From Tetradesmus obliquus (lineage: Eukaryota; Chlorophyta; Chlorophyceae; Sphaeropleales; Scenedesmaceae), in the NCBI GenBank assembly GCA_030272155.1, contig CP126197.1, forward strand, positions 5,076,001 through 5,140,000: a stretch of DNA of 64,000 nucleotides, in the 5' to 3' direction. The notes beneath the pieces are model-generated. The model was given only the letters and a program-made list of their open reading frames with translations, did no database searches and was not told the origin of the DNA. The first letter of the stretch is position 1. Each line of letters begins with the position of its first letter. The translations under genes were made by a program, and so were the position numbers. Of the stretch, positions 1 through 64,000 are shown one piece after another.

Positions 1-194
1 CAAAGAAACAACAGGTGGCACATCATCGGCGAAATCAGGCAATATTGCCTAGCACGGGGGATGCATGTGCCTCTCTGCCATGTATGACCGCTGAGCTGCT
101 AAGAGGTCACAGCTGCAGGCTGAGTGCTGCACGCGCAGCGCATTGACTTGCAGAGAGGCAAGCGTACTGTACAGCAGATGTGGCACTAATGTAC

Positions 195-3100
195 CTGCAG
201 AAGCTGAGGTCCTGTTCAGACAAACTGATCCTGGGCCAGTTCCAGTTCATGTAGGCAGCAATGGCAGCCTCGGCCGCTGCTGTCGCAGCAAACGCAGCAC
301 AGCTGCCGCAGCTCTTCTGATCCTGCAAAGCCCGAACGACATGTGTATGCATGTTCAGGATGTTCATCCAGATGGTGGACAGACGCATGCATGCACACTG
401 TGGCAACAGGTGATGGGCAACTGCGTGTCAACGCGTAGTAGGATAGGAATGAGTTCTCACGATAGAACTCTCAGGCCCATCCCAGGCATGTCCTTGTCCT
501 TCTCTAATTTACGCGTGGAAGAGCATAGGCTCAAGCAGGCTTGCCTGCTTCTGATGCGTAGGACTTGAAACTTGTAACTATGGGCAACTGCATGCATGCA
601 CAACAGTTTGGTGGCTACACCGGCAAATTGGAATCCTGCTTGCCAAAAGTGACATACGTGCCTCTGCTGGTGAGTGTGTGCAGCACAACACTATGCTTAG
701 ATTCATTGCAAATTTGCTGTTAGAGCAAACCGCTGAGCTCCTAGCTTGTGTTACAAGATGTCAAGACTGGCGTTGTTTGTACGGCCCTACCCCGTGCCAA
801 AAGTATCACCTGTGCTGGGCGTACAAGCCGATTCCCTCCAGGTGTGTCAGCTGTTGAGTTTGAGTTGTAACTGTCAGGTAAAATCATCAACCACAGTCCC
901 TCGATGCAGTCTGGCTCATTGACGTCGTCACGGCCGCATGCCCTCTGGGCCAGCTCTTTGACACTGAGGGGCGAACCCAGGTTGGGGTTCGGATTGCGGG
1001 TGGTGCACCTTGGTCCCGGTTTTGTGCAGTTCCTGGGGTTCCGCACCCTGTCCTCATCTTCAAGCTCAAGGCCGGTGCTAAACCTGCACGTTGCACATTA
1101 AGCAGCTGAGCATCAGACGCTGATGGACCATGGCGCAGTACAGCTGGGCATTGCCGGAGCACCTGTTCATATTCATGCTCTAGATGTGGGTCTTCTCTCT
1201 GTAAGGCCCCTTTGGGCTGCAATGGCTGCTGCTAGATAAGACATGGCAGCAAAGCTGTGTTGGTATGAGCCAGCAGCAGCACACATCTGCTGCATGCAAC
1301 AGGCTGAAGGGTTGGCTAGCATTTGACACTGCAGGGCATGTCCAGAACGCGCGCCTACAGCCATCAGAGCCCTCACTGATTGTAACACTATCCTCGTGTG
1401 CAGTGCCAGCTCACCGAGGTACACAAGTCAGGTTGCCGCCAACAGTCACTGCTTTGAAATTTGTGTTGCACTTCACACCACACAGGTAACCCCCTGCTGT
1501 TTCAGGTTCACATGTTGGTGTCCCGTAAGTGTATGTGGGGCACTTGACGCATGCAGGCCCGCATGCATCCAAAGTAGTGCAGGGGGGCACCTCTGCAGCC
1601 ACAGCAGGTTGGTTGCAAGGTCAGACACTGTCACCAGAACTGTTCAACAGGATTAAGCATGTAGGTCAGTAAATTCACAGCATGCACAGCAATCAGAAGT
1701 TGCAGAAGCTGACACTGCAGCACATCAGCCTTGTTTTCAGCATGTACAAGTCAAGTTACTGCAAGTTTTAGACTCTAAAGATGTGACATGCCGCTATGCC
1801 GCTGCACTATGCTGCATCTGCCAGCAGCCATTCTAAAGGGAGTCTGCAACACAGCACACATCACACACACTGTGCCGAGTACAAGCAGCGCTGCCATTAC
1901 AACGCACCGTACACAAACCAGACACGGGGCAGGGTGGCGCCGCCGTAGCCGTCAGCGCTGCCACACGCCTTTGCAGCGTCATCAGCACATGGCGCGTAGC
2001 AGCCCAGGGAGCCATTGATGGTGAAATTAAGCACAGGCGCAACCAGCGGCTCTGCATCGAAGGTGTAGCCATACCCTGTGCCGTTCATGGGTGGCAGCAG
2101 ATACCCTGAGTTGGATGTAGCTCTCTGCACATTGAATAATTCAATAAATGCACTACTACTGCTTAGCTGCACAACTGTACGGCTCTGTGCGCACGTGCAA
2201 CGCATCACCTGTATGCGCTGCGGTGAACTTACAATCTGTTCGGTGCGATCAAAGCACTTGCATCAGGCAACGCAGACAACTGACAGGCGGCACTGACTGA
2301 TGAGAGCAGGAAAGCCTGCCGCTCCATCCCGCCAGCACTGGTGCAGTGCTGGGCGTAACTGCGCAGGCATTGCTGTTGGGGTCAGCTTACCGCTGGTAGC
2401 TGTAACAGACCGCGCCACAGCAAAATATTTTGCCTTCCTCAAGGCAGCTGTGGCTTTTGCTTGAGCATAGGCCGCACCTCCCGCACCCTCAACAGGCACC
2501 TGCAGGCAGCAGGACGTGGCCATTGAATGTCCAAACTTGACCAACTCATATGAGAATGCATTGAAAACCCTATCTTATACTTAGTCCGCACAACAACTGC
2601 ATCCAGTGCATATGACTACACATGACATGCCAGACCAAAGGCAGTCGTCACTGAAACACATGTCGCTGGCAGCGAATATTGTAGCATGGAGCTGACAACA
2701 TCGCATCACGCGGCGCCAGCTGGTGCGGCAAACGCTGCATTCAAGTCATAAACTTACGCGGCCTGGCAAGGCTGTTTCGTCTGTCAGGCAGCCGAGGGGG
2801 GTGGGCCCGCCAGGGGGCACCAGCTGGTAGATGCCTATGGACTGCAGCAGCAGCAGCAGCCGCAGCACCAGCAGCAGAGCAGCAGCAGAGCAGCAGCAGC
2901 AGCAGGTGAACTACTGCGTACACAACAGACACATACATGCACATGGCTACAGCGCAGAACGCCGCGGCAAGCGTCTCTATCTGGGCGGGAGGACCGTGTG
3001 ACACTGATGCTGATGACAAAAGGCATGGCCAGGTGCTACACAGCAGTCAAACCAGCCTGCACTCGACCGCGGCCTCGGCCGAGGCTTCCTACACTTACTT

Positions 3101-3824
3101 CAGAGATGCTGCCATCAGCGCATGCTGAATCTTGAACGCTGCCCACACTTGTTGCAAGGAGCAGGCGTGTGCCGCCATAGCACTGCCCACTGCTCACACC
3201 AAACAGCGGCTTCACAGGCGTGGCGGCTGCTGCAAGGGCCTGGCACTCCCCAATTGTGACATTCGAGATGCCTGCTGGATTGAGCGCTGTTGAAAGTGCA
3301 CGGTAGTCAGTGTTGTAGAAGCAGCCGAGATACTTCAAAGCTGCACGTAGCACAAGTGACAGCAGGCGGAGGGTTGGCTGTCTGCACGCCTGCGCAGCGC
3401 TGGGTCAATGAGCAGCTTCACGGCGTGGCTCAAGCACGGCGCGGCAGCTCTGAAGTGGCTTTGACGTCTAAACAGCAGCAGCGTTGTGTGCACACATGCA
3501 GCTGCAGTGACGCAGAGCAGAGGAGAAGAACATTGCTGACGATGCTTGCAGCACTACAGCAGTTCGCCGCTGTCGATGTTTGGATGGCTTAAGATGGGCA
3601 GCTGTCTGATCCTTGCAGCAGCTACCCGCTGCAGATGAGGCAGCTGACTCACTTTGCGGCGTGGCAGCAGTAGCAAATACGCCTGCAAGCAACAGCACCC
3701 ATGCAGCCCCGAGCAATGCTGCTGTTGTCGCGCCTGCCGTTTGGACAGCAGCAAACAAGAACTGCTGGTGATGAGTGGATAAGGATGAATGTGCGACAGA
3801 ATGGATGCACCTGTGCAACAGCAT
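195..3824 (-). CDS. WSC-like / papain-like cysteine protease fusion, 3' end beyond left edge
   Basis: Exons (minus strand): 3824-3653, 3340-3099, 2841-2758, 2499-2391, 2105-1908, 1592-1415, 1083-810, 322-195; the phases agree at every junction (461 codons plus 2 nt so far) and the gene continues past base 1. Residues about 36-56 form a hydrophobic segment (signal peptide or anchor). Next come Cys-rich stretches resembling WSC modules: YLGCFYNTDYRAL, FGVSSGQCYGG, LGCLTDETALPG and, later, CADDAAKACG. A sushi-like Cys segment follows (CGVKCNTNF). Exon 8 has the papain-family active-site signature DQKSCGSCAAFA and then LSEQDLSFC; Gln and catalytic Cys are present, but the Trp normally following the Cys is Ala. 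The His and Asn of the catalytic set would lie off the window. Probably a secreted or wall-attached peptidase C1A homologue; WSC modules are known to bind carbohydrate. The start codon is uncertain because in-frame ATGs also occur further upstream, as far as 4043. Confidence 0.62.
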
Positions 3825-5148
3825 CCTGTGTTTTGCTATTTGGAAGTCCCCTTCTGGCTTAGCCCAGTGGACAATACACTCATGTGGCCATGCGTGGTGT
3901 ACTGCAGCAGCATACTGGCTCCAAGTCCTGCCACCAACAGTGACGCCGATGGACAGTTTCAGCGAGCACATTACCTTATAAACGAATGCGTTCTGCGCCT
4001 CCGTACTTGGCTTAATGACATGGAGGCTGAATGGACGCTGCAACCATGCCCTGATGCGCTGATGTGCAGCCAGCCATCATGCCATAATATCTCATAGGCA
4101 CTAAAAGCTCACCGGTTGTGGCCATAATTCAACGTATTATCACGAAATGCAGAATTGCATGGCGGCAAGGGCGTAGCGTGCTCAGTCGGCGCAGAGGAGT
4201 TTGCTCCAACACTACAGGACAACTGCGGAGCACAAGGTGCTTTTCGTGCAACGGATATAGCTCAGCCGAACGTAACGCATGGAACGCACGGAAACAGGCT
4301 ATGCTCTGTGTGACCTGGACGCACAATCCCGGTGTGTAGTGCTACAACGCGTGTGCTGGTTTTACTGTCCGAGCATCCGCAGCGTTTCTCACGACCCTCC
4401 AAAACAACGTGTAGCGCCCATTCCGTCTTGGTTTGAAACGACGCCCGTGCGGTGCCAGCTATTGTGATGCAAGTGACACAAGCACTTGTGTCACCTGGCA
4501 AGCACAGCAGCAGCAGATTAACACGTCGGCTGTCCTCGAGCATATGCAGACTCAGCATACGTTGCTTAACATCAAGCATGATTTGTCTCCCTCACACTCT
4601 ACCTTTGCTGCTGCCCACAGCAAAGTGTAATCTCACTGACAACAGCATAGCAACATACTGACACATTGACCCTCGTGTTGGCTACCTGGCTTTGCAGCTC
4701 TAGTCTTTGTAGAGCTGCAGGCAGCGGGCACAGTCGGTGGCAGCTGTAACGCCAGTGCCACCAGGTCAAACATTGACCGCAATAGCCTATTAGACCTATT
4801 AGGTCTCTTGGGAGTGGTGCTGTCAAGTTGCTGTCACGTTGCTGTCAAGTTGTCACGCACCCGACGTGCAGCGCAGGCATCGCTTGCAGAGAAACTGCAA
4901 GTGTTGTACACTGTATACGTTTGTTACCTTGACTGACCGCTTCATCTGCTCAGTCGCGTCTGCAGCCAGCTTCAATCCGAGGTTCGCCGCACCATCACAA
5001 GCATCATCACACCGCCTTAGCAATGAAACATGTAATAAGTAGCGATAGATGCGCTTCTGGCATCAGCGATGTGCGGCCGGCTAGTCGGGGGAGCTTCAGC
5101 AGGGAGCAAGCAGTAACACTCATACGTCGTGCACAACTGTCCGGTGGC
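3825..5148. other. Divergent intergenic region between the protease and the first ECM gene
   Basis: About 1.3 kb separates two genes that point away from each other, so both promoters should lie here. I see no convincing coding sequence; the open frames are short and lack splice-consistent partners. Part of the right end (about 5020-5148) is probably the 5' UTR of the plus-strand gene. No individual promoter element could be assigned with confidence. Confidence 0.4.
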
Positions 5149-5231
5149 ATGGGCACACAAAAGGGCTTCACGGCCCTGATCTTGGTTGCAGCGCTTGCTG
5201 GAGCACTGCTGGACGGTAGGGAATTTCAACT

Positions 5232-5284
<53 letters not shown>

Positions 5285-7681
5285 GCATGATCAGCACATT
5301 GTCGCACTAACGCATGCATAGCTTACAGCACTGCTGGATGTTTACACCATATTCTGCATATGTCATGTAACAGTGGTGTACCTACACTCAGGTCATGCTG
5401 CTGTTTCAAAGCGTCACGGGCACCCTGCACACAGCTGCTGTCAACACTGCATCCCCTCTTCTGCCATGCTGCACCAAGCTGCATCACCACTGCGCCGACC
5501 TGCTGTTCCTGATCCATGCACCAGGCCCTAGCGCTGTCAGCGCCCAGGGGCTGTGCCTGCCTGGTGCCCTCTCCTACATAGGCTGCCACATCGACAGGCA
5601 GGGCTACCTGGCAGATGTCTCCTACTACAGCAGCAGCGCAGAGGAGCAGCTGGCAGTGTGCGGCTCCAGCACACAGCAGCTGTCAGCAGCACAGCTCACT
5701 GCTCTGGTTAGGTCTGTGGGCGAGGTGATAATAAGCCTGCAAGTCTGCGGTGATGCAGCTGGTGTGCGGGGCTTGGTGTTCGAAACAAGTCTTTCCCAAA
5801 CATACTCCTGTGGGCAGACATCTGGCAGCTGCAGCAGGCTGGCAGGCGACGGCGCAGCAGCGCTGACAGGGTTTAGTGCGGTGTGTGGTTCAGTGGGGAC
5901 CTCGCTGAGGGTTCAGGGCATAAACTCTCCCTGCTGGAACAGGATGTTTGAGCAGCCCACGTCACCATCCAGTGAGTAGTTGGAACTGCCACGAACCAAC
6001 AGTAGTGGCCACGAACCAACAGTATGTACGGCATGCACAACCCAGCAGTGGCAGCGTATGTCGATGGGCAGGCAATCCTGCCAGCAGTTGCAGTGCAGAG
6101 AAGCAGCAGCTGCAGCAGCGCCATGCATGTACCTGCAACAAAGCTGCAGAGCACGTGATGGCGCTGAAGACGAGCACCTTCGCTCCTGGCAGCTGCCCCA
6201 TGCTGACCAACTGCAACTGCACACCACCTCTCCCTGCAGGCTGCGCGCCCGGCTTCGGCACCCCTGGTGGCGGCCACCCCTGCCGTCAGTGCGGGGCGGG
6301 CGAGTGGGGCCCTGGGGGCGGCCAGCCCTGCATGGCCTGCCCAGCAGGCACGCTGTCGCTGCAGCCGGGAGCGGCAGGCTGCAGTGAGTGGCAGCGCACA
6401 AGTGCAGCAGCATTGCGGTGGCTGCACTGACGTGACTGAGGGCAGCGCCGCAGGCGCATCAAGTCGTGCAGTTGCAGTGCTATGCTGTCTGCTGGCTGTT
6501 TGCAGTCTCCTCCGTTTGTCTAGACTGTTGCTGAGTTGCAAGGCAGGCAGCAGCAGCCATGGACTTGATGCAAAGATCTCATATACCTCTGAGGAGCTTC
6601 ACCTGAAGTTGCTTTGCACGGCTGCGCTGCTGCTGCTGCTGCTGCCGCTGCAGCCTGCCTGCCCGGCTTTGGCGCTGTGTCCTTCACCAAGGGCGAGTGC
6701 AAGCGCTGCCAGCCTGGCTCCTTCTCACCGGGAGGCAGCACGGCCCCCTGCAGCGCCTGCCCCCCTGGCATGACCAGCGTGCTGGGCGCGGTGTCGGCAG
6801 CGTTTTGCGTGTGCAAAGCAGGTGTGCGGTGTGGTTGCAGCACTGACCGGACAGTGCCTTCCCAACTAACTTGCAACTGTGCGCAAGTGAAGGCATGTAG
6901 CAGCTGTTGTACTGCATGTGCTGCTGGGCACGCACCTCTTGCTTTGTCCTGCTGCGCTGCCTGTGTGTACAAGTGATGGGATGTGGGGTGATCTCCAACG
7001 CTTGTTACTACTTCTACTGCAGTGTTTGCCTGTAGGTCTGCATGCTGTTCCGTGATGTTCGTGCTCTGACAATGTGCTTGCAGGCACAGGGTGGGACAGC
7101 AGCCAGTGTGCTGAGTGCCCAGCCGGCTCATACAGCGCAGGAGCAGAGGCTCCAATTCGCGCACCAGGCAGCACTCGCGCTGAATACCCGCAATGCACAG
7201 ACGACGTAGCAACATGCAGTGCAGCTGGCTTCACAGCGCTCACGCGCAGCATGTTTGCAGCGGTTACAAGAGCAGCGCTGTCGGCGCCTGCTGGATGCAT
7301 TCCGTGCGGGGATGGCTTCTTCACAAACGGCACCGGCGCTACCAGCAGAGACGCGTGTGGTGAGTTGCTGCTGCTGCTGCTTGTTGTTATGGGGGATGCC
7401 AGCTGCTCCGGCAATAATACGGAATCATCTCGATGAGATCCAGCAGCTGAGCAGTTGCTGAGGCAAGCAGTGACAGAGGAGCAGTGTGCTGACCAGTGCT
7501 GCTGCGCTTCATCATGGCATGTAAGCATTAGCGGCGCACAGCTATTGCGCAAACTGCGGGCAAAGCTCGTCACTGCAACTGCTTACTGTTTGCGCTGCCA
7601 CACATGGGTTGCGGCGGGTCGCCCCATTGAAGCTGCTGCTGCTGCTGCTGGTGCTGCTGCTGCTGCTGTTGCTGTTGCTGC

Positions 7682-7713
<32 letters not shown>

Positions 7714-8416
7714 TTGCTGCAATGCTGCTGCAGTCAAAATGACTGCTACCCCGCCGCCCCCGCCGCCGCCGCCTCCTTCGCCGCCGCCTGCGCCTCCTCC
7801 ACCTCCCCCACCGCCCTCGCCTCCCCCTGCACCCCCACCTCCCCTCAGGTAAGGCGCATTGCAGTGCTGCACGATAAGCTGCTGCTGCTGTTGCTGCTGT
7901 TTGGACCGCAGCATGTTGCGCCCTGAGCGTCTAGTTGTGTATGCGTAGGTGTTCGGCTTGTGTGTACTGTCGAGCGTGATTATGAAGCGCCATGGACACC
8001 GGAATTCAGCCTCAAACAGCGACGGCACCACACCTGCTGAGCAGCACAACACCTGTGGCAGACGTAAGCAGATTGCACCTGCTAGACATGCAATGCAAGC
8101 CTCCCTTCTTCTTGCTCACTCTCCAATTCTGGTCTCAGACCTTGTGTTCAACCTGTTGTGGCTCATACCATCCAAGATGGTGCCAAGGACCCACATGTAA
8201 CTATCCTCTCTCAATGCAAGCCTCTTGAGTGCCACAGCTGCAGCTCATCATGTGCATTGCGAGCTGGTTGCCACATTGCATCGCAGCTTCCAGGCAGCTC
8301 GGCAGGCCAGCAGGTGCAGCTTATGTCGTGTTTGCGCTGCTCCTCACCGGCACGGATGTCTGCAGTCACCACTGATGCATCACCTGAGTATGGATGACAA
8401 GCATGCTGCTAACCAC

Positions 8417-8451
<35 letters not shown>

Positions 8452-8916
8452 AGGCCTCCGCCGCCGCCCAACCCCTCGCCTCCTCCTCCCGTCCCCTCAC
8501 CGCCGCCGCAGCCACCAGCGCCGCGCTCCCCGCCGCCGCCACCACCCCCGCCGCCGCCGCGTCCGCCGCCGCCGCCGCCACCACCACCAGTGCTGCCACC
8601 CCTGCCAGTCGCGGACAACGGCTGCCTGATATGCACCCCGCAAGACATCCGTGAAGACATAACCAATTCCTGCATCCCGCCGGTCGACGCCAACGACATT
8701 GTGTCGATTGATTTATTGTGCGACTGTGGTCCCAGTAACGATTGCGATGATCCCACCATCACATACACATCCCCTGTGCCAGGACTCATCACCACCAACA
8801 GTCAGGGTCCCTTTATAAGGTGTGACGTGGCACTGAAGCAGACCGAGTTTGTCATTGTTGCTACTGGCGCACAGCCTTGTGCCACTCCGCTGCAGGTGCC
8901 CATCAAGGGCTATTAA
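5149..8916 (+). CDS. Secreted Cys-rich, Pro-rich extracellular matrix protein, copy 1
   Basis: Seven exons: 5149-5215, 5525-5971, 6240-6383, 6654-6821, 7084-7359, 7734-7848, 8454-8916; 1680 nt, 559 aa. Residues 1-22 are a signal peptide (MGTQKGFTALILVAALAGA). Residues 23-171 form a Cys-rich head whose second half (GVRGLVFET, LTGF, CGSVGTSLRVQG) recalls jacalin-like beta-prism folds; this is inference. Residues 172-367 hold Cys repeats of ephrin-receptor/GCC2_GCC3 type (PCRQCGAGEWGPGGGQPC, CSACPPGMTS). Residues about 373-449 are an SPPPP/PPPP shaft, a likely arabinosylated hydroxyproline-rich rod as in pherophorins. About 110 residues follow with paired Cys, ending VPIKGY. Introns 1 to 5 are all phase 1, so exons 2 to 5 are exchangeable modules. 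The start was chosen because the paralogue at 10992 has the same GGTGGCATG context and the same 67-nt first exon. Likely a cell wall or ECM glycoprotein. Confidence 0.85.
5233..5283 (+). repeat. (CAG)17 just inside intron 1
   Basis: Seventeen uninterrupted CAG units begin 18 nt after the intron 1 donor (5216). The paralogous gene has a shorter, interrupted CAG tract at the same place (11066-11101), so the tract predates the gene duplication and has changed length since. Confidence 0.95.
7630..7733 (+). repeat. CTG-rich tract forming the acceptor of exon 6
   Basis: An imperfect (CTG/GTTGCTG)n array runs directly into the acceptor CTGCAG|TC of the polyproline exon. The paralogue has (CTG)n in the corresponding place at about 13824-13870. 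It occupies the position of a normal polypyrimidine tract. Confidence 0.85.
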
Positions 8917-9279
8917 AACCCCGGGTGTGCGGTTTTGGCTCGACTGCTGATGATGTTTCTGACTAGGATAGTGGCTTGTGCTCAGAGTGTTCTGCGCACG
9001 GCATTGATTGCTGCTGATACACGTTGTATTGCGTTATCTGTGCGTGCATGCGCGCGCCAACGAAAACGGCGGCCGCTGGGTTGGCCTGCCACTGCTTATT
9101 ATGGCCATGGCTGCGCAGTTGATTGCAAGCGATCAAACGTTCATTATGTCAATGGGTTAGATTGCGATGCCACCTCATGACTTGATCAGTCTTGAGGATA
9201 TCTATGATTGAAAAAAAAGCACTCTGCTCCCCTATGACAGCTTTGTTCCTTGTTTGGCTGCATATGTGGCTACACCAGC
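8917..9279. other. 3' flank of ECM gene copy 1
   Basis: The probable 3' UTR follows the TAA at 8914-8916. The first bases (AAAACCCCGGGTGTGCGG) resemble the flank of copy 2. I see no TGTAA-type polyadenylation signal and no gene here. Confidence 0.4.
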
Positions 9280-10131
9280 GCACAATGGAGTATTACTTCA
9301 GGGTACAGCGTATGCCTGTATCTAGATTGCCTAAGCAGGTTGTTTCTGCAGAATGGAGGGCCCAGGGCGGTGCTACGCTGCTAACCGGCTGGCAAAAGTA
9401 TGTACACAGCCTTTTGTGCAAAAATGGTGTCAATTTTGCAGTTGCGTCCGGGTCGGCTAAGGAGTGCAAGAATCACATCAGGCGGCAGGTGGCATCCATC
9501 TACGCTGATGTGGCGGCTGATGCTGCCAACAAGAAATCGACTTTTGGTACTTACGTCACTCACGTGCATAAAACTCATGTTGATTCTATGCGTTTCAAGG
9601 CACCTAGGCCAATAATATGTTCAGGTTGTCCTTCACGTGGTATCGAGCTCCTGATGCGAGTTCGTCTGCGCTGCTTGTGTGTGCGCACGTACAAGCAAAT
9701 ATGGTGGCCGTCGGGCCAATCCTACCACTGTCTGTCCTGCATGCGGTTCTGCTACTGAGACTTTGTCCCACCCTGCTTTGGAGTGTCCTGATACCGCTGA
9801 TTTGAGGGAATCTATGTACGCAGAGCTGCGAAGGCTGCCAGGTTGCGCTGAAAAACTGCGCACTTTATTGGCCGTGACTGACCCCTCTGCCATGGTGTTG
9901 CGTTTTGTTTCTGACGATGTTTGGGGTGGATCTGGTGTTTGCAGGTTGGCTGCTCGGCTGATTGCTGACTACCTTGTTCTTGCCTGAAATCACAGGATTG
10001 TCTGCAAGCCGGATAATGAAATAGTGCTCCCTCACCTTCCCCCTTCGCCTGTTCATTCAGCCGCTCCTGTGGGGCGCGGGGTCGATGGCGACGTTGCTAT
10101 GGCTTAAATGGTAACATGAGGATGATGATGA
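9280..10131 (+). mobile_element. Decayed non-LTR retrotransposon (LINE) C-terminal fragment
   Basis: The sequence reads in three successive frames. 9280-9600 contains RVQRMPVSRLPKQVV and WQKYVHSLLCKNG. 9614-9680 contains FRLSFTWYRAPDASSSALL. 9680-9987 contains CPACGSATETLSHPALECP and ends at a stop. The Cys-x2-Cys...His...Cys motif is typical of the zinc-knuckle tail after a LINE reverse transcriptase; the catalytic reverse transcriptase itself is absent, so the copy is 5'-truncated. Two frameshifts (about 9605 and 9680) show it is dead. The fragment ends near a short GATGATGATGATG run at 10120-10131, which could be the simple-repeat tail of such elements. It separates the two ECM paralogues. 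Confidence 0.7.
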
Positions 10132-10140
10132 TGTTTGGCT

Positions 10141-10288
10141 TGGAGTGCTGTGCCACCTCAGCAGTGTCAGGCATTGTGTTTGCAGAGCTGAGCACCCGGC
10201 CATGTTGCGCTGGAAAACTGCGCAGTCCATCAACCATAACGGACACATTTGTTATGGTGCTGCATGGCACACCCGATGTCAATCAGTG
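10141..10288 (+). mobile_element. Second, more diverged copy of the same LINE tail
   Basis: The frame LECCATSAV...AELSTRPCCAGKLR...TDTFVMVLH aligns with LECPDTADL...AELRRLPGCAEKLR...TDPSAMVLR of the neighbouring element (9780-9905). It starts ten bases after the GATGATG run and stops at TGA 10286-10288. It is too short to have function and probably reflects a second insertion or a local duplication followed by decay. Confidence 0.6.
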
Positions 10289-10991
10289 AGTCTAATATAT
10301 TCTCTGCACCCGATGTGAATCAGTGATTCAAATCAGAAAGTCCTGATGACGCACGAGGTGAACTGTTGTTTAGTGCTACGTGGAATGTTGACTGTCTTGT
10401 AGGTAGGAGTTTGGGCGAACTCGCTGAGTACAGATCTCCGCAGCAGCCTGAGCTGACCATGGTGTGTTGCATGACATTGTGCCAACAGCCTGCGCGTGGC
10501 TTGCCCTCATTCAGATGCAATCACCGCCCGCAGGCTCGATTTGGAGCATACAAGGGTGTAACACAACGATAAACGGATTCAATTATGCCATTCGAGGCTT
10601 GAATAGTTCTGAGAGCAGACGCAAATGGTGGCAGCTGTTAGGACAGCGTCACCGGGCATTTAGGTACGACGTTTGCTCGCCATGCCTTGCAGTGCAGGCA
10701 CCACCTCTCAAAAATCGTGCACCATTATGTTATATAAGGCTGGTTGATTACGTCGCAGCGACTCTCATGCCCTAGTCACTCGCGTATACGGGCAGCTTCA
10801 CGCAGTGTTCCGTGGCACCATTCAAGTGATGCTTACACCGCCATCCACTTGCCTATGCTATGGTAAAACTGCCTGATACGGGTTTCGCACCGGTGGAGTA
10901 GTGAGCAGCTGCTGGCTGACCGGAGGAGCTGCAACAAGGAGCAGTAACCCCCCATGCGGACTGCACTAAATCCAACAGTTCTGCCGGTGGC
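10289..10991. other. Upstream region of ECM gene copy 2, with a possible LINE endonuclease fragment
   Basis: A near-perfect 20-bp direct repeat (CACCCGATGTSAATCAGTGA) occurs at about 10267 and 10309. The frame at 10360-10465 reads LLFSATWNVDCLVGRSLGEL, which resembles the TWNVRGL start of LINE apurinic endonuclease domains but is too short to be sure. The right end should hold the promoter and 5' UTR of the gene at 10992; no element could be assigned. Confidence 0.35.
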
Positions 10992-13823
10992 ATGAGCAAT
11001 TATACGTGCTTGAAGCCGCTGATTGTAGTTGCTCTGCTAGCTGGGGCCCTTCTGGACGGTAAGCACAAGCAGCAGCAGCAGCGGTGGCAGCAGCAGCAGC
11101 AGGTGCAGCTGTATAGCCCCATCATGGTTGCCATCAAATATGCACAGCTAGCATGTTGTTGCCAGCAGAGGTGCACACATCATGTTTTATGTAGGTAGTT
11201 GAGTTCCTAAAAGCCACATGCTATTGCACTCACCAAACACACAGCCTTCACTACAGCTCAAACTTGTGTGCGCTACACTACAAGCTCACGCGACACGCTT
11301 TTGCCTTGCTGCATCCACCTGCATCAACCCTGGTCACCTGGCTTGCCTCAGCCCCATGCAGCAGAAAATATTTTTCAGCTGAGTCATGTTTGAAGCGCTG
11401 GTGCTGCTGCGTCACCTTGCATTAGTCTTGCGGGCCCATGTTTTGTGCTGTGCTGTGCATCAGCAACGTTCCATATTTTCGGGTGTTCGTTGCAACGTAG
11501 TTGCCTGTGCACACCGTGTAACCCCTCTTTTGCTGCTCCATGCATCAGGCCCCGCCGCTGTCGCTGGCCAGGGGCTGTGCCTGCCTGGCGCCCTGTCCTA
11601 CATAGGCTGCCACATTGACAGGCAGGGCTACCTGGCAGATGTCTCCTACTACAGCAGCAGCGCAGAAGAGCAGCTGGCAGTGTGCGGCTCCAGCACACAG
11701 CAGCTGGCAGCAGCACAGCTTACTGTCCTCGTCAGGTCTGTGGGCGAGGTGATAACAAGCCTGCAAGTCTGCGGTGATGCAGGTGGTGTGCGGGGCTTGG
11801 TGTTTGAAACCAGCCTAGCTCAGGCCTACAGCTGTGGGCAGACGTCTGGCAGCTGCAGCAGGCTGGCAGGCGACGGCGCAGCAGCGCTGACAGGGTTTGG
11901 CGCGGAGTGTGGTTCAGTGGGCACCGCGCTGAGGGTTCAGGGCATAAACTCGCCCTGCTGGAACAAGCTGGTTGAGCAGCCCACGTCACCCTCCAGTGAG
12001 TCACGAATATTCGCTAGTACTGCTAGCAAGTAGTTGCAAAAAGGACATCATCGAACATATGATGAGGAACCACCAACTAGTGACAGCAGGCGTCACTGCA
12101 CTGCGGCTCCTGTCACCAGTGTCACGGAACTCCAGCAGCAGCAGCACCAGCTCCAGCAGCACCAGCAGCACAGTCATGCACATATTACCTGGGTGCAGCA
12201 TCAAGCAGGGATTTCCACAGAAATTACATTCCTTCAGCGCCTTTGTGAATTGCGGCCGACCAGCATGTTGTTAACGTTGATGCGGTGCTTTCACCATGCC
12301 TTGCACACGCCGCAGCTAGCCAGTGCCAATCATTGCCATGTACACCTGCCCTGCATGCAGGCTGCGCCCCCGGCTATGGCACCCCTGGCGGCGGCCACCC
12401 CTGCCGTCAGTGCGGGGCGGGCGAGTGGGGCCCTGGGGGCGGGCAGCCCTGCATGGCCTGCCCAGCAGGCACGCTGTCACTGCAGCCGGGAGCGGCGGGC
12501 TGCAGTGAGTGGTGCTTCGGTGCTCAGGCTAGGGAGCTGCAGCTGTACTGTATCACCTGCGTGCAGTGCATGGGAATTGAGTGGTTTGAAGCACAGGCTA
12601 GGGTGCTGCGGCTGTGATGTGGTTGTGCGGTTGGGCTGTACACGCCGTCAGTGCTTGGTACTGGCAGTGCTAGTACAGGGCGCCAACAGGCCGCAGCACT
12701 GTTGGTTCACACCGTGCTGTTGTATGGTTTAGTTTCTTGTGCTTGGATCAGCCTGGCTGGCAATCATAAGTGCAGAAGGCAGCACGTGCAGCCCTGCTGC
12801 AAAGGGTACACTTCTGTAAATCTCATAATGGCTGTGCTGCTGCTGCTGCACCGCTGCTGCCACTGCAGCCTGCCTGCCCGGCTTTGGCGCTGTGTCCTTC
12901 TCCAAGGGCGAGTGCAAGCGCTGCCAGCCTGGCTCCTTCTCACCGGGAGGCAGCCTGGCCCCCTGCAGCGCCTGCCCACCTGGCATGACCAGCGTGCTGG
13001 GCGCGGTGTCGGCAGTCTTCTGCGTGTGCAGGGCAGGTGCGTGCTACACTGAAACGAAACTGTTGATTGAACAGGCACAGGTATGCGTGCTGCTATATGT
13101 CAACAAACGACTGCATGTAGTAGCTGCTGTGCTGCATGCTACTATTGTGCAGGCACTGTTCAGTATGTAGTGCTGCGCAGCTCGTGTGCAGCAGATCCAG
13201 GGAATGTGAGCACGGGTGGTGCGACGCTGTATAAACTTCTGCTCGAACGTAGCAACTAACTGATAAGTTGCTTGCATGCTGTTGCAGGCACAGGGTGGGA
13301 CGGCAGCCAGTGTGCTGAGTGCCCAGCGGGCTCTTACGGCGCAGGAGCAGAAGCTCCAATCCGCGCCCCCGGCAGCGAGCACACTCCATACCCTGAATGC
13401 ACAGACGACGTGGCTACCTGCAGCGCAGTTGGATTTACAGCACTGACGCGCAGCATGTTTGCGGCGGTCACTCAGCCTGCAGATTCAGCGCCTGCAGGCT
13501 GCATTCCGTGCGGGGATGGATTCACAACAAGCAACAGCGGGTCAACCAGCAGAGATGTGTGCTGTGAGTTGCTGCTGCTTCCTCTTACCATGTATGACAT
13601 TGCCAGTCATATAATGGCAATCTGTGACATTGCGATCGAAGAGCCTTGAGAAGGCAGCAACATACAGGAAATGTGTTGTTTGGTGATGTGCTGACATTGT
13701 CAGCAGTGATGCTTTGACGCACGCATGGCTATTGCATGAGGTACATGACGCACAGGTGTCACCGGTGTACGGCGTGCCGAAACCGGCTGGCCGTCCTACT
13801 GCGTTCATGATGTCGTGACATAG

Positions 13824-13874
<51 letters not shown>

Positions 13875-14847
13875 CGCAGTCAAGATGGCATCTACCCCGC
13901 CACCCCCGCCGCCGCCGCCCCCTTCGCCGCCACCCGCGCCACCCCCACCTCCCGCACCGCCCTCGCCGCCACCAGCACCCCCGCCCCCCCTCAGGTGATA
14001 CAGAATTCACCGTTCTTTGTATATAGCTCCTGCTCCTGCTGCTGCTGCACTGAGCACAGATTGCCTTGTGCTGGGAGCCAGTCCTCATGGTGTGTGCTGT
14101 GAGCACCAACGGCTCAGCCAGATATATTACACCCCCCTTGGCTGGTAACATCACCCAAAAGCTGCAGTTGTTCGGTGTTTTTGCAGTAGCAGCAGTGCAG
14201 TTCAAGCGCATCTGCTGAAGTCGTGTCGACTGCCCACGCAGCCTGCGAAAATCACCACGAACAATGCAGCTTGTGCAGCTCACCACAGTCCAAGCAGCTT
14301 GTCAGGCCAGCAAGTGCAGCTGCGTGGGCTTGCCAGATGCCATCACACTTGCTGCATATCAAACAACGCGCTGACAAATGTGGTGCTGCCTGCCGGCTCG
14401 TGCCGCCGCCGCTGCTGCTGCTGCTGCTGCTGCTGCGTCAGGCCTCCGCCGCCGCCCACGCCGCCCGCGCCGCGCTCTCCGCCGCCGCCGCCGCCCCCGC
14501 GGCCGCCGCCGCCGCCAACCCCTCTGCCAGATCTGCTAGATGTCGAGAACGACTGCTTGTACTGTCAGCCGCAACGCATCCGCGACGACATCACAGACAT
14601 GTGCCGGGACCCAAGATTCATGCCCGGCAACATTGTGCCGATCGACAGGCTGTGCGACTGTCAGGACCCTGAGTGTACTGACGCCACCGTAACGTACACC
14701 TCGCCTGTGCCTGGGCTCATCACCACCAACTCAAACGGCCCTTTCATTCAATGCGACGTGGCGATTACGCGGACCGAGCTGGTCATTGTTGCTACTGGGG
14801 CGCGGCCTTGCACCACACCACTGGAGGTGCCCATCAAGGGCTATTAG
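10992..14847 (+). CDS. Secreted Cys-rich, Pro-rich extracellular matrix protein, copy 2
   Basis: Seven exons: 10992-11058, 11549-11995, 12361-12504, 12869-13036, 13288-13563, 13880-13994, 14442-14847; 1623 nt, 540 aa. The first six exons have exactly the lengths of copy 1 (67, 447, 144, 168, 276, 115 nt) with the same phases; only the last exon is shorter (406 against 463 nt), mostly through a shorter polyproline shaft. The signal peptide ends in the same LLAGALLDG. The Cys-rich head and Cys repeats are almost identical to copy 1, while the introns hardly align. This marks a tandem duplication with conserved protein function and free intron drift. The C-terminal domain (IRDDITDMC, CDCQDPEC, VPIKGY) is more diverged but keeps its Cys residues. 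Same inferred role as copy 1: wall or ECM glycoprotein. Confidence 0.85.
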
Positions 14848-14907
14848 AATCAACTAGACCTCTGGGTGTGCGGAGCAAGATGGTGTGACAGGGTTTGGTT
14901 GGCGGCA

Positions 14908-14955
14908 CTGCATCAAGGGCTTTAAACACCATGGGTGTGTGGTTTAGGTGCTGTG
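14908..14955 (+). repeat. Partial duplicate of the ECM gene 3' end
   Basis: GCATCAAGGGCTTTAAACACC and GGGTGTGTGGTTT repeat the end of the coding sequence and early 3' flank (CATCAAGGGCTATTA..., GGGTGTGCGG at 14832-14873). It is more similar to the 3' end of copy 1 (8902-8935) than to its immediate neighbour in the GGTTT part. Confidence 0.55.
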
Positions 14956-15024
14956 CAGCTGGGCTTGTTGGACTGCACTGCATATAGCACGCCACAGTGC
15001 CACATGCATGCTTGTCTGCATCAT

Positions 15025-15070
15025 GGTTTAGGGTTTAGGGTTTAGATGGTGTTTAAGGTTTAGGGTTTAG
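15025..15070 (+). repeat. Interstitial telomere-like TTTAGGG repeats
   Basis: GGTTTAGGGTTTAGGGTTTAG followed, after six bases, by GTTTAAGGTTTAGGGTTTAG. This is the plant/green-algal telomere unit (TTTAGGG) rather than the Chlamydomonas TTTTAGGG unit. A further degenerate GGGGTTTAGGGG lies at about 15719. Confidence 0.8.
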
Positions 15071-16648
15071 AAGGTGTTGAGGGTTGGTTGGCTGGTCGGC
15101 GTGGCACCACGCGCCCCTTTGTATCAAGCATGGCACGGCTGCATGCGTTGACACCTCCTGTAAAAAGACACACCTGTGTGGCCGAGGTCATGGAACTTGC
15201 CTGCAGGTCCAAGAGTGGCGTTAGCACTGTGTGCACCTTTTTGGTGCTGAACACGCCACGGTTGGGTGACCCATGCTGTATGTTGCCTGGTGCACTGTTT
15301 CATGTTGGGAGGAACAGGGCAGGGGATGTAGCAACAGACTTGTGTTTGGGTTCACACCCAAACGTCCTGCTTTATGAGAGGGTACTTATGTGTGGGTCCT
15401 CGCCCGGACCTCCGAGGTATGAGCCACAACGTGGTGAACGCACTGTCGGTTGTGTATAGGGATGGTCGTTGCGCGGCATTGCCGCATGTTTGGGGTCTGG
15501 CGCGCACCAACGTTGCCCCATGGGTGTTGATCGCAGTTTCAGCATCCCAGCAGCCTGTGCAGCTTGTTGAGTGGATGTTGCTGCACTAGTGCGTGCACCT
15601 TGGTGCATCCCTTTGCTCGCCACAAACGTTCGGGGCATTCCACGTATCCTGAGGAGCATCTGGCGGCCTGGGGTTTGGGGGCACCTGGCGGCCTGGGGTT
15701 TAAGGACACCTGGCGGCTTGGGGTTTAGGGGTTGGGGCATTTCACGTACCTATCCTGAGGAGCACCTGGCAACTAGCCTTGCGCCGGCAGGGCGTGCACC
15801 TGGCGTGCACTGTCAGCATCAGTGAAAGCATACTCCTGCGCGATATTGCATCGATGGCTGCTCTGTTTGTGAGCCGCCATGATGGCTGCTCTGGTCATGT
15901 ACAGGGGTGCAGGATGGTTGCGAGCCGCCTTGATGCAGTGGCATCACCTTGCACGGCAGCATCTTGTGGTCTGCACGCGTCATCTGCCGCAGATGAGTCA
16001 GGCTGACTGGCATTATTTTGCATAGTGCTTGTAATGGGTCACCTGCATGCACGTTGTAAAATGACGAATGTTAAACAAAGCCAAGATCCCAAAGGACGCT
16101 GGTCATGCACAGATGCGCACCTTCAAGCAATGCTGAGCCAGAAGACACCCACCAAAGTCTCCTGGCACCGCAATAAGTCTTTGTACTGGCGCCTAGCGCT
16201 GAATATCGTGGAAGAAATTGCTGACGAAGTTCTGCCATCATGGCTCACTTGCAGGACAGCTCAACACACTGCAGCTGTTACACAGCATCGCTTTCACCAC
16301 CTGTTGCCCAGCTGCTGTCAGCAGCAACCGGCAGAGAGCAGACACAACACACATTGCAAACCCCTGCACATCTGAAATCACGCATCCTGCCATCCTCAGC
16401 CAAGCAAGTTCATACAACTCATGGCGCCCAACCCCACCCCACACCCCGGCATATGTACAAACAGAGGTCAAGCAAAAGGGCGGCGCTCCCCACACATGAA
16501 CAAACGTGTGCACAGCTAGTCACGTGACCAGTACCAAGCGCCTATAGGCGAGACAGCTATCTCAAAAGGTACCGGTACAACACTTCTGCTAAACCCATGC
16601 GCGGCTAGGAGACTGCTCCTGCTGCCAACACAACACGGCTCCACCAAA
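15071..16648. other. Gene-poor stretch between the ECM cluster and the KDM5-like gene
   Basis: No open frame here looks like a real protein. A short array around 15659-15730 repeats TGGCGGCCTGGGGTTT three times, and CACGTAtCCTGAGGAGC motifs flank it (about 15645 and 15745). The right part (about 16278-16648) is probably the 3' UTR of the minus-strand gene ending at 16649. The rest shows nothing I can name. Confidence 0.4.
16278..16282 (-). terminator. Candidate TGTAA polyadenylation signal of the KDM5-like gene
   Basis: TGTAA on the minus strand, 367 nt after the stop codon. TGTAA is the usual polyadenylation signal of chlorophycean algae. Position is plausible but a pentamer can occur by chance. 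Confidence 0.35.
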
Positions 16649-18801
16649 CTAAGCCATCTCGTCTTGCTGCTGCAACCCTGCTGCAGCATCTGCTGCTGCT
16701 GCTGCTGTCGGTGTAGCTGCCCTGCCAACAGCTGCCTCTTGACCTGCAGCAGCCTGCCTCACCCCTGCTGCTGTTCCAGCTCCAGCAGCAGCAGGAGGCA
16801 CGCTGCCACTCCTAGCAGCTCCTGCACTGCCACTCCTAGCAAGGCCACCACTGCCCCTAGAACCCCCAGCAGCAGCAGCGGCAGCAGCAGCAGCATACGC
16901 TGCTCTTGCTAGCCCTGGTGGAAGCCCTGCAGGGCCCCCGAGGCCAGACAGCAGCGCAGCAATGTTGCCAGCTGCAGCACCACCGCCGCCTGCTGCCTGC
17001 TGCATTGCCAATCCTGCAAGCGCTGCTACTGTATTTGGTGACAGCGCGGCATGTTCATGGCTGGCAGCAGCAGCAGCAGCCGCAGCCGCCGCTGCAGCTG
17101 CAGCAGCGCCCTGGCCGCCGCCACCTGCAAGTGAGGCCAGCAGTGCTCCAATGTCACCTCCAGGTAAACCGCCAGCAAGCCCTGCTGCTGCTGCTCCCTG
17201 CATAAGCCCTGGGTTTAGCAGCTGGGCCATTGCTTGGATGTTGCCAAGTAAGCCACCAGGACCTCCTGCTGCTGCACCATGATGCTGCTGCTGCTGCAGT
17301 GCTGCTGCTGCTGCCTCCCTCGCAGCAAAGCCCAGCGCTACAGGATCACCGATCAAGCCGCCAGCAGCAGCAGCTGCCAGCGCTGCAGCAGCCGCCGCCG
17401 CCGACGGCTGCAGCGACAAATCGCTGCCGCCAGCCACCGCTGCTGCTGCAGCCGCCGCAGCCGCCGCCTGTGTGGCTGCTGCAGCAGCAGCAGCAGCGTC
17501 CAGATGCAGCAGCCCCTGCTGCTGCTGCTGCTGCTGCGGTGACGCCTGCAAGTGCTGCCGCCGCTGCTGCATGGCGCCCCCTGTTCCAGAGTACACCCCT
17601 GGCTCTAGCCGCTGCTGCATTGCAGGCCGCACTGCTGCATGTGCATGTGCTGCTGCTGCTGCTGAGTCAGAATCGCCATGGCCTGCCTGCTGCTGCGCTG
17701 CTGCCATGCTTGCCAGCCACTTGGCGTGCTCTGCTGCCTGTCGCTCCTGCACTGCTGCTGCTAGCTCGGGAGGCATGGCATGCATGAAAGGGTAGGCCAT
17801 GCCGGCTGCTGCGCAGCAGTTGGGGCACCTGTGGTGGCGTGGCCAGCAGCAGCAGCAGCAGCAAAGTTGGGTCAGCTAGCTGGCAGGAGACAGCAATAGT
17901 AGCCTGTAGCCGTGTTGAGCGGCCGCTCTGCCGCCTTCATCAGCTGAATCCAAATGCTGCGCAGTGAAGCCTCTACACTGACACACCTAGGCAAACACAG
18001 CCTACCTGTAGTCTTGCGGCTCGACCTACCTGTCATCCTGATAATCCCTTGGCGTCACCAGGGTAGACCGGCAATAAAAGTTTTACAAACAGTAAAACCA
18101 CCATTGAAGATGGTGCCAGGACCCACATGTAACTCTGCTCTCTCTCCAAAGCTTAGGTAAGCAAAATTCAAGTGGATCGCCCACCTGTAGTCGTGCGGCG
18201 CCACCTCGCGATCATCTTGGTCATCTCTCGGCGCCGCCAGCCCCACACACTCCCAGTGGAACCAATCACTGCAGTAGTCACACCCCAGCATGGGCCTTCG
18301 CTCATCATACAGGCTCTGGCACATGCAGTATGCCTTAGCTGCCTCTGCAAGTGCTTCTGCCTCCTTTTCAACAGACACCAGCAGGTCTGGCACCCTGCTG
18401 AGGTGATTTCTGGCTTGCAGGACAGCTGCCAAGACATCCGGGTTGCTTAGAAGCCCAGCGCCGCCGCGTGCTGCGGCACTGCCCCGCGCTCCACCCACCC
18501 AAACATGATGTTGGCTGTGGTGATGCTGCTGCGGCCCGCGGCTGCGCGCTAGGGATTTCAAGTTATGCTGCAAGTTGCGTGCGGTGTCGAGCCACAATCG
18601 TGCGGCGGCTGCTTGCTGCACGACGGCTGTGAGCAGCGCGTCGTGAGACTCAGGGGACGGCGCAGACGGCTGGTGTGCTGCTGCTGCTGCTGCTGCCGCT
18701 GCTGTGGTGCGGCCGGGCTGGGGCTTGGGTGAGGGGTCTGCTGAGTAGCCTTCATCTTCGGCATCTTTGATGATGCTGGTGAGGTGCTCCAGCGTAGGCC
18801 T

Positions 18802-18837
<36 letters not shown>

Positions 18838-20435
18838 ACAGTGGATCAGCTTGGCAGAAAGGGGTAACATGGCACTTGTAGCTTGATCGGTCGACAGCAG
18901 CATGCAAAGCCAAGTACAAGTGACAAAGGACCGACAAAGATGCTGCATGTAGATCGCATAGTTAAACACCAATTGTGCCAGGCTGTCTGTGCTGTGTCTC
19001 ACTTCTTGCCGTGCCCAGCTAGGGCCACAGTGGCTCTACTCCTCCAGCTGTCTGCCTCCAGCAGCCATAGCGCCCAAGCCACTACATCATCCTGACCACC
19101 TGCTGCTGCTGCTGCATTGCCAGCTGCAGCAGCTGGTGCAGGGCGGCTGCTGCCGCGCTCGGCGGCTGGCTGCACCTCCTGCTGCTGCTGCTGCTCGTCG
19201 CTGTCCTCATCCCTGCAGAGCTCCACAAGTGCTGCCTGCTTTATGATGGATCGCAGCCCTGCTGCAGACAGCAGGTGGTGCTGCTGCTGCTCACCCTGCT
19301 GCTGCTGCTGCGGTGGTGGTGGCGGCTGGAGTTGCTGCTGCTGCTGCTGGCGCTGGCGCTGCTGCTGCGGCTGCCAGCGGTTGGGCATAGATGCGCTGCC
19401 TCCGCTGCCAGTTGGCGTGGTTGCTGCTGCCGCTGCTGCCTCTGCGAGTGCTGCTGCTGCTGCAGCTTGGCAGGCCTCATGGGAGCGCAGCAGGCCGGCA
19501 AGTGCGCCCTGCAGTGCAAAAAGAAAGATAAAAAATACACACATGTCAGAAGCGCCGAAACACAAAGGTTTGAGGGGCGCGAGGAGCGCCCCAGGCCGGC
19601 AAGCGGCCCCTGCAGTGCAAAAAGGCACTTAGAAGAAGACACGTATGTGAGGAGCACTGCAGTCACCAACAAACACAGACACATAGTGATCACGCACACA
19701 AGTACACCTACCCTCTATTAGAGAAGAGCACATGCGGCACCAATTATACACACTGCCGCACCTGCTAGCTACAGCCACACCCATGCACACAACCACACAT
19801 CAGGCACCAAAGCCTCATCACCAACATACACCTGCCAGCCAGCCCACTCCTCCAGCGTCGCGTTGACCAGCCACTCTTCAGGCATGCCAGGCATTCACAC
19901 AAAGGCAGGCATACTTTATGCACACATGTGCAGCACCTGCCAGCCAGCCCACTCCTCCAGAGCCGCATTGACCCAGCCGCTCCTCAGGCATGGCCAAGCC
20001 CAGCAGCTGCGCATCCAGCAGCAGCCCGACAACAAACACCAAGCTGCCCACCACCCCACAACCCACACGACACACACTCTTCTAGCACTGCAGCCACCAG
20101 CAACCAGCAAAGACACCCACACACGCCACAGGCCAGCATTCACACAAAGGCAGGCAATCTTTATGCACACATGTGTCACACCTGCCAGCCAGCCCACTCC
20201 TCCAGCGCCGCATTCACCAGCCGCTCCTCAGGCATGGCCAAGCCCAGCAGCTGCGCATCCAGCAGCAGCCCGCGCAGCAGCGACAGCGGCAGCGGCCGCC
20301 GCAGCCGCGCCAGGCGCTCCGCTGCTGCTTCTAATGAAGCTGCCTGGCCGTCTGCGGCCTGGCACACGGGGCAGTGCCAGCGCTTGATGGCGCGGGCTTG
20401 CTGCACGGTCAGGCCGGCACACCTGCAGGGACAGC

Positions 20436-20492
<57 letters not shown>

Positions 20493-20665
20493 CAATTAGT
20501 GACACGGCAGGTGGTGGCTAGTGCCAGCGCTTGATGGCGCGGGGCAGGGGCAGCAGCAGCAGCAGCAGCAGCATACAATTAGTGACACGGCAGGTGGTGG
20601 CTAGTGCCAGTGCTTGATGGCGCAGGCCTGCTGCACGGTCAGGCCGGCACACCTGACAGATAAGC

Positions 20666-20706
<41 letters not shown>

Positions 20707-23700
20707 GTTGTAAGTCACCAGCGTGTGACCAGCGCCAGTGCCTGATGACGCGGGCTTGCTGCAGGGTCAGGCCGATACACCTGCACAGGCAGCAGCAGCA
20801 GCAGCAGCAGCAGTGAGGGGTGGGTCTCATGCCTGCTGTTGACTGCTGTTGAAGGTTGACAGCGCAGGAGAAAGGCAGTCAAGCGCTGGCTTGCTAGCTG
20901 TGGCGGCGTGCGCTGGCATGCCCAGGATGTAAAGAGAGCAAGTAAGGAGCAGCAGGCTAGAGGCAGGTGACGTAGCTGTCATTCGGCAAACAAACATTTG
21001 TTTGAATTGTAACAATGCAACAGTGTAACAACAATTGTAACAAATTGCACGCACCTGATATGGTACCAGTCTCCGCAGGCGTCGCAGGAGATGAATGTGT
21101 CCTGCTCATGCGCCAGCAGGCACATGCAGTACACACGCCCCTCCTCCTCTTCACCACCTTCTGCTGCTGCTTCTGCACCCCCAGCACCACCCGCCGCCGC
21201 AGCAGCAGCAGCAGCGGCAGCAGCAGCAGCAGCATCGGCAGGGCCACCTGCATAGTCCCAGCTGGCACCGCTGCCATGCCGCTGCATCTGCTGCTGCTGC
21301 TGCTGGGGAGGCTCCGGTGCCGGCGCAGGCGCTGCTGCTGCTGCAGCAGCACTGGAGCCTGCATCATCATCTTCATACATGCTGTACGCCTTACGCTTGC
21401 GCTGCCTGCCTGCTGCAGACACACCCAAGTCATTCGCGCTGTGCTTCTCCCCTGCCGCCGCCGCAGCCTGCTGCTGCTGCTTGGCTGCCGGACCACCAGC
21501 AGCAGTAGGTGCAGCACTGCTGCTCTTCTTGCTGCCTTTCGGCGGCTTGCTGCCGCCAGCAGCAGCGGCAGCAGCGCTGCTGCTGCCACCGCGCTTGCTG
21601 CTGCCACCCTTCGCGCCGCCAGTTGCAGCACTCCCAAATGATGCTGTACTCGCGTGCCGCGCAAGGCCACTCGCTGCTTCTGCTGCGCTGTCAGACTGCT
21701 GCTGCTGCTGCTGCTGCTGCTGCAGGCCCCCGCCACCTGCTGCTGCTGCTGCTCCTTCGCCGAGCTGCATCAGTGCTGCACCCCCGGCCCCCATAGAGCC
21801 ATGCAGATGGTGCAGCCTTGCTGTGTGCAGCGGCTGTAGGCCGGCGTAGCGGGGTGGCATTGGGATGCCTTCTTGTGCATGCATTTGGCGCATGGCTTCT
21901 AGAGCCAGGGCAAGCCGCTCTAGCAGCACCTCGAGCAGCTTGTCAAACTTGTACAGGTTGCCGCGGCGAGCCAGCGTCCTGCACGTGTACACAGAAGCAT
22001 GCGCGAACAGAGAGCGTACTGTTGCAGCAAGCTCATTAACTACATTTGGAGCAGCTTGTCAAACTTGTACAGGTTGCCGTGTCGGGCCAGCGTCTTGACA
22101 GTACACCATAGCATGGAGCAGAACATCCAAAGAGTAAGATGCTTGCAGCAGCCACACGGACCCAACAGCAACAGCAGCAAGTGCGTTTGGGTAAGGACCC
22201 GCCCGCTGCAAGATGCTGCAAACCGCTGTATGCACACGCAAGGTTAAAAGGTGGGTGCAACCAGCAGTCGCCGCAGCAACACGGTGTGCTGCAAGCCGCA
22301 CCTGCGCCCCTTCTCCCGCCACTCCTCCACAGCAGCCATCAGCACCTTCAGCGGCTCCTGCAGTGGACTCGCAATCGGGTCAGCAGCAGCAGCATCACAC
22401 AGCAGCTGCAGCTCCGACAGCGGCGGCCGCGGCGGCAGCGGCTGCTGCTGCTGCTGCTGCTGCTGCGCCAGTGCACGTCCGCTGCTGCTGCCGGGTCTGG
22501 CGTGTTGCACCTGCTGCTGCTGCTGCTGCTGTGGGGGTGCTGCATCAACTGCCACTGGCTGCGGGTCGCCGCTGCCTGCTGCAGCCTCTGCTGCAGGAAC
22601 ATCAGCAGCAGGAGCAGCATCTGCCGCAGCTGCTGCGGCCTCTGTGTCTACTGCCTCGCCCTCTGCCTCCTGCCGCTGCTGCTGCTGCTGCTGCTCTTGC
22701 TTCTCAGCTGCTGCAGCAGCTGCAGCTGCGCGCTGCGCCCTGGCTGCTGCTGACGCGCGCTGCACGGCAGTCAGCGTGGACCGTGCTGCAGCCTCCCAGG
22801 CCGCATGGCCTTGCAGCAGCGTGCACAGCCGCTCGATGGCCTCCATCCTGCGGGTGGGGTGAAATGCAGAGAAGCTGTCAGTGAATACGCTTCAAACAGG
22901 TGTCAGTGCGCACAGTGGCAGCAGCAGCTGCGTGTGTTGCACAGCCGCTCGATGGCCTCCATCCTGCGGGTGGGGTACAAAGCAGGTTGTTGCACCACAC
23001 ACATGTACAGCTTCACACGCAGTCCAAACATCGTGCTTGTGGTCAGCAGCACGCGTGTGGGTGGCGCAATGCACAAGCGTCTGCGGCGCGGTGCACATCA
23101 ATTGCAGCAAATTGCAGGACAACAGCCCAGGGCGCCAGCAGCCCCCCAACGAAGCGGCAATGCGTTGCCCTGCCTGATCAAGTCACAGCTGCACTTGACC
23201 TCCATTGCAGCCACCCGTATACTTCACACATATGGCCCAGCTTTCTGTCTCAGTGGATGTCTCAATTCGTTCTTATACATATGGGCTGACTCGCACCTGA
23301 AAGGCAGCGCATTGCCTTGGCGAATCAGGTCATGCACATCATCCACTGCCATGCCTCTCCTGGCAGGCACGCCCCCAGGGCCTGGCAGCAGCGCAGCAGC
23401 ACCTTCCTGCCACGCCATGGCAGCAGCAGCAGCACGGCCCAGCACCTCAAGCAGGCCCCTATCCACTGGCAGAGATGCTGCAAGAGATAGCAGGCGCACT
23501 GCTTCTTCCAGGCTGCCTTTGGCGTGCATTGGGACAGCAGCAGCAATGGCTGCAGGGCTCAGCGAGTCATCTTCTTCTGCTTCATCTGCTGCTGCTGCTG
23601 CTGCGGGAGTGCCGGCTGCAGCGGAGTCGGCAGCTGCAGCAGCGCCGGCTGCTGCTGCAGGCTCCTGCAGGGTCTCATCAGCCAGGAGGTCTTCTGCATC

Positions 23701-26596
23701 AGCTGCAAGCTCCGGCTGCGCTGCTGCTGCTGCTGCTGCTGGCTCGCCTGCTGGTGATGATGCATCCTGCTTGGGTGCTGCCTCAGCAGCCGCTGCCTCA
23801 TCAGCAGCTGTTTGCAGCTCTCCTGCTGCTGCAGATGCTGCTGTAGCCTCAGGCTGCTGCTGCTGCAGCCGCCGCTGCCGCCGCATGACTGCTGCGTCAT
23901 GCAGCTGCAGCAGCAGCCTGAACTTGTCGGCCACGTGGCCCTGCCAGCGCAGCGCTGCCAGCCGCGCCTGCAGCGTGACAAGCTCAGGGAAAGCTAGGCC
24001 TATGGACTCGCCATCAGCTGCAGCAGCAGGAGCAGCAGCAGCAGCAGCAGCAACAAGAGCAGCAGCAACAAGAGTAGCAGCAGCAGCAGAGTAGTTGTCA
24101 GTTGTCTGCAGCGTGACGAGCTCAGGGAAAGCTAGGCCTATGGACTCGCCATCAGCTGCAGCAGCAGCAGCAGCAGCAAAAAGCAGCAGCAACAACAGCA
24201 GCAGTAGAACAGTTGTCAGCTGCCAGTCGGGCCTGCAGCGTGACAAGCTCAGGGAAGGCCAGGCCTATGGACTCGCCATCAGTTGCAGCAGCAGCAGCAG
24301 CAGCGGCAGTACACGGCTGAGCCCATTGCACCCATTAAGACCTCGAGGTCGCCGATGTCACGCTCTGCAGCAGCCTCCGCCTCACGCCTGCGCAGCACGC
24401 AACCGCCGCCAGCAGCAGCAGACTCTCTCACAGCACCCGCCTCACGCAGCAAGCAACAGCAGCACACAGCACACCCACAAACTCATCCGGCACCACCACC
24501 ACCACCACCACCACCAGCAGCAGCAGCAGCTCAGCCACATATAGACAAAGCCTGCCCACCTATGAGGGCCTCAAGATCGCCGATGTCACGCTCCGCAGTA
24601 GCCTCCGCCTCGCGCCCGCGCAGCACGCAGCCGCCGCCTGCAGCCGCCGCCGCCTCGCGCGCCTCTTGCTGCTGTGCCAGCTGCGCCACAAGCTCATCGG
24701 CACGCGCCTGCCAGGCCTTGCCCTCAAGCAGCACAGCCTGCATTAGCAATACACATGAACCAGGACTGTTGAAATCAAATCAAAGTAATTAAAGTGATGT
24801 ACAGAAGTGGCAACAACAGGTGCGGCAGAAGAGTTGCCTGCCAGGCCTGGCCCTGCAGCGCCTGTATCAGTGCATGCAAAATGACATGACAAGAGATAGT
24901 CAGTATCGATGTGGCCAGCTGCACTGCCAGTTCCTCGGCACGCGCCTGCCAGGCCTTGACCTCAAGCAGCACAGCCTTCGTGCAGCACCAGCAAAGGTTA
25001 CTTGAGCTTGCATAAATACTGAGCAAGACGGGCGCCCCGCAGCCACAATGTGCCTGCACCAGCGAGTCATGGAAGTGGAGCCCACGCTGTATGTGTACTT
25101 TTTGCGGTTGATTTTGACTGTCAAACAAACACACAGCGACCGCTGCCAGTTTGTGTTTGCTAACATGTTACAAACAGATGCTTGAGCAGCTTTCTCAACG
25201 AGCCTCATCCCTGCTTTGCCCCGCACCTGCAGGTCGCCCATGTGCCCTAGCGCTGCCCGGTGGCTGCCGCTGACAGCAGCAGGTAATGCTGACTCCCAAC
25301 ATCCCCACCCAATACAACACAACACCAGCGCGCTACGCCCACACAAACACACGCACCTGCAGGTCGTCCATGTGGCCTAGTGCTGCTCCTGTGGCTGCGG
25401 CTGACAGCAGCAGGTCCTGCACACGCTCGGGCGAGGGCAGGCTGCCTGCAGCCCCATCCAACACAAAACCTGAACCCTCTGTACACACCCATGCACCTGC
25501 AGGTCGTCCATGTGCCCTAGCACAGCAGGCAGGGATCTGTCACCCACACAACACCCTCTGCCATACCCCAGCAGTCCAATGTTGGAAACTCTACCGTTCT
25601 CATTACACACACACACACACACACACCTGCAGGTCGTCCATGTGCCCCAGTGCTGCGCCGGTAGCTGCGGCTGACAGCAGCAGGTCCTGCACACGCTCAG
25701 GGGAGGGCAGGCTGCCTGCAGCCATGTCGTGGCGCAGCGCCTCAACACGGCCCTGCCAGGACGCGCAACCAGCCTGCAGCAGCAGCAGCAGCAGCAGTTG
25801 TGATATGTCAGCAGCACGTCAGCAGCCATGTCGTGGCGCAGCGCCTCAACACGGCCCTGCCAGGACGCGCAATCAGCCTGCAAAAGGCATGCAACAGCAG
25901 CAGCAGCAGCAGTTGTGTGTCAACAGCAGCAGCAGCAGGAGCAAAGCATGATGTAGCGCAGCGCCTCAACACGGCCCTGCCAGGACGCGCAGCCAGCCTG
26001 CAGCAGCAGCAGCAGCAGCAGTGTTTTGAAGCACAGCATCAGCAAAGCATGCCGCTTCCCAGCGTGACGCACCACATGTCAGCAGCAGCTGCGCATGATG
26101 CGGCACACCTCAGCTGTCATCAGCCAGGCCCTGCTGCCCAACCCCTACTTGACGCCTGCCCCACCTGCAGCTTGGACAGCTCACGCAGCATGACCCAGCA
26201 GCAGCAGCAGCAGCAGCACAGCACTACGCAGCAGCACATAAAACTGCACCATGTCCGTCCCACCTGCAGCTTGGACACTTCAGTGAGGCACAGCAGCAGC
26301 ACAACAAGACACAGCAGAACATCAAAACACATGATGCCCCGCCCCACCTGCAGCTTGGACGCTTCAGTGAGCCGCTCCATCTTCACTCCAAGAGCAGTGC
26401 CAGCCTGCACCAGCGCAGCAAGCTCCTGCAGCCCAATCTGACCTGTGCGCGGCGCTGCTGCTGCTGCTGCTGCAGGGCTGCTAGCTGCTGCTGGGCTGTC
26501 AGCAGCAGCAGGAGAGCCAGGCTGCTGCTGCTCCTCTGCTGCTGCATCTGCAGCTTGCTGCTGGGGCTCGGCATCAGCCACAGCTTGATCCTCACC

Positions 26597-26636
<40 letters not shown>

Positions 26637-26684
26637 GGGTCGGCTTCTGCCATTTCCTGGTCACCTGCTTGCTCAGCCTCAGCC

Positions 26685-26721
<37 letters not shown>

Positions 26722-26876
26722 CAGCAGCTTCCGCAGCAGCTGCCTCTTCCTCTTCCCTGATTGCCTCCTCTAGCACCGCAAGCGCAGCACGCGCAGCAGC
26801 AGTGGCAGCAGCAGCGCCGCTGCCGGCGCCACGCCTTGAGACGCCGCCGGCTGCAGCAGGCTGCGCAGGCGCCGCC

Positions 26877-26915
<39 letters not shown>

Positions 26916-27277
26916 TCAGACCCTTCAGCTGCATCTGCTGCTGCTCCTGCTGCGTCTGCAGCGTCAGCATCCATATCTGCTGCCGTTTCCTCTGCAGCAG
27001 CAGCAGCAGCAGTAGCTGTATGTGCTGCCCCCTGCTGCCCCTCAGGCCCTGCCCACTGCCCCACTAGGGGCTGATACTCCTCCAGTGCCTCATCATCTGC
27101 CAGCCCTGCTGCTGCCAGCGCAGCAAGCTTGGCTGCTGCTGCTGCTGTTGCGCGGCCCAGCAGCAGCGCCGCGCTGCTGTCCCATTCCAATGCGTCTTCG
27201 AGGCGTGTTTTGAGGGCCCTGGCTTGCCTGCTGGTGGCGGCTCCCATGCGAGCGGCTTCCTCAAGGATCTCTGCAGT

Positions 27278-27313
<36 letters not shown>

Positions 27314-27680
27314 CGAGTAGTATGTCATGCATAACAGTCAAGATGAGTTGATGCACGAGCAGGTGCGTCGCAGGGGCAAAGGCTGGAGAAACCGCTACGC
27401 CCTATGGACGAGCATCTACAAGTCCAGCAGCACCCACACAGCAACGCTGCACAGTCAAAAAAAACAACATGGTCAAACATGGTCAAACTTGATCCAAACC
27501 CTCGTACCTGCCAGGCTGCTCATGCTGGTCTTGCCGCCCAGGGCGCGCCGCGCGCTCTCCTCCCATTCGCGCCGCCGGATGCGGCCCCGCAGCGCCTCTG
27601 TCGCTTCAACTTCCACGCCAAGCCGCTCCCCCGCATGCAGCAACTCGCGCATGGCCTTGAGGGGGCCACCCTGCAGCAGC

Positions 27681-27714
<34 letters not shown>

Positions 27715-30700
27715 GCACATAAGTCAGCTGTTGTGAACACCCTGACGCCAGGTTCAGGATTATTTGCAATGATACAAATCACACTGCGCAAATATAAATT
27801 TGTCACCAGCATCAGCAGCAATCACCACAAGCAGCAACCGCACCTGGTTTGCCGCAACCTGCGCGCGCTTGAGCCAGTCCTGCGCCTTCTGTAACAAAGC
27901 TGCAGCCGCCTCCAACTCTGGTAGAGCCACTGGCAGCTCAGCAGCGTCCTCCACCAGCTGCTGCAGCTGCGGCAGCGGCGTGCGTGTGCGCAGGCAGTCG
28001 CAGGCGCGCGCCTGCATTGCTTCAGCCTGCTCAATGCTGGCGGCCAGGCGGTCCAGCCCTGCAGTTATTCAAACAAGTTTGTAACATGCAGCAATGCTGA
28101 GTCAGCGCACTAGAAACACACTAAAACACACTAGAAATGCGCCTGCATGGCCTCGGCCTGCTCTACGCTGGCGGTTAAGCGGTCCAGCCCTGCAGGGTTT
28201 GTGGACAAAACACGGAAATGTTAGTGGTTGCCTGATGCATGTGATTGGAATGGCTGCTTGCTTGCTGCTGCAGCGCCTTGAGGCTGGCGATGCTGGCGCG
28301 CTCCTCGCCTGCTGCTTTATACAAACACAAACAAACACACCAGCCCACCACACATCCCACCTGACAGCGCCAGTCCGCAGCGGCTGGCCTGCTGCTGCAG
28401 CGCCTTGAGGCTAGCAATGCTGGCGCGCTCCTCTCCCTCTGCGCCCGCTGCTCTATACGAACACAAACAAACACACACACACACACACCACATCCCCACC
28501 TGACAGTGCAAGGCCGCAGCTGCTAGCCTGCTGCTGCAGCGCCTTCAAACTGGCGATGCTGGCGCGCTCCTCTCCCTCCGCGCCCAGCGCCTCATCCAGC
28601 TGCTCCTGCAGGCCCTCACCCTGCGCCAGCCGCGCACGCAGCAGCGCCAGCTCCGGCAGTTCAAGCCCAACATCAGCCACCTGCACCAGGATTAGCAGCG
28701 GGCCAGGTTTGATATGTGTCAGCAAGGCAAAATGGGAAGGGCAACAACAGCAGCAGCACCAGGTCAGGCGGCTCCAAGCCCATATCAGCCACCTGCACAG
28801 TAAACAACAGCAACAGCAGCGACCAAAAATATTGTGTTGTGCAGGCAAGCCAGCAGTCGCGCCCGCAGCAGCGCCAGCTCGGGGAGCTCCAGCCCAACAT
28901 CAGCCACCTGTGGCAGTGATTACAGCAGTGAGCACACACAATGGCATGTTGACGGAAGGATTTCCCCCGCAGCAGCGCCAGCTCCGGCAGTTCGAGCCCG
29001 ACATCAGCCACCTGCGCAGTGGACAACCACGGACACATTCAGCAGGGAGTTGCTGGAAGCAAGCCAGCTCGGGGAGCTCCAGCCCAACATCCGCCACCTG
29101 TGGCAGTAACAACAGCAGTGAGCACACACAATGGCATGTTGATGGAAAGATTTCCCCCTGCGCCAGCCGCGCACGCAGCAGCGCAAGCTCGGGGATTTCG
29201 AGCCCAATGTCCGCCACCTGCACAGTAGACAACCACGCACACATTCAGCAGGGAGTTGCTGGAATCAAGCCAGCAGCCGCGCGCGCAGCAGCGCCAGCTC
29301 GGGCACCTCCAAGCCCACATCAGCAACCTGCAAAGTAAACACAACATCAGCCACCTGTGCCAGCATGCCAGACTCATTACTGTGCGAGCAAGGCACCACG
29401 GGCAACACAACAAGAGCAGCAGCAGCAGGCCGCCGCCGGCTCACCTCATCAGCCAGGTCCTACAGCAGCTGCCAGAGATGCAGCCAGCACCCAGCACCCA
29501 GCAGCCGCAGCCGCTGCGCTCAGCTGCAAGCCGCCGCCAAACACAACAGCACTCTGCCTTTGGAGTGGCCAAACATCCCACTTTGTGAGCAGTTCTAGGC
29601 ACTATTGTTTAATCTTGAACGATTGCAGGACTGAAACATGCATTGCCCGCTCACCTCATCAGCCAGGTCCTGCAGCATCTGCACGTCAAAGCGCTTGCCA
29701 GCAAACGCAGCAGCGCTGGCAGCAGCAGCGGCAGCAGCAGCAGCAGACGGCGGCTCCGCCAGCGCCGCCTCCATGAGGTCAGCCATGCTGCTGCCGCTGT
29801 CGCTGCTGCTGCCGCTGCGACGGCGCTCCAGCAGAGATGAGGGGCTCGGGAACGTTGCAGCAACGGCCGCTGCAGCAGCTACCGCTGTTGCTGCGGCGCG
29901 TAAAGCTGATGCCTCGTTCGCTTTGATGCCTCCCGCATCTACTGCTGCTGTTGGTTCGGCAGCTGCTGCTGCTGCTGCTGCTGCTGCCTCGTCTGCCTGT
30001 GCTTCGTGGCTGCCGCCTTTGTCTTCTGCTGCTGCTGCTGCTGTCTCAGACGGCACTGCTCCTGCAGCCACGCCCGGCTCTGCTGCTGCTGCTGCTGCTG
30101 CCGCTGGCACGCCTATTGTCGTGTAGTACTTGGCTCGCCAGGCTGCTGCTGCTGCTGCCGCCTCCTTGAGCTCATCTAAGCCCTCAACCGCCATAGGTGG
30201 CGGCTGCAGCGATAGCAGCTTGGCAACAAGCTCATATGGCGTGCTGGGCCGGGCCCTGGCAGCACGCTCCACCTGCAAGCACCGACACGGCACAAAAAAA
30301 CAAGTGGCTGTCAGCAGCTTGGCAACAAGCTCGTAAGGCGTGTTGGGACGGGCCCAAGCGGCACGCTCCACCTGCAGGCAGCGCATTGCATCATTTTTTG
30401 GTCAGTTTCTTAGTTGTATTGCTGCAGTGTCTGCATCTTCATGGCTGCAAGACATGCAGGACTGTGGCAGTGGATGTGCAAAGCACAATAAAGCGATATG
30501 CCAGCTGTTGCAGCACAATAAAGCGATATGCCAGCTGTTGCAGCACAATAAAGCGATATGCCAGCTGTTGCAGCACAATAAAGCGATATGCCAGCTGTTG
30601 CAGCACAATAAAGCGATATGCCAGCTGTTGCAGCACAATAAAGCGATATGCCAGCTGTTGCAGCACAGTAGCTCCTCAAGCAACACCACACACGCCACTT

Positions 30701-32169
30701 CTGCTGCACTCCAACTGCATTTATCTAAGCCAAGAACAGGCACAGTAGGTCACGTATCCCCATCTTATAACCACAAACGCCCACCTGTGCCGCCCACTGC
30801 TGTGCCTCCTGCAGCCTGCTGTACAGCGCCCGCGCGCCGTCACACTCGCTGCCGCCCCACAGGTGCTGCTCGCCACGCACCAGCAGCCCAGCCACCTGCA
30901 GCAGCAGCAGCAGCAGCAGCAGCAAAGCGAGGTTGGTGCGCGCTCATCGCCGATTGATCAGGCATCCACAGCACCACCTCCCCTTTCTCCCTGGCCCATT
31001 TGGCCTTTGCTGCTGCGCCTGCTGCAACACGAAACTTGCCCCCTGTCACACAGTGCAGCACACACTGCTTCTTGCAACCTTATGATCAGCAGCAGGCATC
31101 ATAACAGACCCCCCCTCCCCCCACACACCTCTCACCTGCTCAGGCGCCGCGCCGCCAGCAGCCAGCAGCCCGCCAGCAGCAGCAGCAGCAGCAGCAGCAG
31201 GTATCACAACAGAGCCTCCCCCCACCTGCTCAGGCGCCGCGCCGCCAGCTCCCCAGCATCAGCAGCAGCAGCAGCAGCAGCAGGCATTAGGAATGACCCC
31301 TCTCACCTGCTCAGGCGCCGCCCCGCCAGCCGCCAGCAGCCCACCAGCAGCCGCCTCCCAGCCCTGCCGCTTCCGCAGCAGCTTGCGGCGCATCTTCTCA
31401 AGCTCCTTGGGAAACGCGCTGTCCAAGCCCTGCTGCTGCGCCTCCGCCATCCGCTGCTCGCGGCGCTGCCGCCGCCGCCGCCGCTCGCGCCGCTTGCGGC
31501 GACGCTCCCGCTGCTCCTTGCGGCTGAGCGGCGGCCTGTTACTAACGTTATGTTCGTTGTTATGTCCGCCGGTAGCGCTGCCGCGCCGCTTGCCGCTGCT
31601 GGCTGGAAGGTCCCCGGATCGAACCCCGGCAGCATCCGCAGGTGCGGCTTCTTTTTCTTCACCGTCCTGCACGACTTGCAGGAGCTTCACGGAGGGCTTG
31701 CGAGCTCGCTGGGAGGTGCGGCGGCGCGCTGCGTCAGCAGCAGCAGCGGCGGCTTCGTCGCCGCTGGCGTCGCCCGCGCTGCTGCTTTCGCCGCCGCCGT
31801 CGCTGCTGTGGCAGCTGCGCTTGTCCGCAGACTGCTGCTGCTGCTGCTTGCCATCTTCATCGTCGCTGCTGCCGCTGCTGCTGTCAACCTGCTGCTGCTG
31901 CTGCTCAGCGACCTTCTGCTCCTGTTCAGGCTCTGACTCCCCGGAAGCAGAAGAAGCAGAGCCGGCCGCGTCATCGCCGTCATCGCCGCTGCTGCTGAAC
32001 CCTAAGTCCTCATTCGAATCGTCGTCATCAGATGACGAGGATGACAGCACGTCAAAGTAGTGCTCAAACACAAGAGGGCTGTCAGCATCAACTTCTGCTT
32101 CTGCTGCTGCTACCGTTGCAGCATCCTGCAGAGCCATCAGCACACCAGCAACCTCTTCAGGCTGCGGCA

Positions 32170-32212
<43 letters not shown>

Positions 32213-32783
32213 GCCCAAACTGACTCCAGCAGCAGCAGCGCCAGCACCAGCTTCGTGCGACACATCAGAGCTGCGCTGCTGCTGCTGCTGCTGCTGCTGC
32301 TGTGTGCTGACAATTTGCAGCAGCAGCTCAGCATCCCGAAGCATCTGCTGATCCTCCCCACCACCCTGCTCCACAACAGGAGCAGCAGCAGCAGAGGCCT
32401 TCGCAGCAGCTGCTTTGCCGCCGTCCGACTTGGCCGACGACGGCCGCGACCCAGCAGCCTTGCCGCCACCACCAGCTGCTGCTGCTGCAGGCCCAGCAGC
32501 AGCAGCAGCAGGTGCAGCAGCAAAGCCTGCAGAGCTGTCGGAGCCGCCCCTGTTGGCGCTGCGCAGGCGCCGCGGCCGCACCCCAAAGCCGCCTTCAGCA
32601 GCAGCAAGCTCAGCCGCCAGTGCTGCATCACGCGCAATCTGGTCCAAGTCGAGCGAGCCTGACGGCGCTGCTGCTGCTGCTTCTGCTGCTGCTTCGTCGC
32701 CGGCCTGATCAGTGCCCTGCTGCTGCTCTGCTGCTGCTGGTGGTGGTGCAGTAGGGCCGTTGGCCGCCTTCTCTGCTGCGGCT

Positions 32784-32816
<33 letters not shown>

Positions 32817-33200
32817 CCGGCATCTTCCTGCTTCACAGCTGCAACCTGCTGCTGCTGGGGTTCAGACTCGGGGCCCTGCTCCTGCATGTGTGCATCTGCA
32901 TGGCCATTTGGCAGCAGCTGCTGCTGCTGCTGCTGCGCACACTGCAGCTCATCGCTGTGCTGCTGGTGCAGCTGCATGGCATCAGGCCCCTCTGCACCCG
33001 GCTCCTGCTTCACAACAGCTGCTGCTGCTGCTGCTGCTGCTGCCTGGCCATCAGCGGTGCCAGCTTCCTGCTTCACATCAGCAGCAGCAGCAGCAGCAGC
33101 AGCAGTAGCAGCATCCCCAGAATCATCTGCGGCAGCAGCAGCAGCAGGGCCAGGCCCTGGCAGCTCCTCTGCTGCTTCTGCCATGGCCACATCCGTGCCC

Positions 33201-33234
<34 letters not shown>

Positions 33235-36024
33235 CTTCTACTCCTTGACTTTTAGAAGGCGCTGCTGCTGGAGCTTCCACTGCTGCGGCTCCTGCCTGAA
33301 CTGCAGGTGCAGCAGCTGCTGCTGCTGCTGCTGCTGCTGGCGGTGCTGGCAGCGCCAGCGGCCGTTCCCGCTGCTGCTGCTGCTGGCTGCCGCGCAGCTC
33401 TGCTTCCCGCTCCTCAATTGCTGCGTGTACAGCCGCCAGCACGCGCCGCACGTTGGCCTCCGCTGCAGATGCCCGCTGCTGCTCCTCCTCCTGCTCCAGC
33501 TCAGCGATGCTCTGCGGGTGGCAGCAGCAGCAGCAGCAGCAGCAGCACAATTGTACCCACCATCAGCGCACAGCATCTTGTTTCACAGAAAGCGCGCAAG
33601 ATACTTCACGGCAAGAGAAACTTCAGAAGCCAACCCCACAGCAGCAGCAGCAGCTGCCGCTCACCACCAACAGCAGCAGGAGCGACAGCACCCAACACAC
33701 TCACCATGCAACAGGTATGGTCGCTTCTGTCAGTCGCTCCCGCAGCCGCGCCAGTGAGAACACAAAGCACAGCCACCACTCGGCAGCAGCAACACCAGCA
33801 TGGCATTCCCCCCAAATCAAAAACTTAGCATGCCAACTCGCCCAATCTCTCTCGATTGTGGCAGCGTGAATCTGCAGCGCAGCCGCCACTCACAAACACC
33901 CGCAGTACGGAAGACACACTCACCAAAAACGCACTCACCGTGCCAACACGTGCCGCAGCCTCAGCCAACCTCCCTCAGCTGTGCAAGCGTGAACCTGAAT
34001 CGCAGCCACCACTCACCACCCCAGCCAGCCACAGCAGCAGTGCTCCTAACAGTCACACCAACACACCATGCCCATGCGTGCAGCAGCCTCGCCCAACCTC
34101 TCCCGCAGTTGTGCCAGCGTGAACCTGAAGCACAGCCGCCACCCAGCGACAGCAAAGGCAGCACTCCTTACAGTCACACCAACTCACCATGCCTACACGC
34201 GCAGCAGCCTCTGCCAGTCCTTCCCGTCTTTGTGCCAGCGTGAACCTGAACTGCAACCGCCACTCAGCGGCAGCAGCAACCGTAATACAAGAGCAACTCA
34301 CCATGCCAACGCGCCCAGCAGCCTCTTCCAGCCGCGCTTTTAGTTGTGCCAGCGTGAACCTAAAGCACAGCCGCCATTCACAAACACCCACAGTGCGGAA
34401 AACACACTCACCAAAGACGCACTCACCGTGCCAACACGCGCCGTAGCCCCCAGCGAACACACAAAGCGCAGCCGCCACTCACCACCACCAGCAGCAGCAG
34501 CAGCACTCCTGGCAATCACACCAACTCACCATGCCCACGCGTGCAGCAGCCTCGCCCAACCTGTGTCTCAGCTGCGCAAGCGAACAAACAAAGTGCAGCC
34601 GCCACTTGATGATAATATCACCAGCATCAACATGCAATCAACACAACGCACCATGCGCACGCGTGCAGCAGCCTCGCCCAATCTTTCCTGGGGTTGTGCC
34701 AGTGTAAACCTGAACTGCAGCCGCCACGCATTAACTCAAGCAGCAGCAGCAGCACTCCTAACAGTCACACCAACTCACCATGCCCATGTGCAGCAGTTTC
34801 TGCCAATCTTTCCCGTCATTGTGCCTGTGTGAACCTGAAGCGCAGCCGCCACTCCGCAGCAGCAGCAGCAGTAACACAAGAGCAACTCACCATGCCTACA
34901 CGCGCAGCAGCATCTGCCAGCCGCTCTTTCAGTTGTGCCAGTGTGAACCTGAAGCGCAGCCGCCACTCCGCAGGGCCGCACTCACACAGCGCTGCCGCAT
35001 GGTGGGGGCACACGAAGCGCCCGGGGCAGCAGTCACACTCAAGTGCCAGCGTGTGCAGCGGCGCCCTGTGCAGCGAGGACAGAGAAAGTGTAATAGTAGA
35101 GGTAAATTGAGGAGGTCGGAGATAGAGTGTGAGGGTTTCAGAGCACACGAAGCGCCCGGGGCAGCAGTCGCACTCCAGCGCCAGCGTGTGCAGCGGCGCC
35201 CTGCACAAAGCAGTTGTGGTAAGTACGAAGGAGTCGGTGTTAGGGTTCATCATTTGACATTGCAGTGTGAGGGCAGCAGCCGCACTCTAAGCCCAGGCCT
35301 GGCGCTGGCTGCGCATGCATCAATCAATCAATTACACGTTTTTCTAGCAAGAGGAACCCAGAGGAGGGAGCCAAACCACCTTAGGTGATTCCTAACCAGT
35401 GAGTGCAAACCCACAAGCCAGGGCCAGATACGGCCAAAACCTTAAACACAAAAGCACTTGCTTGGCATGTCTCTCGATCGCTGATGGCCCTGAGCTGGAC
35501 CACAGCGTCAGTACACTCCCGTGTTGGGTGGATCCTTCCACAAGGGCACTGCCAACCCACACCACAAATCATGAATGGCTCAATAGAAGCCGGGTACATT
35601 TGCTGCAGGCGCTGCTGTCGCAAGAGTGACTGCTGCTGCCTATAGTGGGAGGATGAGCGGGAACTCCTCATAGGAGCCCCTACAGCATCAGGGTGTGTAA
35701 CCCTGTATACCATAGACCGCCATGCACCCCTCATGAGACAGTAACCGCGTAGGTCATCCATCTGATGGGGGAGTCCTAGCTGCTGCAGATCGTTGTGTAC
35801 ACAATTCTGCCACCTAACTGGGGGTCGGCATGCTGCATGCAAACCGCCAGCAAGGCTGCACACTTTGACCACGCCCACACCAACACTGTCAAGCCACAAG
35901 CTAGCACTGCTTGTATCACCACAAACAGCCGCACACACCTGCAGGTGGCGCACTCTGCGTCCTGGCTGTCGCCAGCAGCCATGCCGCGCGACACGCCGAT
36001 CACGCGGCTCTTGTGCACGCCTGC

Positions 36025-36089
<65 letters not shown>

Positions 36090-39000
36090 GCAGTCAGACA
36101 ATGCAATCCAATAGCCTTAGCAGCTCTCCAAAGCACCAGGCTTCCCAGCAACCTTGCTGGCCGATTATGCCTCTGCGTGCCGCAGGTGCAGCCGCAGGAT
36201 CTCTTCCTCGACCCACACCCAACCCTCCCACAAAGCAATACTTCAGCTCATTGGCAAAACCCACAGCGCACCTGCGCTCCACAGCTGCAGCCTCAGGATC
36301 TCCTCTTCACCCCTGCCAACCCCCGCCCTCCAATAACACACAAACAACACGCCCCACTCAACACACATGCCCAATTGCGCTCCACAGCTGCAGCCGCAGG
36401 ATCTCCTCCCCCTCACCCTGCTATCCTGCTGCCAAGTGCTCACATGCCATAGTTCACAACACAGATGCCCACCTGCGCTCCACAGCTGCAGCCGCAGGAT
36501 CTCCTCGCGCCGCGTGAGCCGCAGCAGCTGCGGCAGCAGGCTGCCCGCCACGGCACGGCTCAGCACGGGAGAGGACGCGGCAGCAAGCATCAGCCGGTCC
36601 TGGCTGAACACCTGCGGGCAAACAGCAGTGCAGCAACCAGGGGGTGACAAGCAGCAGCCAGCAGCATCAGCAGCAGCAGCAGCAAGCATCAGCAGGTCCT
36701 GGCCGAACACCTGCGGGCAAACATGGCAGAAAGCAGGGCGTGAGAAGCTGCTGGTGGTTTGGTGAGGTGTGTGCTGGTGGATAGTGGCGTGCGCGTCAGC
36801 TATGCAGCGCATGTCGTGGCATCTGCAAGACGCTGCATGCCATGCTGGCAGCTGCGAGCTGTCGCAAACAACACCCTGCAACTGTCCGCCCAATACATGC
36901 TGCCAACACTCTTACAGCCTCAACCCCGCTGCGACTGAAACCCAAACCACAATCTCTTGCACGCACCGGCACCCTCCTGCTGTTGCGCAGGCGCGCCGCA
37001 GCAATCTCCGTCCACTGCCACCAGTCTGGGGGCGCTGCCAGCACGCTCTCCACTACGTTGAAGCCCGTGTTGACGTGAGCGGTGGTGGCGGAGGGGAAGG
37101 TGACCACAAACTGCCCCGGCTCCTGCAGCAGCAGCAGCAGCAGGGGTAAAAAACAACATCATTAGTTGTGCATACAGTGGTGGAGGAGAGGATGATGACA
37201 AACTGCGCGGGCTCCTGGGGCAGCAGCAGCAGCAGCAGCAGCAGCACAACAGCAATTGATAACAGGTGCATGCTGGTGCACACCGTGGCGAAGGAGTTGA
37301 CAAGCAAGCAAACCAAGGCGGCACCACGCAAAGCAACCTCCAGCACGTCCAAGCAGTGGCTTGCTGCAGATCACATCCCACAACACACATGCAACACATG
37401 CAACTGCTTGCCCTGCCCACCTGCAGCGTGGCGTACACAGCCACCCCAGCCGCCGTTAAGCTGCGTGGGTGCAGCATCACCCCAAGCGTGTCCAGCAGCA
37501 CACACACCCCATACAGCACATTACATACAAACATCTCCCTTGCCCACCTGCAGCGTGGCATATACGGCCACCCCAGCCGCCTTCCGGCTGCGCGGGTGCA
37601 GCCCGTGCCATGCATGCATGCTCGCAATAGTGTGTCAAGCACATTCCTGCTGGGTCTCTGATTGTGCTGTACAATCTCATGCATCCCCTGCCCACCTGCA
37701 GCGTTGCATAAACGGCCGCCCCAGCCGCCTTGAGGCTGCGCGGGTGCAGCATCACGCCCAGCATGTCCAGCAGCACACACCACAAAAAGCAAAACACACA
37801 ATCAGCCGCCACTGCCCACCTGCAGCGTGCCGTACACAGCCACCCCGGCCGCCTTGAGTGACCGCGGGTGCAGCATCACGCCCAGCGTGTCCAGCAGCTC
37901 CGGCTGAGACTCCAGCTGGCCAGGCAGCAGCGCACGCACCGCGTCCTGCACAGCAGCAGCACGCAACAGCGGTAACAGGCAAGCACTTGGCAGTGAGTAT
38001 CCTTCACAGCAATGCAGCGCACTGTGACGCAGTCTGATACGCCTCCTGCGCTGCACAAAAACACCCCACGGACACAGCCATCCTTGCCCAGACACGCAAC
38101 ACCACCCAGACAACCTAGAAGCTTGAATACCTCCTTCACATCCAAACTTTGCAAGCCCCAAACCCCTGCTGCTTCCTACCTCGTAGCGCTTCCCCTCCTC
38201 TGCCGGCACGCTGTACCACCTCCTCGGCTCGCCCGAGTGCATATAATGCACGCCAAACCCTAAAACCTTAACATATCATAACTTCAAAAACCCATCGCAC
38301 CTCGTAGCGCTTGCCCTCCTCTGCCGGCACGCTGTACCAGCGCCTGGGCTCGCCCGAGTGCATATAATGCACGCCAAACCCCCAACCTTGAAACCTTCAA
38401 CCCAAACATCCAAAACCCCTTAACCCCGTACCTCGTAGCGCTTGCCCTCCTCTGCCGGCACGCTGTACCAGCGCCTGGGCTCCCCCATGTGCATATAATG
38501 CACGCCATACAGCAGGTGGTCAGTCACGCCCCAGCAGCTGCTGCTGAACATGCTGCCCAGGCTCAGCTTCGGAACTAACAAACTCTGGGGGCTTGGGGGA
38601 GGCAGCGGCGCAGCCGGCACACCAGAGCTGCCGCCAGTGGCGGCTACAGCGGCGGCTGTGGCGGCTGCAGCAGCAGTAGCAGCAGCAGCAGCAGCGGCAG
38701 CGGCTGATCCTGCAGGAGGGATGCCGGCGGCTCCTCTGCGAGAGGAAGCAGTGCCAGATTCTGGTCTGCTGCGCGGCGCTGCTGCTGCTGCTGCTGCTGC
38801 TGCTGGGGCGGCAGCAGCAGCACCTGACACGCCAGCAGCAGCAGCAGCAGCGCCGGCAGGGGCGCCTGCGTTGACGTGCCGCCGCTGCAGCAGCGACAGG
38901 CAGCTCGCATACTCGCCGCTCTGCATTGGGATGTTGTTGAGGTTCCACGGGTGGCCGGCATACTCTGCCAGTGCTGCTGCAAACGCCGCAGGATCTTTGC

Positions 39001-41505
39001 TGAAGCCGCCACCAGTGCCACCACTGCCAGCTGTCGCCAAACCCGCAGCAGCACCAGCAGCAGCATTGCTGCCAGACGGCTGTGACGATGGCAGCAGCAG
39101 CGGTGGCTCAGCTACCTCGCTACCTTCTCTGCCGGCGCCATCTATCAGTGCTGCTGCTGCTGTCGCCGTCTGCAGCAGCGGCGGCGTCATGGATGACAGC
39201 GGCGGGGGTGTGCCGGCAGTGGGGCTTTCAGAATCCCTCCAGCGGTGCTGCGGCTTGCGCTGAGGCCGCCGCGGCCGCACCGGCGGCGTCACTGCCGGCG
39301 GGTCAGCTGCCGGCGCAGCGGCAGCAGCAGCAGCAGCGCCGCCGCCGCTGCCCTGCTGCTGCTGCTGAGGGGGTGCCGAGGGTGCAGCGGCAGCGAGCGC
39401 AGCTCTGGCGGCAGCAGCCGCAGCTGCTGCTGCCGCTGCCTTGGCATCAGGTGCTGCTGCTGCTGCTGCTGGCTCTGGGCTAGCCTGCCTCTCCTGGCTG
39501 AAAGGCATAGGAGCACCACTCAGGCCACGCTCACTTGCTGCTGCTGCATCTGCTGATGTCTCCATGGCTTCAGGCTGCTGCACTGTTGCAACTGCTGCTG
39601 GTGCCGCTGCTGCAGCATCTGCTGTGCCGTCATCCCCAACAGCAGCATCAGCAGCGGTTGGTGCAGCTGCTCCAGCTTCGTCCAGATCCATTGCATCTGC
39701 TGCTGCGTCAGCTGCGTCACATGCTGCGGCCGCTGCTGGCTCGGCAGGTGTTGCTGCTGCTGGGGCAGCATCTGCTGCCTCTGCTGCTGCTGGCTCATCA
39801 ACTGCCATAGCTGCTAACTCCTCGGCTGGCTCCAGGGCTTGGGCTGTTGCTGGCTCTGCAGCAGCGGCATCTTCACCTGCTGCTGCTGCATCTGCTGCAT
39901 CTGCTGCTGGCTCTGCTGTGCCGACCCCATCAGCTGCTGCATCTTCCTCTGCTGCAGCCGCATCGCCCGGCGCTGCTGCTGCTGCTGCTGCTGCAGTGCC
40001 AGGAGCTGCTGAGCTGGGTGCCTCAGACTCCGACCGGCCCTCACCCCCCTCCTCATCAGCAGTGCCAGCTGTCACAGCAGCAGACGACACAGGCTCCACA
40101 CTGCCGCCGCCAGCAGCAGCAGCAGCAGCAGCAGCAGATGCGTCGCCAGCAGCGCCAGATGCTGACGTGTCACGCACGCTTGGGGAGCGCCGCATGATGG
40201 GTCTGCCACTCCTACTGCGGCTCGGCACACGCTCCACGCCTGCCCGCTGCTGCTGCTGCTGCCCTTCACTGACGCCCTCATCATCTGCTGCAGCTGCTGC
40301 TGCTGCTGGCGTGGGTGTCCCTGCCTTTACAACTGCTGCTGCTGATGCGCTGCCAGGCCTAGCAGCAGCAGACTTGGCAGCAGCAGCAGCAGCGCCAGGC
40401 GTCCCTTGCTTGGCAGCAGCAGCAGCCTTGCCACCAGCAGCAGCCTTACCACCAGCAGCAGCCTTGCCGCCGCCTCCCGGCTGCTTCGACTGCTGCCGCT
40501 GCTGCTCCTGGGCGCCGCCGCCGCCGCTGCCGCCGTGCTGCTGCTGCTGCTGCCGCCGTGCGGTGAGTGCTGCGAGGGGCTTGATGCCTCGCTGACTCAG
40601 CAGAGTTTGGCTGCAAGGGAAGCCGCTGCCGAGTACTGCTGTGTCCAGGTCATCGCCCACAAGCACATCAAACGGCTCCTCTGCCTCTTCCACTACTCGC
40701 CAGAACTCTGTCTCTACTTGATCCCAGGTGGCCTGATGGCAGCAGTGGCAGGCAGCAGTGGCAGGCAGCAGTGGCAGGAGAGGGAGTGGGGTTGAATTGA
40801 GGGATGCGGAGGATCTTGGAGCAGCCAGGAGGATTGCAGGGTGCAGGTGGGCATACTGTGAGGCAGGCGCACAACTGATCCTGCTGCTGAATAATTGGCA
40901 GATGCAAGCAGTACGCTGCCTATACTCTTCTTCTATAGAAGACTGACACCTGTCCAGTACAGCTAGGGCCACAACAGCCAAGAACTGTTTGAGGTCAGGT
41001 AGGCTGCAGCAGCTGATGCAAATGCAAACAACTGGCATGAATTAACTTTCCGGTCGTGTAAACTGGGTTGGAGCATGCGCGGAGTGAGAGCAGAGGCACT
41101 CGAAGTACGGCCAGATACGAGCAAACCCCACCTTGCGTGCGCGCGCGTCTCCGCCCCAGTACATGCGCTTGGCAGCGTTGGCGCTCTTTTCGAACTCCGC
41201 CCAGCTCATTTCCGTGCCCTGCCGCAGCGCCGAGTTGTCACTCCGCGCCTGCAGGCAGATGGGACACAGCCAGTCGCCGGCGGGGATCTTCTCCAGCGGC
41301 GGATTCAAACAAAACATATGGAATCCGCGGTCGCAGCCGTCGCACAGCAGGATCTGGTCCTCGTGGTGCCCGCCGTTGCATGCCTCGCACAGCAGCACGT
41401 CGATGTTCTTTGGGATGCGTAGCGTGCCTGGTGGGGGCTTCTTGGGCCGGCTGGGAGGCTGACTGCCGCCAGCTGTGGGCTCCTCGGACTCGCCCCGCTC
41501 CGCCT

Positions 41506-41543
<38 letters not shown>

Positions 41544-41579
41544 GGGGTTTGTCAGCAGCAGTAGGTTTGTCAGGTTTGT

Positions 41580-41640
<61 letters not shown>

Positions 41641-42707
41641 GCCAGATTCAGCATTTAGCGCTGCCCAGCTGCCTCACCTTTGGCTTGCGCTGCTTCTTTG
41701 CTGGCGGCTCCTCAGCATCCGGGCTGCGGCCGCGCTTGTCTGCTGCTGCTGCTGCCGCTGGCGCTGCTGCTGCTGCTGCCGGCGCTGCTGCTGCTGGCGA
41801 GCCGTCCTTGTCATCTGCTGCAGCAGCGTCCATCTCCCGCCGCAGCCTCTCGGCCTCATACTCCTCATACGGCAGCAGGTACTTCTGGAAGATCTGCCGC
41901 AGGCTGTACGAGGCGTTGTTGTTGCCGCTCGGCAGCTGCAGCAGCGAAAGGTCACAGCAGCAGCGGCAGACAACACGCAGTCAGCACTCAGCAACACATT
42001 AGGCATAGCAGCACCCTCTGCTGCTGCAAGCTACCAGCCAATCCCAAATATCTCAAAACAACCATCCCTTATCTAAAAAATATATCTCACTTGCAGGATG
42101 CGCACGATGTCCTTCCACTTCTTATCCTCCGTGACAGCGCCATAGCCGCCCCGCTTGTACACAGCACGCCACAGCTTGTACAGGTCCACCTCTTTCCCGC
42201 CAAACACAGGCGGCCGCTTCATCGCCTTGCCCTCCTGCACCATGCAGCGCTGCAGCTCCTCCGCAAACTCCCTGCGGGCTTGCAGGGCCAGCCGGTCCTG
42301 CAGTATGCAGAATTGCAGGAAAGACACATTTTGCGTTAGCTGAATGCAACGTGGTACTCACTCACATGCCTAGAAAGGGCCCCTCCAAACACCATGGCTG
42401 CTTCAACTTCACACGTTTGTTTAGATATGTGTCTCCTGCTCTTTGCTTGTTCTAGTAATACCTGCAGCTCGTGCACTGCCTGGATCTTGCTGGAGAACTT
42501 GAAGGCTGCTTTGTTGATGGCAAAGGGCGGCGCCCAGCCCTCCGGCGGCACGATTTTGGCAATGCCGCAGGCCTGGGCCTCCTTGGAAATTGAGGAGATG
42601 TAGCGCAGAGGGTCGGTCCATTCTGCTGCTGTGGGGCGGTAGACTTTGGCGGACGGCAGGCCCAAGCTGCGCTGCCCATCCTGCACAGGCCCGCCTATGC
42701 CACTCAT
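16649..42707 (-). CDS. Giant KDM5/JARID1-type protein with degenerate JmjC, about 4,509 aa
   Basis: 26 exons, descending: 42707-42462, 42297-42091, 41935-41678, 41503-41132, 40732-38432, 37945-37820, 37122-36973, 36611-36473, 36020-35939, 35065-34891, 33511-31307, 30895-30785, 30272-29655, 28680-28500, 28058-27844, 27670-27508, 27270-26348, 25773-25627, 24737-24560, 24017-23297, 22847-22302, 21978-21055, 20422-20182, 19508-19003, 18799-18185, 17828-16649. Total 13,530 nt. Order: JmjN (22-61), ARID (about 83-190), PHD1 (276-320), JmjC (957-1210), C5HC2 (about 1285-1335), PLU-1-like helices (about 1336-3360), PHD2 (3638-3683), PHD3 (4069-4121), Ala/Gln-rich tail. This is the KDM5 histone H3K4 demethylase layout; animal members are about 1,500-1,700 aa. 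The extra length is mostly Ala, Gln and acidic tracts, chiefly exons 5, 11, 17 and 26. Exon 11 ends with a basic, nuclear-localisation-like segment. Fe(II)/2-oxoglutarate ligands are substituted, so demethylase activity is unlikely. Exon edges are inferred from phase and motif continuity. Confidence 0.85.
18015..18060 (-). repeat. Junction echo, exon 25 donor side
   Basis: A diverged copy of the exon 25 end and donor (real junction at 18185/18184) lies 125 bp into the following intron: TGTAGTCTTGCGGC against TGTAGTCGTGCGGC. Confidence 0.7.
18185..18330 (-). other. PHD finger 3 (first part; last two Cys in exon 26)
   Basis: [31 protein letters not shown], then exon 26 supplies CPNC. The Tyr, Met and Trp placement resembles H3K4me3-binding PHD fingers of the SHL/EBS and ING type, so this finger may still read methylated H3K4. 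That specificity is inference. Confidence 0.85.
19560..19640 (-). repeat. Junction echo, exon 24 acceptor side
   Basis: CAGGCCGGCAAGCGGCCCC and CTGCAGTGCAAAAAG repeat the exon 24 start and its acceptor (real acceptor at 19508/19509). Confidence 0.75.
19828..20030 (-). repeat. Two junction echoes, exon 23 donor side
   Basis: Copies at about 19828-19890 and 19935-20030 repeat the end of exon 23 (CCTGCCAGCCAGCCCACTCC on the plus strand), including its GT donor. The longer one covers about 90 bp of exon. Confidence 0.85.
20441..20490 (-). repeat. (CTG)n, sense strand, before the exon 23 acceptor
   Basis: About 16 CAG units on the plus strand (CTG on the gene strand) lie 18 nt upstream of the exon 23 acceptor. 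Most introns of this gene carry such a tract near the 3' end. Confidence 0.9.
20520..20800 (-). repeat. Three junction echoes, exon 23 acceptor side
   Basis: Copies at about 20520-20545, 20600-20660 and 20725-20790 repeat GGCTTGCTGCACGGTCAGGC and neighbours from the start of exon 23, most with the CAG acceptor, separated by (CAG)n on the plus strand. Confidence 0.85.
22040..22100 (-). repeat. Junction echo, exon 22 acceptor side
   Basis: GAGCAGCTTGTCAAACTTGT and CAGCGTCTTG repeat the first 45 bp of exon 22 (real 21930-21980). The echo acceptor is damaged (CTTGAC in place of CCTGCA). Confidence 0.8.
22934..22977 (-). repeat. Junction echo, exon 21 acceptor side
   Basis: About 40 bp identical to the first codons of exon 21 plus its acceptor and intron end (real 22825-22860). 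Confidence 0.85.
24106..24285 (-). repeat. Two junction echoes, exon 20 acceptor side
   Basis: Copies at about 24106-24165 and 24236-24285 repeat AGCTCAGGGAAAGCTAGGCC and GACTCGCCATCAG from the start of exon 20 (real 23970-24017), each followed on the plus strand by (CAG)n. Confidence 0.88.
24340..24980 (-). repeat. Exon 19 with one donor echo and one acceptor echo
   Basis: Exon 19 itself is 24560-24737. About 24340-24445 repeats its last 90 bp beyond the donor; about 24925-24977 repeats its first 50 bp upstream. The acceptor of the upstream echo has lost CTGCA (GCCTTCG). Confidence 0.75.
25228..26005 (-). repeat. Exon 18 with three donor echoes and two acceptor echoes
   Basis: Exon 18 is 25627-25773. 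Donor-side copies: about 25228-25290, 25355-25460, 25495-25545 (all with CACCTGCAGGTCGYCCATGT). Acceptor-side copies: about 25812-25882 and 25945-26002 (all with GGCGCAGCGCCTCAACACGG). Confidence 0.85.
26160..26290 (-). repeat. Two short donor echoes of exon 17
   Basis: CCCACCTGCAGCTTGGACA occurs at about 26159 and 26259, repeating the donor of exon 17 (26343-26365). Confidence 0.75.
28140..28435 (-). repeat. Exon 15 acceptor echo and two exon 14 donor echoes
   Basis: About 28140-28195 repeats the start of exon 15 (GCGGTYAAGCGGTCCAGCCC). About 28262-28312 and 28365-28440 repeat the end of exon 14 (CTGCTGCAGCGCCTTGAGGC, GATGCTGGCGCGCTCCTC). Confidence 0.8.
28755..29360 (-). repeat. About seven acceptor echoes of exon 14
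   Basis: Copies near 28760, 28865, 28968, 29068, 29160, 29275 and 29342 repeat CAGCAGCGCCAGCTCSGGSA and AACATCAGCCACCTG, the first 20-50 bp of exon 14 with its acceptor. Spacing is roughly 70-110 bp. Some spacers repeat too (CACACAATGGCATGTTGA). Confidence 0.88.
29445..29480 (-). repeat. Donor echo of exon 13
   Basis: GCTCACCTCATCAGCCAGGT plus about 15 bp repeats the exon 13 donor at 29650-29685. Confidence 0.75.
30305..30378 (-). repeat. Acceptor echo of exon 13
   Basis: About 65 bp (AGCAGCTTGGCAACAAGCTC, CACGCTCCACCTGCA) repeat the start of exon 13 (30215-30280) with an intact acceptor. Confidence 0.85.
30481..30660. repeat. Perfect 30-bp minisatellite, six units
   Basis: Six 30-bp units run head to tail, identical except for the first base of the first unit. 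Each contains CACAATAAAGCGATATGCC. The array lies in intron 12 of the KDM5-like gene and does not copy an exon boundary. Lack of divergence implies recent expansion. Confidence 0.97.
31133..31255 (-). repeat. Two donor echoes of exon 11
   Basis: CACCTGCTCAGGCGCCGCGC occurs at about 31134 and 31224, repeating the exon 11 donor region (31304-31340). Confidence 0.8.
33715..34860 (-). repeat. About ten donor echoes of exon 10
   Basis: An array of roughly 75-130 bp units, each with a diverged copy of the last 60-80 bp of exon 10 (TGTGCCAGCGTGAACCTGAA, GCAGCCGCCACTC), the donor region (CTCACCATGCC) and intron sequence. Units start near 33715, 33800, 33935, 34068, 34188, 34303, 34428, 34530, 34655 and 34780; the real exon end is 34891. 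Confidence 0.9.
35140..35310 (-). repeat. Acceptor echoes of exon 10
   Basis: About 35140-35205 repeats roughly 60 bp at the start of exon 10 with almost no change (AAGCGCCCGGGGCAGCAGTC). About 35272-35310 is a weaker copy. The real exon start is 35065. Confidence 0.85.
35381..35830 (-). mobile_element. Retroelement-like open frame inside intron 9
   Basis: An open frame of about 150 codons contains [19 protein letters not shown] and [12 protein letters not shown]. The pattern R-P-x-x-R-W-x-[DN]-C-V-x-x-D-L...W-R...V is common at the C-terminal ends of non-LTR retrotransposon proteins. It lies on the same strand as the host gene and has no repeats of exon edges. I cannot see a reverse transcriptase, so this is a fragment. 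Confidence 0.45.
36027..36088 (-). repeat. (CTG)20, sense strand, at the exon 9 acceptor
   Basis: About 20 CAG units on the plus strand directly precede the exon 9 acceptor (36020/36021) when read on the gene strand. Confidence 0.93.
36175..36410 (-). repeat. Three donor echoes of exon 8
   Basis: GCTCCACAGCTGCAGCCKCA and GGATCTCCTC repeat at about 36185, 36272 and 36370, from the exon 8 end (36473-36505). An acceptor echo of the same exon sits at 36680-36715. Confidence 0.85.
36973..37122 (-). other. JmjC domain, C-terminal half
   Basis: Exon 7 reads [23 protein letters not shown]5 enzymes have a TFPRAYHSGFN-type sequence, in which the His is the third Fe(II) ligand; here the aligned residue is T1184. 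A His two positions later (H1186) is not in register. The preceding exon 6 ([18 protein letters not shown]) aligns without gaps to the family helix, so no exon appears to be missing. Confidence 0.85.
37190..37225 (-). repeat. Acceptor echo of exon 7
   Basis: GATGACAAACTGCGCGGGCTCCTG repeats the exon 7 start (37098-37125) in shortened, diverged form. Confidence 0.65.
37415..37790 (-). repeat. Three donor echoes of exon 6
   Basis: Copies at about 37418-37500, 37545-37610 and 37690-37780 repeat the last 60-85 bp of exon 6 with its donor (CCCACCTGCAGCGT, CACCCCAGCCGCC). The third is translatable for its whole length. Confidence 0.88.
38178..38400 (-). repeat. Two donor echoes of exon 5 (JmjC segment)
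   Basis: Copies at 38178-38260 and 38300-38385 repeat the last 80 bp of exon 5, including codons for [13 protein letters not shown] and the donor. They would encode the same JmjC strand with Ser in place of Met. Neither has an obvious acceptor, so they are not exons in the model. Confidence 0.9.
38432..38947 (-). other. JmjC domain, N-terminal half, with lost metal ligands
   Basis: WNLNNIPMQ starts at residue 957. An Ala-rich insertion separates it from [13 protein letters not shown] (1089-1100) and [14 protein letters not shown]. In active KDM5 enzymes the aligned text is CWHIEDH and GEPKTWYG. Here the metal ligands H and E are G1096 and T1098, the 2-oxoglutarate Lys is R1114, and the conserved Asn is H1106. 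The surrounding scaffold residues are kept, so the alignment is secure. Confidence 0.88.
41255..41389 (-). other. PHD finger 1
   Basis: Residues 276-320 carry a complete C4HC3 set: CEAC, CDGC, H and C in GFHMFC, and CPIC. In KDM5 proteins the first PHD finger binds unmodified H3 tails. The sequence [18 protein letters not shown] is close to the family consensus. Confidence 0.93.
41507..41639 (-). repeat. Two long (CTG)n arrays in intron 3
   Basis: Plus-strand (CAG)n at about 41504-41541 and 41580-41639, about 12 and 20 units. The first abuts the exon 4 acceptor. Confidence 0.93.
41678..42297 (-). other. ARID DNA-binding domain, exons 2 and 3
   Basis: Exon 2 reads [19 protein letters not shown], then [16 protein letters not shown]; exon 3 continues [20 protein letters not shown]. 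These are the helix and loop landmarks of ARID/BRIGHT domains (P-x-x-x-G-K-x-V-D-L-Y-x-L...G-G-Y...W...Y-x-x-Y-L-x-x-Y-E). The rest of exon 3 is Ala-rich with a KKQRKPK basic cluster. Confidence 0.92.
42525..42644 (-). other. JmjN domain
   Basis: Residues 22-61 in exon 1: [16 protein letters not shown], then [14 protein letters not shown]. This is the canonical JmjN pattern (P-T-x-x-E-F/W-x-D-P...Y-G-I-x-K-I-x-P-P) that packs against the JmjC fold. It fixes the start of the gene: the ATG at 42707 lies 21 codons before it. Confidence 0.93.
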
Positions 42708-43791
42708 GCCCGGCTGTGGTGAGCTGTATTCGTCGGATTAGCCATTTTGGGGAGGTTTGGCTGTGAGTGGGGCTGCAAACCAGGCAGGCAGGGGCAGCAG
42801 CAGCAACAGCAGCAGCGGCAGCAGCGCCTTCTCAGCTGCTGCTACCAGCGGGACACAGCAGCGGCTCTGCTGCACCGGAGGTTGTGTTGGCTTACCAGAA
42901 TCGAATTCGGGTGTCATATGCTCCGTTGGGCCGGGAAGTGAGGGCTAGCAACTCATCGATGGTGTGCGAGCAGAAAGTTGTCTGACAGCCACCCAAGCTT
43001 CAAAGTGGTCTGAAACCCGCTGATTTATGCAGATTTCGGTATGTTCTGGCTAGCAGCGAGCCATCCATGGGCTGTGGCAGGCCCAGAGTCTCAACAGCAG
43101 AACAGAGCAGCAGACCCTAACAGTGACAAGGACTGAGGCTGAGGCGAAAGCAAGCGGACTAATGAAGATCGGTTATAGTTTGAAGGTACTTGCGAGCTTC
43201 ACAGAGCCTCTGCACGTCTTGATTTAACTCAAGGGTGTCTCGAGCAGCAAGCACTGGGGGTTGTTCACACAGAGCTCACGCCTCTTCCCTGTACAACCAC
43301 ATTTACACTTCTAGCAGTGTAAATTAAGGGGTTGGACTGCCATTTCGGCGACTGGGGCCAACAGGGCTCCCATCGACACGGCCAAGCAGCGCCCACCCGC
43401 TGCACGCAGCAAACCCCAGTCTTCGCGCAGGCTCCCCCATGCAGCAAGATGACGTTGTAGATCTTAATCGTCACGCGCAGCATCCTGCGGTGGCACAGGG
43501 CGGGTAGGTCGGGTGATTACGCAGCAGGAGCCCTCGGTTGACTGTCGGCACTGCATGTTGATGCTAGGGAGTGCGTGAAGCTGGCAGTGCAGTTGAACGA
43601 ACCTATTTGCAGCATCTCTGCAGCAAACGCCGAGTGCTGTGCCAAAGCGCTCACCTTGCTGCTTGTGCACAAGCAGCAGCACTCAGCTGTCAGCAGCAAG
43701 CATCAAAGCAAGCATATCACGTGTAGGAGCAAGCATCTCGTCAATCGAACGCTGACGGCAGCACAGCACCGCACCTCAGCAGCTGCACACA
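42708..43791. other. Intergenic region upstream of the KDM5-like gene
   Basis: The KDM5-like gene starts at 42707 and the hydrolase gene ends at 43792, both on the minus strand. This 1.1 kb must hold the 3' UTR of the latter and the promoter and 5' UTR of the former. I see no coding sequence. Confidence 0.45.
43303..43307 (-). terminator. Candidate TGTAA polyadenylation signal of the hydrolase gene
   Basis: TGTAA on the minus strand, 485 nt after the stop. Plausible for a chlorophycean 3' UTR but could be chance. Confidence 0.3.
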
Positions 43792-44100
43792 TCAGGCATC
43801 AGGGGCAGCTGGGAAGCTGAAGCGTGCGCCCACAAACGAAGGCATGTAGCGTTCCTTGAGCGCAGCAGCTAGTGCTGCTTTGGCCTGCACAGCAGCAATA
43901 ACACAACAGCAAGGCCAGCTTAGCCCCAGCATCCGCATATCATTTGCTCGGTGCATGCCTGGCGCTGTTCAGATGCAAGCAGTCAAGTGTTGTGCTGTGC
44001 AGCACCTGCTGCTGCACATGCTGTGGTACCCACAGGTACATGTGTGGGCAAGCAAATGCAGCGTGGCCTGAACATTCCTCGGCGCTTGACAGCATCAGTC

Positions 44101-44133
<33 letters not shown>

Positions 44134-44175
44134 AGTCAGCACATGAGTTAACCACGGTCAGGCTTAGTTTTAGGG

Positions 44176-44208
<33 letters not shown>

Positions 44209-47200
44209 GTTAGTCAGCGCACCTGCCAGCCTGTGCAGTGCCCCGCCACCACCAGCTGAGGCTGCATGGCCACGATGTCAGCAACGGTGGGCTGTATGCG
44301 GGCCGCGGTGTCCTTGGGGGACAGGTGGAACCCTGCCGGCGCAGCAGCAGCAGCAGCAGCGAATCCAGCAGTCAAGTTGCCGACCATTCAAGTACTACGT
44401 GTTGACGTAAATTTTCATGCAGCCGTAGTGTACGGAGCGCGCTGCGCGCAACGTGCATGATGCCACACAGCCACTTACGCCAAGAGCGGTGCTGAATTCT
44501 ACTGCAGCAGTGAGCAACCCAGGCTAGCGTGCAGTCCGTGCGCCAGCATGACTGCTGTGCATGTTGCCGCACTGCAAAACATCCTCAGACTGATCAGGAG
44601 CAACACTGCAGAGTCTCTTGCACATGGCCGGCAGAGCTTGCTGTGCAAGCAGGCAGCACAGTGCTAAAAGCTCTGCAAACTCCATGTTAACAGTTGCAGT
44701 TGTGCGCGCAGCCTGCCTGAGGCAGCGTACCTCCAAAGACGGCGTATGGCGCCTGGCCTGTTTTTGCCTGCAAGCAGCAGCATACACCAGGTGTTGACGC
44801 TCAACACGAGTGACTCAACCAGCATCTTAGGGCATCATGGTGTGAGTCGTTGACAGCGACGTTGCAGTTTTGGCATGTAAGTTGTGCATGCACACAAGCC
44901 CTGCTGCAAGTACAAGACCTGTTGTAGGAAAGACCCGGTACGGCACGCAAAGGCCCGTGCAGCACGCAACCCTGCTAACCAGCAAGCTGCTGACTCTGTG
45001 ACTGTTTGACGCGCAACAGGCGGCTGTTGGGTACTACCAGGCACGCCTCATGGTACCAGGAAGTCCTCTGCCCCAGCCACGTCCAGTGTGCTACGCAGCA
45101 GCCTGCTGCACACAGCGTGCCACGACAGCGTGACTGCGTCTTTGTACAGCATTATGAGCCATGAGCAGATCTAGATCTTCCAGATGCTGGGAGGATGCTG
45201 TACTTTTTGGGTGGCGCAAGGTATGTCCCAAACCGAGAAACCAAACCGAAAAAACCAAAAAACACCAGGTAGTAACCCGTGGTGTGCGGTACACCTCATG
45301 CAGCACTGTGTGCCGCATGGCGCTGCTGATCGTGCGCGCACCTGCACATCCCGCATCACGTTGACAATGCCGGCATGTGAGCACGCACTCAACACCACCG
45401 TGCCGCGGCCTGGTAGCAGCAGCAGCAGCAGCGGCAACATAGGACACAGAACATATCCCAGCAGCTGACCCAGTGGAGGTTCTCCAACACATAAAGTGAT
45501 ATCACAAGTCCAACTGCTGTGCCGCAGTGCTGTTGGTCGGCAGGCGAGTGGGTGCTGCCGCAGGCTCAAGCAAAACGTGCAGAGGCATTGCAGGACTTGT
45601 ACCAATCCACATGTGGCTCGTTGACGACACTAGGGTTGTGCACGGTTCAGCTGCATGATGCAGTTTGCAATGCGCACTGCATGCTGTTCTCATGCAGCAG
45701 CAGCTTGTGCTGGCACCGGCAGGCACTGCTACGCCTGCTCACCTTTGACGCGTGCTGCCAGGTACCGCTCATCAGCCACAAGCTCGTCTGCCTGCCAGGC
45801 CCCGTCAGGCTCCTGCAGCTCACCAAGTCCAGCAGCAGGAGGAGTGGCAGCAGCAGCTCAACCTGATGAGCACACACTGCTTGCAGTGCACAGACAGACG
45901 GCACTGCCGTAGGGTGGCACCCTACAGACAGCCCTGCTGACCACATCTCTGGGCAAAATACATCTGATGCAGCACCATCTTGGCAAGTGTCCGTATGTCA
46001 CAATCCCAATGCGCCATGCAAGCATGTGGCAGTTGACTGCCACACGTGCCCAGGGGTTGTTTGATGCAACTTGGGCTGCATCAAACAAACCATCATTCAA
46101 ACAGTTTAGCACCCACGCCCCCACTGGCTGGCATACATGTTTCAAGCGTTGATGTATCAAGCCAACCAACATACGAACAGCTGTGTCTTGTGCGCACCCA
46201 CTGGCTGGCGTGCATGGGGTTGCCTGCCTCGTAGCTGGTGTCCTATGTTTGTGACACACACGAAAGAACAGCTGCGCTGTGAATCAACACAAACAAACAG
46301 TGTACGCACCCACTGCCTGGCGTGCATAGGGTTGCCTGCCTCATAGCTGGTGTCCTATGTGACACAATTCTGCTGCGCTGTGAACAAACACAAACAAACA
46401 GTGTACGCACCCACTGGCTGGCGTGCATGGGGTTGCCTGCCTCGTAGCTGGTGTTTCTGGGGATGCCGCCGCTGACATAAAAAGCTCCATCTAGCAGGCA
46501 GTGGCCTTGCTCATGTAGCTGCACCTCGATGCCCGGCTGCTGCAGCTGCTGCAGCTCAGGCTCCTGCAGGGCAGCACGGCAGGCGCAGCCAGCTATCGTT
46601 TGTTAGCCACACAGAACAGCAGCTGCACCTCGATGCCCGGCTGCTGCAGCTGCTGCAGCTCAGGCTCCTGCAGGGCAGCACGGCAGTGCAGCCATACGCC
46701 TGTGTTTAGCCACACCGGACGGCAGCTCCTTGCTGTTTTGCCTAGCTGCTATATGGCAGCTGATATACTAGCTGCAGCTGCTGCAGCTGCAGCTCCTGCA
46801 CGGCAGCGCAAGCAACGGACGCAGGTGCAGGTGCAGCCAGATGCTCTCAGCCCCCCTCCCCCCCCCCCCCCACACACACACGACTGCACCTGCTGATCTG
46901 TGCCTGGCTGCTACAGCCCAGGCCATGCACCAAATGCAGTGCGAACGCTGCAGCTGTCTGGTTGCCCGAAGAAAAAGTTGAAGTGCACTTGCACACAGAA
47001 GAGTTTGAAAGAGCTTGATGATGTGAATAAGTGGCAAAACATGGGAAAGATGATGCGTACGTTGTTGAAGGGCACCACCTCTCCGTTGGGAAACTGTAAG
47101 CCACGCCGCTGCGGGCGCTTGGGGTGCAGGTCAAATATGACAGGCGCTGCGCTTGCGCCGCCAGCAGCATCCGAAGCAGCAGCCCCGCCACCAGCAGCGC

Positions 47201-48916
47201 TATCACTGCCGCCGCTGGCATCAGCTGCTGCTGCTGCTGCTGCTGCCCTGGCCTCTGATATCATGCTGGCAGCTTCTATCAGGCCCACGCTGTGGTCGAT
47301 ATGCCCTGCGCAGCAACACCAGAAACTCAGCATGTTTGCATCTGCGAGAACTTACAGCATATGCCAATCACACAGCTGTATGTTATGATGCTGGCTGCAT
47401 CCAGCGGCTGCAGTGTGCGATGGCAGCAGGTACTGCTGCCTTAATGTCACTGGATGTTATGCAGCGTCACTCACCGTGACAATGGCCGAGCACTACTACA
47501 TCAGCGTCACTCAAATTCGCTCTACGTCACTGAACGTCACGCTATTCCACCCAGTGTCACTCACAGTGGCTGAGCACCGCTGCATCAGCGTCACGCAGAT
47601 TCACTCTACGTCAATCTGTGTCAATGGTCACTGCACAGTGTCACTCATAGTGGCTGAGCACTGCTGCCTCAATGTCACTCACAGTGGCTGAGCACTGCTG
47701 CCTCAATGTCACTTAGATTTACTCTATGTCACTCTTTGTCACTCTTCACTGCGCACTGTCACTCACAGTGGCTGAGCACTGCTGCGTCAGCGTCATTCAC
47801 TCAGATTCACTCTACGTCACTATTTGTCACTTTTGTTGCGCACTGTCACTCACAGTGGCTGAGCACTGCTGCCTCAATGTCAGTGTATGTCACTGTTCAC
47901 AGAGAGTTTGCAAATAGCATGTAAGCATGGAAGTATCCTGAGTATGTTCAATCGAAAAGTGCGTCGAAAGCATGCATATTATCGTGACGGGAACAGGTAA
48001 AAGGTTTACGGGCCGTTGGGGTTGAACACCCTGCGTATCTACTGTATGTCACTGTGTGTCAACCACTGGCACTCAATGTCACTCACAGTGGCTGAGCACT
48101 GCTGCCTCAATGTCGGCCACATCCACCCCCAAGGCCTCCGTGTTGTGCCTGAACACCTGAGGGCTGGGGCCGCCGTCAAACAGCAGCCTGCATGCACACA
48201 CGCAGACGTGCATGAGGGAGTGCTTGTCAGAAACTATGATGCGAGCATGCTGCAAAGTGCGCAGGCTGGTTGAGCTGCGGCGGAGCGATTGCAGGGGCCG
48301 CAACATGGCGTGCTCAACCGTATTATGTGTGGCAGAGCTGCTAGGGCTCATCCAGTGTTCCCAGCAGGACGGTGCTCAAGACCGCAGCAAACATGGAGTA
48401 AACAAACTATATGTTGCATAACATTCCAGGATAATACTCAAACAAATGAGAAGTGCCTGCTGTGAGACGTACGTGCGAGACTTGCCATCCACCTCTGCTG
48501 TCAGCAGCACCGACAGCCCGTGTCCTGCAAAAGCCACCTTTTGGAAGTCCAAGCAGCCTGCTCTGCCAGTGCGCACGTCTGAAACGTTATGCGAAACCTC
48601 TGACTGGTACATGGCTGGCAGTGGCAGGGCAGAAGCATGATGCAGTGGTGTCGGAGTCTTTCGGCACTGCTGTGAGTGCTGCATCATGATGCCGGTGGTG
48701 ATGAACAGGTTACTACGGCTGTGCACCGCCCAGACATGGCTTGAAACAAAATCCTTGATTCTTATGCGCGGTAAGTCGAGCGTCTGAAGGCTCACCAGCT
48801 CGTTCTGAAGCCTTGGCGCTCGGGTCTGCAGCACCGCATGGCTGTGAGAGACCATCTGACTCATTATCCACTATCACCAACAAATGAAGCTTATCTAGTT
48901 CAACCAGACCCTCCAT
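43792..48916 (-). CDS. Metallo-beta-lactamase-fold hydrolase (DHPP-synthase-like family)
   Basis: Ten exons: 48916-48796, 48578-48473, 48187-48087, 47305-47061, 46563-46411, 45812-45743, 45409-45342, 44767-44731, 44332-44223, 43884-43792; 1104 nt, 367 aa. Motifs in order: LHLLVIVDNESDGLS, GHGLSVLLTAEVDG, TLLFDGGPSPQVFRHN, LSHWHIDH (the HxHxDH metal motif, restored across the exon 3/4 join), SGGIPRNT, TVVLSACSHAGIVNV (His ligand), YAVFGGFHLSP, VVAGHCTGWQ (last His), and a C-terminal SFVGARFSF. This set marks the MBL subfamily annotated as 7,8-dihydropterin-6-methyl-4-(ribofuranosyl)aminobenzene-phosphate synthase-like; the true substrate in algae is not known to me. All metal ligands are present, so it should be active, probably cytosolic. 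An Ala/Ser/Gly insertion follows the metal motif. An in-frame ATG further upstream (49072) is possible, but the chosen start keeps the family's usual N-terminus. Confidence 0.85.
46110..46355 (-). repeat. Three donor echoes of hydrolase exon 5
   Basis: CACCCACTGGCTGGCGTGCA and GGGTTGCCTGCCTC repeat at about 46195 and 46305, with a weaker copy near 46112; the real exon end is 46411. The units include CTGGTGTCCTATG and intron text (AACACAAACAAACAGTGTAC). Confidence 0.88.
46615..46810 (-). repeat. Acceptor echoes of hydrolase exon 5
   Basis: 46618-46685 repeats the start of exon 5 and its acceptor almost perfectly (AGCTGCACCTCGATGCCCGG); a shorter copy lies at about 46772-46810. Confidence 0.85.
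46853..46881. repeat. Poly-C run followed by (CA)n
   Basis: A run of about 18 C, interrupted once by T, joined to CACACACACA, in intron 4 of the hydrolase gene. Probably unstable and error-prone in sequencing. Confidence 0.9.
47455..47890 (-). repeat. Six or more donor echoes of hydrolase exon 3
   Basis: GTCACTCACAGTGGCTGAGC and ACTGCTGCCTCAATGTCA recur at about 47460, 47562, 47638, 47672, 47757 and 47846; the real exon end is 48087. Two of them are adjacent, only 40 bp apart. Spacer text (CAGATTCACTCTAYGTCA) is also repeated. Confidence 0.9.
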
Positions 48917-49201
48917 TCGGACTTGAGCCAACAGCAGAGAGACTTCCCTGTGAACAGGAGCACTACACCTTGAAAGCTTGTGCCTGGCTGCCAAACCACA
49001 GCATACTTCGCCAACACATATCAACATGCAATTCAACAAAGCTGGGCACAACCGATCATGCAGAACTTCCAACCCACTCCAACCAGGGCTCAGCTATGTT
49101 ATATTTCACTGCTGCACTGCCTCATGTCCCCGCCCTCGCACTGAGTTCGGTCCTTTTCCGGCCTTCCGTCGGAGTACATAACTTAGGCGGAGCAGTGCAA
49201 A
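48917..49201. promoter_or_regulatory. Divergent promoter region between the hydrolase and RPL7
   Basis: Only 285 bp separate the two start codons, so the two genes very probably share a bidirectional promoter. A pyrimidine-rich stretch (TCGGTCCTTTTCCGGCCTTCC) lies 60 bp before the RPL7 ATG, as is common for ribosomal protein genes. No TATA box is evident. Confidence 0.5.
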
Positions 49202-51282
49202 ATGGCTCCTGTTCCAGAGCTGCTGCTCAAGAAGCGCAACAGGGATGCTGCGTGGGCAGAGAAGAGGGCGACTGCCGCCCTCGAGGCCAGGAAGAAGGCC
49301 CGTGAGCAGCGCAAGGAGATCTTCAAGAGGGCTGAGCAGTATGTGAACGAGTACCGTCAGCAGGTGCGCAGAGCAGCCGGCGCGATGGCAAAGCTCAGTC
49401 ACTTCCTGCAGGTGGCACTGGCGACCTGAAGTAGTGTCAAGGGAAGCTTAAATCAGATACTGAATTACCCTAGATAGCCTGGAGGCTCCGGGTTGCTCAC
49501 AGCAGTGCCATAACACCAGCAGCCACCGCAGAGCTCGCGTCTGGCCGCAGCTGGCGACGTAAGCTCTTGTGGTAGAACATCTGCTCGATCAGCGGCGTAT
49601 CAGCGCTGCCCAGGCAGCAGCATGGCGTCCCTGGCCGCTGTGGCTGACAGCAGCGAGCGGTGTCTCTGTTGCTGCTCTTTGCTTTGTGGCCTTGCAGGAG
49701 AAGGACACCATCAGGCTCAGGCGTGAGGCTAAGGCCAACGGTGGCTTCTATGTCGAGCCCGAGGCCAAGCTGGCCTTCGTGGTGCGCATCCGTGGTCTGA
49801 ACAAGATTCACCCCAAGGTGCGGCGGCGCTGCTGCTGCTGCTGTTGTTGCTGGAGCTCATGCATGTGCATGTGAAGCAGCTGTCATTGCTTGTGCACTAC
49901 ATGCAGGACCTGTTTATGGCTGTGTTAACTACAGTCTTGCAAGGTCTAGGTGGATGCGTGTGTGTTACATGTACACAAAGCAGGGTGCAGCGAACAGCAG
50001 CAGCAGCCTGACTCACCTCTCTGCTGTGTCGCCATGCTGCATTGATGCTGTGTGCAGACCAAGAAGATCCTGCAGCTGCTGCGCCTGCGCCAGATCAACA
50101 TGGGCGTGTTCGTGCGGGTGAGCAGCGCATGTGGCAGCAGCAGCCGCCAGGGCGATGCAGCTGCAGCAGCTGCAACAGCAGCAGCAGGTGGCGGTGCACC
50201 GCCGTGCAGGGATCAAACAGGCTGGAGCAGGAGCATATTGCAGGACAGATTGCAGCAGCAGTGCTGGGTTCTGAGTGCTGTACCCCAGCATGCTATGTGA
50301 CGCAGATTCCTCAGCATGTTGACACGGCGGCACTCGTGCTGAAGCACAGTGCGGGCAGTTACACTAAACAGGCATGCTGCAATGCTAGGTCTGGCTGCAG
50401 CAGCAGCATGTGTGCAGCCATCAAAAGCAGGGGCACGTGTTGCCCATTGCAGCGGCACCTGCAGCAGGGCAGCAGCTACCGCTGACGCAGCGCATTGTCC
50501 ATAGTCTGTGTTGTGTGTTGAGTGAAGCAACAACATTTAGCCGAGTGGTTAGTTGCATTGCATTGCATCCCAATACCACAGCCGCATACCACACCAGCAG
50601 CGGCCGTCCTGCAGTGATGTGATCATTTCCGTCAGCAGCAGCGGCAGCAGTGCAGCTGGCTGGTCAACAGGCGTTGGGGTCTGGATACTTGTTGAGCAAA
50701 ATTCACCCCGCAGCAGCCCTTGCAGGGGCAGTTGCAACTGCCTTTGCGAGTACTAAGCACACAGCACTGCAGGACAATCTTGGGTCACTGCAGGGCAGTG
50801 TATGTGCGCTGGGGGCATTGCTGCAGCGTCAGCCAAGCCGATGCAATGTCAGAGCAGGGCTAGTGAGCTGGTGCACATGGTGGCAGTGACGGCAGCAGCT
50901 TGCCAGCAACTAGTGACAAGATGCAGCATGAACAGCTCACCTGTGCAGCAGGCTCACATGCGTGGTCCTTGCATCCAGCTGTGTTGCGCTCGCTGCCTAT
51001 AGTATGGCTCTTGCATGATGGCAAGGCCCATCTTATAGACAGAGAGCGCAACACGCGCTGCGGTTAGCTGCTCCCGGCCTGCCTGTGTTGCTGTTCACCA
51101 CTGGCTGTTGCCTTCACGGCTGCTTGCTATAGATCAGAATGATGAACCATTGTTTCTGACCACCATCATGTTGGCCTCCTTGCCTGCTGCTGCTGCTGCC
51201 AAGATCAAATCACTAAGGCCACGCTGGGCCTGCTGAAGCGTGTGAAGCCCTGGGCCTTTGCTAGTGCATGTGTATTGACCCT

Positions 51283-51316
<34 letters not shown>

Positions 51317-51396
51317 TGCTTTACTGTTGAACAGATCACCAAGGCCACACTGGGCCTGCTGCAGCGCTTGGAGCCCTGGGCCATGTGCATCGACTA

Positions 51397-51445
<49 letters not shown>

Positions 51446-51532
51446 CTCTCAACACCAGATCACTAAGGCCATGCTGGGCCTGCTGAAGCGCGTGGAGCCC
51501 TCCACCACTTGTTACTCGTGTGTATCGACCCT

Positions 51533-51568
<36 letters not shown>

Positions 51569-53193
51569 ATCCACCGAACAGATCACTAAGGCCACGCTGG
51601 GCTTGCTGAAGCGCGTGGAGCCCTCAGCCTCTGGTCGTTCATACTTTTTGACCTTTCTTGCTGCTGCTGCTGCTGCTGTTTGGGTTTGTGTTCAACAGAT
51701 CACCAAGGCCACGCTGGGCCTGCTGAAGCGCGTGGAGCCGTACATTGCGTGGGGCTACCCCAACCTCAAGACGGTGCGCGAGCTCATCTACAAGCGCGGC
51801 TTCGGCAAGGTGGACGGCAACCGCATCCCGCTCACAGACAACCGCATCGTGGAGCAGGTGCGGCTGAGGCTGGGGTTTTGGACAGCTGCTGAGTTTATAA
51901 CCTGGTTTTACGAGTTTTGTGAGGGTTAGTAAATGGAGGGTTCATGGTGAACCTGGGCAGTCGCAGCAGCAACAGAGTTATGGGCACCTGGCTGTGCTAG
52001 AGCCTAGCTGCAGATCTTCCATGTCTGGTTGGCTGTTGGGGTTCATTTGCTGTGCGCCAAGGACACCGTCTGTCTGTGCATACGACCGTATATCTCTCAC
52101 TACCTGCGTCAATCTGCCTGGCTGGCTGCCCGCCCACCTGAACGGTAAAGGGTCAGTGAACCACCAGGGGCTGCGTGCAGAGGGGCGGTTGTGGAGGACC
52201 CGATGTATCAGTTCTGCAGTAGCTGTGTTTACAATTATGATGACAAGGTCTGTGCTGCTGCTGCTGCTGCTCGCCAGGTGCTGGGTGCCAAGAACATCCT
52301 GTGCACGGAGGACCTCATCCACGAGATCTACACCGTGGGCCCCGCCTTCAAGGAGGCCTCCAACTTCCTGTGGCCATTCAAGCTCAGCAGGTGCGGCGAT
52401 GATGATGCAGGCTTGCTTGCAGCGTGTGTTAGCCTATGAACGGCATAGTGCTGCATGCTGCAGCTCTTGATAGCTGTTGCAAGGAGGCCTCCAACTTCTG
52501 TGGCCATTCAAGCTCAGCAGGTACAGCTGATGTTGTGCAGGCAGCAGCGGCAGCCAGCAGTGCAACTGCAGTTGTGGATTTCACGAGGTGCATCGTATCG
52601 CATCGCTGCGAGTATGGTGCTGCATCTGCGCAGCTGCAGTTCCAGTGCTGTTAGTGACGCATGTGCCGTCAGATGTCCTGGTAGCGGCTCGACTTGCAAT
52701 GCCTGGCAGCCCAGTGCAAACAACAGGTGCATCTGTGAAGTGACGAATACACACCGCCCTGTTAGTGCAGGCTTTGTGCCAACGTCAGCACCTGTTTCCA
52801 ATTGCCTATGCGCTTCACGCTCTAAACACATTCTCATCCGAGTAGGATGGCCTTTCAGCGCCAAAGCCATCTTCTGCCCTGCTTACATTTTTCAATTGAA
52901 AACTCTTTCTTTACATTTGCTGCTGAGGGTGGCCGAGGCTGACATATATTGCGTTGTTTGCCCTGTTTCTCTTTCCCTTGTGCAGCGCATTTACTCAAAT
53001 TGAAAACTCTTTCTTTACATTTGCTGCTGAGGGTGGCCGAGGCTTGACATCTCTTGCGTTGTTTGCCCTGTTTCTCTTTCCCTTGTGCAGCGCACGCGGC
53101 GGTGTTGACAAGAAGCGCCTGCACTACGTGGAGGGTGGCCAGGCAGGCAACCGCGAGGCAAAGATCAACAACCTGATCAGGCGCATGAACTAA
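49202..53193 (+). CDS. RPL7: 60S ribosomal protein L7 (uL30)
   Basis: Six exons: 49202-49363, 49698-49817, 50058-50117, 51699-51857, 52278-52390, 53091-53193; 717 nt, 238 aa, the normal length for the eukaryotic protein. Landmarks: [15 protein letters not shown], the basic N-terminus ([20 protein letters not shown]), [76 protein letters not shown], and the end [15 protein letters not shown]. It is a structural component of the cytosolic large ribosomal subunit. Introns 3 to 5 are packed with junction echoes and CTG repeats, although the coding sequence is strongly conserved. It lies head to head with the hydrolase gene. Confidence 0.96.
51205..51640 (+). repeat. RPL7: Four acceptor echoes of RPL7 exon 4
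   Basis: Copies of the first 45-50 bp of exon 4 start at 51209, 51335, 51459 and 51582; the true exon starts at 51699. Spacing is 126, 124, 123 and 117 bp. Each unit holds (CTG)n, an acceptor and ATCACYAAGGCCACGCTGGG. Three of the four keep CAG; the first has CAA. Confidence 0.95.
51398..51443 (+). repeat. (CTG)15 in RPL7 intron 3
   Basis: About 15 uninterrupted CTG/GCT units inside the third echo unit; other units carry 4 to 10. Confidence 0.92.
52481..52522 (+). repeat. RPL7: Donor echo of RPL7 exon 5
   Basis: Forty bases repeat the end of exon 5 and its GT donor (real 52350-52392) with a single C missing, 130 bp further on. Use of this donor would shift the frame. Confidence 0.93.
52894..53097 (+). 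repeat. RPL7: 104-bp tandem duplication across the RPL7 exon 6 acceptor
   Basis: AATTGAAAACTCTTTCTTTA through TTGTGCAGCGCA occurs twice in a row (from 52894 and 52998). The second copy holds the real acceptor at 53090/53091; the first has an identical acceptor followed by non-coding sequence. Only a few bases differ. Confidence 0.95.
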
Positions 53194-53510
53194 GCAGCAG
53201 CCGCAGCAGCAGCCTGTGTGTGCACGCCACGCACAGCAGCAGCGGCGGCAGCAGTATAGTTCGGTGGCTTGGCGGGGAGTGCGTTGGTCTGAAGTGCCTG
53301 CACGGCAGCTGCATGTGCTGCAGCTGCAGCCGGCAGCAGCTACGGCAGGCACTGGGCGGCGGTAGCAGCGGGGTGAGGGTGGTGAGAGGCTGCCGGCTGC
53401 TGCAGCAGCAGCGCCATGCTGCGAAGCAGGGGTGCTGCAAGCAGCAGCAGCTGGCAGGGCTGGTGGCTGTGCGCAGCAGTGTGCTGTTAGGTTTGTTATG
53501 CAGCCCAGCT

Positions 53511-54218
53511 TCACCTGTAACCTGACGATCTATCGTTTGTCCTGCGTTTGCCGTGCTGATGCTTGAATTTGTGATTTGAGAGTAGACATGACGTGACATG
53601 CAGTGCTATTGTATGCATGACGCATCTCTGCACTGGAGTGCAATCTATTGGAACAGTACGATTGCAGTCCTGACGGAGCTGTAGCTGGACGAAGTGCACT
53701 ACACAGCTGACATACGCAGCTTTATGAACTGCAAATGCCCAACATTCACCATCATCGGGGGGAAGCGGCAGCTGCAGTCTGTCGAGCAGCAGTCTCAAGA
53801 TACTATCTGATAACGGCGGGACCTCCGCAGACACGCGGTTACCGGCGCAACACGATGATGTCTTGCATCTGTCTTTAAAGTCACAATTGTGAATAGCGTA
53901 CCAAGTTACGCGTCCAACGCCGCACGCACAGGGCCACGACGGCTCAGCAGAAGATACTACAACCCATCTCAAGCATGGAAGGCTCAGGTTGCAGGGGTCA
54001 CTAGCAGTTTCACCGGGATCGAGATGCTCATACAAGTAGGATTTGAAAGGCATCAACTCGTTTTCGCGATAAAATGAAGCAATGAGTGAGCTGACGCCAA
54101 TCGGGCTGTGCCTCCACCGTGGTTGTGACAAACCAGTCAGCAACAGCAACCATGTGAAAGTGGACAGCCAGATGCTGCTGCGTGCCCAGCAGCTACACAG
54201 CGCTGCCAGCCACTTCAA
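53511..54218 (-). CDS. Hypothetical ORF of 235 aa between convergent genes
   Basis: An unspliced open frame of 708 bp with a hydrophobic N-terminus (LSTFTWLLLLTGLSQ) and ten or more Cys. It contains no homopeptide tract, unlike most long open frames here. It lies between the 3' ends of RPL7 and the PKD-like gene, so it could equally be the 3' UTR of a neighbour. No family recognised; no acceptor or donor evidence. I give it low weight. Confidence 0.22.
   Translation of the reverse strand: MKWLAALCSCWARSSIWLSTFTWLLLLTGLSQPRWRHSPIGVSSLIASFYRENELMPFKSYLYEHLDPGETASDPCNLSLPCLRWVVVSSAEPSWPCACGVGRVTWYAIHNCDFKDRCKTSSCCAGNRVSAEVPPLSDSILRLLLDRLQLPLPPDDGECWAFAVHKAAYVSCVVHFVQLQLRQDCNRTVPIDCTPVQRCVMHTIALHVTSCLLSNHKFKHQHGKRRTNDRSSGYR
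53516..53520 (+). terminator. RPL7: Candidate TGTAA polyadenylation signal of RPL7
   Basis: TGTAA 323 nt after the stop codon, the first such motif seen downstream. It fits the chlorophycean signal. Confidence 0.45.
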
Positions 54219-54481
54219 ACCGAAGTATCTATATGCACACCGGCAGCCATGTATCCCACTAGCCTAAGACGCACCACAAACAAGTTGCTTTGCTTGTAAA
54301 CTGTGAGTATCTGCGAAGGTAAGCTTCAAGAGAATCAATATGTTGACACACAGACACCTGTCGACCACAGTAGCAACAACTGCTGCACCTGCCGGCAGTC
54401 GGCACCAGCACCAACACCAGCCAAATACATACACACAGCAGAGTTGCCCATCAGCCAACATCCGCCGAGTATGCCAGACCA

Positions 54482-57400
54482 TCACCTAGCAGGCTTCGGT
54501 GCAGGCTTGGGCGCAGGCGCCGGCCCGCCGCCTGGCGGTTTCGGCGCCGCTCCTCCTGGCGGTTTAGCTGCACCCCCAGCCGGCGGCTTAGGCCCTGCTG
54601 CTGCTGCAGGCGGCTTGGGGCCTGCTGCTGCTGCCGGCGGCTTGGGTGCAGGTGCCGGGCCGGCTGGCGCTGCTGCTCCTGGCGGCCGCTGCAAAGGCGG
54701 GTTGTTGGGCGACACCACGAGGTAACTCGACAAAAAGTAGATCGTGTTGGTGCTTGTCGGTGGGCCTCCAAAGCCAACTGCTGCTTCCACAATGAAGTTG
54801 GCCTCTGGCAGCTTCCCAAAGTTTGGAAAAGGCCCCAAGCTGGTCTGTATGCGCTGGTTGTCGGCTCGTGTGATGCGCCAAGCCCACGTGAGGTTGCCGG
54901 GCGGTGTGGGCTTGCCATCTGCGCCTGTTACTTTGATGTCGGGGCAGCCGAGCCAGGTTTCACCGGCAGGGTTTGATTTGAAGGGAGGGCACTTGCCGGT
55001 GACGCGCGGCAGGGCGGTGCCCTGCTCTGGCCGCGGGAACACCTGCAGGCAGGCGCGCAAACGGGGAGGAGCATGAGGGCAGCGTGTGCGGCGCTGGCAA
55101 ATCATTCACACACCATGCTGGGAGAACGGTCGAGGAATTGTGCCCTCCATGCTGCGGCGCTGCAGCAATCAAACTGCCGTGCATTTGGCAACTGGATTTG
55201 ATCACTACTTCAAACCTCAACCCAAGTAACAGCAGGCGAGCTACTGCAGAAGCCTGCTACAGCAGAAAAGGACGGCATATCTATCCAGCCCCACACAGCA
55301 ATTATCCTACTCATCCATTCACCACCACCCACCTTGATGTTGCTGGTGCCAGTTGTGGACTTGTTGCTGATGGGCTCCGTCACCAGCAGCACCAGCTGCA
55401 GGCTCTCCGCATCTTCCAGCAGAAGGCTCACATGCTGCCCCTCTTTCGTCGTCACTGTCTGCCCCGTGCCCCTCGACTTGAGGCTCCACTTGTACTCAAA
55501 GCTGCTCAGGTTGCGGAACGGCACTCCAGTTGACCCGGCATCGATCTCGAGCACTGCGTCTTGACTCAGTGTCAGAGATGGCAGCCGCAGATCGATCTGC
55601 AACGGTGTGGGCGCTGGAGGAGGTGGTACAGGTGGGGGCGGCGCTGGTCCGGTACCCTTTTTGACTTTCAGGCCATATGTGCCAGTTGCAGTGAGGCTTC
55701 CGTCGCTTGCAGTGACCACAATCGTGTAGAGCTTCTCGCCGACTGTCGGCGGCACATTCTGCAGCGACACCACGCTCCCTGCGCCGGACTTGATCACCTG
55801 ATCATCCAGCTTAATGTCCCATTTGACATCCACTGGATCGTTGTTTGGATCCGTGATCGCCGGCAGATTCACGCGCCCGCCGGACTCGCCCTCGAGCGGC
55901 GCCGCGAGCTGCGGAATAACCGGCGGCTGCTGCTCCGAGGGATTTGGAGATGGTGAAGGCGAGGGAGGCGGCATGTCTTCCACAGGAACCTCTCCAGGCG
56001 GGGGAGGCGCCATTGGCCCGACGACAAAGTTCTTCTGCGCGATCGCGTTGTTGGTCTCGCTGTCGAGGACGAGCAGCCCGACTTGGTATGAGCCCGGCCG
56101 CAGCCGCACCTGCGCGGTTGTAAACGCAAGTTGTTGTTTGACTGGATACAGCTACTTAAACGTCTAGTTGAAATGGCATGAGCTGGATGAGCTGCCGTGG
56201 AGGCCGTCGTTGTGTCTGTTACATAAGTGCAAATGCTGCATTGTTGACTTGGTTGTGAAACTTGTGAAGTACATAATCAGCAGCCGCAGCCGCACCTGCG
56301 CGAGGCGGCCTGTCGCGTTCACAATTGGCGTGGGCTTGCCATCCGCGGTGAGGTTGACTCGATCCACGAGTGCCCAGATGTACTGTGTGATGCTGCTGCC
56401 CGGCTTGGGGCTGCTGTTCTGTGCGTCGAGCAATACAGAGGTCCAGGGGCCTGGGGAGGCAGGCACGTAGGAGAGGGGCTGGCTGATGACAGCGATGAGG
56501 CCGCCGGGGGTGCCTCCAGCCACCACAAAGTTCTGCAGCAGCAATTGAGGGGCAGGCATACACACATGGGGCAGGTCAGACGATAGCAGCCGATCAGTGA
56601 GCAGCTTGCTTTGGCATCTGCGCTGCAGTTTCCAGCCACCAGAAAGTTCTGCTGATGCACAGAAGCGGCAGGAATGCACACAAGCAGCCGCCAGGGGCCT
56701 AGGGAGGCAGGCACGTAGAAAAGAGGGGTTGGCTGATGACAGCGATGAGGCCGCCGGGGGTGCCGCCAGCAACCACAAAGTTCTGCATCGAAAGCGGAAG
56801 TGTGGTGGTGTGGCAGGGCATATGTGCATTCATTCAGTGGCAGGCAGCGGTCACACTTATGACGCCTGGTTACAAGCACTAGAGCTGCGATGAGGCCGCC
56901 GGGGTGCCACCAGCCACGACAAAGTTCTGCAGACGCAAGGGAGGGGCAGGCATGCACACAAGGGCAGCGGACGAGTAAGTGAGCTTGAACTCCGTTGCGG
57001 TGCCATTCCGATCACCTATGTGATGCTGGAGTTCTTTTCCGAGGTGTCCACCAGTGACACAATGTAACTGCCCACGACGCTGCAACTACTGGCAGGCTGC
57101 CTGCCATTGCTGCTGCTGCTGCTGTTGCTGCTGCCTCACCTATGTGATGCTCGCCCGAGTTGTCCACCATCACGAGTGACACAATGTAACTTTGCAGGGC
57201 CCACGCAGCAACAATGCGCATCAAAAATCTGTTGCTGTGCCACTCCGCTGACCTGTGTGATGCTGGAGTTCCTACCTAACGTGCGCACCATCACGAGTGA
57301 CACAATGTAACTGCCCACTACCCTGCAACTACTGGCAGGCTGCCTGCCATTGCTGCTGCTGCTGCTGCTGCTGCTGCTGGGGCCTCACCTGTGTGATGCT

Positions 57401-60400
57401 GGAGTTCCTTCCCGAGGTGTCGACCATCACCAGTGACACAATGTAACTGCCCACCGGCAGCTCCACAAAAGCCGCATTCGCCTGCTGCACAGTCGCGTTG
57501 TAGATGATCTGCATGTTGCCCGGCTGCGCGGTGCTGATCGTCCAGATGTAACGGTCAATCAGGTGACCTGGCGACGGCGTTGACCCAGAGGCGTCGAGGT
57601 TTATGCTTTTGTTGCCGCCCTGCAACTCATTGCCGGCAATGACGATCGGCGGCGGGGATTTGATCTTTGCCACCATGATCGCATTGGGCCCTAGGCCGGG
57701 GGCGTTAGATGACTGGCCGGGGCCTGTTACTTTGAATTGTAACGGTCCCTGGGTGCTGCTGGCGCCCGTGTTGTCAACCACGTTGAGGGTTACTACATAT
57801 AGCCCGGGCGGCAGCATGACTGTGGTGGTTTGACCAGTGGCGGTTGCCTTAGGCGTGCCGTCGGTTGCTGACTTTATGACCCAGCCATACGCAACCTGGG
57901 ATGCAGCAGCAGTTGAAGACACAATGGAGCAGTGGTCAGTGGGTTGAAGGCAGGACAGCAGAGGGTTTGTTGTGCAGCACATCTGGACAAGTCAAACACA
58001 GGGAGCGCAGGAGAGCTTGCCAGCACCGTACAGTAAAGCCATGCACCACCAAGCATCACCAGTCCGACAGCAGCTGCCGCAGTTTGTTGAACTAACAAGT
58101 CAGCACACACAACCAACACTGCATTGCCAAGCACAGCCCACGGCACTCACGACCCTCCTGTTATGCTTGCATTCAGCAGCATAGCACAGCATGCACAGCA
58201 CAAGCACCGCAAACGCATACGCACAGCATCACGCACAGCACAGCACAGCTCGCAGCACTCACGATCCTCCTGCCAGGCGCCGGCGCACTGCTGCTGGCAT
58301 CCAGCAGCACAGGCCCAAATGCAGTACAAGCGGTGCAGCATAATCACGATCTGAGCATCACCCAGCACACCCCATGGCACTCACGATCCTCCTGCCAGGC
58401 GCCGGCGCACTGCTGCTGGCATCCAGCAGCACGGGCCCTAGCCCAGTGGGTCCGGCCGACACCTCAAAGCCAGGCGTGGGACTTTTGATCAGCGCAGATG
58501 TGGTGCCCGGGGGTGGGGGAGGGGCCATTGCTGCAGGGCCCGGGGGTGAGGGTGGCGGGCAGTAGCCCCAGTAGCCGCCCGACCAGTAGAAGCCTCCGGG
58601 GACGGCACCCTGGCCTGGAGGGGAGCTAGCAAACTGGCCTGCAGCAGCAGCAGCAGCAGCAGCAGAAGTGGCAGCAGCAGGGACCTTAGACGATGCACAG
58701 GGTAAGCGAGAGCTACAACCCTGTTGTGCAGCAATCTGGCACCAACAACAGCCGCCTACTGCTGATGCCATGGACAGAAGCACTCCAAAGACTGCACACG
58801 CAACTACTTCGGCAGGCAACAACCCAAGCATCGACACTTGTGCTGGTGTTGTGCGTTGCCTAGCTGCACAGCCCTCACCTGTGCCAGGGTCAAAGGTACC
58901 TCCAGGGTTGGGGTTCTGCCCAATGAACCCTCCCCCACTGCCCAGCTGACCCCCACCAAACTGCCCTCCAATAGCAGTACTAGGCGTCAGTGCTCCACCA
59001 GTCAATGTGCCCTGGCCAGCTGTATATGTGGCAGCTGCCCCGCCAGCCTGGCCGTAGGGATTACTCCCGCCGGGGTAGTAATCGCTACCTCCCATCAGGT
59101 AGGTGTTAGGGTCCTGCCCTAAGCCCTGAACCACAGTCGGCTGCTGATTACCACCCAACACAGGCTGACCTGGCGTCTGTAGTGATGAGATGCCTTGCTG
59201 CACCATGTTGCTGCCAATGTTTTGGATCGCCTGCTGCCCCTGCTGAGCCATGCCTGTGCCATAGCCAGCCATGGCACTCACGGCTTGCCCTGGGAGCTGA
59301 GCCAGCTGCCCCATGTTCTGCTCATAGTTCACAGATGCATAAGGGTTGAAGGTACCTTCCTGGAAGCTTCCACCACTGGTGCCTGGCATGCCATCACCTG
59401 CTGCTGCTGCTGCTGCTCCTGGCATGCCAGATCCTCCTCCTAGCGGACTGCTGCCGCTGCTGCCAAGTGTGCCTGCCTCCCAGCCTGCTAGGGCGCCGTA
59501 TGGGTTGTAGCTGCTGATGCTGCTGCCGCCACTGCCGCCGCTGCTGCTGGTGCTGCTGCTGCCAGGCAAGCTGCTGCTGCTGCTGCCAGGCAAGCTGCTG
59601 CTGCTGAACTGGCCATTGAAGCCTCCCACGTTGTTGCTGGCTGACTTGCTGCTGAAGCTCTGCGCACCCTTCTTGTTGAACAGCGCACCCAGCAGCCCCC
59701 CAACACCGCCAGCAGGGCTGCTCCGGCCTAAACCGCCAGCCAGCCCGCCGCCTAAACCCCCGCCACCCAGCAGCCCACCACCTAAACCTCCGGCACCGCC
59801 AGCTAGATTGCCGGCTACATTGCCAGCTAGGTTGCCGAGTGCTGCCAAGGGGTTGTTGTTTAGCGCACCCAGGCCTGCTTGAACATTCCCCAGGGCATTC
59901 AACCCTCCGCCTAAACCGCCGAGCCCGCCACCTAAACCGCCAAGCCCGCCGCCTAAGCCGCCGAGCCCGCCGCCTAAACCTCCAAGCCCGCCTAAACCGC
60001 CGCCAAAGTCCCCGCCAAAACCACTGAGCCCAAAGTCCGCAGGGAAATTGTTGCCGGCGGCTGCGTTGACTGCGCCGACGCCAAATGACGTTATTTCGGG
60101 GTTTGTCATGAACATGGAGGCCTGCTTGAGTCCCCGGCTGCCGCTGCTGCTGCTGCTGCTGTCGCTGGCAACGTGCTTGCCAGCCGATTTAGCGGGCCCT
60201 GCTGCTGCTGCTGCTGCCTGACTGTCCTTGCTGCCGCTGCTGCTGCTGCTGCTGCCAGTTGTTTCTGTGCCCGCTAGCCGCATGCCTGCTCCGCTGTGCA
60301 AGCCAGCCGCCAGTCCACCTAGGCCCTGGCCTACCCCATACATCCCACCAGCCGCAATATTGCCAAACGACTGCCCCGCACCCCTCGCCAGATTGCCTGA

Positions 60401-63350
60401 AACCTGATTCCCCAAGCTGTTGACTTGGTTCACCACACTTTGACCCATCGTGCCAATTGAGTTCTGCACATTGCGCAGGATGGCTTGAGTAGGGATTGCC
60501 GGCACGACTTGACCAGTGGTTGGATCGTACTGTGTGTTAGGGTATTGCGGCAAGCTCTGCGGTGCGATTGCAGGGAATGGGATCTGGCCATTGCTGGTGA
60601 AGTAGCAGAGGGGTACTGAGGGTGGGAAAGGAGGTGGAGGTGGGCTGGGTGGGGGAAAGGGTGGGGGAGGGGGCCGGGGGGGTGGCGGGGGGCGGGGGGA
60701 TGGAGGAGGGGGCCGCGGTGGGGGTGGTGGGGGCGGCGGACTGCAGAGCAGGACGGCAAATGCGGACAGCAAATGTGGCATCGGCAATGGCAGCAGAACA
60801 TAAGAGGAAGGGTGTAAGCAGTAGCCTGAGGGGCGACGCAATAAGAGGTGAAATATGACGCTGCCTGGCTGCACAGCAAAGCAAATCAATAAACTGCAGC
60901 GCACAGCCTGCAATAGACATGCATGCAGTCTTCCTGCCAGCTCACCTGGGAGGTAGCTTCTGACGCTGCACGGAAAAACAATCAGACAAACTGCAGCGCA
61001 CACTCTGCAATGGACACAAATGTACTAGATATTCTTTTGTGCCAGCGCACCTGGGAGATGGCGGGGGTGGGCGTGGCGGTGGTGGTGGCGGCCGCGGTGG
61101 CGGCGGCGGCAACGGCGGGAGCGGCGGTCGCGGCGGCGGAGGTGGCCGGGGCGGCGGCGGCGGCGGCGACGGCGGCCGTGGTGGCGGCGGCGGCGGGTTG
61201 GGCGGCCTAGGGGGCCGCGGCGGCGGCGGCGATCTGATCATGCGCGATCCAAAGTTATCCATGACGTGTGCGTAGGGGTTGATCTGGCCAGCCTCAGGGC
61301 GTAGGGTTTGGGGATCTGGGTTAGCGTAGCCGCCGCTGCTGCCGCCGCCGTAACCTTGGACCGGGGTGCTGCCGCCAGTGAGTGACGGTACCGCACTGGA
61401 TAGCACGATCAGTGCCGAGTTGTTCCAGTGTGCGATGCCAGAATCTGACTCAACAGTGAGGCCCACAACATACGAGCCTGGCACAGTTAGGCTGACAAAT
61501 GCAACTGGCTCGCTGACGTCTTGCTTGATCTGACTTGTCAGATCTATCTCCCTCGGAGAGATCATCCGTAACGCCCAGCTCCAGGTGATAATCGGGTCCG
61601 AGGATGACGCCATGCTGTAAGATCCATCCAGCTGCAGCGGATCTGCATCTGTCAGTGCGATGACGCCCTGATTTGGTAACGTAACAATAGGCACTGGATA
61701 GTCCTCTGTGCTGGCAACTTTTACTGCTGCAGGCTTGCCGATCTGCCTTGGGGCTAATACAGGATCAGCAGGCATGATGAACGGTGGTGGAGGTGGAATG
61801 CCCCACATGAACCTCCCACCCTGCTGCTGCTGCTGCTGAGGTGCCGGTGCTGCTACTGCTGCTGCTGACACGCGGGCAGGAGCAGCACCGTAATTGCCGT
61901 ATGCAGAGTACCTCCCACGCTCGAGTGGCAGGCGCATGTTGGGCGGCGGATGATCGCTGCTGCTGCTGCTGCTGCCAGTCCTGCCTAAGCCAGCTAGCTG
62001 TGCCAAGACGTCTGCATCAGCATGTAGCACATCACCTTTGCTGCCAGCAGCAGCAGCTGCTGCTGTTGCTGCTGCCGGCGTACCAGAAGGAGTCAGCGGC
62101 TGCCACAGCGCCCCATGCAAGCGGCGCCCTGCTGCCGCATCTGCATCTGCTGCTGCGTCTGCTGCTGCTGCTGCTTGTCCGAGGTTCTCAGGCGCTGCAC
62201 TGCCAGGTGGCAGTGGTGGCGGCGCCGCAACAGCTGGCACAAACGGCGGCGGGGCAGCCACAGCAGCAGCAGCAGCTGGTGCTGGTGCTCGCGGCATCAC
62301 AGGGGGAGGCACGTAGTGTGGCGGCACAAACGGCGGCGGGCTGGCTGCTGCTGTGCTGGGGGCTGGCGGCGTTGCTGGCGCAATGAAGGGCGGCGCCCTG
62401 CCTGGCAGTGTGCGGAGCTGGCTGGCTGCTGCTGCTGCTGTTGCCTCTGCTACTGCTGCTGCTGCTGCGTTATCATCTGCTGGTGATGGCAGGACAGGTG
62501 CAACAGCATCACTGTTGTCGTTGCCTGGGAATGGCGGCCCCCTGCCTGGAAGTGTGCGGAGCTGGCTGGCTGCTGCCTCTGCTACTGCTGCTGCTACTGT
62601 GGCGGCTAGATCGGCGTCTGGGGCTGGCGGGGCAGGTGCTGCTGCCAGGAATGGCGGCGCCCTTGCTGCTGCATGCAGCAGCTCATGCATTGCTGGAACA
62701 TCAGCAGCATGCGGTGACCTTGCCTGCCCAACTCCTCCTCCTGCATCTCCTCCTGCTGCTGCTGCTGCTGCTGCTGTCACGGGTGGTGGTGAACCAAGCA
62801 GCATTGCCTCAGGAGAGTAGGGTGGGGGTGCAGCCATCATTGCTGCTTCTGCTGCATCACTGAATGCTCCTGCTAGGGCTGCTGCTGCTGGGGAAGGTGC
62901 AGGTGGGGGTGAGGGTGACCCCACAAGCAGGGCGGCTTCGGCAGCATCTGCCACCATCACGCTGCCACCAGCTGCTGCTGCTGCTGCTGCTGCCGCTGCT
63001 GGGATTGCCGATGCACCCTGTTCACTTTCAGTGCTGACGGCAGCTGCTGCTGCTGCAGTGACTGGAGCCTCCTGTTCACTCCTGCTGTCTGCTGCTTGCT
63101 GCAGCTGCTCGTGTGGTTCAATTTCAGCCGCCTGCTGCTTAGTGGCCAGCTGCTGCTGCACCTGTGGCGGCTGCACTGCTGGTGCTGCATGCTGCTGCTG
63201 AGGTGGGCGTGTGAAGCTGTCAGGCAGCAGTAGCTTCAGAGAACCTGGTATCAGCAAGATGTGAGAGCCCAGCTCACTGCTGCTGCCACTGCTGCTGCTG
63301 CCACTGCTGCTGCTGCCACTGCTGCTGCCATCACTAGTTATACCGTCCAC

Positions 63351-63384
<34 letters not shown>

Positions 63385-63991
63385 TGCAGGCTTGGCAGCC
63401 TGACTGTGATTGTGTAGTTGCCTCCAGCCATGACAGGGTAGTGACTGCTGCTCAGCACCTGCAGAAACCCAAGCAGACAGCACAAGCCAGCGGTGTTGCT
63501 GCACAGCCATACTGATATGAGATTTGCATACATGTGCTTAGGCACACGGGCTGACAAGAGAGTTCATTGGTACAGGAAGGGCATGGCGTGTCACTGCTGC
63601 TGCGACCACCATCAGCAAGATCCACACACCCAACCAAGCGCTACTGTTGCTGCTGCTCAGCTGTTACTACCTCAGTCAGTACAAGCCAATCAGGAGGTGG
63701 TGCATCACAGCAGCAAAGCATGCAGCCGTCTCACCTGAGAGAAGCCAGGCACTACTGGCCCTGGCAGTGACCTGCCAGCTCTGCTGCCATCACTGCTGCT
63801 GCTGCTGCTGCTGCTTGGCTCACTGCTGCCAGACCCACTGCTGCTGCTGCTATTGCTGTGCCGCAGTGCTTCCCAAAGCACATTGATCTTCTGCTCTCCC
63901 GCCCATGCTCCACTCTGCTCTATCCACACCTCGGGAGCGTGCTGCTCCGCAAGCAGCTTGGGGCAGCGCGTGACACACCGCAGCACCAAGT
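54482..63991 (-). CDS. Large PKD-like, Pro- and Gly-rich cell-wall protein, 5' end beyond right edge
   Basis: Exons in the window: 63991-63735, 63458-61051, 60740-58879, 58638-58385, 57895-57389, 56532-56296, 56109-55333, 55042-54482; about 2,286 aa with matching phases. PKD-like beta-sandwich landmarks recur: LDGSYSMASSSDPIITWSWA, LDASSSAPAPGRRI plus AYGWVIKS, LDASGSTPSPGHLIDRYIW, LDAQNSSPKPGSSITQYIW, each followed by a GSYVVGLTV / GLYVVTLNVVD type strand. Exon 61051-63458 ends in a PPPPPRPPxPP shaft that continues in the next exon (SPPPPPPPP). That exon then has a Gly/Leu repeat (GGLGGLGGGLGGLGGG) and Ser/Asn/Gly-rich sequence. The C-terminus is Ala/Pro/Gly-rich (PKPPAAAAGPKPPAAAAG). Probably an extracellular hydroxyproline-rich wall or mating-surface glycoprotein; the signal peptide would lie off the window. 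No catalytic domain seen. Confidence 0.75.
56097..56302 (-). repeat. 20-bp direct repeat spanning both splice sites of one intron
   Basis: GCCGCAGCCGCACCTGCGCG occurs at 56097-56116 and 56283-56302, exactly 186 bp apart. The intron is 56110-56295, also 186 bp. On the gene strand both ends read CGCGCAG|GTGCGGCTGCGGC. Confidence 0.95.
56630..56945 (-). repeat. Three acceptor echoes of the exon starting at 56532
   Basis: Copies at about 56632-56660, 56695-56787 and 56880-56935 repeat GCGATGAGGCCGCCGGGGGT and CCACAAAGTTCTGCA, the exon start with its acceptor. The middle copy covers about 90 bp. Confidence 0.88.
57013..57315 (-). repeat. Three donor echoes of the exon ending at 57389
   Basis: Copies at about 57013-57075, 57138-57192 and 57253-57318 repeat GTGTGATGCTGGAGTTCCTW and AGTGACACAATGTAACTGCC. 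Two of the three have changed the donor from CACCTGTGTG to CACCTATGTG. Confidence 0.88.
58145..58320 (-). repeat. Two donor echoes of the exon ending at 58385
   Basis: 58257-58320 repeats CACTCACGATCCTCCTGCCA and the following 40 bp almost perfectly; 58145-58180 is a weaker copy. Confidence 0.88.
59896..60005 (-). repeat. Coding Gly/Leu repeat
   Basis: A run of about 18-bp units (CCGCCTAAACCGCCGAGCC on the plus strand) encodes GGLGGLGGG repeats inside the third listed exon of the wall protein. It is in frame and contains no stop. Confidence 0.9.
60890..60970 (-). repeat. Donor echo of the exon ending at 61051
   Basis: ACTGCAGCGCACAGCCTGCA through CACCTGGGAG repeats 60985-61060, including the donor and about 60 bp of intron. 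Confidence 0.82.
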
Positions 63992-64000
63992 CTGCAAAGA

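Follow-up and report, generated by a model that had tools for sequence, protein, structure and literature searches.

Exon-edge echoes in Tetradesmus obliquus introns and their possible origin from tandem duplications of some 120 bp that span splice junctions

Exon-edge echoes in the window and beyond

Why should introns contain copies of the edges of the exons beside them? The question is raised by a 64-kb stretch of the Tetradesmus obliquus genome (from CP126197.1; hereafter the window), in which the end of an exon with its donor site, or the start of an exon with its acceptor site, is repeated inside the adjoining intron. A preliminary description had placed such repeats, which we call echoes, in the KDM5-like, hydrolase, RPL7 and PKD-like genes, and arrays of them are indeed present in all four (Table 1). 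The KDM5-like gene is supported by Pfam matches to JmjN (2.4e-13), PHD (4.4e-13), JmjC (5.6e-07) and ARID (4.6e-17), and in RPL7 the real junctions adjoining the echoes match the annotated T. obliquus protein. Two hydrolase-region stretches were scanned and gave no Pfam family; the names "hydrolase" and "ECM" are labels taken from the preliminary description.

Gene models came from a self-trained predictor using DNA only. An earlier training was rejected for its excess of tiny exons, and the retraining applied a stronger intron penalty, with which RPL7 exons 52278-52390 and 53091-53193 were recovered. The resulting median intron length is 277 nt, and the predictor agrees with 19 of 25 junctions picked by eye. 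It tends to merge in-frame echoes into exons; in RPL7 it fused two echoes and part of a third to the real exon (51365-51857), and such fusions make the echoes a practical trap for gene prediction.

Table 1. Genes and arrays of exon-edge echoes, in positions of the window
Feature	Position	Strand	Junction or basis
KDM5-like gene (JmjN, ARID, PHD, JmjC exons)	16649..42707	-	Pfam matches
Donor echo	18000..18240	-	real exon end 18185
Acceptor echo	19482..19655	-	real exon start 19508
Donor array, two echoes	19828..20272	-	real exon end 20182
Acceptor array with CTG tracts, one internal copy without junction	20372..20813	-	real exon start 20422 (predictor 20400)
Acceptor echo	21933..22097	-	real exon start 21978
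Acceptor echo	22822..22985	-	real exon start 22847
Acceptor array, two echoes	23954..24309	-	probable exon start 24017 (predictor 24155, inside array)
Donor echo	24329..24637	-	real exon end 24560
Exon 25627-25773 flanked by two upstream acceptor echoes and three downstream donor echoes	25222..26022	-	
Donor echo, period 84	26208..26393	-	real exon end 26348
Acceptor echo	28008..28195	-	real exon start 28058
Donor array, two echoes, one ending 19 nt before junction	28253..28585	-	real exon end 28500
Acceptor array, six echoes of the start of exon 28500-28680, exon/intron mosaic	28627..29341	-	
Donor echo, 38 nt, outside curated alignment matches	29435..29682	-	real exon end 29655
Acceptor echo	30214..30383	-	real exon start 30272
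Donor array, two echoes	31125..31354	-	real exon end 31307
Largest array of the window, nine diverged copies (70-86% identical) of the end of exon 34891-35065	33650..34973	-	
Acceptor echo, 58 exon nt 95% identical, intron side null-level	35008..35203	-	real exon start 35065
Acceptor echo (36587-36751) and three donor echoes, GT lost in 2/3	36173..36751	-	exon end 36473
Acceptor echo of an exon that weakly matches the end of the JmjC profile	37085..37235	-	real exon start 37122
Donor array, three echoes	37374..37898	-	real exon end 37820 (predictor differs)
Donor array, two echoes of JmjC exon end	38158..38510	-	exon end 38432 (predictor differs)
Hydrolase-region array, period ~112	46077..46727	-	
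Hydrolase-region array, periods 84-118, automated 28-nt donor echo	47460..48126	-	predicted exon edge 48087
RPL7 (uL30) gene, 6 exons	49202..53193	+	annotated T. obliquus protein
RPL7 acceptor array, four echoes of (TGC)n, acceptor and 41-46 exon nt	51184..51744	+	exon start 51699
RPL7 donor echo, 41 exon nt aligned, no substitution, 1-nt deletion	52349..52542	+	exon end 52390
RPL7 full-length 105-bp tandem duplicate, ending 4 nt inside exon	52894..53094	+	exon start 53091
PKD-like acceptor array	56443..56964	-	predicted exon start 56532
PKD-like donor array	56988..57454	-	predicted exon end 57389
PKD-like donor array	58121..58447	-	predicted exon end 58385

Of 36 short tandem arrays in the window, 31 overlap a predicted exon-intron junction; an array without a junction (30 bp x 6.2) lies at 30482-30667. 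For comparison we used 200 kb of another chromosome (C1), which contains 28 such arrays with 23 at junctions, and a replicate outside the predictor's training (C9 and C14). Echo-bearing junctions in the three samples numbered 37/348 (11%), 29/112 (26%) and, in C9/C14, 6/121 (5%), and exon-edge echoes thus recur beyond the window.

Array density varies strongly from gene to gene. Predicted introns overlapped by an array number 26 of 35 in the KDM5-like gene, 4 of 4 in the hydrolase region, 2 of 5 in RPL7 and 3 of 7 in the PKD-like gene; the view that most introns of all four genes are affected therefore holds for the first two on this looser measure, but not for the other two, and a stricter automated echo count finds echoes in only 19 of 65 introns window-wide. 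The same automated count in C1 gives 26 of 216. The two ECM genes had been singled out for having no equivalent, and 0 of their 13 introns is overlapped, although at the C1 rate this would be expected with a probability of 0.19 and is not remarkable.

Junction inclusion, unit length and intron growth

The echoes are direct, same-strand copies that adjoin their source and include its boundary. In a curated set of 25 junctions picked by eye (23 KDM5-like, 2 RPL7), exon-edge alignment gave 52 matches, of which 5 were discarded as spurious. The copies had been said always to include the junction; 44 of the remaining 47 extend to within 6 nt of it, but three end 13-26 nt short, and junction-free arrays exist. 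In the automated set, 111 of 216 complex exon-sequence matches end within 6 nt of the junction, against 36.1 expected if they could end anywhere in the exon; the other 105, which include chance and repeat-rich matches, were left out, as were, count by count, echoes under the stated identity or with a query exon that is itself a repeat unit.

Comparison with shifted annotation showed arrays at junctions to be commoner than chance. Junction arrays numbered 23 in C1 and 31 in the window (11.9 and 16.1 expected), intergenic arrays 1 and 0 (8.3 and 7.1), intron-only arrays 3 and 2 (3.1 and 4.3) and exon-only arrays 0 and 3 (3.1 and 7.1). Only 1 of 64 arrays is wholly intergenic. Within genes, the ratio of junction to intron arrays, 54:5, is only moderately higher than the shifted expectation of about 28:7.5. 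On the exon side, the curated echoes have their breakpoint at depths of about 21 to 97 nt; the automated echoes extend this to 168 nt, with 3 of 111 exceeding 97. Breakpoints are not tied to splice sites, and unit length is the steadier quantity. Because tandem copies of an exon that reach into the intron must cross the boundary, and because the introns are short, junction inclusion is largely a matter of geometry, and a process aimed at junctions is not supported.

A preferred unit length, by contrast with the scattered breakpoints, is evident in 39 first copies, which lie 92-142 nt from their source with a standard deviation of 13.6 nt. The exon part (sd 14.5) and the spacer (sd 18.2) are negatively correlated (-0.67); were they independent, the period would have a standard deviation of about 23. 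These 39 exclude ten copies with a repeat-unit query exon and one with a 3-nt spacer, and the cut at a period of 150 was our choice, the next nearest-echo offset above 142 being 181. Echoes within an array also tend to have inner exon breakpoints in common: 23 of 54 pairs from 18 arrays agree to within 3 nt, against 6.5 after permutation (17 against 5.4 without the largest young array), and 11 of the 18 arrays have at least one such pair where 4.8 are expected. The copies of an array therefore arose as whole units.

Median intron length in C1 is 260, 366 and 487 nt for introns with 0, 1 and 2 echoes (n = 190, 23 and 3), about one unit gained per echo. Introns therefore lengthen in this way, as the preliminary description had proposed; it did not mention the preference for one unit length or the strong difference, described below, between the exon half and the intron half. 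An apparent avoidance of offsets that are multiples of three (9 of 52 automated echoes), which would suggest selection through nonsense-mediated decay, is read as an artefact because the curated window gives 17 of 44 and the predictor merges in-frame echoes.

Origin and maintenance of the echoes

Copies had been described as differing by several percent, and the mean difference is in fact about 10% (224 of 2256 columns). Among the nearest echoes, GT is retained in 22 of 25 and AG in 19 of 27 (41 of 52 splice dinucleotides overall), so that some have lost their site, as had been noted. Echo sites are splice-like: donors score on average 5.6 nats against 6.9 for the real sites (20 cases, the echo equal or better in 8) and acceptors 5.5 against 7.7 (24 cases, equal or better in 6), which agrees with the suggestion that the splicing machinery is presented with many near-identical sites. 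The outermost, real site is probably the one used in vivo, as the annotated protein supports for RPL7.

Judged by their codons, the echoes are non-coding and neutral. The 52 nearest echoes carry 115 synonymous and 129 non-synonymous changes (47% synonymous), within the share of 0.40-0.51 expected if the echo drifts while the exon accepts synonymous changes only, and 26 of their 28 indels shift the frame. Changes private to a single echo are 34 synonymous and 47 non-synonymous, the remaining changes 26 and 9. A first-pass excess suggesting coding constraint (124 synonymous against 70 non-synonymous codons, 41 of 47 echoes, with ratios of 7:0 or 9:1 in some) shrank when private changes were set apart, and to the 47% above when one echo per junction was counted; it is explained by the real exon, which between one duplication and the next can change only at synonymous sites. 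The C9/C14 sample, with 23 synonymous and 14 non-synonymous changes, is somewhat above neutral (P 0.07 against 0.46) and leaves a little room for such constraint. The frame-shifting indels and the neutral synonymous share, higher only in C9/C14, led us to reject alternative or mutually exclusive exons. A conversion load, by which echoes stay intact because they can overwrite the exon, was ruled out by reasoning, since conversion would remove synonymous differences as fast as others.

The two halves of the unit differ strongly. In 39 nearest echoes, identity to the source is 0.909 in the exon-derived part and 0.615 in the intron-derived part, unrelated pairs giving 0.546, and the eight echoes of the C9/C14 replicate repeat this (0.923 against 0.621). 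At donors, ungapped identity is about 0.92 across the final 20 nt of the exon and has dropped to 0.44 by intron nt 6-10, where the null is about 0.26; at acceptors the fall is from 0.87-0.96 to 0.52. Among 87 real-echo pairs, 22 have an intron half above the 95th percentile of the null, as do 21 of the 54 pairs of echoes; the rest do not exceed it. Where intron halves are at least 0.80 identical, the two halves are nearly equal (0.934 exon and 0.884 intron in 12 real-echo pairs, 5 of them from one array; 0.917 and 0.887 in 15 echo-echo pairs), and thus there is no sign of unequal intrinsic rates. In the array at 28627-29341, the intron half of the echo at -331 is closest to that of the echo at -537 (0.93), whereas its exon half is closest to the real exon (0.95), the -537 echo reaching only 0.82. 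These discordant relatives are evidence of recombination between copies, in a single case.

The conservation of the exon half suggests that the exon may keep overwriting its intronic copies. We propose that genes acquire short tandem duplications whose unit is about 120 bp, and that a duplication crossing one splice junction would be tolerated because splicing continues to use the outermost, real site. Each would add one unit to the intron, leaving an echo of the exon edge and splice site, and units could amplify further as blocks. The intron-derived half would then drift freely, while gene conversion over short tracts, or template switching, would repeatedly restore the exon half and the first few bases of the splice consensus to the sequence of the real exon, the real exon being kept constant by purifying selection. 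Homogenisation templated by the exon would account for the contrast between halves. We put the probability of this reading at roughly 55%. One point against conversion is the small size of the exon parts, 26-86 nt, for a process that needs homology. Another is that roughly three in four intron halves lie at null level instead of covering intermediate values, a pattern not obviously predicted by conversion acting on gradually ageing arrays. Perhaps, more tentatively, a recurrent process writes the exon edge and splice site into the intron at steps of about 120 nt and refreshes them from the exon. Because similarity stops at the splice consensus and intergenic arrays are so rare, the copying may be coupled to transcription or splicing.

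The sharp fall in identity beyond the splice consensus could also mean that the intron half was never duplicated, a repair or replication error writing only the exon edge and splice site. The best-conserved echoes fit this, their intron side being near null (0.587 against 0.546; n = 13, exon identity at least 0.93), as does the C1 array at 33614, with exon parts 97-100% identical. However, independent insertions would not share inner breakpoints, the period varies less than an independent exon part and spacer permit, intron identity stays above null out to about nt 20, and about a quarter of pairs have clear intron homology; we regard such junction-anchored copying as unlikely.

Ordinary tandem duplication at random places followed by selection, with the exon copy frozen and both intron copies drifting, would explain the junction inclusion, the scarcity of exon-middle copies and the synonymous share. 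It predicts about a twofold difference in divergence between halves, but about 9% against 38% is seen (39 echoes); it predicts a strong correlation between halves, but the real-echo value is 0.24 (87 pairs); and it fails in echo-echo pairs too (0.869 against 0.688, n = 54). This already disfavoured explanation is improbable.

Selection might instead act on the echoes at the RNA level, as decoy splice sites or splicing regulators, without reading codons. The conserved exon half and splice dinucleotide beside an unconserved intron half would agree with this, but the genes are unrelated, the spacers have no common motif, frame-shifting indels are common, several echoes lack the site and array density depends on the gene, all of which makes such a function quite improbable. 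Tandem repeats are liable to misassembly, yet an assembly artefact is scarcely credible when copies differ by substitutions and indels, halves differ in age and four separate contigs are involved.

Implications and comparison with known systems

The lengthening of introns is a poorly understood process. In T. obliquus, introns gain length by increments that can be counted and that leave a datable trace; the exon serves as an internal reference, so that a single genome could be used to measure how fast duplication, conversion and decay proceed. The duplicated sites are natural tests of splice choice. If homogenisation is true, non-coding copies would appear conserved without having a function, which matters wherever conservation is read as function; if the recurrent refreshing process is true, purifying selection on coding sequence would be projected into non-coding DNA, and introns would grow in quanta.

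Intronic duplicates whose exon half is kept exon-like were not reported in the literature searched, which was mostly open-access. In Chlamydomonas reinhardtii and Volvox carteri, intronic tandem repeats peak near intron-exon junctions (PMC3887541) and so resemble those of T. obliquus as green-algal repeats concentrated there; they are, however, discussed as short motifs such as GT/AC, with exon-edge copies unmentioned among the matches listed for that source. Introners place one sequence family at unlinked genes (PMC9860276), and the T. obliquus arrays similarly put repeated sequence into many introns of one genome. In T. obliquus, however, the resemblance is between an array and its own exon, no boundary of an inserted element was found, and the spacers do not form a family: they match each other only through trinucleotide or GT runs, with exact matches of at most 12 nt. 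Two spacers of one C1 array are an exception to this dissimilarity.

In the intron gain of Rogers and Hellsten, AGGT is duplicated inside an exon and a new intron forms between the copies (PMC3443670, PMC4974935). Intronic DNA likewise derives from exonic DNA by tandem duplication in T. obliquus, but every echo examined falls on the same side as its own pre-existing junction. Closer is the duplication that crosses a boundary, as in the tandem duplication across an exon-intron boundary of the potato RdRp intron (PMC4974935) and the internal gene duplication of Gao and Lynch (2009; as cited in PMC4974935 and PMC3443670), where, as here, the segment spans the boundary and brings splice signals with it. 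Compared with these cases, no new intron is seen to be made in T. obliquus and it is the existing intron that grows; the echoes recur at 5-26% of junctions with a preferred unit of about 120 nt and they amplify, and the exon half is far more conserved than the intron half.

Frequency and placement of the echoes

Self-comparison and inspection of the arrays revealed a recurring pattern in the KDM5-like gene: in many of its introns the exon end and donor are found again downstream, or the acceptor and exon start again upstream. We call such an intronic copy of the adjoining exon's edge with its splice site an echo, and a short tandem repeat series an array. Curation of 25 junctions gave 47 acceptable echoes (5 of 52 matches were discarded), and the junction was reached within 6 nt in 44; the preliminary description, according to which the copies always include the splice junction, therefore holds for all but three. 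Its statement that most introns of four genes are affected stood for the KDM5-like gene (26 of 35 predicted introns touched by an array) and the hydrolase region (4/4), but not for RPL7 (2/5) or the PKD-like gene (3/7), and arrays overlapped 0 of 13 predicted introns in the two tandem ECM genes, where that description saw no equivalent.

By a stricter automated count, 19 of 65 introns in the window contained an echo and 26 of 216 in C1, another contig of the same assembly (Fisher P 0.002). At least one echo was found at 66 of the 460 junctions of 264 accepted exons (window 29/112, C1 37/348), and at 6 of 121 in stretches outside the training sequence (one on contig C9, five on C14). The window is a dense instance of a phenomenon present on all four sampled contigs, on C9 through a single echo.

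Intron-side matches of exon sequence ended no more than 6 nt from the junction in 111 of 216 cases, versus 36.1 expected if they ended anywhere in the exon. But a tandem copy of exon sequence into the intron must pass the junction, and the crossing is therefore forced by geometry. Relative to the expectation from shifted annotation, arrays at junctions were about twice as frequent, exon-only arrays fewer and intron-only arrays about equal. Wholly intergenic arrays were nearly absent (1/64, plus one at a gene end). It is fair to conclude that arrays are a feature of intron-containing genes and persist where the coding sequence is unharmed, with a modest excess at junctions relative to intron interiors.

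Features of the window and of contig C1 (window positions unless prefixed C1)
Position	Strand	Feature
15026-15085		Interstitial telomere-like repeats, GTTTAGGG units
16649-42707	-	KDM5-like gene; unusually high array density
28627-29341	-	Array of six acceptor echoes of exon 28500-28680
30482-30667		6.2 identical (100%) copies of a 30-bp unit, all inside one predicted intron; a young array that touches no junction
49202-53193	+	RPL7 (uL30)
56443-56964, 56988-57454, 58121-58447	-	PKD-like arrays
C1:2010540-2011060 (L004:540-1060)		Exon weakly similar to the dehydrogenase E1 family, below the Pfam cut-off; preceded by an acceptor echo of 65 nt at 97% identity and followed by a donor echo of 53 nt at 90%
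C1:2100194-2101089		Seven-copy 125-bp array, exon and intron halves about equally conserved; apparently young

Gene models and gene identities

These counts use a self-made hidden-Markov gene finder that started from 20 exon pieces of the window and took the whole window together with 200 kb of C1 as training sequence; the whole sample is 344 kb of one genome (assembly of 104.7 Mb, 17 contigs). The finder learned CAG/GTGAG as donor and TGCAG/G as acceptor, and its models have median introns of 277 nt and exons of 159 nt. Its junctions were identical to those chosen by eye in 19 of 25 cases; it recovers RPL7 exons 52278-52390 and 53091-53193, and merges echoes into exon 51699-51857. Runs of (CTG)n or (TGC)n stood in place of the expected pyrimidine tract in the first learned acceptor profile and at several acceptors in the window and C1.

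The protein joined from the six RPL7 exons is 100% identical to Tetradesmus obliquus OEZ86_008096, with one extra residue in our query where exons 3 and 4 join, and one exon resembles ribosomal protein L7/uL30 in solved structures. In the annotated protein GVFVR is followed by ITKATLG and FKLS by SARGG, so that its sequence corresponds to the junctions called real and not to the RPL7 echoes. The large minus-strand gene has exons with JmjN, PHD, JmjC and ARID, the KDM5 architecture, and a PKD domain supports the name of the PKD-like gene. Hydrolase and ECM are labels from the preliminary description only and are carried as unconfirmed.

Repeat unit, intron growth and origin of the echoes

The distance from source to first copy was 92-142 nt, under a period ceiling of 150 nt that we imposed with the lower bound left free; nearest-echo offsets jump from 142 straight to 181, and shorter periods (84 and 79) occurred in two curated cases. 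Units cluster around 120 nt in length, and across the whole sample none of 52 nearest echoes lay under 94 nt. In the 39 cleanest cases the standard deviation was 13.6 for the period, 14.5 for the exon part and 18.2 for the spacer, with a correlation of -0.67 (-0.75 over all 50 cases including one outlier). The inner exon breakpoint was common to the echoes of one array far above permuted values. Tandem duplication, unit-wise amplification and a preferred unit length would give this unit spread and these common breakpoints. Median intron length was 260, 366 and 487 nt with 0, 1 and 2 echoes in C1 (n = 190, 23 and 3), and 265, 319, 597 and 819 nt with 0, 1, 2 and at least 3 in the window (n = 46, 13, 4 and 2). 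The gain per echo is roughly one unit, and the earlier proposal that introns lengthen by duplicating their boundary is borne out by both series.

Joint duplication followed by drift would predict a difference of about t in the exon half of an echo and about 2t in the intron half. In 39 nearest echoes, identity was 0.909 in the exon half and 0.615 in the intron half (unrelated pairs, 0.546), and in the 13 best-conserved echoes 0.969 and 0.587. Pairs of real edge and echo (n = 87) gave 0.893 versus 0.639, with a correlation of 0.24, and echo-echo pairs (n = 54) 0.869 versus 0.688. At donors, ungapped positional identity fell from about 0.92 in the final 20 bases of the exon to 0.44 at intron bases 6-10 (null about 0.26), gaps adding to the drop past the junction. 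Three echoes of one C1 array are 97-100% identical over 36-37 exon nt, their spacers being alike only at the ends. Where intron halves are at least 0.80 identical, the two halves differ little in identity (exon/intron 0.934/0.884, n = 12; 0.917/0.887, n = 15), and there is therefore no sign of very different mutation rates in exon and intron sequence.

From sequence comparison, we consider tandem duplication with exon-templated homogenisation the probable explanation (about 0.55): duplication would come first, and the exon half would then be re-templated from the exon. In the six-echo array of the KDM5-like gene, the intron half of the echo labelled -331 is nearest to echo -537 (0.93), and its exon half is nearest to the real exon (0.95, versus 0.82 to echo -537). 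This mosaic, the shared breakpoints, the steady unit and the intron homology to about 20 nt would favour re-templating; the shortness of the homologous exon parts and intron identities mostly at the null speak against it. Junction-anchored copying, in which the exon edge alone is written into the intron, seems unlikely given the same breakpoints and unit, which point to re-templating instead, and given the residual intron homology and the mosaic array.

Coding status, splice sites and known systems

In the 52 nearest echoes, one per junction, 115 codon changes were synonymous and 129 non-synonymous, and indels shifted the frame in 26 cases and kept it in 2. The synonymous share, 47%, falls within the 0.40-0.51 expected under simple spectra for a neutral echo and an exon accepting synonymous changes only; it was somewhat higher in the eight echoes of C9 and C14 (23 versus 14 non-synonymous, P 0.07). 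Changes private to one echo of multi-echo arrays were 34 synonymous and 47 non-synonymous, and the remainder 26 and 9, as if the latter had arisen in the exon under selection. Echoes are snapshots of their exons, not exons themselves. Echo splice sites scored on average below real sites, and equal or higher in 14 of 44 curated cases, by a model trained partly on the same sequence; they are predicted sites and candidates for use.

In a literature search of partial coverage, neither the exon/intron contrast between echo halves nor intron growth in unit steps was found described. In C. reinhardtii and V. carteri, tandem repeats are densest in introns and significantly commoner near junctions (PMC3887541). 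Duplication across one intron-exon boundary is known from a potato RdRp intron (PMC4974935) and from the tandem genomic duplications reviewed in PMC3443670, and the echoes described here would likewise be duplications over one such boundary.
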